Positions 1 through 64,000 of a stretch of DNA of 64,000 nucleotides are shown here, in pieces (positions within the stretch are counted from its first letter, which is position 1; each line of letters opens with the position of its first letter). Source of the stretch: Owenia fusiformis (taxonomy: Eukaryota > Annelida > Polychaeta > Sabellida > Oweniidae); contig CAIIXF020000004.1 of the NCBI GenBank assembly GCA_903813345.2, forward strand, positions 10,114,196 through 10,178,195, read 5' to 3'. A program made the translations under genes and the position numbers. The notes below the pieces were generated by a model, which searched no databases, was not told where the DNA came from, and was given only the letters and a program-made list of their open reading frames with translations.

Positions 1-130
1 ACCAGGCCAGCTAACAGGCAATCTCCTACGATTAATAAACCTTATTGACTCAGACTCGATATGCACATGTTATGTCAAACTCATGATTAAAGTCACATAT
101 GACACTTTATTTGCATAGGAGCAGTTTTAT

Positions 131-450
131 AACTATCCCAGGAAGGGGGGGGGGGTGTTTATTGACTCAAACTCTATTTACAATGTGAACATATGATGAA
201 GATTGATGCGACCTTTATTCACACACTGTTTCATTATACAATCAGTATAAGGAGAAGAAGGGGGGGGGGGGATGTTTAAATTAAGCTTTCAGGTAATGTC
301 AAATATACAATTAAGATGTGATCTTTGATCCCCGATACAGTTGTAGTTTGCAAAGTGGAAAATTAAAAGAAAAAAGTTGGCCAAACATTGGTTACTTATA
401 CCTTATACGTACCTACTTCTATTTTATTGATAGGAAAGGGGGGGGGGGGA
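131..450. repeat. Three spaced G-tracts in a degenerate tandem repeat
   Basis: Runs of ten or more G occur at about 144-155, 258-271 and 437-449, each closing a segment of roughly 115-175 bp. The first two segments share a TTATTGACTCA-A/G-ACTC start, so this may be a badly diverged tandem repeat ending in a G-tract. The G-runs are also places where assembly length is unreliable. Confidence 0.4.
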
Positions 451-1015
451 GACAGGGGTCTAGAAACTTGAAGCAAGACTGGAAGCTCTGCCTTAAATCA
501 TAACAATGTTTATTATCAGAGAGTATTCGTGAGATTTCATTATATAAATGGCAAGTTTTATCATAAATGGCTAAAGGCAGGATAACACTAACTCAATTCC
601 AAATTCCCGATCGAAGCCAGGAAGACTGGAATGGTGAAAATTTATTGCATTCAGGCAAACTATTTTTTACTCCTGGGGCGTTTAAATCAGATGAGTAATT
701 CTTTGATGTTTGTGTAATAACTACGATTACTAATAATTTATTATTAATGTGGGCTCCTATACTTGGGATCTCATCCAATTTCATAAAAATATCACTATGG
801 GTGTGTACTTAATCAAAAGTAGAGCAGAAAATAGTGAAAGTGGCAAGTATGTGAAACTTGCACCCGAACACCTCTCTATTCTGAACCCCTTTCAATGTGA
901 ACACTTTTTCTCTGTCAAAAATTTATTTTCTTTCATCACTCTTATAAAACCTTGAAATGTGAACACGTACTAATCCAAAAACTTTTAGCCAGTCCCAGAG
1001 GCATTCAGACAAGAC

Positions 1016-1199
1016 ATCAAATGAGAAAATGTCCTTGTCGGTTCAATTCTTTTTCTCTTTAAAATTTGAATGAAGTATCTGATTTTTTGCATTTCTATAC
1101 AATTTAGTGAGTTAACTACATGCCTGTGTATTCTATTCCTTGCTGATTCCACTCCTTTCAAGTCTATTTTCAATTTTAAATCATGACCACAACGACATA
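1016..1199 (-). repeat. Foldback-arm repeat copy (minus)
   Basis: This copy of the window's commonest dispersed repeat is in minus orientation. Recognisable blocks are the TTTGAATGAAG, GCATTTCTATACAATTTAG, ATGCCTGTGTA and CCTTGCTGATTCCACTC stretches and the closing AAATCATGACC. The outer end reads AAAATGTCC, as in other full copies. No paired plus arm is obvious nearby. Confidence 0.7.
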
Positions 1200-1562
1200 T
1201 TTTTAATAACATGAGAGTACTTATAAGGTAAATATACCTCCAGGGAGGGCAGTACACAATTACTCATCACCATGGTCAACTTTATTGCTACTAATGACCT
1301 CATGATTTTGAAAAGTTCAAAAACAAATGTGTTATGATCTGACTCCATATATAAAGTTTCATTTAAGAAAGTGTTTGACTTATACATTATAGATGTGTTC
1401 TATTTTACAATTTTTATCATACTGTATAATCTCCCCTTATGAGGTTAACATCTCACGACGATCACATTTCAAAGTGAATTTTCCATATAGATACTCTACA
1501 CCCTGAGGGCTAGAACCTACTACTTGATATTCAGACCATTTTTATCTGAAACAGAAAATGAT

Positions 1563-1668
1563 GCCTCACATATCATAATTTGCCTCACATATCAACATTA
1601 GCCTCACATATCAAAATTTGCCTCACATATCAAAATTTGCCTCTCATATCAAAGTTTGCCTCACCTAT
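1563..1668. repeat. Short tandem repeat, ~20 bp unit
   Basis: Five to six head-to-tail copies of a unit close to GCCTCACATATCAAAATTT lie here. Units differ by one to three bases. No function is apparent. Confidence 0.85.
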
Positions 1669-3258
1669 TTCCACAACCCAATTATGCCACTACAAGGGTT
1701 GAATGATACTCAGTAAAAACAGAACACGATGAATCTGTATTAAGTCTTGCTTGAAGACCCTGGATGCCCCCCTCATTATCTATTTCAACAACAGGTGTTA
1801 AAGTAGGGGGAGGTGGTCTTGAAGCATGACCAATCTAATCTGCACTATCATAGGTAAATCATGAAAGAAAGTCAAATTGAAAGGATGTTTATATATTTAC
1901 ATGAGGAATTTTCCTATAACATAAGTGAAGTATCAGGAAGTGACTCCTATGAAAGACAGGATGAGCTCCAGACTGGTTTAATGTACTTTATTCAAAATCA
2001 AACATTCAAAAATAAATTTAGAAAGTTTTGCCCAAACTGACCCATCATGATAAATCATGACATCTCATTTCTTTTCAGCCATGAAACAGAAAGCTGCTAT
2101 GAGTATCAGAATGAAACTGACCTGACTAACCCCTTGAAAGCCAAAGGCTAAAGTTACAAAATTAATGTGAGTTATTACTGTGTCGCTCTGTTGTATGGTG
2201 GTAAAATCACACTACTGAAAGGTACCAGACTGACCAGGTCCCTCGCTGATCAAGATATCAAAACTGATCTAGTTTACAATGACATAGCCATAACCCCTTT
2301 AATCCAATGAATAATGTGCTAGGCTGTGAAAATCATGGTACATAGCCCTGGGTTTCAAATTGAGATATGATTCTTGTTTTTGAAATTACAAAAGAGTCAA
2401 GTCCTCAATTTAATATTTTGCCTCATTGCTATGCACTAGATACCTTTTCAATGTTTTAATTTTTTTTAATTTTGCAATTAAGGTCAAAATCCCTTGACTG
2501 AGAATTTTATCTGCAAAACCAAAATTTAGTATTTTGTCTCATTCCATACACTAAATACCCATTTCAAAACATTGATATCACATATTAAAGAAAGCTTCGT
2601 CATAGTTATTATCAGACTTAGAACTTCAAGGTATGAACTGGACAAAATATTTCAACTAATTGTGACCATCAATGTTCCAATTCAACTAAAAGTACATGAT
2701 TTTTAAGGTAGCGTTTTTAATGGTCATATTTTTGTATGGATGGTCATTAGACTTAATCACAGTTTCTGGTACATCACTGAGAGCTGAAAACAGCAACTTG
2801 TTCATGTTTACAATGTGTGTATTTTTCCAAGTACAAAGTTTAGATTAGCTTCCCATGTGGTCATTTTGAAGAGTGATAAACACAAAGTTACCTTTTAGTT
2901 TAAGCTCATTAGGTTTATTTGTACATTTCAAAAACTTGACTCATCAAAGATCATTTATTTACATACAATTCCATTAAAAACTTGCAAAAATATCAGATTT
3001 CCCGGCAAAATGTAATTTAAAGTGATCATTTTATTCCTGTTTACTAAATATTGCTTGTTGATTTCTCTTATTTCCACTCATGTTTCATTCAAAACATATT
3101 TCTCATGTAATTTCACCAATGTGTGATAAAACATGGCTAACATTCCAAAGTGAATGACAAATTAGTCATATAGAGATAACCTTTGTCAATATTATTTGTC
3201 AACTTTTGGGCATATCATAATAATGAGCGATAACAACAGGCTAATTACCCACAAAAAT

Positions 3259-3412
3259 GTCCGTCTGCCTATGTCTTTTTCATCCATTTTCTCTCTAAAA
3301 TGTGAATAAAGTGTCTGATTTTCTTGCTTTTCTTTACAATTTAGGATGTTGGCGTCATGCCTGTTTACTTTATTTCCTGAAAATTCCACTCTATTTATAA
3401 TCTAAAACTTGA
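3259..3412 (-). repeat. Foldback-arm repeat copy (minus)
   Basis: Another minus-oriented arm, starting at its outer end with ATGTCCGTCTGCC and running through TCTCTCTAAAATGTGAAT and GTGTCTGATTTTCTTGC to the inner end near AAACTTGACCA. It is more diverged than the copies at 36.6 kb and 58.8 kb. Confidence 0.7.
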
Positions 3413-3639
3413 CCACCCTGGTATAATTATTTCCCCAAAACGTAATTAATTACTCATATCACGACAAAACTTCCTGAATTATAAATATCATAGTGGTAGT
3501 GTTTCCAACTAAGGAAAATGTGTTAAATTAGCTGGAAATGAATGAATAAAACAAGCTGTTATCACTTTTTAACTATAGGGGGATATGGTTTGACTGTTGA
3601 GCAAGCAACCAAGCTCATTTAAATTATATTTAGACATAA

Positions 3640-3850
3640 AGCCAAGGGTGTAGTGCTATATTTCTAAGTAGTACGCCACCACGGGAACAAGAGTTGAGCG
3701 AAGCAAAAGACACGCATTTAGGGGGATTTGGGGGGGGGTGAGATGTTCTCCCCCCAGGAATATTTAGAAATTTGGTTGTATTTGGAGCGAATTTGCAACC
3801 ATCTGGTACGCCTGTGCGTACCCAGCGTACCAGGTGCTACGCCTATTGAA
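3640..3850. repeat. GC-richer block with G-run/C-run pair
   Basis: This block stands out from its AT-rich surroundings. It has a G-run followed about 20 bp later by a C-run (GGATTTGGGGGGGGG then TCTCCCCCCAGG), then a stretch with several near-repeats of GGTACGCC/GCGTACC. G-run/C-run blocks of this style resemble dispersed repeats of marine invertebrates, but I cannot name the family. It could form a hairpin. Confidence 0.35.
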
Positions 3851-4854
3851 GCATTTACATATTACTATTATCTTGAGAATGTCATGTAATTTCAATTGAT
3901 AAGGGTGGCATGCACTTGTTACAAAACTGAAATTCTGTATTTTAATATACCAGTACAGTAAAACTTTCAAAAGTGAACAATGCTTGGATGTACAGGCTTA
4001 ATTAAGTTATCAAAGTCAATTGAACATAAAAAACTGAACTATAGAAAAATGATCTCATTTCAATACAATAACATTTTACCAATTTTACCAAAAATCTATC
4101 TTTTCATTTAAAAGTCAAACACATTTATGTTATTTAAATGTTTCATAAGTGTCTATGTTGATGTATCACATATTTAGAGGTTTGGCTGTACATGTACTTG
4201 AAATATCTATGAATACTTGATTGATAACAAAATATTGCCTCTTTGTTATAATATGTCAGTTTCAAGTTGAAATACAAACTCCACTTCGCAATTTACCTTG
4301 AAGTTTTATATTAATTTTGTCCGATTACATAGGCATGATATTAATTTAATGTTACAATAACTGTTGGTGATCAGTTTAGTCTGGTTTCTATCATATAACC
4401 TTTCCCTAAATATGATTTATATTTCTTCAACCAATATTGGGGTGGGAGGGGGATGAAATCACAGGGCGATATACATGATTAAATGCCTTTATGACTACCC
4501 CTCATGACTACTTTATTTCATGAATTACATTGAAGATCACTTTTTGACTATCTTACTTAGATGGATAAATGCACTAATGATATTTTGGAACATGAAAGGC
4601 TCATGACATGAAACATGATGAGAAAAGTTTCAAAGGATTTAAACCACCAGTAATTTTGGAGTAATGAAGTTACATTTCCTCTTTCTATGTCTGTTTCCTG
4701 TTATCTTGTTTATATACAAGTTATTAAACTACAGATAACTATTTCCTTTCTGTTTGTTCATTATGCTTTGAAAACAAAAACGATTGGTAAAAAACTATAC
4801 TCTTTCTATCCTCGATCCTTTTTAACAATCCCCAAAATTACCAATTCTTTATAT

Positions 4855-4985
4855 ACTTACAAGCCTCTCACTAGGCTTTTAAACTATGGCACAGTAACAC
4901 AGTCTATTTAGCTTCTACCACAACCTATTACCAAATCATAATTGATTCCACAGTCTAAAATAGCAGTCATACACCCTGGACCAGA
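4855..4985. repeat. Dispersed repeat, copy 1 of 2
   Basis: This resembles 29365-29495 in the same orientation. Shared landmarks in order are AGGCTTTTAAACT, a GGCACAG-like block, CTATTTAGCTTCTACCACAA, CCTATT, CAAATCATAATTG and an AATAGCA end. It lies just downstream of the Rap2 stop codon, probably within or next to its 3' UTR. The class is unknown. Confidence 0.6.
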
Positions 4986-5033
4986 AATGATTTCTAATAC
5001 TTGATGAACCTTACCTTTTACTACTAGTAATCA

Positions 5034-5576
5034 CTATAGTATAGTACAACAGCATTCTCCGCTTTCCTTTACGGGACTGGTGCTCATTTCTCGTACAATT
5101 TCAATAAAAACTTCATTTACATTGTGAGTATTCTTTGCCGATGCCTCCATAAATGGGCATCCCCATGTTTGAGCGAGGGCAAGTCCATCAGCATGACGCA
5201 CCTCTCTCTGATGCTCTAAGTCACACTTATTTCCAATGAGTATAATCGGCACTTTTTCAAATCCTTTAACCCGAATTATTTGCTCTCGCATTGTTTTTAT
5301 ATCCTGAAATGTCTGTACGCTTGTTATACTATAGACTACAACAAAGCCTTGTCCATTTTTGATGTATAAGTCCCGCATAGATGCAAATTGTTCAGTCCCA
5401 GCTGTATCAAGAATTTCTAGCACTGATGGTGCGTGGTCAACTTCTATTTCCTTCCTATAAAAATCTTCAATTGTCGGGTCATATTTTTCCATAAATGTTC
5501 CCGATACAAATTTTACCGTCAGGGCACTTTTGCCGACTCCTCCTGACCCAAGAACTACAACTTTGTATTCCCTCAT
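5034..5576 (-). CDS. RAP2: Rap2-type small GTPase, single exon, 180 residues
   Basis: A complete Ras-superfamily GTPase on one exon. The P-loop GSGGVGKS is at residues 10-17, switch [15 protein letters not shown] at 32-45, DTAGTEQF at 57-64, NKCD at 116-119 and SAK near 145. Thr61 in place of the Ras glutamine is the Rap hallmark, and Phe39 is the residue that distinguishes Rap2 from Rap1 (Ser39). The C-terminus CCCTIL carries a CAAX box ending in Leu (geranylgeranylation expected) plus adjacent cysteines that could be palmitoylated, as in vertebrate RAP2B. The start is the ATG at 5576, giving [10 protein letters not shown]. The open frame runs 17 codons further upstream but offers no earlier ATG. 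The length matches vertebrate Rap2 (183). Family role: membrane-bound GTP switch in adhesion, MAP4K/TNIK and Hippo-related signalling. It is transcribed away from the large plus-strand gene. Confidence 0.95.
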
Positions 5577-6080
5577 TTTACTTGTTGTAAATTTGTTTGT
5601 GCCACTTTTAGGAATTTGATCGATCAAGTGAATGGGCTGTTCAACAACTTGTCATTTCATTTAGTTATTTTATTTTAATCCGTCAGTTTGAATTATTCCA
5701 ATACTATCAAACCTTGTGAAATCAGAACAAAAAGTTAAAAAATCAAACGGAAGTGGAGTCATGAATCATGAAATTTCACATCCGGCTTAGCTCCTACGTA
5801 AACTGGACACTTTTTATCTCCCATCTATTGGTTGTCGATAGTCGAGATAATCATCTTTCCAAATAGTCCACAAATGTCTTGGATTTGTCGCAATGTTTGT
5901 TACATTCCACGTTAATTCTTGAGGAATTTCTTCCAAAGAACGGCAACCATTTTGGGTGTTTCTGGAGGACACGTTCCAAAATATTATTTAGTGGATAACA
6001 CATTTGGAGTTTGAGTTGTTAGAAATCGCATCTTAGAAGTCATAATTTATTTGTTCATTTGATATTTTCGCCATTTATTC
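5577..6080 (-). promoter_or_regulatory. Probable Rap2 5' UTR and promoter region
   Basis: This is the sequence immediately upstream of the Rap2 ATG. It is richer in CpG than its surroundings and lacks an evident TATA box. It holds an ETS-type CGGAAGTGG at 5748-5756, a TCCGG at about 5782, and YY1-like cores, readable on the minus strand, near 5942-5952 and at 6069-6076 (CGCCATTT). These are common in TATA-less metazoan promoters. The transcription start cannot be placed from sequence. Confidence 0.3.
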
Positions 6081-6921
6081 ATCATTTACGAGCAATTGAT
6101 GCCAAAAATACATTTTGTGTTTTGCATCAATCAAAATAGAATGTGTTTTCAATTAACTTTTGAGAATTTCGTATGTGATTTTCACCATTCCACTATAGCG
6201 ATTTTAGCCTTCTTTAATCATTCAAAACAATACTTAATGCCTCAAAGATGGAGTTTATATATTTCTCAATCATACTATTTCAATGGATGTATCACTTAAT
6301 TGACTGATTCATAGTAAAGCGACTTCTTGTAAGTTTTAATTTGAATCTCGCGGCTCAAGTCAAATCTCGACATGTAAGCGATAATTTGCGAGAGTACGAA
6401 AAGGTCAGCGGGAATTTACGAATTGAATAAAAATACAGGTAATTAAATCTTCTATTACTTCTTAATCGACTTATTAATCAAAGAACCAAAGATATCTATA
6501 TATTTGTTATATATTCTAGATAGTTTTGTCAAATATTTATTTTATTTGGGCAAAAATTCATCGTGATATCAAGCTTTTTTATGAGTGCAATTTCAGAACC
6601 GTTATGACCCTGCAATTGACCTTTTTTCTGAAACCACAATTCTAAAACTTCAAAATATTTATTTTTGCCCAAAATATGTTTGAAAATATCCTTATTCAGT
6701 GGAGAGATAAATATTACACAGTTTGAATGTATCATTGACCATGACAATGGTTAGTTAGAAACAAAGCTGGACACCTTATTTACTTGCCATGTAGACTACT
6801 TGTCAAGTCAGATGTCATAATCTCGTTCCAAGACTATCTCTACGTTCTAGTCTTGCGAACGTCTTATTCTTTTGTCTGTACGATTACAACATGGGAGAAT
6901 TTTCTACGCTACTTACACTTA

Positions 6922-7267
6922 AGATACCTATTTCAATAGATTCCTTGGTATTTTAGCATTCTTTTTGTGTAGTTGAATCCACAATTGTGTGGGTTTATCG
7001 GCAGAACGAAGAGGTTTTCGTTTTTGATAGCAATATTTGCGTGTAATATTTAACTTATTTCAACCGTCAAATTCCTCCTTTCAGTTCCCGGCATGCACCA
7101 GTCTAAGGGAAATCCCTGGGGAATTCCCCTTCCGACATTTTGAAAATTGCTGATATATTTCCGATGTAAAAACTAAAATCTCTTCGTTCTGCCGATAAAC
7201 CCATACAATTGGCGATCTAACAACATAAAAAGAATTCTAAAATACTCTGGAATATATCGAGGTAAGG
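6922..7267. mobile_element. MITE-like element with ~100 bp imperfect inverted repeats
   Basis: The left arm (about 6922-7035) and right arm (about 7165-7267) are inverted copies. The best-kept core is GGGTTTATCGGCAGAACGAA on the left and its complement on the right, with matching GGTATTTTAG/CTAAAATACTC and CTTTTTGTGT/ACATAAAAAG blocks outward. There is no coding capacity. The terminal sequence and target duplication are not clear enough to assign a superfamily. Confidence 0.65.
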
Positions 7268-7550
7268 CATTTAATAGTGTAATGCGTAGTTCATTCTCCG
7301 ACATTGTAGAAAGACAGGCTTACCAATGATACCGGCGTACGACCACAATCTAAAGGGGTCGTAGGATGCGATAAAGATGTCATTTTTGTATTTCATGGGC
7401 TTTCTTGAAAGAACATGGTATATTTTTATTTTATTTACTTTTATTGGTTCAGAAGGTAACTGAAACCTCATGTCAGTCTGTTTACATTATCCCCCGTCAA
7501 AGATTTAGGACACCAAAATTATAGGGTGAGGTTCGGCTAAAATGGGCTAT

Positions 7551-8368
7551 CCTGGGTCTGACAGTAGTATGTATCCAACAGACCGAATATAATATTCGGT
7601 CTGTTATGATTGATATATTTCCTGTGGAAATCGCGGTGATATTTTTTGCACATAAATTTCTCGTTTATTACAAGAATGTTCACCTTGAAAATTGGTGAAT
7701 ATGTTGAAGAGATGTTAATCTTAAACTAGAAGCAAAAATATTTGTATAAGGCGGGTACAAGTTGATATAAAATAATGAAATGTTCAGACTCGCCAAAACT
7801 TCAGGATGTGTTCATAAGTAGATCGCGAAATCAATGTCAAGGACGTTTGAGTTCACGAGATCCAAACGAGATATGCAAATTTCTGAACTTTGACAACACA
7901 TGACCATTTGATTACCTCGGCCTTCTTCATGAATATTTCCGCTCTATTTACTATAAATGAAGAAAATTAATCGGGATAATGATAATAAATGACTAGATCT
8001 AATAAATTCCCGCACAAATGGAATTTATCAATACGCTTTCGTAATGTTGCTCCGTCCGCTCCACGTGTTATTTGTTTACAAATAGACTGACGTCACTGGC
8101 TAAATCTCGTTTATCGTGAGAATTGGCATTGCCAAAATGGCTTGACCTAATCAATGGCTTCGCTACAAGAAGCGTCTGTACATTTTATGAATATCTTCAG
8201 TAAGAGGACAATATACGAAAAAATAATATTGTAAGTTCTTTATAAGGTAATCATTTTATATCATTAAACAAACTTATTTGTAACATTTATACAACACCAC
8301 ATTTTACAATAGGTGACTTACAGTCTGAATATTTATTCAGACAAAGGATACAGTCTAGGTCTGACAGG
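7551..8368. mobile_element. Element with hairpin-bearing inverted termini (longer family member)
   Basis: The left end begins CCTGGGTCTGACAGTAG, followed by TATCCAACAGACCGAAT and its own inverted copy ATTCGGTCTGTT. The right end carries CAGTCTGAATATTTATTC and GGATACAGTCTAGG, then CTGACAGG. The two ends are thus inverted repeats that each contain a small internal hairpin. The shorter element at 23111-23490 has the same end structure. The interior is non-coding, moderately CpG-rich and not recognised. Confidence 0.55.
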
Positions 8369-8422
8369 TTGATCAGAATTTTAACTGATATAAACTCATA
8401 TATATCGCCTAAACTAACATAA

Positions 8423-9212
8423 CTGTGCTTTCATTAACGCCGTCCCATAATGGAGAGGACCCGGTTTTTACTATAGGGACCCCAAACAATGAAAATGAGG
8501 GGTCACTTGGACGCAGTGCAGGTCATATCAAAAAAATTAACTCAGGATGAATGTATTGATAAAGATCTTACCTTCAGTCTTTTATTTGTTCAAAATCCGC
8601 TAAATAAACGAAGGATATTCTATTTCTAAAAGAAATATAATTTTCTTTCGGAGTTTCTTTCCCGGAAGTTGATTTCCGATCAAAATAGTATGAGGTACGT
8701 GATTGGACAATCACTAGTAGTTGATTTCCGAGCGGTAATCGGTACGAGTCCTATGATTGGCCGAGATTATTAATCGCGCATGTGTCTTAATAATTTTAAC
8801 TAATCAAAGTGCTGGATTTGCTGCGCATGCGCAAAAAACTGAACCAAAAAATGGAACCTCACGGAGATTGCTCCTAGTGAAACTTTCTGAGCGATCAAAA
8901 TCAATAGCAAATTGCTTTGAAATACGCGAAGAAAAATTGTATTTAATGGTTGAAAATTAGTTATCTCTTTCTAATGAAGGTATCTGCATCATTTAATGAC
9001 CTACTAGACGTGTGTAGTACACTGATCTGGGCCAAAAAATAACAAAACTGATGCAAACTTTTCATCAATTTTTTTCGTTCAGTGCAAAAATGTGACTTTG
9101 AATTCCCGGGAACCTTTTTTCATGGGGACGCACTTTTTTGAGGGGGGACGCGATTTTGTAAAATCAATCCGTCCCAGGGAAGCACTTTTGGACAAGCCTA
9201 CTGAAAGCACTG
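8423..9212 (+). mobile_element. 790 bp DNA element, copy 1 (inverted relative to 62072-62859)
   Basis: This is a near-identical reverse complement of 62072-62859 over its whole length. The ends are short imperfect inverted repeats: CTGTGCTTTCATTA on the left, and CAGTGCTTTCAGTA as the complement of the right end. ACATA sits on both flanks (one base off the left end) and CAATA flanks the other copy, suggesting a 5-6 bp target duplication. Inside are a palindromic GCGCATGCGC-type block and a short frame (8757-8960) that is not preserved in length in the other copy. I cannot assign a transposon superfamily; it is presumably non-autonomous. Confidence 0.75.
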
Positions 9213-9500
9213 ACATACAAGTGGGATTGACCTGATCTAGGATGGAAAAAAGACTTATTTATCCTCAGTCTGCTTTGCTAAACAGTAATAACTGTTGAAA
9301 CTTTAAGCACATATCAAACCTAAGAAAACTGAAGGGTGTGGTCACTGGTCAGTATTACCAACCTACAACAAATTGAACTTCTTCCATAAATTTCAGGAGA
9401 ATTTCTGATAGCAGACAAAACAAATGAAGACACCAGACAAAGCTATTCAACTGTTCAATATTGAATATTATAATTCTAACAATGAAACAATTGGAAATTG

Positions 9501-9700
9501 CTTAAAGGCCCACTTTGGGAATTTTCAACATTTTTGGGCAATATAAAGACTTACATTCAAATTTCATAGTATGTCCAATGTATTGATAAGAACCTTATCT
9601 TTCATTTGACACCAACAACAGCTCAAATGGACCAAATCAAAGCTTACAATAAATTATCAAAGTATTAACTATTAAGTATTAAGTATAGTGCGCCTTTAAG
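9501..9700. mobile_element. 200 bp MITE
   Basis: It begins CTTAAAGGCCCACTTTG and ends with the complement of CTTAAAGGCGCACTATA, giving roughly 14 of 17 matching terminal positions. The interior is AT-rich and non-coding. Sharp ends with CTTAAAGG termini are typical of small non-autonomous DNA elements. No clear target duplication is visible. Confidence 0.6.
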
Positions 9701-9951
9701 TAGATACCGTATGCAGGGTCAGAGGTTACTGCTCATAGGGTTTCCCGGTTTGTTTAAAAAGGTGCATACTTTTCAGATTCTGGATGAATATACAAGATGT
9801 GCAGTTTTCAAGATTCATCCAAACATTGAATGTAAGTACACAAGGTCATGTAACTATGGTTTGAATTTTGCCAATATAGGCTGACCTTTGGAGGATCTAT
9901 ATTTTAGATAATCAGCATATTTCAAGTCATAGTTACAACATTGATGACATA

Positions 9952-10025
9952 CAGGGTACCCCATAAAACAGAACCCATAAATCATTGAAATATTTTTATT
10001 GGTTGTGTTTTTTTGTGTCACCCTA
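9952..10025. mobile_element. 74 bp mini-MITE, mariner-like ends
   Basis: Between two TA dinucleotides the ends read CAGGGTACCCCATAAAAC on the left and, as complement, TAGGGTGACACAAAAAAAC on the right. CAGGGTG-type termini next to TA are typical of Tc1/mariner-derived MITEs. Compare 60368-60440 and 52774-53418. Confidence 0.5.
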
Positions 10026-10164
10026 TACCATAAGTTATTGAATGAATTGAAGTGCAATACGGGATATATTCTGCTCGAGAAATTCCGTATTGGCACAAGA
10101 CGAAGCCGAGTGCCAATACAGAATATCGAGAGAATGTAGACTAGTTTTACAATATTGAAAACTC

Positions 10165-10432
10165 CTATAGTAAAAACCTCTCTTTATTGAATATTTCTAT
10201 ATTGAACATCTCTATAGTATTAAACATTCCTCTTTATGTAACACACCTCTCTATTTAACACCCATTTCATTTGATTACCCCTCTCTATTGAATACCCCTT
10301 TCTAGTCAACACACCATTCTATTCAACACCTCGTTATTGAATGTCCAATCTCTATTGGGCATGCCATTCTATTGAACAACCCTCTCTTTTGAAAACCTCT
10401 CCTTATTGAATTGAACACCTTTTAATGAACAC
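10165..10432. repeat. Degenerate tandem repeat, ~17 bp unit
   Basis: Roughly fifteen diverged copies of a unit near CCTCTCTATTGAACACC lie head to tail. Spacing varies by a few bases. There is no coding potential. Confidence 0.7.
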
Positions 10433-10807
10433 ATTTCTGAAGCAAACTTGGTCTTAGGTTTGTTGACTTCCATTAAAAACTTGTGTTAATACAAGATAGG
10501 TTGAAGTTTTTGTATGTAGTATAGATGTCTCTGTCAACCACATTCTTATGATATCCATACTAACTGTTTTATTAAACATCTATACAGTATATGATATTAA
10601 TGAGATATTGTTGTATAGATATATATTTAGTGTTAGATTAATAAGCAAAAAATGTTGATTTCATTTAATTATATTGTTGAAATATTTAGGAAACCATTTT
10701 ATGTTTACATTTCGCCAACACTCAACAGTAATGATTGTTTATTCCCATCTAGCCAGATATAAGCAACTTGTCCTCTCAAGTTTACTTTTATTTATCCGGG
10801 TCAATAG

Positions 10808-10940
10808 TTATTATTGTTAGTACCTCAACTGAAATACTCGATTCTGATTGGTTGATTAGTGGTCAACAATATGTATTGTTAGTACCTCAGTGTAAATACT
10901 CGCATCTGATTGGTCAATTAGCGGTCAACATTTTTGCCTG
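10808..10940. repeat. Two ~66 bp direct repeats
   Basis: Each unit contains TTGTTAGTACCTCA, AATACTCG, TCTGATTGGT and GGTCAACA in that order, at about 10812-10870 and 10876-10932. They lead into the larger duplicated block to the right and may belong to the same composite repeat. Confidence 0.65.
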
Positions 10941-11015
10941 TACCTCACTTGTGCATCATGGGATATCATATTATTGACCGCGTATGTTACTGTACTACAC
11001 TTGTGAATTATGGGA

Positions 11016-11965
11016 AATATGACGTCACAATGTTTACAGAAAAAAACATGGTAGTCCGACATTTTGTACACGTTGATGAAAGTGATATTTTGACTTTTCT
11101 ACACGACGAGTATAGCAACAATACAAATAGAAACGCAAAATTAACATTAATTTACTAGTGAGTACGCAGTTATGTGCCGAAAACAGAGAGTTTAGCTTCC
11201 ACTGTCTTCAGATTTTCTTAAAAATTATTGCTGGCGTGGTTCGTAGAAAAGATTGTGAAATGAAGCCATGATTGATGACTGTCGTATATATGAGTATTAT
11301 TAGTTTCTTCTGACTAACAAAACAATTGTAGACCTCTCCATTCGGTCAATCGTCAAAATCATATACCTCGACTGTAAACCTTGAAACACTGTTGACCTCG
11401 ACCTTCGGTCTCTGTCAACAGTAGCTTCTCGGTTTACAGTCTCGGTATACAATTTTGCCGGTTGACCTCTGGAGAGGTCAACAATTGTATACTGTTGACC
11501 GCTACTAGGTACTGTTGACCGCTACTTTTGAAAAATAAGTTTCATGATGTCATATTGTTTGAAGAAAAAACATGCTAGACGGACATTTTGTAAACGTCGA
11601 TGAAAGTAATATTTTGACTTTACTAGACGACGGGTATAGCAAAAATACAAACAGAAACATAAAATTAACATTAATTTACTAATGAGTACTCATTGCTGGC
11701 GTGGTTCGGAGAAAATATTGTGAAATGAAGCCATGCTGATTGATGATTGTCGTCTATATGTGTATTATTAGTTTCTTCGGACTAACAAAACAATTGTAGA
11801 CCTCTCCATTCGGTCAACCGTCAAAATCATATACCTCAACTGTAAACCTTGAAACTACTGTTGACCTCGACCTTCGTTTTCTGTCAACAGTAGTTTCTCG
11901 GTTTACAGTCTCGGTATACAATTTTGCCGGTTGACCTCTGGAGAGGTCAACAATTGTATACTGTT
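11016..11965. repeat. Tandem duplication (~450-500 bp unit) with internal hairpins
   Basis: Copy 1 (about 11016-11505) and copy 2 (about 11541-11965) share ACATTTTGTA, GATGAAAGT, ATATTTTGACTTT, AAATTAACATTAATTTACTA, TGCTGGCGTGGTTCG and everything after it. Copy 1 has about 57 extra bases near 11165-11222. Each copy ends in an imperfect palindrome with ~70 bp arms (11334-11405 against 11412-11483, and 11801-11875 against 11883-11955). A full TGACGTCA (CRE-type) palindrome is at 11020-11027 in copy 1 and has decayed in copy 2. Confidence 0.8.
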
Positions 11966-12789
11966 TATCCCAAGAGTCGGAGAGTATAGCCAGTGTAGCC
12001 ACCAGAATGACAATGAGATAGGTTCCAGTTGTTAATAGGTCTGACTTCTATTTTAAGGTCAACAGTAAAGATTGTTCACCCACAACCAGCCAGTGAGAGA
12101 GAGGCATCATGTAGACGCCTAAGCTTGTAGGCCTAGCGTCTGTCTATCAGTGGTGATATTTAAGTCCGTAAGTAAGGCACCAACTGGTACAGATATTAGA
12201 TTCTGCTTTGAACAGTTCTTGGCATTCAGTAAGATTGTAGCTATAGGGAATATGTCAAAATATTTGTACGCTGGGTTTTATTGAATTTCTGATCTTGGGA
12301 CTCACAACCCAGGAACACCCATGGAGCCACAAAAAAGTGTTCACTGTAGGAAGGTATTCATTAGAGAGAGAGGATTTTACAGGAATCAATGTAAAATGTG
12401 TCTTGAAGTGGTGTTCATTTGATACAGGTGTTCACTAGAGAGATGTGTTCACTTAGACTGGTTTTACCGTATATTTTATTGGAACTTCAACATTTAACAC
12501 ACTTCATTTAGTTTCATTAGTGACTTATCATTGTTTTTACAAAAATAGTCAGTATAACAGGCCGTTATTTTGCAAAATGTCTTATTTTATTACCTTCGAG
12601 TTGTGTCCAATTATCTCTTATAACATTCCAAATCAATTTTAGCCAGAACTTGTTTATTATCTTCAATCCTTCATTGATCTCTACTGGAGGTTTAATCAAC
12701 AAGTAAATGTCCTTTCCAATTACAACTGCCTTATCAAGTAAAAATTGTTACCCAAACATGAAATCCGAACATGGAAGTCATGTTTTCAA

Positions 12790-12905
12790 ATGCGAAAAGG
12801 AGGGGAAATTGAATGAAATAGCAAGGAATAAAGTAAACAATGTTATAGATGATGCTCAAAAGTGTATAGAAATGCAAGAAAATTAGATGATTTATTAAAA
12901 TTTTA
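12790..12905 (+). repeat. Foldback-arm repeat copy (plus, degenerate)
   Basis: Landmarks AGCAAGGAATAAAGTAAACA, GTATAGAAATGCAAGAAAAT and the following TTTATTAAAATTTTA are in the correct order. A minus-oriented copy lies at 13300-13438, so the two may be remains of one element facing the other way round from the usual pairs. Confidence 0.55.
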
Positions 12906-13299
12906 ACCTCTTGAATCCCAGGCTCATCATCAGGCATCAGCTGAAACCAGAGAATTTTTTCATTTTTGCCACCTTTTGACAAATACCTGTATAACTTTAG
13001 ATGCTCAACTTCGTAAAGTTATATGGCAGAGATCATTTCGACATGTTTTAAAACAATTTTTGTGTAAATTGGATTAAAATTGTTCAAATAAGAGCAATTT
13101 CAGTGAACAATTTTGTGACGGATTTTCTCGTCACTCTGGGTTTCAAGGTCATTTCTCGTCACTCCAGGTAGTCAAGAAGTTAAAGAGAAGTGAGTGCAAG
13201 AAACTTGAGCAAACAGATTTGTTCATATTTTAATTTCTTTTTTATGAAAAGATTTCTCTGATCTGTCTGCTTAGATTTTAGAACATATTTTGCTATATT

Positions 13300-13438
13300 C
13301 ACTACATTTCTCTCCAAAATTTGAATTTAAAGGATCTCATTTTTTATGTTGATGTATAATTCATACCATTTTCTATATGTGTGTTTACTTTATTCCTTGC
13401 TTATTCCATCCTATTTTACACAGACCAAAACATGACCA
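13300..13438 (-). repeat. Foldback-arm repeat copy (minus, degenerate)
   Basis: TCTCTCCAAAATTTGAAT, TGTGTTTACTTTATTCCTTG, TTATTCCATCCTATTT and AAACATGACCATG follow in consensus order. The middle is diverged. Confidence 0.6.
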
Positions 13439-13922
13439 TGCATTTTTGTATAAAGTTATAATATAAATGAATGTTTACAAACGTTATGTTTTATATCAAT
13501 GCTAAGTTTGAAAATGAAAATGAACTCATTTCTATCAAACCATTGATAAAGAAACAGGAGATAAAATTTATTTATGTACCCTTTCACATACTTACTTTAC
13601 AGTTTTTATGGCGAAGCTGAAACTCATTATACATCCATGATGAAAGCATATCATCGAGATTATTGTTTTACTAGTTTAGGAGGCACATTTACATCAATGC
13701 TAAGTTTAAAAATGAAAACATTTACTCATTTCTTTCAAACCATTGATAAGGTAACAGATAACAGAAAACTAATTTGTATCAGACATATTTTAAGTTCATA
13801 TTCAGTTTCAGTATTCAACATGAAAACTTATTCAGTCATCTTGAATAAGTGATATTTGTATCTGATATCTAAGTTCATATTCTATTTCAGTTACATAATA
13901 ACTTTTCTAAATTGTTTTCCAG

Positions 13923-13975
13923 GCAATTGTCTGCGGCACAAATGGAGCAATAAAAACCAAAGTCAGCGTGACATC
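13923..13975 (+). other. Candidate non-coding 5' exon of the giant-exon transcript
   Basis: A 53 bp segment is framed by a good acceptor (TTGTTTTCCAG before 13923) and a good donor (GTAAGTG at 13976). It would leave a 95 bp intron before an acceptor-like TCTCTAATAG ending at 14070, 25 bp upstream of the giant exon's ATG. The segment contains one tiny upstream reading frame (ATG GAG CAA TAA), which could reduce translation. No expression evidence is available, so this rests on splice-site quality alone. Confidence 0.4.
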
Positions 13976-14095
13976 GTAAGTGAATTATTATTTTCCGATG
14001 GAAAATCAATCGTAGCTTAGCCCTTATGGTCTTATCTGCGCCATATAACAATCTTTGGCATCTCTAATAGAAATTTGTGATTATTAACACAAATA

Positions 14096-17000
14096 ATGGA
14101 TTTCAAAATTTATGAAGACGATTTAGAGCAGTCTGTTACTATGACAACCACGGATAATTCCCAGGATTCATTGATGCAGAGAAAACGGGGCCGTTTGAAA
14201 CGATTCGCCCATGGTCTAAAAGATAAAATAAAACCCATGAAATTAGGGAGGAAGAGAATCCTAAGTAATAGTAATTGGGATTTATCAAATGAAAATGATG
14301 AAGAGTTTGCAACAACTAATGAAGCAAAGCTATTAAAGCTAGGGGGCTCCCTAGGGGATTTCCAAAATGAGAAATTGAACTCTAGACGCAGGAGTTATAG
14401 CATGCAAACATTGTATAACATAAGTGAGAATATTGATGATGTTGGGCCCCACGGGGATAGTCAATCTATTGGTATTCGCAACAAAAGTATCTGGAATGAA
14501 AATATTAATGAGATATCCGAAAACCAGAGACCATCTAGTAATGCATCATATGGGAAGACATCAAATTCAAATATAAGCCTCCGTAGCGAACATTCATTTG
14601 ATGTATCAGGCCGTACGTCGAGATCCTCAGTGACGTCTCAGCTAGATTCTGCGGAATCATCGCTAAATGTGTCCTCTTTGGAGACATCTGGTAACCATAG
14701 CAACCAGGGCTTGAACACAAGTGCAGTTTCCGTGCAGTTAAAAAAGAAGCGAAAATGGACGAAAGGATTCACCGGGTTGTTCACAAAGCATATGAAACCA
14801 CGGAGACACACAGTTGTCGTCGATAAGGATATTCTTGATAAAATCCAAAAAGGCCCCTTGGTAGACACATACCAAGACCCCTTAAACACAGAACAAAATC
14901 AATCTGACTTTAAAGCACAGATCAATAACCCAAATGACCAGACCAGCGTCAGGATATCAGATGTTGAAATTACCCAAACTATTGATGTAAAGTTTCTACC
15001 AGCGGAATGTGCAATCACAGTGGGGGATACTGAAAGTGAAACACCTGTAGTAGATACAACTCATCAAAATAAAACAACTGATAAAATTAACACAGAATTT
15101 GAAAGTGGAAATACCGAACAAGATATTGTATTCTTGGATGATGAAGATGAATTAAAACAAGGAAAGGAATCGGAAGTTATATCTGAGTTTATTGAGACGG
15201 ATTCAAACAGGATATCAAATGTTGATGATATAGATTACCAGAATGGACAGTTAGATGCATTGGGAGATAGAAACATAATCAATAGGAGTTTGATTACGCA
15301 AACACTCTTGACGCAAAACGCAATTAGAGACGATATAATACAGAACACGCAACTGGAAAATTACAGTGTTATATCCCAAGAGGATAATTTGGGAAGCTAC
15401 GCAAGGAAAAGTCTAATCACCCAGAGGAAGAGAGCACGAATAGGGTCTAGTTCTGATATTCCTCAGCACATTGTCAACATGGATTCAGTTCAAACAAATC
15501 CAATTGAAACATCTCAAAAGTCCATTGAGCCTAATGGCAAATCAATGAGAAGAGTCAAAAGTTCAAATCTTCCCATTAGACGAAGCAGCCGCATACCCAG
15601 AATTCATACTAGGTCATGTGATACCCTCAAAATCCCAGCTGGCTCATCCGTTAACCCTGTTGATCCCGAAACATCTCCCAAAAATAGCACTGCTAGTGAT
15701 AATTCGAAACTACTGACAGGTCTATCTAGGCATAACATAGGGTTTAGCAATAGACCTAGGATACATACCCAGAGTGAAGGCCAGGATACTGTTTCAGTAA
15801 GTGGAATAAGATTAGGATTAACCCATAGGGGATTATCAGGATTAACTGTCAAATCTCCAAGGGATAAACAAGATCAGTTGGATTCTGGAGTTTTAATAAA
15901 CAAAATTGAAGCAAGCCAAAGAGGAAAAATCAATACTGTAACTGAAATTGATCCTAATATGACAGAACAGCGATTTATTTCCAATAACAAGACATTAATT
16001 CATGGAGGGAATCCCCCAATTAAATGTCATGTCACTCCTGAGACTCCATCCCTGATATCCCAAGATATTGATCATGTGACCTCATCGGGTCAAAGGGATT
16101 CCCCTAAGGGGTTTCCTCAATCAAGATTGACCACTAAACAAAACAACAACATTGAACAGCTGGGAGGACAGTCTAAAAATAACTCAAGCAAAAAGCAGAT
16201 GGCATTGAAATCTAAAAATAGCAGACGTGACCAGGCAGATTCATCCAGTGGGATCCAGATTGACAATTCATTAGACATCAATCACTGTAATCTAACAGAC
16301 GATTTGGATGAAATAAATTGTAATGTCAGTGGGAATGATGGATACTCTGATGTTCACACACCTGTAGACAGCTTGACTGATAACAGTCTGGAGTCAATTG
16401 GGAACACTGTCAGACAGGCTACAACAGGTGTAAATGAGACCAATACAGGTTTATTGAGGGGATACATGGATGGACATAGCATGTGTAATTCTAAATCTGG
16501 AGTTTTAGAACAGACAGGTAGCTTAAATGAAAATGACCTTTCAATAATGGATACCTGCCAGCTAAGCAATAATACAGATCAGAGGAGAGATAGCATGAAT
16601 GAAATTTTAAATGAACATCACCTGGCTAGTGACACAACTGACCAAAATATTGGATTAACAACACTGGAGGGTATTTTGTCCCCTGGGAGTAAAAGACGTC
16701 TTGCAAAGCCAGCTGTGGCTACCATTGGAAAGAACACAAGTGGGACATTGATCCCTGGGACTTTTATCCCTAGTCCAAGCAAAATGCCAAGATTGAATAC
16801 AAACAGGAGGAAAAGTCCCTCGAAGAATGAATCCGCTGTTTCAGCTCAGAATTCCAATATCACCATGGAGCTTAGGAAGCTTGGTAACCATAGCAACAGA
16901 TATAACCAGCCGAAAAATATGGAGAAATCAGCCAACTGTAATTCCAATGATGAAATAAATACGCCAGAAGTTTGTAATCAAACTCGGAGCCAAGATGTCA

Positions 17001-20000
17001 AATCAACCGTGAATATTTCACCAATTGTTTCTATTGATAGTGACCTGCTGAATAAATTGATAGCAAACCCAGAAAATGAATCAACAAAATTACTGAGCTC
17101 TAGCCAAAAAACAGCCATGAAAAATAAACCCAGCGGGAATATTAGCCAGGCTAAAATAAACACTACTAGCCCAACATTTGGAAGCAATAAATCACAGCAG
17201 GATGGATATCAAAATGTTAGAAATGAAATAAATACAGGATTAGATAATCAGGGGCCCATTGCGCAAAGTACACCTGTAGCTAATGAGGATGATGTAGTTG
17301 ACCATGAAAATAATGTAACTGACCCCAGGAAAATGGCAACTGAGCTACAAAGTGAGCCAATTCTGTCTAATGATGCAATTATTAACGATATAATTACGAG
17401 TAATGATAATAACATAGACCACCATAGTACTACAGGTAGCAATGAAACTGTGCCTACCAGAGCAGAAAATGACACCAATAAGAAAAACAAAACAAACAAA
17501 AATAAACCTGAACCCCCACAGGGCAAAAAGATAACTTTGAAGCCTGAAAGAAAACTGAGGAGTTCTTCAAGTGCAGTCAAAAAACCAACGGTGCTTCCCC
17601 AAGGTAAATTGAGTACATCTGTTGGAAAAACAAGCACAGGAAAACTGAATGGAAACCCTAGCAAGAACGCAAGGAACCCCTCAAAGAGCTCTACTATCAG
17701 AGCATGTTCTTCTAGTAGTCTAAACAAATCACCTGTAAACAAACCTCCATCCTCAGCTACTTCATCTCTGCAGACAGCTATGCCAATTAAAGACCCCAGC
17801 AGCATCCAAATGGAGGAATCCAGTGAAAAGAAAACATTGAATAATAAATCCCAGATATTAACTCGGTCAAGTGGAACAAAGATGGGCTGTATCAGAATTG
17901 AGGATTCCAGTGAGAAGAAAACATCAAACCAACCCAAGATGCTTACTCGATCAAGTGGAACGAAATCAAGTTCAAGTAATCTGAAGCCCCCCAAAAAGAT
18001 AAACCTCAGTTTCAATTCAAGTTCCTCTTCTTTGCCTGATGTGAATGGTAACATAAGCATTGAGAGCTGTGATTCTGTATGTGATGTTTCCAATACATCA
18101 CCCGGGGTGTCTTGTAACACAACATCAATCAATCCGGGAGCCAGATATACCAACTCTATTAATAACCATCTGAACCAGGATCATAACTCTGCATCTACTG
18201 CTAAAAAGTTCAACACAACCTCATCTCCAGCTGAGATTACTAATATCTTATCCGAGCAGAAATCTAGAAACTCCTCATCAATTTCACACCTGGATGATGA
18301 TAAATCTGATAGCAGTTTCGAGATCCCCATAACTGAAGGTGATACAGCTAAGGTCAAGGGTCAGGGTACCATAGCAACAATGGGAGAATCAAAGAGGGTT
18401 CAACCAGTTGTCAAAGATCAAATCAATCCAATTCAACTCTCAGAAGCAGCTGCCCGTAATAAAAATCAAACACAAACATGTGACGTTAATGTAAAAACAC
18501 AGATGTTGACTGCTGGTATATTACATAATAACCCCTCCGAGCCAAAATCTCACAGTAATAACACACACAACACACATATAAATAAAACATGTAATGTAAA
18601 CTCAGATGATCTACCAAAATCAAAACTCAAGCAAATGAAATATCAAAAGTCGAACTCAACCAGCAAGATTCTTTTGCTACAGTCTTCATTACACCAGGCG
18701 CCCAGTAGGGGAACAGCATCTATGTCAGATATTAAAATCCACGAGAAAATTAACAGGAAGGAATTCACAGTTGTCGGGGGTAAATCAGAGCAGAGTCCTG
18801 TGTTGACTAAGGAAGGTACTGTTGATGCTGAATTAGAAGGGATAAGGATAAACTCACCTGGAGGATTATCTCATGTAGGATTATCTCATCAAGGATTATC
18901 TCATAAAGGATTATCTCAGCTTGGATCTGATAATATTAGTACGAGCGATGTTGGTACCAGCTCAAGCGGAATAATTACACCTCAGAATCCACAGATAACT
19001 CTTCAAGAACAGCGCAGTAGTTTAATATACAGACCGGCATCTGGTTCTGGGAGCATTATGAACTTGAAATCTACTGGAAAAGGTGCAAGCCATCAACATA
19101 ATTCAACATTAATGGATCGGCCGACATCCACAGTCGGGAATGTATTGAACCTAAAGGGCACAGGATTCACTGGAAGGATAGAATGCGAGAATGAGGACAT
19201 AACGATGAATGATAAACAAGTCAAAGTACGACCGAAACGTAAGACAGCCACTATCAACACTACTTCAGGAAGTGCACTGACAGGTAAGGATAAATCAAGC
19301 AGTAATAGACTTAAACAAGCACCTGGATCCGTTGATATGAAATTGAAATCAACCGTTGAAACAACTGGAGTTAAAACAGGAAGGAATCGTCATGTGAGTA
19401 GCTCAGATATTACGTCAAAAGCAAAACGAACCACAAGGTCAAGAAATGTTAGCGATGCTGGAGTTATTAATGACGATTTAAAGCCACGCCTAACTGCCTG
19501 GGCGGCTAAAGCTAATAGTAAAGCTATGGGGAATAAAGTTGGAACTAAAGCAACCAATGGGGTCCAGTCGAGGGCCACATCCAAGATAGATGCAGGCAGA
19601 TCAACAAGATCAGCTAGTGTTACATCACATAATTCTAGTGTGACATCACAAAATTCAAGTTTGACATCACATAATACCAGTGTGACATCACAAGACACTA
19701 AAAGGACAAGAAGTGGAAGCAGAACTACAACTCAAAGGAGATCTATATCTTCAAGGAATACTTCAATCAATCAACATGATGGGTCTTTATTGAAAACATC
19801 AAAATTGACCTCATCTAGACACAACAATGGCAGCCAAAGTTCACTCCACAGTTCATCACAAGCATCACATCACAGTTTTACAAGTGACACAAGTTCAAGG
19901 TCATCGAAAAGTGACAAAGACAATTCAAGGAAAGTTAGACCATCTTTTAAAGCTACCACAAAGACGGCTCCTGCGCAGAAGGAGATTTCTAAAAATAACA

Positions 20001-22311
20001 GTGTCGGAAATATTAAGCGGACTGATAAGCAGAAGTCACTCAGTGCAAGCTCTCTGGGATCTAATGGCACTGGAGCTGCACCAAAATCCCAACAAACAAC
20101 TTCCAAATCCCAACAACATACAACTACACTCCACCAAAAGACCTCAAAATCCCAACAAGCCAAACAAAAAGACCTAACCAAACAAACCAAGCCATCACTT
20201 ACACATAATGCTAAACAGCAATACCAAAAGCCGAAGTCACAAAACCAGCTGCATTCGCCGAATAAGAAAGATTCCAAGAAAACTGTTGATGCTAAAAACA
20301 CACTAAACAAAGAAAGGCATAACTCAGAAACCAAGAAACATACAATGGTATTACGTAGTTCAACAAGTGGTTCAAAACTCCCAATGCCATTCAACAGATC
20401 AAACACACCCCCTACAAGGGTATCACATCAACAGGGAATGACAATAAGTAATGAAATTTTTGATAAGGGTAGCCAGCTGATTGATGGAAGAGCAATTGGG
20501 CCAAGTATTTCCATTGAAAGTGGTTTTGTCGGCTCCCCTGAATCAGTTGATGTTGAACTCGGTGGAAATTATGAAAAGGAGGCTGACCTTGAGGGAACAT
20601 ATGAGACAGAGGCTGACCTTGAAAAGAATCATGAAGAAAAGTCTGCATTCAACAACTCGAGATATGAAGATGTTGATTCTGAAAGAGCCAATCATGAATG
20701 TACAGAAAATCCTAATGAAGATTTAAATGAAGAGACAGTAGAAGAGATTTACCCAATTGCCAAAGACAGACTTATGAAGCCATATGATAAAGACACAACA
20801 GATGAGATTAAACAGCTTGTTGATAATGCAGACACTTTTGATGATGTTATTGTAATTGCCAAATGTGTCAACATTGAAGCTGATGAAGGTCCTTCAGAGA
20901 ACAACAATAATCCTAAAAGTAATCCTGAGAGAGTAAGCCATATTGAGAAGAATGAGAGCATTCTCCCTGGAGCAGATGAGGTCAAAAATGATATGAATGT
21001 CCTCCCAAGAGAAAATGATACTGAAGAGGGATCAGTTTTTAATGTTGATGACATTGCTGACTATTTCAGTGGACTTAATGAAAAAGAAGCCATAAGTACT
21101 GAACCCATCATAAATCAAGAGATTGGAGGATGTGATGTTAAGCAGGAAGAAACTGTTGCTCATATAGATCAACATGAAGACAATGATGCTCATATTGAAG
21201 AAGATGTTAATTACGGAAAGCTTCAATATGGTTCCGAAAGTAAGATTGAAGACAATACTGGAACTGTGGATAATATGGAACACTATGTTGAAAGTATTAT
21301 GCCAACTGAACAAAAAACTGACCTTGACCTGGCAAATGTCAGCTTTGATGAAGAACTAGAAGTCACTGAAGTGAATAAAATAAGTGACCAAGAATCAACC
21401 ATGACACCAATAAAATCTGCTGAAGTTTCAGTTGAGGACAGGTCCATGGACGAAACTTCTCCGATGGGCAATGATTCTGTCACTCTCGCCTTGATGGTGC
21501 ATGATGATGTCATAATGAACAGTACGATCGTGACACGGTCGCCTATGGCGCTCAGAGTAGGCGAGATCAGCCGGCTTACTCCATTGAGTTTTAAGATTGA
21601 CATGAATGACAGTAAAATGTCACTGGAAAATACTATCAATGACGATGTCAAAAACAGTGATGTCAAAAATAATGATGTCAGAAATGGTAGTCGAGATGTC
21701 AAAGATAGTGATATTAATGACAGAGACACAAAACATTCCACTGGAAATGATGAAGACGATGAAGACTTCACAAGTTCCAGAAGAAGTGAACCTGAGATAG
21801 CAGACAATGTTCAAGTAGAAAGCGACAAGCTTCTGAAGAATTTCCCCAAAATTAGAGACCTTGACATTAAAGATGCCTCAGTGATTAAAGATGATATTGT
21901 AAAAAAATCCATACGCCATAAATCTGACCCTACTGTCACCAAGTCAGCACAACTCAGAGATGTGAATAAACAAAAAAGGCCTAAATCTGACTCTGATTTG
22001 GCAGATGTTACATGTGATAGTGTAACTCAGGGCTCGAAATACGTCCTTGTAAAGTATCCAACAACATATTCAAGTCCAAGAACATACACCAGTGAGTCCA
22101 GAATAGATACAGATAAATCTCATGTCGCAAAAGATTCCGAGACGGATGAAAAATGTGAGAGTCAATTTGCAAAAGAAGCCCAAGATACGGAGCAGACGTC
22201 ATTGAAACTCAGACAGAAACATGCATCCGAGCCTTCGTACAATAGAGGTTACCATGGTGACCAACTGAACAAAACAATCGCTGCAGACAGTCCCAGCAAG
22301 ATATTGGATAG
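14096..22311 (+). CDS. Giant first coding exon A, 2,738 codons, disordered
   Basis: An uninterrupted frame opens at an ATG with A at -3 and G at +4, with an in-frame TGA at 14078. It ends at the strong donor AG|GTGAGT, splitting an Arg codon completed by the next exon. The protein is Ser/Asn/Thr/Lys/Asp-rich and lacks any recognisable fold. Features in order: a basic segment at residues 29-54 (KRGRLKRF core); a second basic aromatic segment around Trp221 (KKKRKWTKGFTGLF); a duplicated ~28-residue unit at 1237-1290 sharing LTRSSGTK; four GLSH repeats at 1590-1609; four VTS-type repeats at 1842-1868; a basic Ser/Lys/Gln-rich zone to about 2100; and an acidic zone from about 2150 to 2570. A cytoplasmic scaffold or cytoskeletal role is inference. 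Long antisense frames inside it are shadows of its codon bias. Confidence 0.9.
17804..17965 (+). repeat. Duplicated ~28-codon unit inside exon A
   Basis: Two adjacent units share IxMEESSEKKT/IRIEDSSEKKT followed by LTRSSGTK. The DNA is also similar, so this is a local tandem duplication within coding sequence, not protein-level convergence. Confidence 0.8.
18863..18922 (+). repeat. 15 bp coding minisatellite (GLSH repeats)
   Basis: Four in-frame copies of GGATTATCTCA plus four variable bases encode GLSHV, GLSHQ, GLSHK and GLSQL. The period is a multiple of three, so copy-number changes keep the frame. An isolated related GLTHRGLSGLT stretch occurs earlier in the protein (near 15818). Confidence 0.9.
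19619..19699 (+). repeat. VTSH/VTSQ tandem repeats in exon A
   Basis: Roughly four ~20-24 bp units encode VTSHNSS, VTSQNSS, LTSHNTS and VTSQDT. SQ dipeptides of the sort used by PIKK-family kinases recur in this zone, but low-complexity drift explains them equally well. Confidence 0.8.
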
Positions 22312-23110
22312 GTGAGTAGAATACTAATGTTTTTAATTATAAGTAAAAAATTGAAATAAAAGCAAATGAGAATTTAAGTAGGAAACGCTGTAAATTGTGA
22401 TAAGATATACTGCAAAATCAGAGTAATTCCATTTGTGGGTGTTTATATCAATACAATGACCTTATCCCTTAGAAGGTCGCAGTGACATCTCGTTCTGTTG
22501 GCTTGATATTTCCAATGAAAGTGATTTACTTGTTACTACGTAAACCAATTTCAGTAAAAGAAGTATTTAATCCTCTTTTATCTCTGCCTAGACTAAGATG
22601 ATTCTGTCTAAAACTTTTAAGCAAACATATTTTTGACATTTTTGATATTTGACATCATGTCAGATTACTGATTCTGAAGTAGATTGCATTTTTTCTGTGT
22701 AGTTTTAAAGAAGATTACATGTAAAATAAGTTCTGCATGGTTTAAGATGATTTTTTTAATCAAATTTGCATGTTTGGTACTGTTTTTAAGATAAATACGA
22801 GAATCAAAGGCAATTTTTAGACTGAGGCAAAATAAAATTTGGAACAAATTAGATTGAGGTGCTAGGGAGCAACCTAATAAGTCAGAAACTTAGTTTATAT
22901 TTTCACTTTGCACGATTTGCATATTGAATAATGTTTTATGTATTCAATGTTATTTATCTTAAATGAATCAACTGGTAAATTGAGAAATAATAGAAATTAC
23001 TTTTTCAGTTTCTGCAATTTATCTATTTCAAATTTCTCATCAGTCTAAATTGTATTGCAACCTCTATAAAATTTATTATTGTAATTTACAAATTTGGGAA
23101 TCAGAGCCTA

Positions 23111-23490
23111 GTCTATATCCAATAGACTGAATTTCCTGAGAATTCAGTCTATTGATCATTATGTCCCTCCTGTGGGAAAAACAGGAAATTTCAGGCACAC
23201 AATTATCAATTTTAGGAAACTTCCCTTCCCAAAATTAAGCATTATAACAATTCAATTAAGTAGTAAGGTACAATTAAATGCTATGAAAAGTAACACAGCA
23301 TATTGTCAAATGGAAATAAAGCTAGGGGAAGTAACAAGTATGCAAATTAATTTACCCAGTCGGCCATTTTGAATGGTACTTCCTATGTAAACAAATATTT
23401 TTCAATCCCAAATTTTAACATATGTGGGCTATAGTCTGAATATTTTCATTCCAAATTTCAAAAAAATTTCAGACTAGAGGATATAGTCTA
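23111..23490. mobile_element. Short element with hairpin-bearing inverted termini
   Basis: The left end GTCTATATCCAATAGACTGA and the right end (complement TAGACTATATCCTCTAGTC) are inverted repeats, and the left end carries its own small hairpin around AATAGACTGAAT/ATTCAGTCTATT. The same arrangement frames 7551-8368. The 10-12 bp AATCAGAGCCTA occurs directly at both edges (23099-23110 and 23491-23502), which looks like a target-site duplication. Confidence 0.65.
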
Positions 23491-23515
23491 AATCAGAGCC
23501 TATGTTTCATTCTTG

Positions 23516-23735
23516 TCATGGCTTTATCATTCCATTTCTCTCTAAAATTTGAATATTCTTGCATTTTTACACCATTTAGAGTGTTGACTACATGCCTGTG
23601 TACTTTATTCCTTGCTAATTCCTCTCGTTCCTAAAAAAATAATTACATCACCAGAATTGGATGTTGTATGGCGGTTGGTGTTTGACATCTGTAACAAATA
23701 GCAGGTGGTGACATTGGCAATGTTAATAACATGTT
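23516..23735 (-). repeat. Foldback arm (minus) plus body fragment
   Basis: 23516-23640 is a minus arm (CATTTCTCTCTAAAATTTGAA to CCTTGCTAATTCC). 23645-23735 matches part of 30850-30990 with GTTGGTGTTTGACAT, TGTAACAAATAGCAGGTGG and TGACATT blocks. The arm and this body segment may belong to one longer element. Confidence 0.6.
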
Positions 23736-24647
23736 TATAATTACTACCTTATATTTTTCATGAATTTCATATTTTGAGTTGACTAAACGAGAATTAAAGA
23801 GTCCACTCAATGAACATGGTACACTTCATTCAAACTGATATCGAAAGCAATTAAATATTTTAGCTGAGAGTTGTAATACTTTAAATGAAAAATGATGAAT
23901 GCAACAGAAGTTACAATTTAATTGGTTTAATGCATTTTCCTAGTTTTGCAGGAACATAAGATTGCTCTTTGATTTCCCCTCTTTATTAAATACTTCAAAA
24001 AATCTCGCTTTTTGCATTAAAATCATGTTACACTTAGGTAGATCATGCAACAGTCACCAGGATCTATAGCACAATACTTATATGAGGGGAGTGATATTCT
24101 TATCATGTTTCGAAACGAAATGAAGTTAGACTTGGTTGGATAAGCAAAGAATAATGAAAATCAGGCATGGCATTCACAATCTCTATTTGAGCTAAATGCT
24201 GGAAAATGTTAACATTTTGATGATGTATTTTATAGGAATCGTGTAAAATTAGAGTGACTTAAGAGAGAGAATTATAAGCATGAAAAAATGAGTCGCTGGG
24301 CAGGTCTTTTACAAAGTTATTAGCCATGCAGAAATTTTTGATTCATTTACTCACAAAACTGAAATTTGAATTTTTAATGGATAAATGATAAATGATAGGA
24401 CATGCAAGGTTATTTTATATTATGGAGGAAAAGTTGCCAAATTTTTTTGTCAAAACAAGTAAATTATTCTGGTATAAGGATGGGGCCGAGGGAAAACTGT
24501 ACTTTGATAATGAAACCCTGGCATATGCTAGAGGGCACATGAAAATCAATTGAATCGCATTCTAGAGTCCAGGGTAATTCAAATATAGTGCCTACAGAGA
24601 AAATATTTCAATTTTTATGATTAGAAAATCTTCATCTTAATCTTCAG

Positions 24648-24912
24648 GAAATACAGTCTCCCATCATCGCTGAAGTTAAATCCTTCCCACAAGTCGTCAT
24701 CAGCTTCCTCAGCAATGGCAAGGTTATTTGGGAATAAACCGAACCCTCGACAAATTATCAACCCTGCATCGTCAGCATCCACCATGAGGCCATTGGCCAC
24801 CTCTAAGATCACACCAGGGACCCCTGAAAGGAGTCGGGTGGAAGAACAGTTACGGCTTCTATCTCAAAGCCCTACGAGTCCTACCAACAAAAGTCACAAA
24901 AGCCCAAGTCAG
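24648..24912 (+). CDS. Exon 2 of the A transcript
   Basis: The acceptor TCTTCAG and donor CAG|GTAGG frame 265 bases. The first base completes the split Arg codon of exon A, and the exon ends in phase 0. It encodes about 88 residues including KYSLPSSLKLNP, AMARLFGNKP and a short charged segment ERSRVEEQLRLLSQSP, followed by NKSHKSPSQ. It is Ser/Pro-rich with several SP/TP sites. The phase fit on the left is exact. On the right, the next phase-0 exon that stays open is at 59534: joining to the block at 47674 would hit a stop within seven codons. An internal ATG at 24715 exists but need not be used. Confidence 0.83.
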
Positions 24913-27337
24913 GTAGGAAATTGAAATTATTGTCTCAGGAGAGGCCATGCTACATTCATCAACAGCTGTCCTAGAAAAATTATTAAATTTATTAACAGGA
25001 TAATATCTTGGCTTGAATGTCAATTTATTATTTTTCATTATTCATGTTATTTATCCCCATATTGAGTTTGGGGATATCTTATTTAATTTCATAATATTTT
25101 ATTTCCATTTTGAACAAATGGAGATATAACATTCAGATTGAAGTATAGCTTAGGAGTGTCTTACTTTCTTACTATGCAGTATGTAAAAACAAGAGTACTT
25201 GATTGATAGTTCTTTAGGCTGAGGCAAAATGCCTCACTCTGAATTTAGTTTGAGTTTATAAAAATGCCATCCCCAAACTGATTCATCCTTCATGATTTCA
25301 TATTTACAGAAAATATGCTTTTTATCATAATCCATCAAATGTGTATGTTTAGATTGCCAAAGTATTTTTTAACTTCTGGAATTCATACTGAGTACCTTTA
25401 ATTACAAGTTGATTCCCCATCGATCCTATTGGGATTCATTGTTTACATTAGAGTGTTTTTACTGTAAAACTCACGTTAGCCGTAATTAGAGTTTTCCTAA
25501 ATCCCTTAGCAATAGGGCCAAACTGACAGACATATCCTTCCTTTTCAATTCGGAAGACGTCATGGTTCTTGATTTTTGAAACAAAATGTTGCATTTTTAA
25601 GAAATTCTCAAAATCGTTGTCTATATGTTTAATTCGCACATCTATTGTTAATACTTTAGATTAAGGTAAGGGATTCCATAAGATAGCATACTTAGAATGA
25701 GTAGCTAGGCTAGATCAAGTAATTGTGTCTTATGTAAGAGTGTATAAGTGGAACTAGTAAAAGGGTAAAGAAAACAGGACTGTAGCCAAGGGGCTTTGAG
25801 GGACACCCATCTCCCTCCAGCCAAAAATTATTTCAAGTCATGCAGCTTCTCAACATTCTGAGCACTTTTCAAATGATTTTTGGCCAATGTGTTGTAAAAA
25901 GCTGGCTACGGGTCTGGAAAATCAGTCTATCAGTAAATACTAGATTTGCAGACTATTTGAGGCAGAAAATCAAATCAGGTCTTAAGACTAGATAATTGAT
26001 GGAATTAACCCGATTTCTTCTTATTTAGAGCACATGTATATTTTGGGTTGAAATATTGGAAAAAAAAATCAGATGAGCTTAAATAATTTTGTGCTAAGAA
26101 TGCATTCAATGATATTTCAGTATTGCATTACATTTTGACAACTTGGTTAACTCAGAATTTATACATTCCATGTTCTTTGAATATTGAAGGCAAAATCTCA
26201 GTCCCATAAACTTCATTAAATGTATTGTTCATAGTGTATGAACATCATTCATTTTTTACTTTGTATTCTATGTTTCCTAAATTTTGATTTAAATTGAGTT
26301 ATTCGTTAGCCTTTAATAAGTAAAATTGGGGGAGTTTAAAACAGGAGCCTTTAAGATGAAATTCTGAGATAATTAAACAATGTACATGTACATGTATTTG
26401 TGAAGTATACATATGATAGCAATATAGAAAGGAATATCAAAAATAGTTTAACACACAGATGTATGAAATGCCTTCATTTCATTTTTTTGTGTACTAAAAA
26501 TAACTCAGGATCAGGACAGAATACTTGACTGTATTTCGCTTTAAATTGTCATGCAACATTGGTGTTAAAAATAACTTTTTGATATTATGAAGTCTTGAAA
26601 AATGTAACATGAAATATGCCAAGTGAATCAAATATATCCTTCCAAAATCTGATAAAATATTTATATCCAAAGTGTAATTTTCCTTTAACTAGTACCAATA
26701 TTGCATGCAGACAAACAAAGCAGATTTCTGCTTAAAAATAAGACATTCAATTAAGGCATGTTTGCTTCCTTTAATTATTATAAAATATATCAGCTCTGTG
26801 TGTATTCCCAAAAACTGCCATTTCTGTATTTTCTCGGATATTTTTTGCTTAAGTCATGCCACGGTCTGATGATAGCTTGTTTCATTTTTAAACGGTATAT
26901 TTTAGAGTATGGTACTATATACCGTACCGTTTGAGTATGGTGCCATACACTATTCGAATATACATGTACTATCGCAATATACTGTTTGAATCTAGTGTAC
27001 CATATTTCACTGTAACATACAGTACTGTAGCCAAGATGGTTCTGTATAGGGTACTTTTGGAGATTGGCTGTCTAACTGAGTATCTCTAGTGATTGCTGTT
27101 TCCAAAATAATCCCCCATAACATCATATTTAATAGAATATTTCTTGTTCAGAAAACAACATAGCATGATGTTTAATGTAACATATCAAGAAAATAATTCA
27201 ATCGGAGAATTGGAGAATATTTATAATCTTAGATTACCGCTCGGGGAAATATTTCTTTTGATTACAAATCATAAATATCTCGAAATGTTAACTTCTCTCG
27301 GTATCATTTCTTCGTTTTATATCAATAGTTAGAATGA

Positions 27338-27955
27338 ACTGTTTGATTTTCTTGCATTTCTATATAATTAGAATGTTCACTACATTGTCTGGTTACTTTA
27401 TTCCTTGCTGATTCCACTCTTTTAAGAGGAAATGGAGAAATATGAAATATGGATGCTAGGGGGATGTTGCTACTGGGTAGGCACCAGGATGTAAGATTTG
27501 TGGCTTCGGAATATGATAGAATATTCCCCTTGTAGAAAATATTACGGAGGTCTAGTCTAATGATTGGCTTTTTTCTTTGGAATGAAACACCATTTTTGTA
27601 TGTATATAATTTAGATTGTTGACTACATGCCTGTTTACGTTATTCCTCGGTTATTCCTCTCTTTTCCACCCCATTTCAACCCTTGCTTAATGTAGAAGCA
27701 TTCCAGTGCTGATTTTTTCAGGGTTTGCAGTTATGTAATTTGTACCCTTGGGGTAAATTATACATGGAGGTCTGGTCTAAAAAAACTTACTTTTTCTAAT
27801 ATATGTATATGCAACGAGCTAATTATGTGCATGCCCAGGTAGTGACATTTTGCATGTTAATACGTACCTTATATATATACGATACAGTGTTTACTATGTG
27901 TCTGTGTATTTCCTTCCTTGCTTATTCCACTCTTGTCCACTCTATTTCCAAACTT
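27338..27955 (-). repeat. Three minus foldback-arm fragments in a row
   Basis: Fragments at 27338-27425, 27597-27690 and 27885-27955 each retain the TTTATTCCTTGC-TGATTCC-ACTC end of the arm, and two retain CTACATGCCTG or CTACATTGTCTGG. They are in the same orientation, so either three insertions or one insertion later duplicated. Confidence 0.65.
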
Positions 27956-28075
27956 AGGAACATCCTGTCTTAAATTTCCTTTCTAGGTTTTGAAATAAAA
28001 CAGGGACACACCTGGTATGCTAACATATTTACTAATAGGAAATTAGGAATATATATAAGATATTCTGTACTTCTA

Positions 28076-28196
28076 CTTAATTTGGCGCTAATTACTCTGG
28101 CGGATTTGCTGTTTTGAACATTTGGTGGCTACTTTATTTGGTGGACTATAAACAATTTGGCAAATCTGCCAAATAATAACAGCCACCAAATTAAGT
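28076..28196. mobile_element. 121 bp palindromic MITE
   Basis: It begins CTTAATTTGGCGCTAATTA and ends with the complement of CTTAATTTGGTGGCTG. The inner blocks GGCGGATTTGCTG and (complement) GGCAGATTTGCC also pair. The arms are about 45 bp around a short centre. It is non-coding. Confidence 0.55.
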
Positions 28197-28594
28197 CGGA
28201 GTTCAATGACCTATTTATATTTGGTATCAAGAAAAATTTGTATGTCAAGAAATAAACCTCGAGTGTTAAATGTGCACATCTAAATTGTAACATTTATGAT
28301 TATAATAGCAACATTTTTAGTTTGATAGCGTAACAATGCAAAAACTGCATCAACTTTAACATTACACTGTCTCCTAAATGAAAGGCTTGTAGCTTGACTA
28401 AATACACACAGTATTCAAGCTAATCAAGTTCTGCTGTAATTAACTGAACACAGGGGTGGATTTCTCACTCATGATGAACATCTTGGAATGTGGGTGGCGG
28501 ACACAAATTACGTATCAGGCTTGTAAAAAGATACACTCAGGTGTTACATTCAATTACATGATAATTAAAGAACTGCAAGTTAAAAGGTTATTGT

Positions 28595-28965
28595 GGTCAT
28601 GTTTTGTATTGTAAAATAGAGTGGAAAGGAGTGGAATAAGCAAGGAATAAAATACACAGGCATGTAGTTAACTCTCTAAATTGTATAGAAATCCAAGAAA
28701 ATCAGGTAGTTCATTCAAATTTTAGAGAGAAATGAGAGGAATTAGCAAGGAATAAAGTAAACAGGCATGAAGTCAACACTCAAAATTCTCCCTGACTGGA
28801 AATGCAAGAAAATCAGGGATGTGAAAGAGATATGAGAAAGAATGAAATAAACACATGTATGGATACCACTCTAGATTATATAAAAATGCATGAAAATCTT
28901 ACAATTCATTCAAATTTTAGAGAGAAATTGAGTGAAATAAGCATGAGCAGACGGATAATTTTCTC
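28595..28965 (+). repeat. Two to three tandem plus foldback-arm units
   Basis: GTCATGTTTTGTATTG, AAAATAGAGTGGAAAGGAG and GGCATGTAGTTAACTCTC lead into a repeat of AGCAAGGAATAAAGTAAACA (28746) and a further unit ending GCATGAGCAGACGGATA (28940-28956). The internal units are partial, as if unequal exchange had stacked them. Confidence 0.75.
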
Positions 28966-29364
28966 ACACCTACAACTGATCTATTTCTCATTTTCTTGAA
29001 AGATACTAGATAAAGAGTAGAAAATGTTTGTGTTATTTTAGTGATGAAATACTGTTTTGATACATATAGCAAGCACCCATTTACGTAATCATTATTAACT
29101 TAGACATTTTGATTAAACATTTTTAAATGCAACTGATTATGTTATCCAGGTTCATTATGGAAGACCATCTGTTTGTTATGTTCTATATTATTAACTGTAG
29201 TTGTGTTAGTATTCACCCCATGTATCATAATGTACAGATGTATCCTTCTTTAGATGCAAATAACTATATGTAAGTTAGCTCGCATAATATAAATATAGCA
29301 TCTAGTTACATTGCATTTTGATATTGGATGGGAGGGAGCTGACAACAGTGTTTTCAGCATATCT

Positions 29365-29495
29365 TTACAGGGCTCTTGCTCGGCTTTTAGACTGTGGCGC
29401 AGCACCACTCTCTATTTAGCTCCCACCACAACCTATAGGCAAATCATGATTGTTCCAACACTCTTAACTCGACTGAATTCAGAATAATAGCATGC
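29365..29495. repeat. Dispersed repeat, copy 2 of 2
   Basis: Same orientation as 4855-4985. Shared landmarks are GGCTTTTAGACTGTGGC, CTATTTAGCTCCCACCACAA, CCTATAGGCAAATCATGATT and AATAGCA. Confidence 0.6.
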
Positions 29496-30180
29496 AAAAC
29501 AGATAAAATATGACATGAAGATGATTTATCTAGATTGAACGGTTATGCTGAAGATATTTCCACCACACCCTAAATATTTCCTAGTGAGAGCCCTGCTTTG
29601 TTTGCTATTGATAGTTAAAATTCTGGATACCGTCAGAATCTTGAAATATTGGGATATTTTGACAAGTGGATAAGATGGGACACTATCGTGATGTTTGAAT
29701 AAAAAAGATGCTGTTCAGTGTAATCAATGCATCAATATGATTTTGAGTACTGCGGATAGGTGGCGTACCTAATTGGCTTAATTTTTTATGAATGTATACA
29801 GAAAAACCTGGAAAGTAGAACATTCTGTAAGTGAACTTTACTTTGACATATAAAAGGTGTTCCACAAATACAGATTTACTGTAATTATTATGTTTCTCAT
29901 ATAACCCTTGTTCCTTGTGAAACACCTTTGAAGTAGAACACTTTTGTGGTCCCGAAGGTGTTCTACTTATGCAAGTTCTAATGTACTATTACCCCTTGTA
30001 TATTCTGACTATTCCAGTTGCATTTCGAAGCCCCTTTGCTGTCATTTAGACCCCCAGTTGTATTTATTTATAAGTAAACTGAATGAATAAATTGTTCCAA
30101 CGGGTATATTAGTGATAGCTTTGCATACTAAATCATTCCTATTGGAAGTTAGTTTGATCTGGTCCTGTTTGGTAGAAAAG

Positions 30181-30400
30181 TTTTTAGATTTTTTGTCTTA
30201 TGTTTGAGTGAAGTGTCTGATTTTCTTGCATTTTGATGCAAATTAGAGTATTGAGTACATGCCTGTTTACATTATTCCTTGCTGATTCCTCTCATTTTTC
30301 TCTAAAATTTGAATGAACTGCTTGATTTTCTTGAATTTCCATACAATTTAGAGTATTGAGTACATGCCTGTTTATTTTATTCCTTGCTGATTACACTTTT
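30181..30400 (-). repeat. Two tandem minus foldback-arm units
   Basis: TGAGTGAAGTGTCTGATTTT starts the first unit and TTGAATGAACTGCTTGATTT the second. Both contain GTATTGAGTACATGCCTG and TTATTCCTTGCTGATT. Confidence 0.75.
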
Positions 30401-30849
30401 TCAAATTCATTAGTTCCTTTATTTTGTGACATTTGAAGATGTACTAGATAGAGTTTCTTAAAGTAAAGTATTGTTTAATAAGATTGGAGTCCGGTTCTGT
30501 TTCTTTAACTTTCTAACATCATCACTCATGATGAGAAAGAATCTCTTCATGCAAACTCAAATGTTGAATGAACTGTAAAAATGGGAAGTCCGGAATACAT
30601 AACTTGGAAACTCACTTTTTCAAACAGATTTTTATACTTTGTAAAGATGTCTCTCATGTTGAATCAGAATCCAATAATTTTCCTACACAAAAATATGAAC
30701 TTACATAAATGATATCAAATTAATCATTAGTAATTTCATATCTAGAAATGAATGATAGAGAATTAAGCAATATTTTTTATCTCCGCCCATGTCGCATAAT
30801 CATGTTACAACCAGAAATAGCGACATACTGTATTGTTACTGTCTCTCAA

Positions 30850-30990
30850 CTTACTTGTGGCCACTGTTTAGCAGTTGGTGTTCTGCAGTTGGTGTTTGAC
30901 ATTCGATGTCTGTGACAGCGTTCAATCTTCTGTGGTCAGTATATGTAACAAATGGCAGGTGGTGACATTTTGCATGTTAATGCATTGTTC
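30850..30990. repeat. Body fragment shared with 23645-23735
   Basis: Shared blocks are GTTGGTGTTTGACATTC, GTAACAAATGGCAGGTGG and TGACATTTTGCATGTTAAT. The last also occurs near 27850. It probably belongs to a longer version of the foldback element. Confidence 0.5.
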
Positions 30991-31169
30991 AGTTTTATTG
31001 CAGACTGCTGAAATTAAAAGATACATAGTCAGTCTGTATTTGCAGTAGAGGAGGCTTCTAAAAATAATCTCTAAGATCACATGTGTTTCTGTAACCTTAT
31101 GCTACATTAGATAAAATAAGATTTGGAAATTAGGTAACATCCCTATCAGTACTTCTCCCTGGTCATGCC

Positions 31170-31320
31170 TATTTCACCTCATTTCTTTCTAAAATTTGAA
31201 TGAAGTGTTTGATTTTCTTGCATTTCTATACAATTTAGAGTGTTGACTACATGCCTGTTTTGTTTATTCCTTGCTGATTCCATTCTTTTCCACTCTATTT
31301 TGCATTTTAAAACATGATAT
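31170..31320 (-). repeat. Foldback-arm repeat copy (minus)
   Basis: A well-kept copy: TCTAAAATTTGAATGAAGTG, GCATTTCTATACAATTTAGA, GTTGACTACATGCCTG, CTTGCTGATTCCATTC and TTAAAACATGATA follow in order. Confidence 0.75.
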
Positions 31321-31999
31321 TTATGAACATTTCTCAAGGGCGGATCTCCATGTAACATGTGTTTTTGGTGCTTTGTGATAATTCATGGCATTAACATTGA
31401 TATGGCAGATGTTACCAAGGGGTCTGTTTACATTGTGGAGGTATCTCTCCATACAAACATTCTACTTTATTTTGAGACCCCCCCTCCTATTATGGTCTAA
31501 TAGTATGTTCAATATATTCAAAGAGGAAAGTATTATCATGAAGAAATGTTAACTGTATAAAATATTGGAACACATGTAATGATAGATGATTTTATTTTGA
31601 TATTATTTATGTTTATTTTATGATTTATAATGAAATAACCCATTTGGAATAATACATCTCCGACCTATCCACATTGTATGAAATCACAAGATGTAACTTG
31701 TGGTTCTTAGAAAACTCTAAGAGGAGTATTTATATGAGACAAAATCAACATTGGAAGTTACAACGAAGAGGGCTGACATTTTTTGTACCTTTTGTCTGTG
31801 TAAGGTACTTGAAGTAATTACATCAAAGAACTGGAATGCTCAAATTCATCATATACTGGTTTATAATATGTCAAATTGGTTTATAAAAGGTCAAATTCCA
31901 TGACTGGTTTGAGACTATTTGGCCATCACAACAATTCTCTTGGAAACCTGGCCTGAATAAACCTTTGCTGTTTACATTCTCAACCAAAAGATTTTGCAA

Positions 32000-32520
32000 T
32001 TGTCCTGTTTATTTCACTCCATTTCTCTCTAAAATTTGAATGAACTGTCTGAATTTTTGATATTTCTATACAATTCAGAGTGTTGGCTTTATGCTTATCT
32101 TTTTCATTTCTTGTTGATTTTGTTTTTTTTCATGTTTTGGGGATTTAAAAAGATGACCTAGTTTTGTTTTTGTTTGGTATTTCAGCTGATTCATTCCTGT
32201 GGTCACTTTCAATGCTATCCTTATCTCAATTGTCTAAATTGCTTTCACTTTGGAATTTGGAATATAAACAGAACAGATATGTCAAATTGTCATGTTTTGA
32301 AATGGGTCATGTTTTGAAATGCAAAATAGAGTGGAAAAGAGTGGAGTTATGAAGGAATAAAATAAATAGGCATGTAGTGAACACTCTAAATTATATAGAA
32401 ATGCAAGAAAATCAGATACTTCATTCAAATTTTAGAGAGAAATGAGAGGAATAAGCAAGGAATAGAGTAAATACACAGGAAGTCAACACTCAAAATTACA
32501 GAGAAATATGACATAGGCAG
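32000..32520. mobile_element. Foldback pair: minus arm, spacer, plus arm
   Basis: The minus arm at about 32000-32155 (TCTCTCTAAAATTTGAATGA) faces a plus arm at about 32290-32520 (GTTTTGAAATGCAAAATAGA), separated by ~130 bp. The inner ends of the arms face each other, so the whole is an inverted repeat. The plus arm has a duplicated inner block near 32450-32510. A mariner remnant abuts its outer end at 32526. Confidence 0.7.
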
Positions 32521-32525
32521 ACATA

Positions 32526-33581
32526 CCAGGTCGTTCAATAAGTTCATGCAAAAACACTCTCATTTTTTCATTTTTCAATTTTTTTCCTTGAAACTTCCAC
32601 AAATCATAGAAAAAAATACCTACTCATTGAAAAACAAAAAAATAAATTACTTTGTTTTGATTGGTCAAAAGTTATGGTTGCTATGGTAACCTGTGTTTTG
32701 GTCACGCGGGGCAATTTATGACGTAAAAAAAGTTTAATCTTAATTGAATTCTTGTGATTTATTAGTTGCACATTAGATACACTCAGTCTATAAAACACTG
32801 TCCTTTCAAATTGAAGTCCCTATCAAGCATGTCACTTCACTAAATGCATAGTTCCTGGCGCTTCATCCATTCTTCGTATTGAACCCTAAAGCCAAAAGGG
32901 AATTTAGTGTGTCACCTTAAGCGAGCTCTTCAAAAGAAACAGCCTGAAATTACGCATTTCTCCAAGTTATTTCACCAAGACAATGCCCCATGTCATCGAG
33001 CAAATATGGTTCAGGATATCATCTGAGATACCCTACAGATGGAGATTTTAGACCAGGCTGCATACTCCCCTGATGAGGCTATATTGGACTTTGGGGCGTT
33101 CAATATGATGAAAGACGAACTGAGGTGTTCGTTATGCAAGCATGACAGAGCTCACTGCAGCCGTGCAGAGTGCTGCACTAAATTCCCTGGCTTTAGGGCT
33201 CAATACGAAGAATGGGTGAAGCGCCAGGAACTATGCATCCAGTATAAAGAAGAATATTTTGAGCATTAATGAAGTGAATTGCTTGTTAGAAACTTCAATT
33301 TAAAAGGACAATGTTTTATAGAGTGTACCCGGCTAAGGTGCAACTAATTAATCACAAGAATTCAATTAAAATTAAAAAATTTTCACGTCATAAATTGCCC
33401 CGCGTGACCAAAACACAGGTCACCATAGCAACCATAACTTTTACCAATCAAAACAAAGTAATTTATTTTTTCGTTTTTCAATGAGTAGGTATTTTTTCTA
33501 TGAATTGTGAAAGTTTCGAGGAAAAACATCAAAAGATAAAAAAATGAGAGTGTTTTTGCATGAACTTATTGAACGACCTGG
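32526..33581 (+). mobile_element. Mariner-type transposon remnant with inverted-duplicated 3' end
   Basis: TA dinucleotides flank termini CCAGGTCGTTCAATAAGTTC (left) and its complement (right), the hallmark of Tc1/mariner insertion. The arms are far longer than normal mariner termini: about 385-405 bp each (left to about 32912, right from about 33175). The left arm is not a transposase 5' region. It is an inverted copy of the right end, including codons for the transposase C-terminus (CTGGCGCTTCATCCATTC on the left against GAATGGGTGAAGCGCCAG on the right). The ~260 bp centre keeps one more transposase piece. A full mariner is about 1.3 kb, so the 5' half is gone and the element could not transpose by itself. 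Confidence 0.85.
32917..33269 (+). pseudogene. Mariner transposase C-terminal fragment, broken
   Basis: The frame encodes HQDNAPCHRA (second catalytic Asp with the usual DNAPCH context), a premature TGA soon after, then AYSPDEAILDFGAF in place of the usual PYSPDLAPCDF-like block, and a C-terminal WVKRQELCIQYKEEYFEH resembling the mariner W-x-K-R...C-I...YFE ending. About 115 residues remain of an expected ~340. The first catalytic Asp and the DNA-binding domain are absent. The Pro and Ala of the SPDLAP block have drifted, so this is an old copy. Confidence 0.85.
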
Positions 33582-34324
33582 TATTACTTAGTGTGTTTTT
33601 ATTTTGTTTTTCTTTCTTTTTTCTTCTTTATTTATTAAACTTACATGTGAAAGTGTGCCACTGATACAAAAGCGTAGTTCTGAATAAATAAATAAAAACA
33701 TTTAATAAAATGAATAGTAAAAATTATCCAATTTAATGCATTACAGTACATTGAAAAAAATCAGTCACAGTTATTATTATGATTTAGTCAAAAGAGATAT
33801 ACCGGTCCTGATAGGTTTAACATGTGGAGCCAAATACAGGGTCGCTCAAAAAATTGGTGTCATATATATACTGGAAATATACACTTATTAACAGAAGCTG
33901 GTCTATTTACCATCTTAGAATGATTGTTTTATTTGTCATTTTTATCGATGCATCATTTAGTATTCAAAACATTAAAGTCAATTAGAACACACAAGTATCC
34001 GATTATTGGTCAATTAATTAAATAGATTGTTTTCTGCTTTGGGCAGTTTAAAGTACACATGTTTCCATGTTTGAACCCTGTAATAATATCATGTCATTCC
34101 AATTATCAAATTATTTTGTAAACGATTAATTGTTATGAATGATTAAAACTCTATTGACCAAAACTTTTACTTAACTGAATTACACACATTGGAACTTGTG
34201 ATTATTCTTGTTGCCTTGGTGATCATTCTTGTTGCTAGGCATCAGACTGAAATTATTTGTTTGTTTGTCTTTGTTATAAATGAGTCAATTATTTGTCTGT
34301 TGACAGGAGTTCATTCTTCCCATT

Positions 34325-34870
34325 TCTGAAACATCCGTCTGCTCATACTTATTTTCATGAATTTCTCTACAAAATTTGGATAAAGTATCTGATTTTTTGG
34401 CATTTCTGTACAATGTAGAGTATTGACTACATGTATGTGTACTTTATTCCTTGCTAATTTCACTCTTTACTCCTCTATTTTGCATTTTAAAAAATGACTG
34501 TCATGATATTTGTTTGATTTGTTTCTAGTGCAGTAATCTGTTAACAATTACAAGATCACATTCCTTCCTTTACCCTGAGATTACAAGCTATTGCTAGCCT
34601 CTGACTAGCACCGATTGTTTTATTGTTTAGCATACAACCAATCAGAGAACATCACATATAGACATGGTAACACCATACATGAGCAATATTTGACATTGAT
34701 TGGCTCAATGAGTTCAAAGGCTTATCTACAATTTATAGAGTGCGAGATTATCTTGATTATTTTTCTAAAGTTTTTTTCTCCTGCAAGGCAGTTTCTATGG
34801 TGTCTTTAAACTGGACATGTTTTGAAAATGAAAGAGAGGAAGCAGGAAGAATTGCTAAAACATACAGTTT
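34325..34870. mobile_element. Foldback pair: minus arm and short plus-arm fragment
   Basis: The minus arm spans 34325-34500 with outer end ACATCCGTCTGCTCATAC. The plus fragment at about 34813-34870 keeps only ACATGTTTTGAAAATG and a decayed AGAAT-x-GCTAA block. The spacer is ~310 bp. Confidence 0.5.
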
Positions 34871-36414
34871 GTACTGGACCTGATTTCACGTTTTGTGGCA
34901 ACTATCCCTTTACTCTTGGTTCCATAGGGAATGGGGGGGGGGGGGTAGAGAGTAAATGTGGCAGGAAATTAGAGTCTTGTGGTAACACTATAATGATTTA
35001 ATGACTTACAAATCTTACATTAGACAAAAATAAAACAAACCATCATTAATTATCATATTATGGTTTACTGGTTTCCTGACACTGGCATTGTCTCTGGAAA
35101 TGGCCAAAGGGAAGATGTGGGCTGATTTGGTTGAACCGCACGATCTCTAATTTTGATTCATAAAGGGACATTGACAGTTGTCTCAGGTTTCTTGCGTTTA
35201 TTTATCAGATATCCTGTATGCTGTTGTTCTGCTGTAGTGATGCTTCAACACTGTATACCCCTGCCCCTCCCCCATGTACGATGAATGTCACCTTGGCCAA
35301 CACACACTGGTGAGTGAAGTAGGCCAAGGGAGAAGGGTCCAGGGGGGGGGGGGGCATTGAGCAAGACTAATCTGTTTGTGTCATATTTATATGTATTTTA
35401 GTAACACAGAAGTTAGTAACATGCAATGGTCCTCATTCACTGGATATGAAGATTTGTCTGCTATGCAGATCATAATCAAGCTATTTTTCTTAATCATGAT
35501 AAGAAAAACTTGCACTTTATATTTTACCCCAGATGTTTTGTTACACATAGAAAATATCATCCTCAATGCAACCTTCACTTTTGTTACACAATATTTGTTT
35601 GATTAGAAATAACATGTTTGATCAGGGAATTTCAAATCAGGGAAAAGTCAGGAAATTTTGATTTGGAAATGTTCTGGCATTGGCAGTTACCCTGTGAATG
35701 GTTTGAACATTATTTTTCTCAATATGTATAATATCAAGTGGAAGTATGTAAAAATTTGATGAACATAGTTTGTGTACAACTTACACTTTCATCACTGTAT
35801 CTTTATTACTACAAACAATAACTCCATAATATGTTCAAATAAATCAGGAAAGCATAACTAAATGTGTTGTTGACACTGACAAAAACTGGACTGAAAATCA
35901 TGACGTTAGTGTAAATAAAACAAAAATAGAAGTTAAATATAGTACAGAAAAACAAATTTCAGATATTAATATTATCACAATCTAATAAATTAAGATATTT
36001 TATGGGGCATAAATCGGAATGGGGGTGGGTGTATTTTGGCTGGTTGAAACTTGAGACAATGTTTGGTGCTAAACTGTGATTCAAAACTAGGAAACACTTT
36101 GTATCTGGTTCAATAAGGGATAAGTCAATTTAGTGTGATGTCTAAATTTGAAATTTGTTCCAGAATAGGGCTTTCATTAGTAAACAGTCAATTTTCTTTG
36201 GTGTTGCAGCAAAAATTGTTACTTTGGAGAAATTGCTGCTACTGCTTACATTTGAATTATGTGGGTGTTTTATTAGTGACTTATCCCCCCATGCTCAGTG
36301 GTAAGTCAGCTAAAATTGCCCTTGGTTTTAGTGTGTCCTATATGTAAACTTTCCTCCAGTACTGATGGTAACTGTATACCTCCCTTGTGAAAAAATTTGT
36401 GAAAATTCAGCTCA

Positions 36415-36790
36415 AGTGAAAAAAGAGAGAACCCAGCAAGGAAAAAGATAAACAGGCATGTAGTTAACACTCTAAATTATACAGAAATGCAAGGAAATCT
36501 GACACTTAATTCAAATTTCAGAGAGAAATGTAGGAAAATTGTTGTGACTTGTTTGGCTGAGTTACAAACATAGTGTTATGTTCCTTGGATTGAAATGTCA
36601 TACGGTCATGATTTAATTTTCAAAATAGAGTGGAAAAGAGTGGAATCAGCAAGGAATAAAGTAAACAGGTATGTAGTCAACACTCTAAATTATATAGAAA
36701 TGCAAAAAAATCAGATACTTCATTCAAATTTTAGAGAGAAAATGGGTGAAATAAGCATGAGCAGACGGACATTTTGTGCAGACGGATATA
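36415..36790 (+). repeat. Two plus foldback-arm units
   Basis: 36415-36535 is diverged. 36596-36790 is one of the best-kept copies, from GGTCATGATTTAATTTTC through AAAATAGAGTGGAAAAGAG, AGGTATGTAGTCAACACTC and CATTCAAATTTTAGAGAG to the outer end GCATGAGCAGACGGACATTT. It encodes an uninterrupted short frame shared with other copies (see findings). Confidence 0.8.
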
Positions 36791-39491
36791 TACTACATTA
36801 CAGTCATACAGATTCACAGAAAGGCATTGAAAGGAAGGACATATTTAGCATTAGACCGTGATGACACATTCTATTCAAAAACTTAAAAAAATAAATTGAA
36901 TCATTAGACTGACAAGTGTTAAGTGCTACAGTTGTATGAATTTCATTAAAAACAAGTTGAAAGGATAAAATACTTGTAGGAAATCAAATAAGTGCTGGTT
37001 TCAAGTTGGAACTTGGCTGTTTTAATTTCCTATGATTGGCATATGAACTGATGGGAGCAAATTATGCTACAATTTGAAATCAACTATACATCCTATCATT
37101 AGGAGAAAATTTGGATTTATTTGGATTAAAACGGATTGGATTTAGATTGGATCAACAAGTATGTAGACTCATACATGAAGATATTTCATGAATTTTTTAC
37201 TCTTTATCTATTATGTACAAGGGTCAGTGATTTAATGAAGATATTTTTTTGCATTTGATCAGGTTATCCAGTAAAATAACTAAAAACTTTAAAACTGCAT
37301 TAGGGCCCAGTCAACCATAGAGCTTTGAAAGAAAGGACATCAGTGCTGTTTTTATATTATATTAAGGGGAAAATAAGGTGGGGAGGGTTGAATAGAGCTT
37401 GTTGTTTAATATTTATTTTTTATTTATTTTAATGTTTTTATAATAACCTCATTTTGACAATTTTTAGAGATTTCAACATGTTTCTTCCCATGAATAAAAT
37501 GTTTAGTTTTTCTATCTTGTAGAATTTCAAGTAAGCAAAATATTATATTGGTAATATACCTGTATGAATTAGTCTGCTGGTTCCACTTGTTTTCATCCTC
37601 TTTCAATATCAAACGTTGAAGCATCGTGACATTTTAGACAAAACAGCTTGGTCGTTTTGCTCTCTCGATTTCAAATAGCGGTAAGAAATAGCAACTGTGA
37701 GAGAGAAAAAATATGAGTTCATTTGACAAAAATGTTCTGAAATAAGTTGTAATAAATTGTCAACAAACGGTTATGAAGGTTACCATGGCTACCATGCTCT
37801 CATTCGGACATATTAATCTACAGATTTATATCAACTTGCATTTTTTGTTTTCTTGGGATATGGGTACAACCTGTCAATTATATAGGCAAAAATATAGTAT
37901 CATAACATATAAACATAACAGACATATTCAGAATGGAACGGCTAGATTTGATATATCTTATTTTTAAAAAGTGTTGAAAGAGGGAATCTCTAATATGAGG
38001 GAAGGGGTGGCACAATTTATAAATTGACAACTTATGCCTCAGTCTTATTTATCTATGGCATCCGTAAAGCAGCCGTAGCTCCCAAAATCGAGAGAAATCT
38101 TCAGCAGGGCTGAGCAGTATGATGTGGATTTTCTATGTCAATAGATTACACCCGCCATAGAGAAATTCCACAGTGAATGTTAGAAATCAGAAAATATATT
38201 GTACCATTAATTGTTTTGAATTTTTCACTCTGATATGTCAGCGTGTACCAGTAAACATAAACTTTTAAGGCAAAATCAAAGTAACATTGTATACCTAAGC
38301 CTCTAGCTAACGTTCACAACATGTTAAAAAACTTGTACGTTTCTTTGAAGTTCTTGAGCATGATTTATGCCATGTTTCTTTAATGTTAAAGTAGAAGAGT
38401 GGGGAGGGGGCTATTTTTATAAGGAGGGCAATGTGTTCTCATTTTATGATTTGTAGGCAGGCAGGGAAGAGAAAATGATGCTTTGAATGTGTGTTCTTGA
38501 GGGCTATCTTTGGGATTCACAGGGATGGTGTTCAAATAACAGCAGTTGTTGAAAATGAAGTTGATATGGTTATGGTTTATAAATGTTAATTTCTGTGAAT
38601 ATCAAGGTCCAAAAATCAATATTTTTCACAAACAAAATATACATTCCCCAACCTCTGCCAAATGAACTTAACATTATCTTCTTCAAGTTTTGATTACAAA
38701 ATTCAAAATAAGCAGCCACCCCTGTTTTCTTTACCAACTAGTGTGTTGGAAGATTTATAGTCAAGTAATAGGAGTGGGTCACAGTAGTTCAACGTCGTTA
38801 AACTCAATAACGGCGTTGTTTATTATTAAGAATTTTCTTGGGGCCATTATTGAGTTTAACCTCTTTACTATTCTTTCCATTGATGCAAGTTTTGGATCCA
38901 CCGAAACCATTTTTCCGCGATAACATGCAACTGATACTTGACAACAATATAAAAACACATAACATCAAGCGATTCAACACAATATTATTGTATTAAATGG
39001 TCATTTATACAAGTAAAATGAGGTTAAACTTACCAATCTCTAAAATGACATTTCCGCATGTCCTTCATTGTGTCTGTTCGTCCCGGGTTAAAATTTAAAC
39101 TATTGAAACGAAATTGTTGTCAAATAGATTGATAATTATCACGCGATTACTCGGGATAAAATAGCCATTTTTGAGGATAGCAGGTATCTTTGATTGATTT
39201 ATATAGCGCTTGTATACACACAAAATCGTTATTAATTGCAAACCTACTGTTCGTTGATGCAGTGTCGCAATGACGGTTAATTCCTGATACGATTTGCAAT
39301 GTCGATGTTACCGGAGCTGACCGATATTTTCGTAAAATTCCAAACCTGTCTCCAATATTTTCGTAATTATGCATCAATATGGTCTAAGGGGGGTACGGGA
39401 TGGTGTGTATGTATTTATAAGGTATGTATGCATGCTTGAATCACATTCTTTATGTAATATTACCATGTTTTCGGAGTTTAATTAGTTCCGC

Positions 39492-39729
39492 ATGTCGAAA
39501 CCTGCTGAACGATTAAATGATCGCAACAAGGGCAAAATCATCATGGAAGTTAGACCTAGCCGGGGCCATAAGACATGTCAGATAAGAAACGAGGCCCAGG
39601 CTAGGTCTAATGTTGTTGGACTAGGGTCACAGGGGCTTGTAGCTACACTACAATACCTAAATGAAGGTTCTCCTGAACTCACAGCACGTTTTACTTCTTC
39701 GATACCATCCCTCATCTTAGATTTCCTAG
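39492..39729 (+). CDS. Candidate alternative first coding exon D
   Basis: An ATG frame with an in-frame TAG at 39483 encodes 79 residues starting MSKPAERLNDRNKGKI and containing GLVATLQYLNEGSPEL. It closes at TTCCTAG|GTATGA, which leaves phase 1. The preceding ~400 bp is unusually CpG-rich for this window, as a promoter might be. Phase 1 does not fit exon 59534 but does fit exon 60501. It could equally be the start of a separate nested gene or a chance frame. No family is recognised. Confidence 0.33.
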
Positions 39730-40174
39730 GTATGATGTTTTCATTGAAAATCAAACTGGGAACGAGTATGACCATCCCTAACTATGTCTATATTCAGTCC
39801 AATGGTTTGTTATCATTTCAAGGAGTACATTATGAAATGATGTAATTGAGTTTATCTTCCAAATGTGGGAATCATTTTGCTGTTATTTCTGCACACCTTT
39901 ATCTTGGCTGAATCAAGATCTCTGTGTCTGATCTTTGTCAAAGTTCTTCTGCAAAATCTCAAACATTTTCAGTTTTTCACAGATATATCTCATCTAAAAA
40001 ATATTGAATTTTGAATTTTTACTTTTTGACAATTTTGAGTGTAATATTCATATTTCAGCATTATACCTTGCCAAGTCCTCTAAAACTGACTCTCTATAGC
40101 AAGGTAATGTTTAAATCATAAGATGATATCATTCCTGCGTAAGAACCCAACTAGAAAAAATACTGAGTTGGTAT

Positions 40175-40340
40175 GCTTAATCCTCTCATTTCTCTCTAAA
40201 ATTTGAATGAAGTGTCTGGCTTTCTTGCATTTCTATACAATTTAGAGTGTTGACTACATGTCTGTTTACTTCATTCCTTGCTAATTCCATTCTTTTCCAC
40301 TCTATTTTGGTTTTGAAATTATGACCATCATGATATTTTT
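40175..40340 (-). repeat. Foldback-arm repeat copy (minus)
   Basis: A well-kept arm: CATTTCTCTCTAAAATTTGA, GAAGTGTCTGGCTTTCTTGC, GTTGACTACATGTCTG, CTTGCTAATTCCATTC and an inner end ATTATGACCATCATGATA. Confidence 0.75.
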
Positions 40341-41429
40341 GTCTAGTCAGTACCTGAAGTTTGTTTCCTTTGTTGATTGAGAGCAGATGACTATAAATCA
40401 AATTATTGAAGTTCAGTGAGAAGATAGTACGAAATGAAGTAAGAAATTAGGCAATACCAAAGTTGCAACTGACAAGATTTTTTAATGAAAAATCTTTTAA
40501 GATGTTTTTGTTCGAAAGATACAGAAAAATATTTTAGATAGAAAGGAGTGCAGAAAGATATTCTTTTGGTTCATTGGATTGAAACTATACAAATTATATG
40601 CCAGTCTGTGAAATCATAAGTTATGACTTATCAAATTTAAGTTTTCCCAAGCTATTTTCAGAATCCGACTTATTCCCAGGATTATACGATTTTGACTTCA
40701 TCTCCGAAAATATTCAACTTCAACAACACCCTTTTATAAAATTAATCATGTGATCAGCTTTATCCAATCAGCAGATATCTGGTTAAGAGTAGTTTTTTTC
40801 AAGTTTCAGATTTATTTGTGTTTCCCTGGTAAAATATATGTTCAAATTATGCCATTGTTAAATTAATAAAATTAGCAGTAAACATGCTGTGAGTATAGTT
40901 AAAATCATTTGAAATTTTTACAAATTGAAATCCTAATAAAATGCTTGAAAAGATTCATTCGGGACCATTAAGATTGTATTAGTTGAGCATCATAAATGCA
41001 AACTCACCCATAGAACTCAGAGGTGTGTATGGTTTTATATTTTTAGAATTAAATTCAGACCGTGAGAATTCATTTTAATGAAGTGGCTGAAAATGTGTTT
41101 TATTGAAGTGTTTGGGTTTTATGAGATTAGCTTATTAATTTGATCTAATTACGATTTGTTTTTATTACATCAAAATGGTGATCAAAATTTGATTTTATCT
41201 TTTTTGTGCTATTGTGTTTCCTCCATCTTAAAGTTTGTGTATTTTTATAGAGGCTGTTATCACTTCAGGAAGTAAATAATATGATTAATTTTCCCCTGAG
41301 GTAAACTGACCCAGAATCTTATATAATATTGCATACTATTTTTGGCAACCTCACTTATCCATATCATTGCATATACAAGTATATGATAGTTATTCCAGAC
41401 TACAGGAAAAATCAAAACGGCATGTTTTG

Positions 41430-41590
41430 GGATTTCAGAAATAGAGTGAAAAATAGTGAAATTTGTAAGGAATCAAGTAAACAGGCATGCAGTCAACATT
41501 CTAAATTGTATGGAAATGCAAGAAACTCTGACACGTCGTTCGAATTTCAAAGAAAAATTGAGTGAAATAGGTGTGTGAAGAAAGAATTTC
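41430..41590 (+). repeat. Foldback-arm repeat copy (plus)
   Basis: AGAAATAGAGTGAAAAATAG, AGTAAACAGGCATGCAGTCA, TGTATGGAAATGCAAGAAA and a decayed outer end are in order. It is moderately diverged. Confidence 0.65.
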
Positions 41591-42173
41591 TGCAGAGGTC
41601 ATAAATTTCTTGCCAGCTAGTTAATTAGATTAATTAGCTTTTGAGTTCCTGAGGTCATTATTATGTTTTACATTATAATACAGATATATGCTCTGTATAT
41701 TGTTCGTCCATTCTGATTTATCAGGGCCCCTCTCTATCTTATGGGTATTCCTTTTGGAATCATTGTATTTAAACTTGCTCTCTGAATAAGGGACATTTGA
41801 TCAATAGGTGAAACATGGGGATTGATATTGGGGGGGGATATGGGATGGATATGACTAGGATCAGAAATTTTGTGTTTATCTTTGGTTATCACTCACATTT
41901 TTCTTGGTTTTGTGGTTTCGCCCCCTTTGGCTATATTACCATATCAGATGTACAATGTAAGTGTTTTTAACATCAGATTTAATTGCTTTTCTTGGATAAG
42001 CTAGGAAGAGAATAGTATGTCAGCAAACTAATATACAAAGTAGAAAACATATCTATTGGTGACTTTTTCTTATGAAGTCAAGAGTATAGAAATACCTGCT
42101 ACCCATTGCATACAGTTTTAGGTAAAATACATATTAACATTGAACACTATGATCTCCAAAAGGATTTTTCTCA

Positions 42174-42296
42174 AGTGGGTGCAAAATTCTTAAATTCACA
42201 ATTCAGACCAAACATGCCTATTTTTCTCATTTTCTCAGGTGAGTGCAAACCTATTATCAAAATCTCTGGGTGCTCAGCGCCTACTTGCGAGAAAGT
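42174..42296. repeat. Dispersed repeat shared with 59803-59950
   Basis: Shared blocks in the same order and orientation are GTGGGTGCA-A/G-AATTCT, AATTCAGA, a TCATTTTC block, GAGTGCAAACCT/GGGTGCAAGCCT and AATCTCTGG. The sequence immediately after (to about 42341) ends in GGGTCACCCTGTA, which resembles a lone mariner-type terminus. Confidence 0.55.
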
Positions 42297-42459
42297 TATT
42301 CCATAATTAGAGGGTTCGTTTTTTGGGTCACCCTGTAAAAAGGAACACCATGAATTAAAATTGATGGCTTTTGAAAACACTTGACTGGTCAGTGCTTTGG
42401 GAATTGCCTACACATATATGGCATTATTTTTGCTTCTTTATTCATTAAATTCAAATATA

Positions 42460-43220
42460 GTCGATATATGAAATATTTATATTCGCTAAATCATTTTTCC
42501 ATTCGGTAAAAACGTTTATTTGTTTGTTACAGCAAATTAAGTTTTCAAAATAGCCAATCACTTAATACAATGTGCATTAAATTACATATTTCATTCGTTA
42601 AATGATATTTTTGCGTAAATTGTTATGGTATTCCTTAAGAGTAACACATTATATGCACAATGTTGAATTTCTATTTGAACCCTACCGAAATAAGTTTGCC
42701 TATATTTACAAAATGGTTTATTTTTCTATGAAATAGTGAATGCATTTTACCGAAAGCTAATTTGCTATTTACCGAATGCAATAAAGTAATATTCGATAAC
42801 TTGCGTTGTTGTTCGATATTTTGTCACGTGACTTCGAGATTTGCAAAATGGCCGCGCAGCTATTCTACATAGTACAAATATATCACGTGACTGAAAGTCT
42901 CGTAAATTATCGAAAAATAACGAAATTTATCGAATGTGGCATTCGGTATTTACCGAATATAAATAATTTAAATACCGAATGTACAAATAATTAATTGAAT
43001 TATACGTACGTTAAGGAAAACAAATTCACTGCATTACACAAATACATGTATAAATATCAAATGTGAATTGTCAATACAAAGAACAAGTGAAACTATTTAG
43101 CTAATATAAATTGTATAGATTATTACATTTGATAAAATAAAAAAAACATTTGATAGATTGGGTAAAGGTTTGGTAAATTGTTTGTTTTATTTGGTATTTA
43201 TGGAATAGTAATGTACCGAA
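42460..43220. repeat. AT-rich block with repeated TTCGGTAA-type motifs
   Basis: At least a dozen copies of TTCGGTAA, its complement, or one-base variants (TTCGTTAA, TTCGATAA) occur in both orientations between about 42480 and 43215. Clustered short motifs in both orientations resemble the subterminal repeats of some DNA transposons, but I could not define element ends. Confidence 0.45.
42823..42891. promoter_or_regulatory. Two CLEAR-type E-boxes flanking a YY1-like site
   Basis: A perfect GTCACGTGAC palindrome is at 42823-42832 and ATCACGTGAC at 42882-42891. Between them AAAATGGCCGCGC (42845-42857) resembles a YY1 site of the kind found at transcription starts. GTCACGTGAC is the core of the CLEAR motif bound by MiT/TFE bHLH-zip factors. 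They sit inside the TTCGGTAA-rich block, so they may be a transposon's own promoter rather than the host gene's. Confidence 0.35.
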
Positions 43221-44529
43221 TAAAGAAGCAGTTTAAACACCATACACATATGCTGGTCTCTGGACTTCCACAAAAAATTATAGCCAGCATTGGCTTTGAT
43301 GACATGCCCTCTGTTCCCATATTTTTGATCTGGAACATGCCAAGAACTTTCTCATGACTTAAACACAGGGACAATTAGTAAACCTTGTATGTGGACATTC
43401 TTTCATTGTATTAAGACTTGTGTTTATTGTGTTTATGAGCTCATTATGGTCCTGGTGCATGTTAAAAACATTGTTTCTTCAAATCTGCAGTGCAAGTGTA
43501 TCAGCTGGTTTACTATCTCACGTGGTACTAACTTCGACCGTTAATTTGAATTTTTGACCTACCAGATGTTTGAAAATCAAGGATTGTGAGTCTCATACTA
43601 CACTGTTTTTCTTAAAACTTGTTCCATTCAAAGCAAAACAAAATTGCCTTTCTGTTGGTACATTGCTTGATTGTAATGTATCTGGGTAGTCTTGGAAATC
43701 CTTTATATTATAGGGAGGCTTTTTAATGGTATTTATTTATTTTTAAATTGTCTCTTTTTGAGGTGGTCAGCTTTTATAGCAGGGTGTCATTTAGAAATTT
43801 TCAGCATCGGGGAGATGGCCAACTATTATTTTATGTTAGCAGAATTTGGAAATCCTTTGCATTATGTGAGGGTATTTGTGTGTGTGGGGGGGGTGGAGGT
43901 GTCAAAATTGAATATATTTCCATAGTAGCTTTGTAAATTGAGTTTGAAAGTAAATCATTTATTGGAATAATTACTTTCTATAGCTAGTACAAGGATTTGT
44001 GAGATTTATTTAGAGCCCCCTCCCCCCCCCCCCCCATTAGATCTGTTTTTATCTCCGACAAGACAGATGGATGTAATTTTAAAGTTTTTGAAGTATAACA
44101 GGAATGGGAATGTGCTAAAATACAGCAATTGGCCTTATTATGTCTGAACTGTCAATGTTCAATGTTTAACAAACCATATGATATAGCAGACCCAAAGTAA
44201 CACACTTAACAGCTCTTACCATTATAAATCAGAGAGAAAAGGATTTGAGAATTTTGCATTTTCAGACACAGAAAAAATGTTCATGACTTTTGCATGATAT
44301 GACCTTATTGCTAGATTACTGTATTTGGGCCATGTCTGTAAATTGGTTATTGAGTTTAAAAGTTAGAAATTGTTATTTGAAATGTTTTTAAGGTCTAATG
44401 CATGAGTAATATAAACAGTTAAAACATTATAGGCAAAATATGTTTCGAACAGTTTTGAAACTGCTGTTTGCACAACATTTTACACAGACTTGTGAAGGCT
44501 CAAGTATTCCAAAGGCAGTTTGATAATAT

Positions 44530-44785
44530 ATTCCCCATCCTCCGATCACTGGGCTTCTAAATCCAGAATATATTCTTTCTTTTTACCCCCTGCGATAAGC
44601 AGTTAGCATTTGCCTGATTAAGAACTCGCATTCTGATTGGCTGTCGCAACACTGCGACACATATCATGTATAAGTCATTGCGCATAATTAGATCACATGA
44701 TTCAGTTTAATTGGGCGCTTCCAAATTGGTTATAGCAGGGGGAAGAAGGAGGTACGGAATCTGGATACCTGCTTAGGAGGATTAT
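44530..44785. mobile_element. ~250 bp palindromic MITE
   Basis: CCCCCTGCGATAA on the left pairs with the complement of TTATAGCAGGGGG on the right. Pairing extends outward through AATCCAG...TTCTTTC against GAAGGAGG...CTGGAT and ATATTCC against GGATTATATATTCC. The centre contains TCTGATTGGCTG, also seen at 10.85-10.92 kb. Confidence 0.5.
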
Positions 44786-44797
44786 ATATTCCCCTGT

Positions 44798-45130
44798 TCA
44801 TGCTTATTTTACTCAATTTCTCTCTCTTGCTAATCATTTCAAACTCCTAGAGGATCATATGTTTTCAAATATAAAAAATAAAAATCATTCATCCCAAGTT
44901 TTCAAGGAAATATTTCAAATGAATAAATCTAAGTTGACAAAGGGTTCTTGTAACATTATGCTTCTCTGATAAGTTTCCCTAAAGTAGAATACCACAATGA
45001 TCATGTTTTGAATGCAAAATAGAGTGGAAAAGAGTGGAATCAGCAAGGAATAAGATTAACAGGCATGTAGTCAACACTCTAAATTCTCTAAAAATGTCAG
45101 AAATTAATCTTACATTTAGATCATAAATCA
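44798..45130. mobile_element. Truncated foldback pair
   Basis: A minus fragment (TTCATGCTTATTTTACTC, about 44798-44880) faces a plus arm at 45000-45130 (GATCATGTTTTGAATGC to CTAAATTCTC). The minus arm has lost its middle. Confidence 0.5.
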
Positions 45131-45449
45131 AAAATGAGTGAAAATTGAGGAATGTTTATACATAGGTAAACACTGTATTATAGCTGCCATGGAAACAAGA
45201 AACAGTGAACTACTGGACTAAACACCTTGTTAAGAAACTTCAAGTTTACTTTTGCTCAAAAAAATTTGCATGTTGAAAATTTCTCAGAATTTCATTCATG
45301 ATAGATAGAAAAAATTGCACTGAATTACAATTAGGGGTGATTCAATTATTTTTGGGATATCGCCTTAATTTGTAAATCAACCAAAATTCTTGTTTAAAAA
45401 ATCTAAAAGTTTGTTTTCAAGGTTCAAAAGCTGCCTTCACTCATAAAGT

Positions 45450-45860
45450 CACAAAGTCCTTGTTCATTTCATTCAATTTCTCAGTAAATCTAGAAGAAAT
45501 CTCAGTTATTTTTGAATAGTGTTACAATTTAGGAGATTACAGACATACATGTCTATTCCATTCCTTTCTAATTCATGTGTTTTCTCTGCAATTTCCTGTT
45601 TCAGAACATGACTCTCCAGACTTTTTTCCCAGGTTTTTTGATAAGTGTTATTATGTAGACACCAGCACCTTATAAGTACCCTTTCTTGAAATCTGACATA
45701 GGTCATCTTTTAAAATGCAAAATACAAGTAAACAGAGAGGAACTAGCAAGAAATTAAACACACAGGCATGTAAAATATACTCTTAATTGTACAAAAATGC
45801 CAAAATTTGGGCACTACACTAAAATTTTGGAGAGACATAGCATGAAATGTCCATGACCAA
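45450..45860. mobile_element. Foldback pair: minus arm, ~90 bp spacer, plus arm
   Basis: The minus arm (about 45450-45620; CATTTCATTCAATTTCTC, TTTCAGAACATGACT) and plus arm (about 45710-45860; TTTTAAAATGCAAAATAC, GGCATGTAAAATATACTC) point inner ends at each other. Both are diverged. Confidence 0.55.
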
Positions 45861-46627
45861 AATGAAAATTTTTCTGCCAGACATTATCAAAAAGCCTCAA
45901 GCTCTAGTTAAAGTAATTGTAAAAGGAAAATTTTTGGCATAGTCACTGACCCTTGTATAATAGTATAGAGTGGAAGATATGAAATATTTCATCACAGTTT
46001 TATTACAGCTAAGGTACCACTCAAGACTGAACCTGAAGTCGCAGTTGGAAATATATTTATTTGTGTTATAGTTCCAAAACACGTTTTATTTCCTGAGAGA
46101 TATCTTCGAACTCCAGGACCTCTCCGTCTCTCAAAGAAGTTGCTGTTAGCCAGAAAAAATTAGTACCAGATAGAAATCAGAATTGGACACTCAGAATTTC
46201 GGAACTTTTGGACACATGAACTTTTGTACATGAGAAAAACAAAGGACATCTGGATGTAAACAGATATATGTCAGAATAAACATCAGAGTTTGGACACCCA
46301 TCATAAGAGAATGATCAAAGGATAATTTTAAAAAGGAATCAGAATATTACACAGTACACTTAGAAATATATTAAGGAACCAAGGGTTGATAACAAATCAA
46401 TGATGGATTATTAATGAATGCAGAACTGAGTATGAACAACATGAAAACATGAGAAATATGGATGGAATGACAGCATAAGAGCTACAAGCTGAACTGTATA
46501 CCTACCTTTCAGGTAATTTTACATATATGATATGATCTGCTTCAATTATTAAAAAATTTATGTGAACCACCTGTCAATTTAAAAATGCTTCTTTATAAAG
46601 TGTACAATCTATTTTCATCTTTCCCAA

Positions 46628-47065
46628 CTCTCAACAAGAATTGTCATACTAATCTGTATACTTAAAGACAGCAAAAACAAACAGTTAAGCTCAATTTATT
46701 AATCAGGGTTAAGGGGCAGCGTCAATATTTCAATGTCCATCAAAAAACGTGATCGTTTACATTAGGGTGAGGGGTTCAAGCCCCGTTTAATTTGATATTT
46801 GTTATATAGAAGTACTGGCAGCTATTGTATGCTGGGGTTGTACTTGTACACTGCATGTAAATCAACATTTTGACTTGTTTATACTGTGTAGGATCAACAT
46901 TTTGACTTTCGCTTGAAGGGGGAGGGGGCTACGGCCGAACTAGATTAATTATGGTTTTTGACGAACATTGAAATATTGCCCTAACCTGATCAATAAATTG
47001 AACATGTCTGTTTGTTTTTGCTATCTTTAAGTATGTATGACAATTCTATTAAAATTCACCCTGCC
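46628..47065. mobile_element. ~440 bp MITE with ~120 bp inverted repeats
   Basis: The left arm (to about 46755) and right arm (from about 46950) pair through GAATTGTCATAC, CTTAAAGA-C/T-AGCAAAAAC, TCAATTTATT-A/G-ATCAGG and ATATTTCAATGT. The non-coding centre contains GGTTCAAGCCC at 46773-46783, which fits a Pol III B-box, but no A-box or tRNA fold is visible, so this is not called a tRNA or SINE. Confidence 0.7.
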
Positions 47066-47695
47066 CTGCCTACCTTAATCCAGTCTTTTTTCATTTCATA
47101 GATGCTAGAAGCAACCTGTCTGACTTCTCACTTATATTATTTCTCATAAACATAACTGTCAGTGAATGCTGATAAACCAGCTAAGTTTGTTACTTTTTAC
47201 TCTTTAACTTACCTATTGCGTATGAATAAAAAGTTGGAGCTTTACTTGGTTTAAATCTCATTGATGAAATAATATTCCAAACTTGTTTTGCAAAAATCTT
47301 AACATAAGATCAATTTTTACTAAGTGACATAAGAAAAGTTTTAAGAAAGGTATTCACACATTTGATGATTGTGAACTATTTTTGAGATATATAACATAAG
47401 GGGAAGGGGTAGGGGGCAAGACTTGAAGCAAGGCAAAACTAAACTATTGTATGATTTGATATTATTCTTTGTTTCTTTGATGTTTCCCTTACTCTCTTGG
47501 GCCCTTAATTTTCCTGCTATGTCACTGAACAAGTATGTCCCGTAAAGAAGTTGGTTCTCACTTGACTTACTAAAGATTCAGGCATCCTTATCCCATAGCT
47601 GGATTATCACTAAAATTTTGTACATAAAAATGTAAACAAATATATTTCTTATAGTGGTTATTATCTTTTGTAGGGGCAGCTATTAATACTATAAG

Positions 47696-50600
47696 ATGAG
47701 TAGCAACAAAGGTTATAATCCACTTCATATTAACAGGGATTATACAACAACGCAAACAACCACATCAGGGGATTATGGGAGATTAACAGCAAAACTTTTA
47801 CAACTAAGTGAAAATCCTACAACACCCATCCAACCGCAAACAACAACTTTCTGGAGACCAAGTCAAAAGGGGGATAATCCTGGTCATAAATGTAACAACT
47901 TTATTTCATCAAATGGTGTTAAACGTATTCAGACTATACACACATTGACACATGGTGAATCTGAGAAGTGGAAGTCTGTGAATGGACATATAGGAAATGG
48001 AGAAATATTAAACCAAAATACTACATTATCACAGGGTGATTCCAACTCTATAGGAAATTCAGATTTATCATTTGGAAACAAGAAGGAAGCAAATCGTACC
48101 AGTGTAATATTACAACAGACTGGAGATAATTACCAAACCAACCAAAATCAAATTAATCATTTTATCCAATCACACGGGTCACAAAATCAAAGCAATCATG
48201 CTCCTCAATCAACAAGACCTCATTCTCAATATATAAACACAGTTCACCAGAATTGCTCTGAGCCACAAACAGGAGTTATTAACCAACCCCAAAATATCCT
48301 AAAGGATGATGTATACAGTAACCAATACAGCCAAAATGATTACATAGACTCGTCTAACAGAAATAACTCTCAGTATATTCACCAAACTCCAGGTAATATA
48401 TACACCAGGTGTGAGCCAGAACTTGGCATTTCAGATACAGTAACAAACGCACAGGGTTCTGGATCTGCTTCAAATCAAACAAATCTAGATTTCACTAATG
48501 TTCATATTACGCCAGAAATAGTTAGGAGCTCTTCAAGTATATGTGTTCAACCTCAGGAAGGTATCACTAATTCATATTCGCAAAACAAGATCTCTGCTAC
48601 TTATGTGAATACATACCAACAAGATTCCAATGGTTTACTGAGGTCTAATAACTCACCAGCCACAAACTCTGGATTAAGTACAGGGAATATACATGATCAG
48701 CAGTATGCATCATTCAGAACTGATCTTAACGGAACAATAACAGACAAAACTGGTTCTCTTTGCTCAGCAAATGGGAGCTCATTTCATAAAGTTACCGGAG
48801 ATTCTGCGACTACAAAGCGACCATTTTTCATCAATACTGTGAATGGACATAATTTTCGGATAAATCAATGTGATCAAGAGATAGCCACTAATTCCAGTGA
48901 GGTTAATACATCATTCAAATCAAGCACACCACATGGAGTAGTCAATCCTGTCAATGATCAGGATGAACCCATTGGGACAAAACTGACCACAAGTGAGGAC
49001 TTATCTGATTTGGATTATGATAACAATTTCGACCAGTCAGATGAATTGACACTCGAGCCTATTCGTATAGGTAACAATGTAGGATCGCCAACATCTCCTA
49101 CCCCTTCGTTACGTGTCTATGATCAACTCCTCCCAGGGGTAGAGTCTGACTCTAGTATGAGTCACCATAGGTTAAATCGATACAGCGGTGGGGGTTATAA
49201 CACCCAGCCACGCCTACTAGGTATGCATAGTCCCACATCAAGTTCCTACACCCCTTCTGGTTCTTCAAGTGCATTTACACCATCTCCAGGCACTTATGCT
49301 ACTTCCTCTGCAGGCTCATACAAGTCTTCAGCAAGTGTATTGACACCAACATCACGTTCATACAACCCTTCTTCATCAAATGTCTACAGCCCATCATTAA
49401 GTTCATACAGATCACCTACGGGCACACATGGTAAAATATCCACTATTAACATTCCGAAAACTAATGTCGACAAGCACAAAAATGAAATCAGACGTGTTAT
49501 CCACTCTCCAAGTCCCCAGGGTAAATCCCTGGGAAATGTAACTGCAATAACGAAAAGATTTTCAGAGCCGAGGACATATGAAGGTTTGTCAAGCCACGGG
49601 TCACCAAGACTTACTTATATCAGAAAACTTGATGACCCAGGATCAACACCACACAGGCAGCCTTCTAGTAGTTTCTCCTCGGGAACATACAAAACACATG
49701 ATAGTGCTCAATTGAATAACAATTCGCCATATTTAAGTTCAGGGGTGAATAAATATTCTGGAGTGAATAAATACTCATCTCCTATTGGACAATCATATTT
49801 AAGCAAGCCCAGTGATCCACCAAGGTCACACTCACCTTATGATAACATCCCATCAAGCTCAGCTTCAAACAATCATCATGATCCAACTTTGATATCAAAC
49901 CAACCACGTCTTGTCCATCTGCGCTCTTCAGTACGCACAACAAGCCCAGCTAGATCAAATCTTAAATCTAACGAGCGTGAAAAGTTCATGTTATCTACAG
50001 CAGATCCAGTGACATTCCCAAGTACATCACCTGACACCACCAGTATTCCCGCAATGACTTCAAGCATGGCTGAGACTGGGACTCCAAAGCTTGTTCATAT
50101 TCAACGATCCTCCAGCGATCCAGTCCCCGATCAACACCTTTTGAACATAACCACAGAATCAAAGGCTAAAAAGCCACAGTTGTTGATAGTAAAGACTGAG
50201 AGCAAGGCTAGTGGTAATGCAGAGAAGACCAAAAAGAATGCACAAACAAAATCAGATTACATAAGTAGCAACACTGACCTTCTGAAGTTAGCCGAGGATA
50301 AGACTGATACTTTAACAAAGAGTAGATGGGGGAGAATGAAAAGTGCAATGAAACTAAAGCAACTTGATACCAAGACCCCCAGACAGGATAAAAGCCCTAA
50401 AAGAGACAAAAGCCCAAACCAAAGCAAAATTGAATCACCCAGTGGAAAAACAGAAAATGAAGAAAAAACAGGCAAACAAAAGCAGGACAGCTTTCAGAAA
50501 AAGGAAAAAATTCAAATGAGGACAAAAAGTTTAGATTCTTATAAAATGAAACCAAAGGGTACAACTCAGCCTATCAGTATTAAATCTCTAGAGAATGAGA

Positions 50601-51934
50601 CTTCCCAACAAATACCAAAGAAACTTGCAGCTGTTTCAGACAAACCCTCAAAATCAGCCTGGGGTAGTTTAGTAAAACTTGTTGTTGCAAAACATAAGCA
50701 GAGTAAAGATGATCAGAAAACTACAAAATCTGATTCTGAACTTTCGAATAAAATCAAGTGTGATGATACAACTGAGAAAAATGTGAAGAATGTTTTGAAG
50801 AAATCACAGTCAGTTAAAAATGTGAATAAAGGATCTCAGAGAGTGGACATTCCATTGCACACTACCACAATTGATTCAAAACTTGCAGCAGAAACTGAGA
50901 CAAGCCATACTAAAAAAGTCAAAACACTTGGTAATTGTAAACCAAAATCACCAAATGAAAAACATTCGAAGAGAACTCCAAGTGGCTTTCGTTATAACAG
51001 AATTGAACGTTCTGATTCAACATCTTCGACTTCCTCCATAGATGAAGTATCTCCTACTAAAACTAAACCTGTACATTTTCGGAGGAGATCAATTTCTTCA
51101 TCGTCATTGTCGGATTCTAGCAGTGGTTCCGGTTCAGTGAAAAGTGTTAGAGTTAATCCAAAATCTGTTGGAAAATATACCAAATTAAATACGCAAAATT
51201 CGCCATTCTCAAAAGGAGGCTGGGCGAAAGTGAAAACCGCAATGAAAAAATCTGATAGCAAGCATAAGCAAGATGCTCTGATAAAAGCAAAACACCCAAG
51301 TGTAATAGGCGACACTATAGAAAGTTTACCTAAAGGTAATAGAAAAGAAATCAGTGATAGTCAAAATAAACAAAATGAGATAAGTAAAGTAAATCAGGAG
51401 AAGCAACAGCTAAGCGTAGATTCACAAGGGAGTGAACATGAAAATAATGAGAGTTTATCAACTCCGGAGCAGAATACAGCTGTAGATTGTGATAAGGTAC
51501 CCATAAATAAATCACGTTTAAATCAAGGTGCTGTGAAACGAATGGATTCCCTCAAGGTTGAAACTCCACGTAACAACGACATCTCTGACACTAATGAGCC
51601 TATATCTGGACAAAGTTCCGCAGATGAGAGCTGTCTGTCATCGCCATCGCCAAAACCTGACATTCCGAAAAACCGCAAAAAAGCGAAGAAAACAAAATCA
51701 TATTGGTCTTCATTACGTAACTCTATTCCAACTGAGAATCAGAATTCTGAGGATAATTCAAACTTAAATAATGGAAAAACAGAAATGACGACTAGGGGTT
51801 CAGGCTCCATGTTGAGTGATTCTAACATAAAAGGGTTGGGATTTTATGGGGACTTACCTGCCAAGGAAATAGGCGTATTGGAATATCTCCAGAATTATAA
51901 AGATAGAATTGAGAAGCAGATACAAGAGACACAG
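47696..51934 (+). CDS. Long first coding exon B, 1,413 codons, disordered
   Basis: An ATG with A at -3 follows an in-frame TAA at 47684. An acceptor-like TTTTGTAG ends at 47673, so a 22 bp 5' UTR part probably joins an upstream non-coding exon. The frame ends in phase 0 at CAG|GTAAGT. Regions: Asn/Gln-rich and prion-like (about 140-430); a Ser/Tyr/Thr/Pro low-complexity stretch (about 510-580); then a Lys/Ser-rich part with four Trp-centred basic segments at Trp878 (SRWGRMKSAMKLKQ), Trp989 (SAWGSLVKLVVAKHKQ), Trp1176 (GGWAKVKTAMKK) and Trp1337 (SYWSSLRNSI); and last a likely helix EIGVLEYLQNYKDRIEKQIQ near the end. No named domain is recognised. It replaces exon A and exon 24648 at the N-terminus of the shared body. 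Confidence 0.87.
49228..49420 (+). repeat. Ser-Tyr-Thr-Pro low-complexity repeats in exon B
   Basis: Successive units of about nine to eleven residues carry a Tyr after Ser/Thr (SSYTPS, GTYATS, GSYKSS, RSYNPS, NVYSPS, SSYRSP). The DNA is degenerate, so it has been stable long enough to diverge. Confidence 0.7.
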
Positions 51935-52773
51935 GTAAGTCACTAATGGACTTCACATAATTTTTAGGCACAGTTTTCAAAAACAAAAAGTGGAAAAATC
52001 TTAATTTTGTTATCTATTTACCTCCTCCCTCCCAATTTTATGAAATGGACCAAATCATAATTAACCCCCACTCCCTCTTCTAAGAAAATTCAGTGAATTC
52101 TGCTACTGTTGTAATTTAGACACACTTCAGTATCTATAGTAAGAATTTTGTAATTCACTCCAATATGGTTATACACACCAAATAAATAACTGTGAGGTGA
52201 CTGAAGAAAGTGACCATATTTGATGTCCATGTGGTTTAGTTGCCAAACAGGCATCCATATTTTTTTCTATTTTGGTAGAATTTTGTAATGTAAGAGCATC
52301 AAATGACTGGTGCTAGACTTACTGCTGAAATCCTGGTATTCATTCATCTCTGTGTTTATTTGAGTACATAATGAAATCTTCTGTGTTTGTGGACTCTGTG
52401 AATAGCTCAAGTTAGAACAATATTACCTTGTTGGCATTTTGATGAAAAATAGGTTTTGAATGTTAGCTGACTAGTATTCATGCACTACTTGGGCACATAC
52501 CATGTGTGTCTATTGCATGGGTAAAAAGCTTATTGTATCAACTAGGTATATATAATATTAAACAAGTTACAGGGATATTGTGTTAAAAGTGTAGTTATAA
52601 AATGTAGTCTTAGTACCCCTCCTCCTTCCCCATTAGTAAATCCATTACATACACATGCCTTGTACACAAGAGTGGGGAAGCAGGTAGGTGAGAGGACAGA
52701 TATACAGTGAGGTTAGTTTGTTGCAAATCAACCTGACAAGTCAGTTGAGAAATACACTAAACTATCACATGTA

Positions 52774-53418
52774 CAGGGTGTCCCGAAAGTATGGGGCCCC
52801 CCCCCCTAGGCAGACATATACCAGTGTCGTCATAGTATGTGTCATATATCATTTTAAAGCTTATCCAAAGTTACATTGATTTGCCAAGTATGGTGGTTTA
52901 ACTCCCAAATGGGAAAAAGTTACAGTCATTTTAAAAGTTAGTGTTTTGTCAAAATAAAGTTCAATTTTACACCACACTACTAGTCAATGAGTCCCCCTTT
53001 GGTCATGTTAACAGTAGCAATTATTTTCAGATATAACCTTAAAAGCCCTTCAAATAGGGGTGTGGAATTTTATAACCCTCTTAAAACCTGTTAGGCACTT
53101 TAGAAGAGTTTCCTTAGAGTTTCTACCCTCACCGTTCTCTTTTTCCAACTCAATATCCATCCGACTCGAAAAGAATTGCTGCTGTTAAGATGGCCCGGAA
53201 GGACACATTGACCTGTGATTTGGTGTAAAATTGAACTAAAATTTGACCAAACACTAAATTTTAAAATGCCTGTAATTTTTTCACATTTGAGAGTTGAACC
53301 ATTAAACTCGGCGAATCAATGTAACTTTGGATAAGCTTTAAAATGATATATGACACATACTATGACGACACTGGTATATGTCTGCCTAGGGGGGGCCCCA
53401 TACTTTCGGGACACCCTG
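52774..53418. mobile_element. 645 bp near-complete palindrome, mariner-type ends
   Basis: TA flanks both ends. The termini read CAGGGTGTCCCGAAAGTATG and its complement. The arms stay complementary almost to the centre: ATATACCAGTGTCGTCATAG, CTTATCCAAAGTTACATTGA and GTTAACAGTAGCA all have inverted partners, leaving an unpaired core of at most about 100 bp near 53040-53150. It is non-coding. Expressed as RNA from the intron, it would form a long hairpin. Confidence 0.85.
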
Positions 53419-53824
53419 TATTGTTAGAGGGCAATCACATAGAGACAAATGTATGTGGAGTTAGCTTCATATATGTATTCTGGGATATCCCCCTCTTGTC
53501 AGCCACAGAATAATGTCAGGAATGTTTCAGTGATGATTACTTACCAGGGAATATAATGACTTGCTCAGTTCATGTTTACACTCTTAAACAGGGGAGAACA
53601 CAGGGGATTGATTTGAAATAATGAAAACAGGCAAGGAGTAAACAGTCCAATTCGTATTGAAAATTAGCTCCCTTCTAATTTGTAGAAAATAGTCCACTTT
53701 GCAAATTCCAGGGATTGAGACTCCGGGGGAAGATGAAACTGCTATTTTGTTGTTTATTAAAAAGTACCCATTGATATTCCCATCGAATCAGCTTAATAGA
53801 GTAACAATGATCTTCCTATTTCTC

Positions 53825-53970
53825 TTTAGCTAGGATTGAATGATCTGCTTCATCTTCTGGCTTATCTGTACAATTTAGAGACTTATCCACATCTAAGGTT
53901 ACTTCATTCCTTGCTAGTTTCATAGATTTCCTCTCTATTTTGTACTTTAAAACTGAACTGACATGATATT
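53825..53970 (-). repeat. Foldback-arm repeat copy (minus, degenerate)
   Basis: TTGAATGATCTGCTTCATCT, CTGTACAATTTAGAG, TTACTTCATTCCTTGCTAG and CTCTATTTTGTACTTTAAAA are in order. Confidence 0.6.
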
Positions 53971-54899
53971 TCTCACTTGTTATCCCCTAAATAATCAATT
54001 AGAATTGCAAATTGTGAACACTTAGATGAACCCTAGAATGTAACATAATATTTGTGACAATACATAAATTAAAATTCTTTTGAAATTCCTCGAATTTTAC
54101 AAGTGCGTCCGGATCTAATTTTATTGAAACAGAATAGAGTTAAGCAACTGAGAGTGCAAATACCCGTACTCATGTTTGATAAAAATCACACATTGACATT
54201 TTGATATCGTTTTGACATCGTAATGGAGGATCTGTTAATATTCAATAAAAAGGATTAACAATTGACAAACAATCTAAGTGAATTACTACATAGCTGTATG
54301 TTTGACATTATAAAGAGTTTCTCAAATTGAAGGATTATTCAAATAAAAAGGAATGCTTTTAATATGTTTGACATTCACTTATTGAATTTTGGTATTGAAG
54401 TCATAAGCATAAAGATGTTTACTCAAGGGAAATAAAAATATTTTATTTCAATGGCATAGATTGAGGATGTTATAATATGAAATTATGACTTAATAAAATT
54501 TTAAAATCTGGGCATATACGGAAATTAAGATGGAGCAATTTGTTTCGTTTTAGTAGAATGATCATGATATGATTACGCATGTACAGTAGATGGGCAAAGG
54601 GCTAAGGATACTGCAGAATGTGAAATAGATGTGATGTCCCATACAAGGGATAAAGTCACTTAAAAATCGACGAAACTCCATTTCTGATTCATTGGAAATG
54701 TGCATTCTTAAGCTAATGCAGTGGAACGAGGGTTTTTTCCAACTGCTGGAAGAAGAAAAAGTTTACAAAAATACAAATTATTTAACTCCCCAGCAGAACA
54801 ATGGAATATACATATTTCAAGTTGATTGCATAAATAGGTTGAATATCAACTACTTGTATATGTAGTTTGGATTTAACATTATAAGTAGATATTCAAAAT

Positions 54900-55052
54900 A
54901 TGAAGAAATCGTTTACTGAATCAGATGTTCTTACAATGGAAGATTTGATAAAAATGATAAGACCTTCCCGTGAAGAACTATTTAACTTGGCACCAAAGAG
55001 AATTAGAAGAAAAGTGCAGATTTATAATGATGCAAATATTCTTAGCTTTGAG
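54900..55052 (+). CDS. Short first coding exon C, 51 codons
   Basis: An ATG with A at -3 and an in-frame TAA at 54882 opens a frame that ends in phase 0 at TTTGAG|GTATGT. It encodes MKKSFTESDVLTMEDLIKMI, a short PSREELFNLAPKRIRRK basic helix-like segment, and IYNDANILSFE. The phase matches exons A/24648 and B, so it could provide a third, compact N-terminus to the shared body. A chance frame of this length with a good donor in the correct phase is possible. Confidence 0.5.
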
Positions 55053-55134
55053 GTATGTGGTAGCTAGTACATGTATATACTATAGGTGTCATGATTACAG
55101 GGTTTCATGATTTGGGCATGTTCTCATTTGATTG

Positions 55135-55540
55135 TGGTTTGCTTGTTTGTCTGAAGTTTGCTTGTTTGTGTTGTTTGCCTGTATGTTTTGCTTATTTGTC
55201 TGTTGTTTGCTTATTTGTCTGATGTTTTCCTGTTTGTCTGTAGTTTGCTTGTTTGTCTGATTTTTTCCTGTTTGTCTATAGTTTGCTTGTTTGTCTGTAG
55301 TTTGCTTATTTGTCTGATGTTTTCCTGTTTGTCTGTAGTTTGCTTGTTTGTCTGATGTTTGTCTGTTGTTTGCTTATTTGTCTGATGTTTGCTTGTTTGT
55401 CTGATTTTTTCCTGTTTGTCTGTAGTTTGCTTGTTTGTCTGATGTTTTCCTGTTTGTCTGTAGTTTGCTTGTTTGTCTGATGTTTGTCTGTAGTTTGCTT
55501 ATTTGTCTGATGTTTTCCTGTCCGTCTGTCTGTTTGTTGT
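55135..55540. repeat. Minisatellite, TTTGTCTG-based, ~38 bp higher unit
   Basis: Short GTTTGTCTGTAGTTTGCTT and GTTTGTCTGATGTTTTCCT half-units alternate about ten times with variable omissions. The open frame across it is a by-product of the repeat, not a gene. Confidence 0.85.
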
Positions 55541-56568
55541 GCAGCCTATTTCAAACATCAACAAAACCAATTTTATACTTTCTAGACATATAAGGCTTCA
55601 TTGTGTGTGACTGCCATTCAAGGATTTTCTAACAACCATGACTTTGGTACTTTTTAAGGTTATGACATTAATTTGCATATGAGGTCATTTAGGTTGACAC
55701 AACCTGCGATCTGTAAATCTTTATTTTAATATAACGATTCAACCAATTTTTAATACATATCAGTCATTTTTTCATCAACGCGTTATTAAATTTAGAAAAG
55801 TGTCTGAATACTGTTTGACTTGCTTTTACTTTTTAACGTCTTTATTTACTGCCCAATTGATCATTTAAGTGCTTTCAAAGGTGAAAAGGTATTGGTATTG
55901 GTGAGCAATAAAGCATACATTGACTTTATAATAAACAAAATATAAAATAATTATATTCATACCATAAACTAACCTATAAAGAATGAAATAATTTTATTGA
56001 ATTTGAAAAAATAGAAAAATATCAAGAAATTAACATGGACGATCAATACATCATTAAAGGGAGCATTTTGGATTAGGTACTTGAGAAAACATCTTTCATC
56101 TATCCCAAAAAACAAACAGTTCTTAAAAAGTCACGATGGCCTTGAAATTCCTTGCAAATATTTCTCAAAAAGGTGAGGAATTACTGAGGAATTAAAGAAA
56201 AGCAAGAAATATGGAAAAACTACATGATACAAATTGAGCATTCTAAAAGTATAACCAATTTCAATTTCAAAATCATAGAATTTAAAATTGATGAATGTAT
56301 GAGGTATTGCAAGAGTTTTAAAAATGAAGTCATTTACGTAAATTGTAAATCGGCACAACGGGGGCAAAACATAGTTCAATATCTGACGTGCTACTTCAAC
56401 TGGAATTCAAAGTCGAGAGCCGTAGAAAGGTAACAGTTATTGATAATTTAAAATTCAATTCAGGATCTGTTTTATAGAGAACCAAGATAGCGATGGAGAC
56501 ATTGACTTATATTTGGGATTTTGTAATGATGATAAAGGCATATCTCATCAAAGGATAAGTATTGACAT

Positions 56569-56779
56569 ATGAGTCAAATTGATGAAATTGCAAGACTCAT
56601 AAGTAAATGCATTAACAAAAGTTATTTGAGGAATATATCACAACATGTAAAGCACTTGTACTCTGGATCGGAGTCTGTGATGAGATATTCTTATGCAATC
56701 ATTGGATATTTTTTAATGAATTTAAAACATACATGTAAGAGAAATAATGACAAAGTGGAACATCATTTGGAAAAACCAG
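56569..56779 (+). CDS. Candidate alternative first coding exon E
   Basis: An ATG follows an in-frame TGA at 56563. It opens 70 codons (MSQIDEIARLISKCINKSYL start) closing at AACCAG|GTATAT in phase 1. It would fit exon 60501 but not 59534. Composition is plausible for protein but not distinctive, so it may be a chance frame. Confidence 0.22.
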
Positions 56780-56796
56780 GTATATTGTTTTACTTT

Positions 56797-57345
56797 TAAT
56801 CATGCTTATTTCACTCTTTTTCTCTGATGTTTGAATAAATTGTCTGATTTCCTTGCATTTGTATACAATTTAGAGTGTACAGTACATGCCTGTTTAATTT
56901 ATTCCTTGCTAACTCCACTCTTTTTCGCTCTATCTTGCATTTCAAAACATGACCCCATGACCTTTACTCTTGAATGAAACACAGCTTAAGTGAGCACACT
57001 CCCTTATAATCAATGAATTTTATGATTTCAGATATAATTGCTGCTCATTTCGTGTTTAAAATGAAAAGATTTTAAAAAATGTTAAAAAACAAATGCATGA
57101 GAAAATATCGAATTTCAAGCACTTTATTACCTTGCAAATATTTATAGTAAAACGATTTGACAGTTGACGAGTGTGCGCTGGACAGTCAAATGTTTTAGAC
57201 TGTAGAAGTATTGAAAATGTACATTGGAATGAAAATTAATTAAATCAACAAGCATGTGGTTAATTCACTTAATTTTTTGAAATAAAAATACACGCTTTCA
57301 ATTTTGGTGAGAAATGGCCTAATATGAGCATATGCAACCGGACAT
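56797..57345. mobile_element. Foldback pair: minus arm and diverged plus arm
   Basis: The minus arm is at 56797-56960 (TTTGAATAAATTGTCTGATT, GTACATGCCTG, CATTTCAAAACATGACC). The plus arm at about 57215-57345 is heavily decayed but ends ATATGAGCATATGCAACCGG, matching the outer-end consensus. Confidence 0.5.
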
Positions 57346-57799
57346 GTGAACATTTTGTATTTGACTGTTAGAGGGTGAATTTCATATTGATTGTCATGTT
57401 TGCTATTACATTGTTGACTTGAAGTGAAAGTTCTTCAACTTAGGGGTTAATTCAAAATACTAGTGCTTCTTTCTCAGGAAACTTTATTAGACACTTGGAT
57501 GGTCCCTTTCTGATATTCCTTAAAAAAAATTGAAAATTCATTATCTCCTGGCTCAATTTCCATTTTTTCTTCCAGAAAACCTGACTTTACCCCCCCCCCC
57601 TCCTCATTATGGAATTAGTTTCATGAAAAAATGACATTTTGATATTTGAGTTGATCCCTTTAAGGACTTTAACAATGGAACTAATCAAAATGTGTAGGAG
57701 TTATGTAGGAATTCATAACCCTTCAGAATTTAATATTGAGATATATATGATAAAGCTTGTGCTTGTATATCAACGGACATTATATTTTATTGTTCAATA

Positions 57800-57925
57800 T
57801 ATTGTGAAAGGGAAAGTAAACAATCATGTTAGTTAAGGCAATCTAAATTCTACAGAAGAAATACCAGAAAATAAGGTAGTTTATTTGAATTCTAGAGAAA
57901 AATTGAGTAGAATAAAAGTGAACAG
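57800..57925 (+). repeat. Foldback-arm repeat copy (plus, partial)
   Basis: AAAGGGAAAGTAAACAATCA, CAATCTAAATTCTACAGAAG and TTGAATTCTAGAGAAAAATT keep the order of the arm. The inner end is missing. Confidence 0.55.
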
Positions 57926-58462
57926 AGACAACAGTTCAAGTTAGGAAAATACACGCCATGATATAACATGCCATGTGCTATGCAAAAAATAGTTTTATGT
58001 AATGTATAACAGCCTGAAAATAGTGTTAAAAGATTGATGATTTAGGTATTTTAAAAGTTAATTATTGTAAATGTAAAATGAAAAAAAGGTTTAATTTGCA
58101 TCCAGGCATGTAAATTGTAAATTAATAGATTTAGTTAATGAATTATTTATAATCTCGGAATTCACAAAATAAAGTTTTGATAAGTTCGCTGAAAGGAAGC
58201 ATTAAGAAATGCAGTCATAATAGGCAACACTTATTAAGTCCAAAACAATTCAAACAATGTTATGTTATTTTGTAGTTTATATGTTTAATAGGGCTTGTTT
58301 CAGATCCCCTCGAAACATGAACAATGTATTGAAAGATTTTAGGCAGAGCTATTTTTATTAGATGTTATTCGGTGATGAACCTCAACATATTATCTATTTC
58401 CAAATAGAAGCGAACATTACAACACATGTACTTTTCATAGCTCCAACTATTTTCTCTGCTTA

Positions 58463-58935
58463 AATTATACATCTGCTCATGCTTATTTCTCTCAATTTCT
58501 CTCTTAAATTTGAATGAAGTGACTGGATTTCTGGCATTTCTATACAATTAAGAATGTTTACTATACGCCTGTTTACTTTATTCTTTGCTAATTGCTCTCT
58601 TTTTACTCTATTTTGCATTTAAAAACATGACTACAGCAAGCATTTCATTTGATGTAGAATAAAAAATATGTTCTGAATATCAAGATAAACAGAGACTTAC
58701 TTGTTATCCATAGGAATTTACTTGGATGTTTTAACTTCCTTGGGATAGAAGTTATGTCAATCATGTTTTTATGTGTAAAATAGAGGGTAAAAGAGTGGAA
58801 TCAGCAAGGAATAAAGTATTTAAGCATGAAGTCAACACTCTAAATTGTATAGAAATGCAAGAAAATCAGACACTTCATTCAAATTTAAGAGAGAAATTGA
58901 GAGAAATTAGCATGAGCAGACGGATATTTTCGGCA
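58463..58935. mobile_element. Best-kept foldback pair
   Basis: The minus arm (58463-58635; outer end ACATCTGCTCATGCTTATTT) and plus arm (58755-58935; outer end GCATGAGCAGACGGATATTT) are inverted copies around a ~120 bp AT-rich spacer. This ~470 bp unit is the clearest evidence that the dispersed arms are parts of a foldback element. Confidence 0.75.
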
Positions 58936-59533
58936 GAAGTTGCAGCTGTTAAGCATTAATTGGGGAACTATAAATGTTTAAAATCTTGCAAAACATCTTG
59001 CTTTGAGATTAGTTTCTGGATATTTGTGGTTCTGAATAGTCAACAATTTATGAAATGAAAGCTGAAATTTCTGTTTTATGATTTACTCCGAAATTGGAGT
59101 TTATGACCTCAGAGGGTTTGCCTTGCATTCTCCTAAATCCATAGAACTATTTCCCTCCCATAAACTACCATTTTAGCTATGAATGTTCATATAAAACTTT
59201 ATCTGCACTTTGGGAATGAAAGTTATTGAATGAGTGGATGAAGGTTTATGATAATAATTATAGATACCTGTAAGTTTCTGTAACACCTATAATCAGAGTA
59301 TGCATTATGTAATAGTAAGATTGTATGAATCTATGGTTTTGCCTTGCATTACCTAGTAACCTATAACTATTGAGTCCATTCATATATTTAGAATTGCCTG
59401 TGCAAAAATGCATATTCTTGAATCAATGCATTATTATGCTCATATATAAAACAACAAATACAAGTTTAAAGTCAATCTTGAGTTTTTGGAAAATACATCC
59501 TTGTATTCATGTTTGGAAATACTATTGTTATAG

Positions 59534-59738
59534 GCTGTTTTGAAACAATACGATGCTGCATCACCGACTCAGATCACCTTGACACCACCTATCGAGTCTC
59601 CTCACCCAGAAAAGAGGGCAGCACCACAGTCGTCATACAGACGGACACCATCTGATTCGCTTACTTTAGAACCACCTCCAGAATACAAGAGAAGTTCGTC
59701 CCTTCCCACAGCTTCGCTGTTGTACGGGCAAGACCCAG
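59534..59738 (+). CDS. Shared-body exon 1
   Basis: The acceptor TTGTTATAG opens phase 0 and the donor CCAG|GTATTT leaves phase 1; 205 bases. It encodes AVLKQYDAASPTQITLTPP, then RRTPSDSL and YKRSSSLPTASLLYGQDP. RRTPS and KRSSS are basophilic-kinase or 14-3-3-type contexts. It is the first exon that fits the phase-0 ends of exon 24648, exon B and exon C, so it marks the point where the alternative N-termini converge. Confidence 0.83.
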
Positions 59739-59802
59739 GTATTTATGAACATCTCTTTTGTCATGTCTCTTGTCATTGTCACTCTTGATATCATTTCTCA
59801 AC

Positions 59803-59950
59803 GTGGGTGCAGAATTCTCATTTTCAAAATTCAGATCAAAAATGGTCAAATATGTCCATTTTCATGATATTTTTCATTTTCAAGTGTGTGCAAATCGATT
59901 TTCAGTTGGGTGCAAGCCTGTTTCAGAATCTCTGGTGGATACTGTGCCCA
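59803..59950. repeat. Dispersed repeat shared with 42174-42296
   Basis: GTGGGTGCAGAATTCT, AATTCAGATCAAAAATG, GTGCAAATCG, GGGTGCAAGCCT and CAGAATCTCTGG follow the order of the other copy. This copy is longer by an internal stretch. Confidence 0.55.
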
Positions 59951-60367
59951 CTTGCTTTAATGTTAGGAAGATCTGTGTTTCTCGTTATATTATCCTAATT
60001 TCAAATGCTAATAGATAAATGTTTAATACAGCCTTTCAAGTAATTTGTAAATAACTAAATAAGGAATAGAATAAACTTAAATAAATGTATCAGAAAAAAA
60101 GATGGCGTTAAAGTGTGATAAATTCAACACATTCTTTGTCACAGGTTTTAAAACAATATAACAATTAATGAACAAGGGTAAAACACAGCAGCACATTTAC
60201 ATTACACCGTATAATATTACATATGATTAGGTATAATTTTGTCATAACATAATTTTGCATTAAATAATCAATACTATACAGTACAGTAAACCTATAGAGA
60301 ACACTTTATAAGTTGAACATCATTTTGAGGTTCTTAAGAGACTTTCTACTTACATAGTTTTACTGTA

Positions 60368-60440
60368 CAGGGTGTCCATAAAGTCTATTTTCACAATTAC
60401 AATACAAAGGTTAAAGTGTAAAGACTTTATGGGTACCCTG
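60368..60440. mobile_element. 73 bp mini-MITE, mariner-like ends
   Basis: Flanked by TA on both sides. The left end CAGGGTGTCCATAAAGTC pairs with the complement of GACTTTATGGGTACCCTG. The inner TTTTCAC and GTGTAAA also nearly pair. Confidence 0.7.
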
Positions 60441-60500
60441 TATATCAAAATGCAGACTAAAAGGATCAGGATTAATCAAGAATCACTCATTGCATTCCAG

Positions 60501-61981
60501 GAACATATAAGCATCTGATAGTGCCCATATATTCAGACTCACCAGCAGACGGCCAAGAGCATTATGGGAAACAAAATGGCCACTCTGGAGATGAAACCCC
60601 TGAAGATACAATGAGGTCAAAGCTGTTTGATTTAAGCCCAGTGCTAGAACAATCGCCAAATATGGACGGGAGTTTTACGAGAAGGAGTACATCAAATTTA
60701 TTAGAAGACAGCACCCGAAAAAAATCGGCATATTCAGATGTTGAACACGATTTTAATAGGGATAGGAGTGAAAGTGATTTTGAAGGAAACGTCAATGGGG
60801 TAAGGATTCTTAGAAAATACCCAACTGCACCCCCAGGGCTTCGGCGTTGTCAGAGTTATACAAACACGTCCTCACTACGCTCTAGTAACGACATCTGGTG
60901 TCCAACGTCACCACAAAAGTCACTCGAAACAAGTCCACAGTCTGATAGTGAACTATTATCTCCTCCAAAAAAACTCACACCTAAAAGTCCTGGATTTTTA
61001 CGTAAAGTTTTATTACTTACAAAAGCCACTGGAGCTCTAAGGAAAAAATTCAGCCTTAGTAAAACAGATATTTCAAAAGATATTGACTCAGAGAAAGACC
61101 AAAATGGGAAAAATTTACGACCAAAAAGTGTTCCAGCAGGGTACATGCCAGATAGTGATGTGAATTTATCAGATGTTTATGATCCTCAACGAGGGTCACA
61201 GTCAGATTTGGCATCCCCACTAAGAGGTGATGGCTTACCCCCTCTCGCGATGTTCAGTAGCGATGAAGACATTATTGACATTTCCGGGACTCCAAAATTA
61301 CGACGTAATAAAACAGCCCCAGAGATGAATCTATCAGAGCATGTTAATGAAAATTTCAGTCATCTTCCACCAAAAAGTCCTCGGAAAAATTCAAAGGGGA
61401 ATTTAAATAATTCTGCAGCTTTAAGAAAGCTAAAACAGTCTCGTAAACATTATTCCGCGGATCAAGCAGTGCTTGACCGCATGTCATCAAATAGTGACCT
61501 TGACTCTGATAGTCAAGGTCAAATTGAAGGTCATCATTCCAGGACATTTTCTCTATCTGGTTCAAGCTCTGAAGACTTGAGTGTATTATGTGGAGCCTCC
61601 CTAAACCCTCACCAACTCAGGCGACCATTACGTCCCACAAGTCCAAAACCTCGTCCTAGATCATCAGACGGAATATCTGATAGTCTCGAACCAAACTCTA
61701 ATGTTGGAGCAGATTACACGCACCTATCTGGCTTGTCTGTGGATAACCTTAACTTTACACCTGATATCATGCTAAACATTGAAGGCAATCGGGATTTGTT
61801 AAATTTAGCCCCTCCGAGGCCATATTCACCTAAGCCTTATACTATGCCTTACAAAATGGATAATTCTAATGAATGTGAATCAACGATGATTCAGGATGAG
61901 AATGAGGCTGATAATAATAACGGGAGCCATGATAGCGGGATACAACAAGATGGAGTTGCATCTAGCACTGAGTCTTTGAAG
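60501..61981 (+). CDS. Shared-body exon 2, 494 codons
   Basis: The first two bases complete a Gly codon split from exon 59534 and the frame stays open to AAG|GTGAGT in phase 0. It starts GTYKHLIVPIYSDSP. Basophilic sites recur: RRSTSNLL, LRRCQSYTN, RRNKTAPEM and RKHYSADQAV. One hydrophobic-basic segment, SPGFLRKVLLLTKATGALRK at about 60989-61048, resembles the amphipathic segments of exons A and B. The rest is Ser/Pro/Asp-rich and probably disordered, with RPTSPKPRPRSS and PRPYSPKPY proline clusters that could bind SH3 domains. The end reads ...SHDSGIQQDGVASSTESLK. DSGIQ resembles a phosphodegron core (DSGxxS) but lacks its second Ser. No family is recognised. Confidence 0.92.
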
Positions 61982-63082
61982 GTGAGTGTCACTATGATCT
62001 AAAAATATTGTGTTTTATTTTTTATAAGTATGAAGTACTCTTTAAGATTTCATGTTTTAAAGTATACAATACAGTGCTTTCAGTAGGCTTGTCCAAAAGT
62101 GCGTCCCTGGGACGGATTGATTTTCCAAAATTGTGTCCCCCCTCAAAAAAGTGCGTCCGCATGAAAAAAGGTTCCCGGGAATTCAATGTCACATTTTTGC
62201 ACTGAACGAAAAAAAATTGATGAAACGTTTGCATCAGTTTTGTTATTTTTTGGCCCAGATCAGTGTTCTGCACACGTCTAGTAGGTCATTAAATGATGCA
62301 GATACCTTCATTTGAAAGAGGTTACTAATATTCAACCATTAAATACCGTTTTTCTTCGCGTATTTCAAAGCAATTTGCTATTGATTTTGATCGCTCAGAA
62401 AGTTTCATTAGGAGCAATCTCCATGAGGTTCAATTCTTTGGTCCAGTTTTTTGCGCATGCGCAACAAATCCAGCAATTTGATTAGTTAAAATTATCAAGA
62501 CGCATGCGCGATTAATAATCACGGCCAATCATAGGACTCGTACCGATTACCGCTCGGAAATCAACTACTAGTGATTGTCCTATCACATACCTCATACTAT
62601 ATTGATCGGAAATCAACTTCCGGGAAAGAAAGTCCAAAAGATAATTTTATTTCTTTTAGAAATAGAATATCCTTCGTTTATTTAGCGGATTTTGACCAAA
62701 TAAAAGACTGAAGGTAAGATCTTTATCAATCCATATCCAGAGATGATTTTTTGATATGACCTGCACTGCGTCCAAGTGACCCCTCATTTTCATTGTTTGG
62801 GGTCCCTATAATAAAAACCGGGTCCTCTCCATTATGGGACGGCGTTAATGAAAGCACAGCAATACTTTTTGAGAGAAAGAGTGTTTCTAAGTTCAGAGTT
62901 AAAACCGACAGAATTGAGCTTCAGTGTTTTAAAGGAAAATAAGAATTGTGCATTTTGCAAAAAGTAAAATTCTGAATAAAAAGTGTTAATTAAAAACCTA
63001 TAAGGGTACAACTTCCTTGCATTAATTACAACTTCCTTGCATTAACGAGATTCTCTCGTAATTAAAGCTCGTTTAACTCCAG
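61982..63082 (+). other. Intron mostly filled by the 790 bp element
   Basis: Donor GTGAGT and acceptor TTTAACTCCAG. Element copy 2 (62072-62859) takes up most of it. A direct repeat of ACAACTTCCTTGCATTAA occurs at about 63008-63025 and 63028-63045. Confidence 0.75.
62072..62859 (-). mobile_element. 790 bp DNA element, copy 2
   Basis: Reverse complement of 8423-9212 with few differences. It is flanked by CAATA on both sides, supporting a 5-6 bp target duplication. The ends are CAGTGCTTTCAGTA and (complement) CTGTGCTTTCATTA. Confidence 0.75.
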
Positions 63083-63248
63083 AGTGTTGAAGCTAACGTT
63101 GTTCGACGTCCACAAACAGAAATCAAAGAGAGGCCAAAGTCTGATATTGTCTCCGTGAAATGGTCCGATTCAGTGAAAGACCAGATGACATTAAAGCCCA
63201 ATGAGAGAAAGGGAAAGATTCTACGTCAGAGAGCCAAAACTGATTTAG
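63083..63248 (+). CDS. Shared-body exon 3
   Basis: Starts in phase 0 after AACTCCAG and ends in phase 1 at TTAG|GTGAGT; 166 bases. It encodes SVEANVVRRPQTEIKERPKS, then DIVSVKWSDSVKDQMTLKP and RKGKILRQRAKTDLG. It is strongly basic with RxKT/RxxT-type sites. Shifting the acceptor by two bases would give a frame that soon stops, so this phase is preferred. The gene continues beyond the window. Confidence 0.83.
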
Positions 63249-64000
63249 GTGAGTTGTTTGTGTGTCAATGCGAATGAGATGTCATTATGATTAGGGTGTC
63301 ATTGGAAATAGGATGTCAATATGATTAGGGTGTCATTGGGAATAGGATGTGATCATGATTATGGTGTCATTGGGAATGGGGTGGGTTAATGATTCAGTCA
63401 TTAACCCTTTGATTAGTGTCATTGGGAATAGGATGTCATATGATTGTGGTGTCATTGGGAATGGGATGTTATTATGATAAGTGTCATTGGAATGGGAATG
63501 GGATGTCATTATGATAAGTGTCATTGGGAAAAGTGTGTTATCATGATAAGGATGTCATTTGGAATAGTATTCATGATTAGGGTGTCATTGGAAATGGGAT
63601 GTCAATATGATTAGTGTCATTGGGAATAGAGTGTCATCATGATTAGGGTGTCATTGGGAATAGAGTGTCATCATGACTAGTGTGTCATTGGGAATAGTAT
63701 TTCATCATGATTAGGGTGTCATTAGAAATGGGATGTCAATATGATTAGTGTCATTGCGAATAGGGGGTCATCATGTATGGTGTGTCATTGGGAATAGGAT
63801 GTCATTATGATTAGTGCCATTGGGAATAGTATTTCATCATGATTAGGGTGTCATTGGAAATGGGGTGGCTTCATGATGAGGGTCTTATTGAGAACAGGGT
63901 GTTTCGTAAATATTTTGAATCAAGCCAGCAAAGAATTGTAGACCAGAAACACTTATTGAAATCCCCCTCCCTCCCCATATAATCCTCTTCATTTGAGCAT
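63249..64000 (+). other. Intron start with minisatellite, to window edge
   Basis: Donor GTGAGTTG opens an intron filled almost at once by a tandem repeat (63275-63905). No exon is visible before the window ends. Confidence 0.75.
63275..63905. repeat. Minisatellite, ~33 bp unit
   Basis: About eighteen copies of a unit near GGTGTCATTGGGAATAGG plus ATGTCATCATGATTA, with many deletions of 5-15 bases, start about 25 bp after the donor site. Confidence 0.85.

Follow-up and report, generated by a model that had tools for sequence, protein, structure and literature searches.

Owenia fusiformis probably possesses a single RhoGEF gene of the Asef/collybistin/SPATA13 kind in which two alternative giant N-termini are carried on one shared body. 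The gene begins in a stretch of 64,000 nt on the forward strand of contig CAIIXF020000004.1 (assembly GCA_903813345.2, positions 10,114,196-10,178,195), hereafter the window, and its locus extends between 14.1 kb (window coordinates) and approximately 80.1 kb, i.e. approximately 16 kb past the window's end. Two giant, disordered and mutually exclusive modules, A and B, would each be spliced, in phase 0, to exon 59534, the first of the shared exons, possibly along with a tiny third module, C, joined likewise, and the module would be selected either by separate transcription starts or by the choice of 5' exon. The N-terminal module may set the position of the GEF and the manner in which its inactive state is held, with the DH-PH part predicted to perform the same exchange reaction in all isoforms.

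Two giant coding modules

Module A comprises exon A1 (14096-22311, plus strand), which opens with an ATG, runs for 2,738 codons and ends in phase 2 at TAG/GTGAGT (donor score 11.1), and exon A2 (24648-24912, plus strand), which follows the acceptor CAG/G (13.0) and ends in phase 0 at CAG/GTAGGA (donor score 10.4); together they encode 2,827 codons without a stop. Module B is a single plus-strand exon (47696-51934) of 1,413 codons that ends in phase 0 at CAG/GTAAGT (donor score 13.8). These modules, their ends and their phases were read directly in the sequence, as were the domains of the body. Both modules are genuinely coding and terminate at strong phase-0 donors: they lie far above chance, in stop-to-stop frames of 2,744 and 1,419 codons with a strong codon signal (codon LLR +704 for A1, +25 for A2 and +334 for B, from a model trained on A, B and the body exons, and so partly on the modules being scored). 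The original prediction had placed module ends at 24912, 51934 and 55052, all in phase 0, with a phase-0 acceptor at 59534 and module sizes of about 2,827, 1,413 and 51 codons (A, B and C, respectively); all of these were re-derived, and the in-frame stop claimed just upstream of each ATG is found 6 (A), 4 (B) and 6 (C) codons away.

A1 (the part of module A covered by the genome search) and B each occupy one place in the genome; retrocopies and paralogues, which could reveal splicing, were sought for these two and for body exon 2, and none was found. No homology was found for A1 or B in Pfam or among solved structures, nor for body exon 2 in Pfam. When the modules were compared with one another and with the body, no pair was clearly above shuffled controls (the A-body alignment scored 84 versus a maximum of 81 among 15 shuffles). 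Composition supports the predicted disorder in A, in B and in the 765 body residues preceding the SH3 domain; it gives no such support for C. Among six protein patterns counted in three sequences (18 counts), [ST]x[IL]P exceeds its shuffled frequency in A (0.006, uncorrected, as one of the 18 counts; 0.074 for the strict form). Module B contains four basic KSxW-type repeats, a count reached in 0 of 500 shuffles, which is a nominal value for a pattern written after viewing the sequence.

A body of the Asef type

The body begins, on the plus strand, with exon 1 (59534-59738, entered in phase 0 and left in phase 1, with a rather weak acceptor of 6.7), exon 2 (60501-61981, approximately 494 codons, phase 1 to phase 0, one genomic place) and exon 3 (63083-63248, phase 0 to phase 1), after which the gene runs on past the window. 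The original prediction that exon 60501 suits phase 1 is correct, as 60501-61981 is open when read from that phase. In window-extended coordinates, further plus-strand exons at 68586-68722, 73183-73318 and 74478-74620 are followed by the SH3-DH-PH exons from 74820 (10.8-15 kb beyond the window end) and by a probable last exon at 79915-80087. Because the SH3-DH-PH exons lie outside the window, the identity of the body was out of reach of the original prediction.

In the body, a mostly disordered stretch of approximately 765 residues precedes the SH3, DH and PH domains (Pfam RhoGEF, 7.7e-48; SH3_9, 8.5e-11; PH, 4.3e-10). Among solved structures, the best match of the SH3-DH part is ARHGEF4, i.e. 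Asef (2dx1, E 4.6e-111, 374 bits), nearly equalled by ARHGEF9, i.e. collybistin (4mt6, E 3.9e-109, 368 bits), and PREX1, the highest-scoring structure from outside the family (132 bits), is more than 230 bits below either. By sequence similarity, and with its SH3 domain directly followed by DH and PH, the body is that of an Asef/ARHGEF4-collybistin/ARHGEF9-SPATA13 type RhoGEF. The search of the 498-Mb genome gave one high-scoring locus of this type, and no other such gene was found. In Asef and Asef2, the APC-binding region lies before the SH3 domain. None of the six listed matches of the Owenia pre-SH3 stretch precedes the SH3 edge (all begin at query positions 96-100 of 156), in a comparison that could miss a motif as short as the APC-binding one.

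Asef-type GEFs connect Rac1 and Cdc42 with adhesion, migration and synapses. Genes such as ankyrin and plectin carry giant alternative coding exons that exchange a large disordered or targeting stretch while the body stays one, and the architecture predicted for the Owenia gene resembles theirs. Alternative 5' ends are known in principle for a gene of this family, human SPATA13 (ASEF2), which is described as having transcripts ASEF2a-d that differ in their 5' regions and isoforms SP-1277 and SP-652, the long form bearing 625 extra N-terminal residues that the 2020 paper itself calls previously uninvestigated; eight of the nine mutations it reports are in exon 2 (PMC7233598). The Owenia gene is likewise an SH3-DH-PH RhoGEF with predicted 5' variation, but the size of its N-termini and the presence of two giant modules are unusual: by description, the single 625-residue extension given for SPATA13 contrasts with 2,827 and 1,413 codons, and perhaps 51, in Owenia. 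The variation described for murine collybistin, whose splice variants CB1-CB3 are distinguished by the SH3 domain and the C-terminus (PMC9386560), is unlike the giant N-termini of the Owenia gene. A literature search on giant exons with alternative promoters found no report.

A more speculative proposal, which we advance only tentatively, is that a single invertebrate Asef-type RhoGEF employs giant disordered A (with [ST]x[IL]P motifs resembling those that bind microtubule ends), giant disordered B (with basic KSxW-type repeats) and a tiny third module, such that the first exon would route the exchange domain to different cell structures, uses that vertebrates would have split over three paralogues. 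An apparently single invertebrate gene with a far larger N-terminus in two versions could reveal the function of these tails, and could tell whether the Asef family has had long alternative N-termini from early on. Gene predictors that report one model per locus would probably merge, split or drop A or B.

Proposed joining of the modules to the body

Exon 59534-59738 is coding (codon LLR +22.9); being entered in phase 0, it needs a phase-0 donor upstream, such as those supplied by A2 and B. We infer that each of these is joined to 59534, as alternatives to one another. An accidental match of two phases would arise, arithmetically, in 1 of 9 cases. On the minus strand, donors scoring at least 10.4 occur at 0.17/kb and those scoring at least 13.7 at 0.01/kb; the donors of A2 and B are that rare, and each is located 9 bases ahead of its read-through stop. 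Against these junctions, the acceptor at 59534 is weak, of a strength found at 2.1-2.3 sites per kb. These scores come from splice matrices built from 12-15 sites of this gene and a generic consensus, which makes scoring the gene's own sites partly circular. A and B fit the original prediction, in which alternative N-terminal modules of a single gene feed a shared body, with C as a possibility: two 5' coding exons have their own start codons and an end phase equal to that of the shared acceptor, and the case for C is weaker.

An unlikely alternative is that B, possibly with C, is the true N-terminus of the RhoGEF, and that A forms a distinct gene upstream, or a transcript that stops in the intron following A2 and encodes a free disordered protein of approximately 2,830 residues. 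B is nearer to the body, and the intron implied between A2 and 59534 would span 34.6 kb and must skip B, compared with at most 7.6 kb for the other introns of the model (the longest being that from B); furthermore, read-through of A2 meets a stop at 24922, and 60 bases beyond the first base of that codon an AATAAA/ATTAAA hexamer occurs at 24982. Such hexamers are common, however (2.35/kb), and A2 ends before the stop at a strong donor whose phase fits 59534. In addition, the exon scan offers no other convincing coding partner for A or B: on the plus strand between 24.9 and 59.5 kb it found only B and two noise-level exons, and on the minus strand between 12 and 79.3 kb no exon scoring at least 18. 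A small exon may have been missed, because the scan overlooked 4 of 14 internal body exons and recovered 10, two of which (78324 and 78764) it was the first to find, with matrices partly trained on this gene.

Less probable still is a single transcript containing both modules, in which A would be spliced into B at an internal acceptor, or the phase-2 end of A1 to 47737, for an N-terminal region of up to approximately 4,200 residues. Phase-0 acceptor-like sites do occur within B at 49520 (8.4), 48557 (8.3) and 48035 (7.3), and a phase-2 site at 47737 (6.4), but sites scoring at least 8.2 occur at 0.76-1.0/kb in controls, so that approximately one is expected per 4.2 kb in one phase and two are seen. 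B also has its own ATG after a stop, and a coding signal ahead of the phase-0 sites, its codon score being positive from the start (+5.2 across the first 30 codons). Because of the stop at 47684, B has no entry in its own frame upstream of its ATG.

In the preferred reading, with A and B as alternatives, an acceptor-like site (7.4) located 22 bases upstream of the start of B could indicate an upstream UTR exon and selection by splicing; comparable sites occur at approximately 1.5/kb. As to separate promoters, by which the original prediction would have the modules swapped, the CpG ratio of the 750-base intervals holding the starts is 0.68-0.76 for A, 0.11-0.27 for B and 0.11-0.50 for C, those of B and C being at or under the regional mean (0.51, sd 0.30). 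A helix spanning the junction of B with 59534 was rejected as evidence, its hydrophobic moment being ordinary and reached by 12% of B 22-mers.

Additional first-exon candidates

Three, perhaps five, modules had been predicted, of which A and B stand, C is possible, and of the two further candidates D is rejected and E unsupported. D (39492-39729) starts within a high-copy repeat (38781-39626) whose copies on two other contigs match it at approximately 99% identity, and the genome search gave at least 41 matches of D, 40 of them at 99-100% identity including the window's own (40 of 1,026 candidates were scored). E (56569-56779, plus strand) has one genomic place and is unsupported, its 70 codons giving a non-coding codon score of -11.9. 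As a general caution, a low codon score does not exclude coding, because exons of folded domains score low (-15.5 for the DH exon at 76393). An open reading frame at 33027-33266, considered as a further module, is a repeat with at least 58 genome matches including its own place. No RNA family reached its gathering score within the window.

It is nearly an even question whether all three of C, D and E represent repeat DNA or frames that are open by chance, which would leave a gene with two N-termini or with B alone; the repeat origin of D and the score of E agree with this. C (54900-55052, plus strand) has 51 codons, ends in phase 0 at GAG/GTATGT, and gave no match in Pfam. Its codon score is near zero (-0.8, a value that 9% of 232 non-coding 51-codon windows attain), and four ATG-to-donor frames of its kind occur on 144 kb of minus strand. 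On the other side, C occupies one place in the genome, and its total score of 8.6 is the highest of the seven listed plus-strand candidates between A2 and the body, with a phase-0 candidate scoring at least 8.5 in only 2 of 200 simulated sequences, in which repeats were not modelled. C, though unproven, is the best remaining candidate for a first exon, and is above chance.

The shared RhoGEF body

The shared body, the common exons from 59534 onward that encode SH3, DH and PH domains, was followed through the window (contig C4, 10114196-10178195) and its flanks, 20 kb before it and 60 kb after it. It extends beyond the window end, with plus-strand exons, in coordinates counted on past that end, at 68586-68722, 73183-73318, 74478-74620, 74820-74999, 75419-75610, 75784-75963, 76393-76638, 76999-77115, 77402-77530, 78324-78408 and 78764-78928, and a probable last exon at 79915-80087. 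Exon 73183-73318, obtained from an exon scan, was included because the gene model without it met stops (the frame required an exon length of 1 mod 3) and the scan ranked it clearly first (24.2; next non-overlapping candidate, 8.6); with it, the body is open without a stop through the PH exons.

Pfam domains in the body are SH3, RhoGEF and PH. The SH3-DH translation matches ARHGEF4 (2dx1; E 4.6e-111, 374 bits) and ARHGEF9 (4mt6; E 3.9e-109, 368 bits), the top match outside this family reaching 132 bits. A search of the genome (498 Mb, 525 contigs) gave 13 places, five of which are the RhoGEF gene itself; because the other eight are weak (E 9.4e-9 or worse), it looks, by sequence similarity, like the sole Asef/collybistin/SPATA13 gene in the genome.

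Modules A and B and the interval before the body

The locus comprises one body, which carries exchange-factor domains, and coding modules upstream of it that have their own starts. In module A, exon A1 (14096-22311), ending in phase 2, joins A2 (24648-24912) across an intron with donor 11.1 and acceptor 13.0, giving 2,827 codons; B is a single exon of 1,413 codons. The codon signal is strong (A1 +704, A2 +25, B +334, under a codon model trained on A and B), and A1 and B each match one place in the genome. A2 and B both finish at a strong donor, and reading on past it meets a stop after 9 bases; exon 59534 is entered in phase 0, bearing out the original prediction that A and B are coding modules whose ends fit this exon. 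Accidental agreement of the two phases has a chance of 1 in 9, and the phase argument weighs no more than that.

Against separate A and B N-termini on one RhoGEF stand the 34.6-kb intron needed to join A to 59534 and the weakness of the shared acceptor there; possibly A is instead fused to B, or its transcript ends within the intron after A2. An internal-exon scan (144 kb, both strands, score cut-off 18) found on the plus strand between 24.9 and 59.5 kb only B and two noise-level candidates (38457-38488, 18.7; 52573-52683, 18.9). On the minus strand no exon of at least 18 was found from 12 to 79.3 kb; the 11 found outside that range (18.0-25.5) indicate either how high noise scores run or the presence of other genes. 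Of the 14 internal body exons the scan picked up 10, two of which it was the first to reveal, but not 74820, 75784, 76393 and 77402; small exons can therefore escape it.

Modules C, D and E

Module C (ATG 54900, 51 codons, donor 9.4) has a codon score of -0.8, equalled or exceeded in 9% of 232 non-coding open windows. Among seven listed ATG-to-donor frames of at least 40 codons with a donor of at least 6.5 between A2 and the body it ranks first at 8.6, the rest scoring -3.8 or lower, and a phase-0 frame of at least 8.5 arose in 2 of 200 simulated regions (30,035 bases each). That module D, which starts in repeat DNA, would score 17.4 (its donor, 6.47, lies just below the 6.5 limit) is a warning that false positives are commoner in real DNA than in the simulation. 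When frames of at least 51 codons with a donor of at least 9.4 were sought over the 144 kb, only C itself was left on the plus strand after masking of the known exons, and the unmasked minus strand yielded four frames of its kind. As a third N-terminal module, C is roughly an even call.

The suggestion of perhaps five modules is not upheld. D was rejected, its start (39492) falling inside a repeat (38781-39626, about 846 bases), and E, which matches one place in the genome, has a codon score of -11.9. The repeat is about 99% identical to copies on contigs C7 and C483 and is probably recent, given this identity between contigs; among 41 matches listed (40 of 1,026 candidates scored), 40 are at 99-100%, including the window's own. 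Partial second copies adjoin it in the piece L015. In the interval 32950-33350 an ORF sits in another repeat (58 matches listed, 66-100% identity, its own place and short pieces counted), with matches on both strands, some near each other in opposite orientation. Between B and C lies a fold-back element (52772-53420), whose terminal inverted repeats are perfect over 32 bases and whose 195-base arms are 89% complementary.

N-terminal character, relatives and flanking genes

Human SPATA13 transcripts ASEF2a-d vary in their 5' region, and SP-1277 carries 625 N-terminal residues more than SP-652 (PMC7233598), so alternative N-termini are already known in the Asef/collybistin/SPATA13 family. The putative alternative modules here, of 2,827 and 1,413 codons, are giant, and two such alternative modules were not met in the literature searched, which included PMC7233598, PMC9386560 and PMC6491400. 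Alternative 5' exons would yield GEF isoforms with differing N-termini. The SH3-containing form of collybistin is described in PMC9386560 as folded back on DH-PH and kept closed; by analogy, an N-terminal module could alter a similar SH3/DH-PH lock in this RhoGEF.

By charge and hydropathy, windows look disordered in A (49/55), B (25/27) and the 765 pre-SH3 body residues (14/14), compared with 2/5 in the SH3-DH part and 0/1 in C; this composition supports the predicted disorder for A and B, not for C. A contains nine [ST]x[IL]P motifs versus a mean of 3.7 in shuffles (0.006, as one of 18 counts; strict form, 0.074), spanning 15452-20971 (residues 453-2288), some in a basic serine-rich context. 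Four basic repeats of a KSxW-like type, K-[SG]-x-W-[GAS]-x-[LMV], occur in B at residues 878, 989, 1176 and 1337 (50327-51730) and contain four of the six tryptophans of B. The motifs point weakly to a role in targeting, of A to microtubule ends and of B to membranes or other sites.

An intact single-exon ORF for a Ras-family small GTPase (5034-5651, 205 aa; PF00071, E 1.2e-57) lies on the minus strand, opposite to the RhoGEF gene and upstream of it, and downstream, on the plus strand, there is an open frame of 863 codons (118166-120754, counted past the window end).
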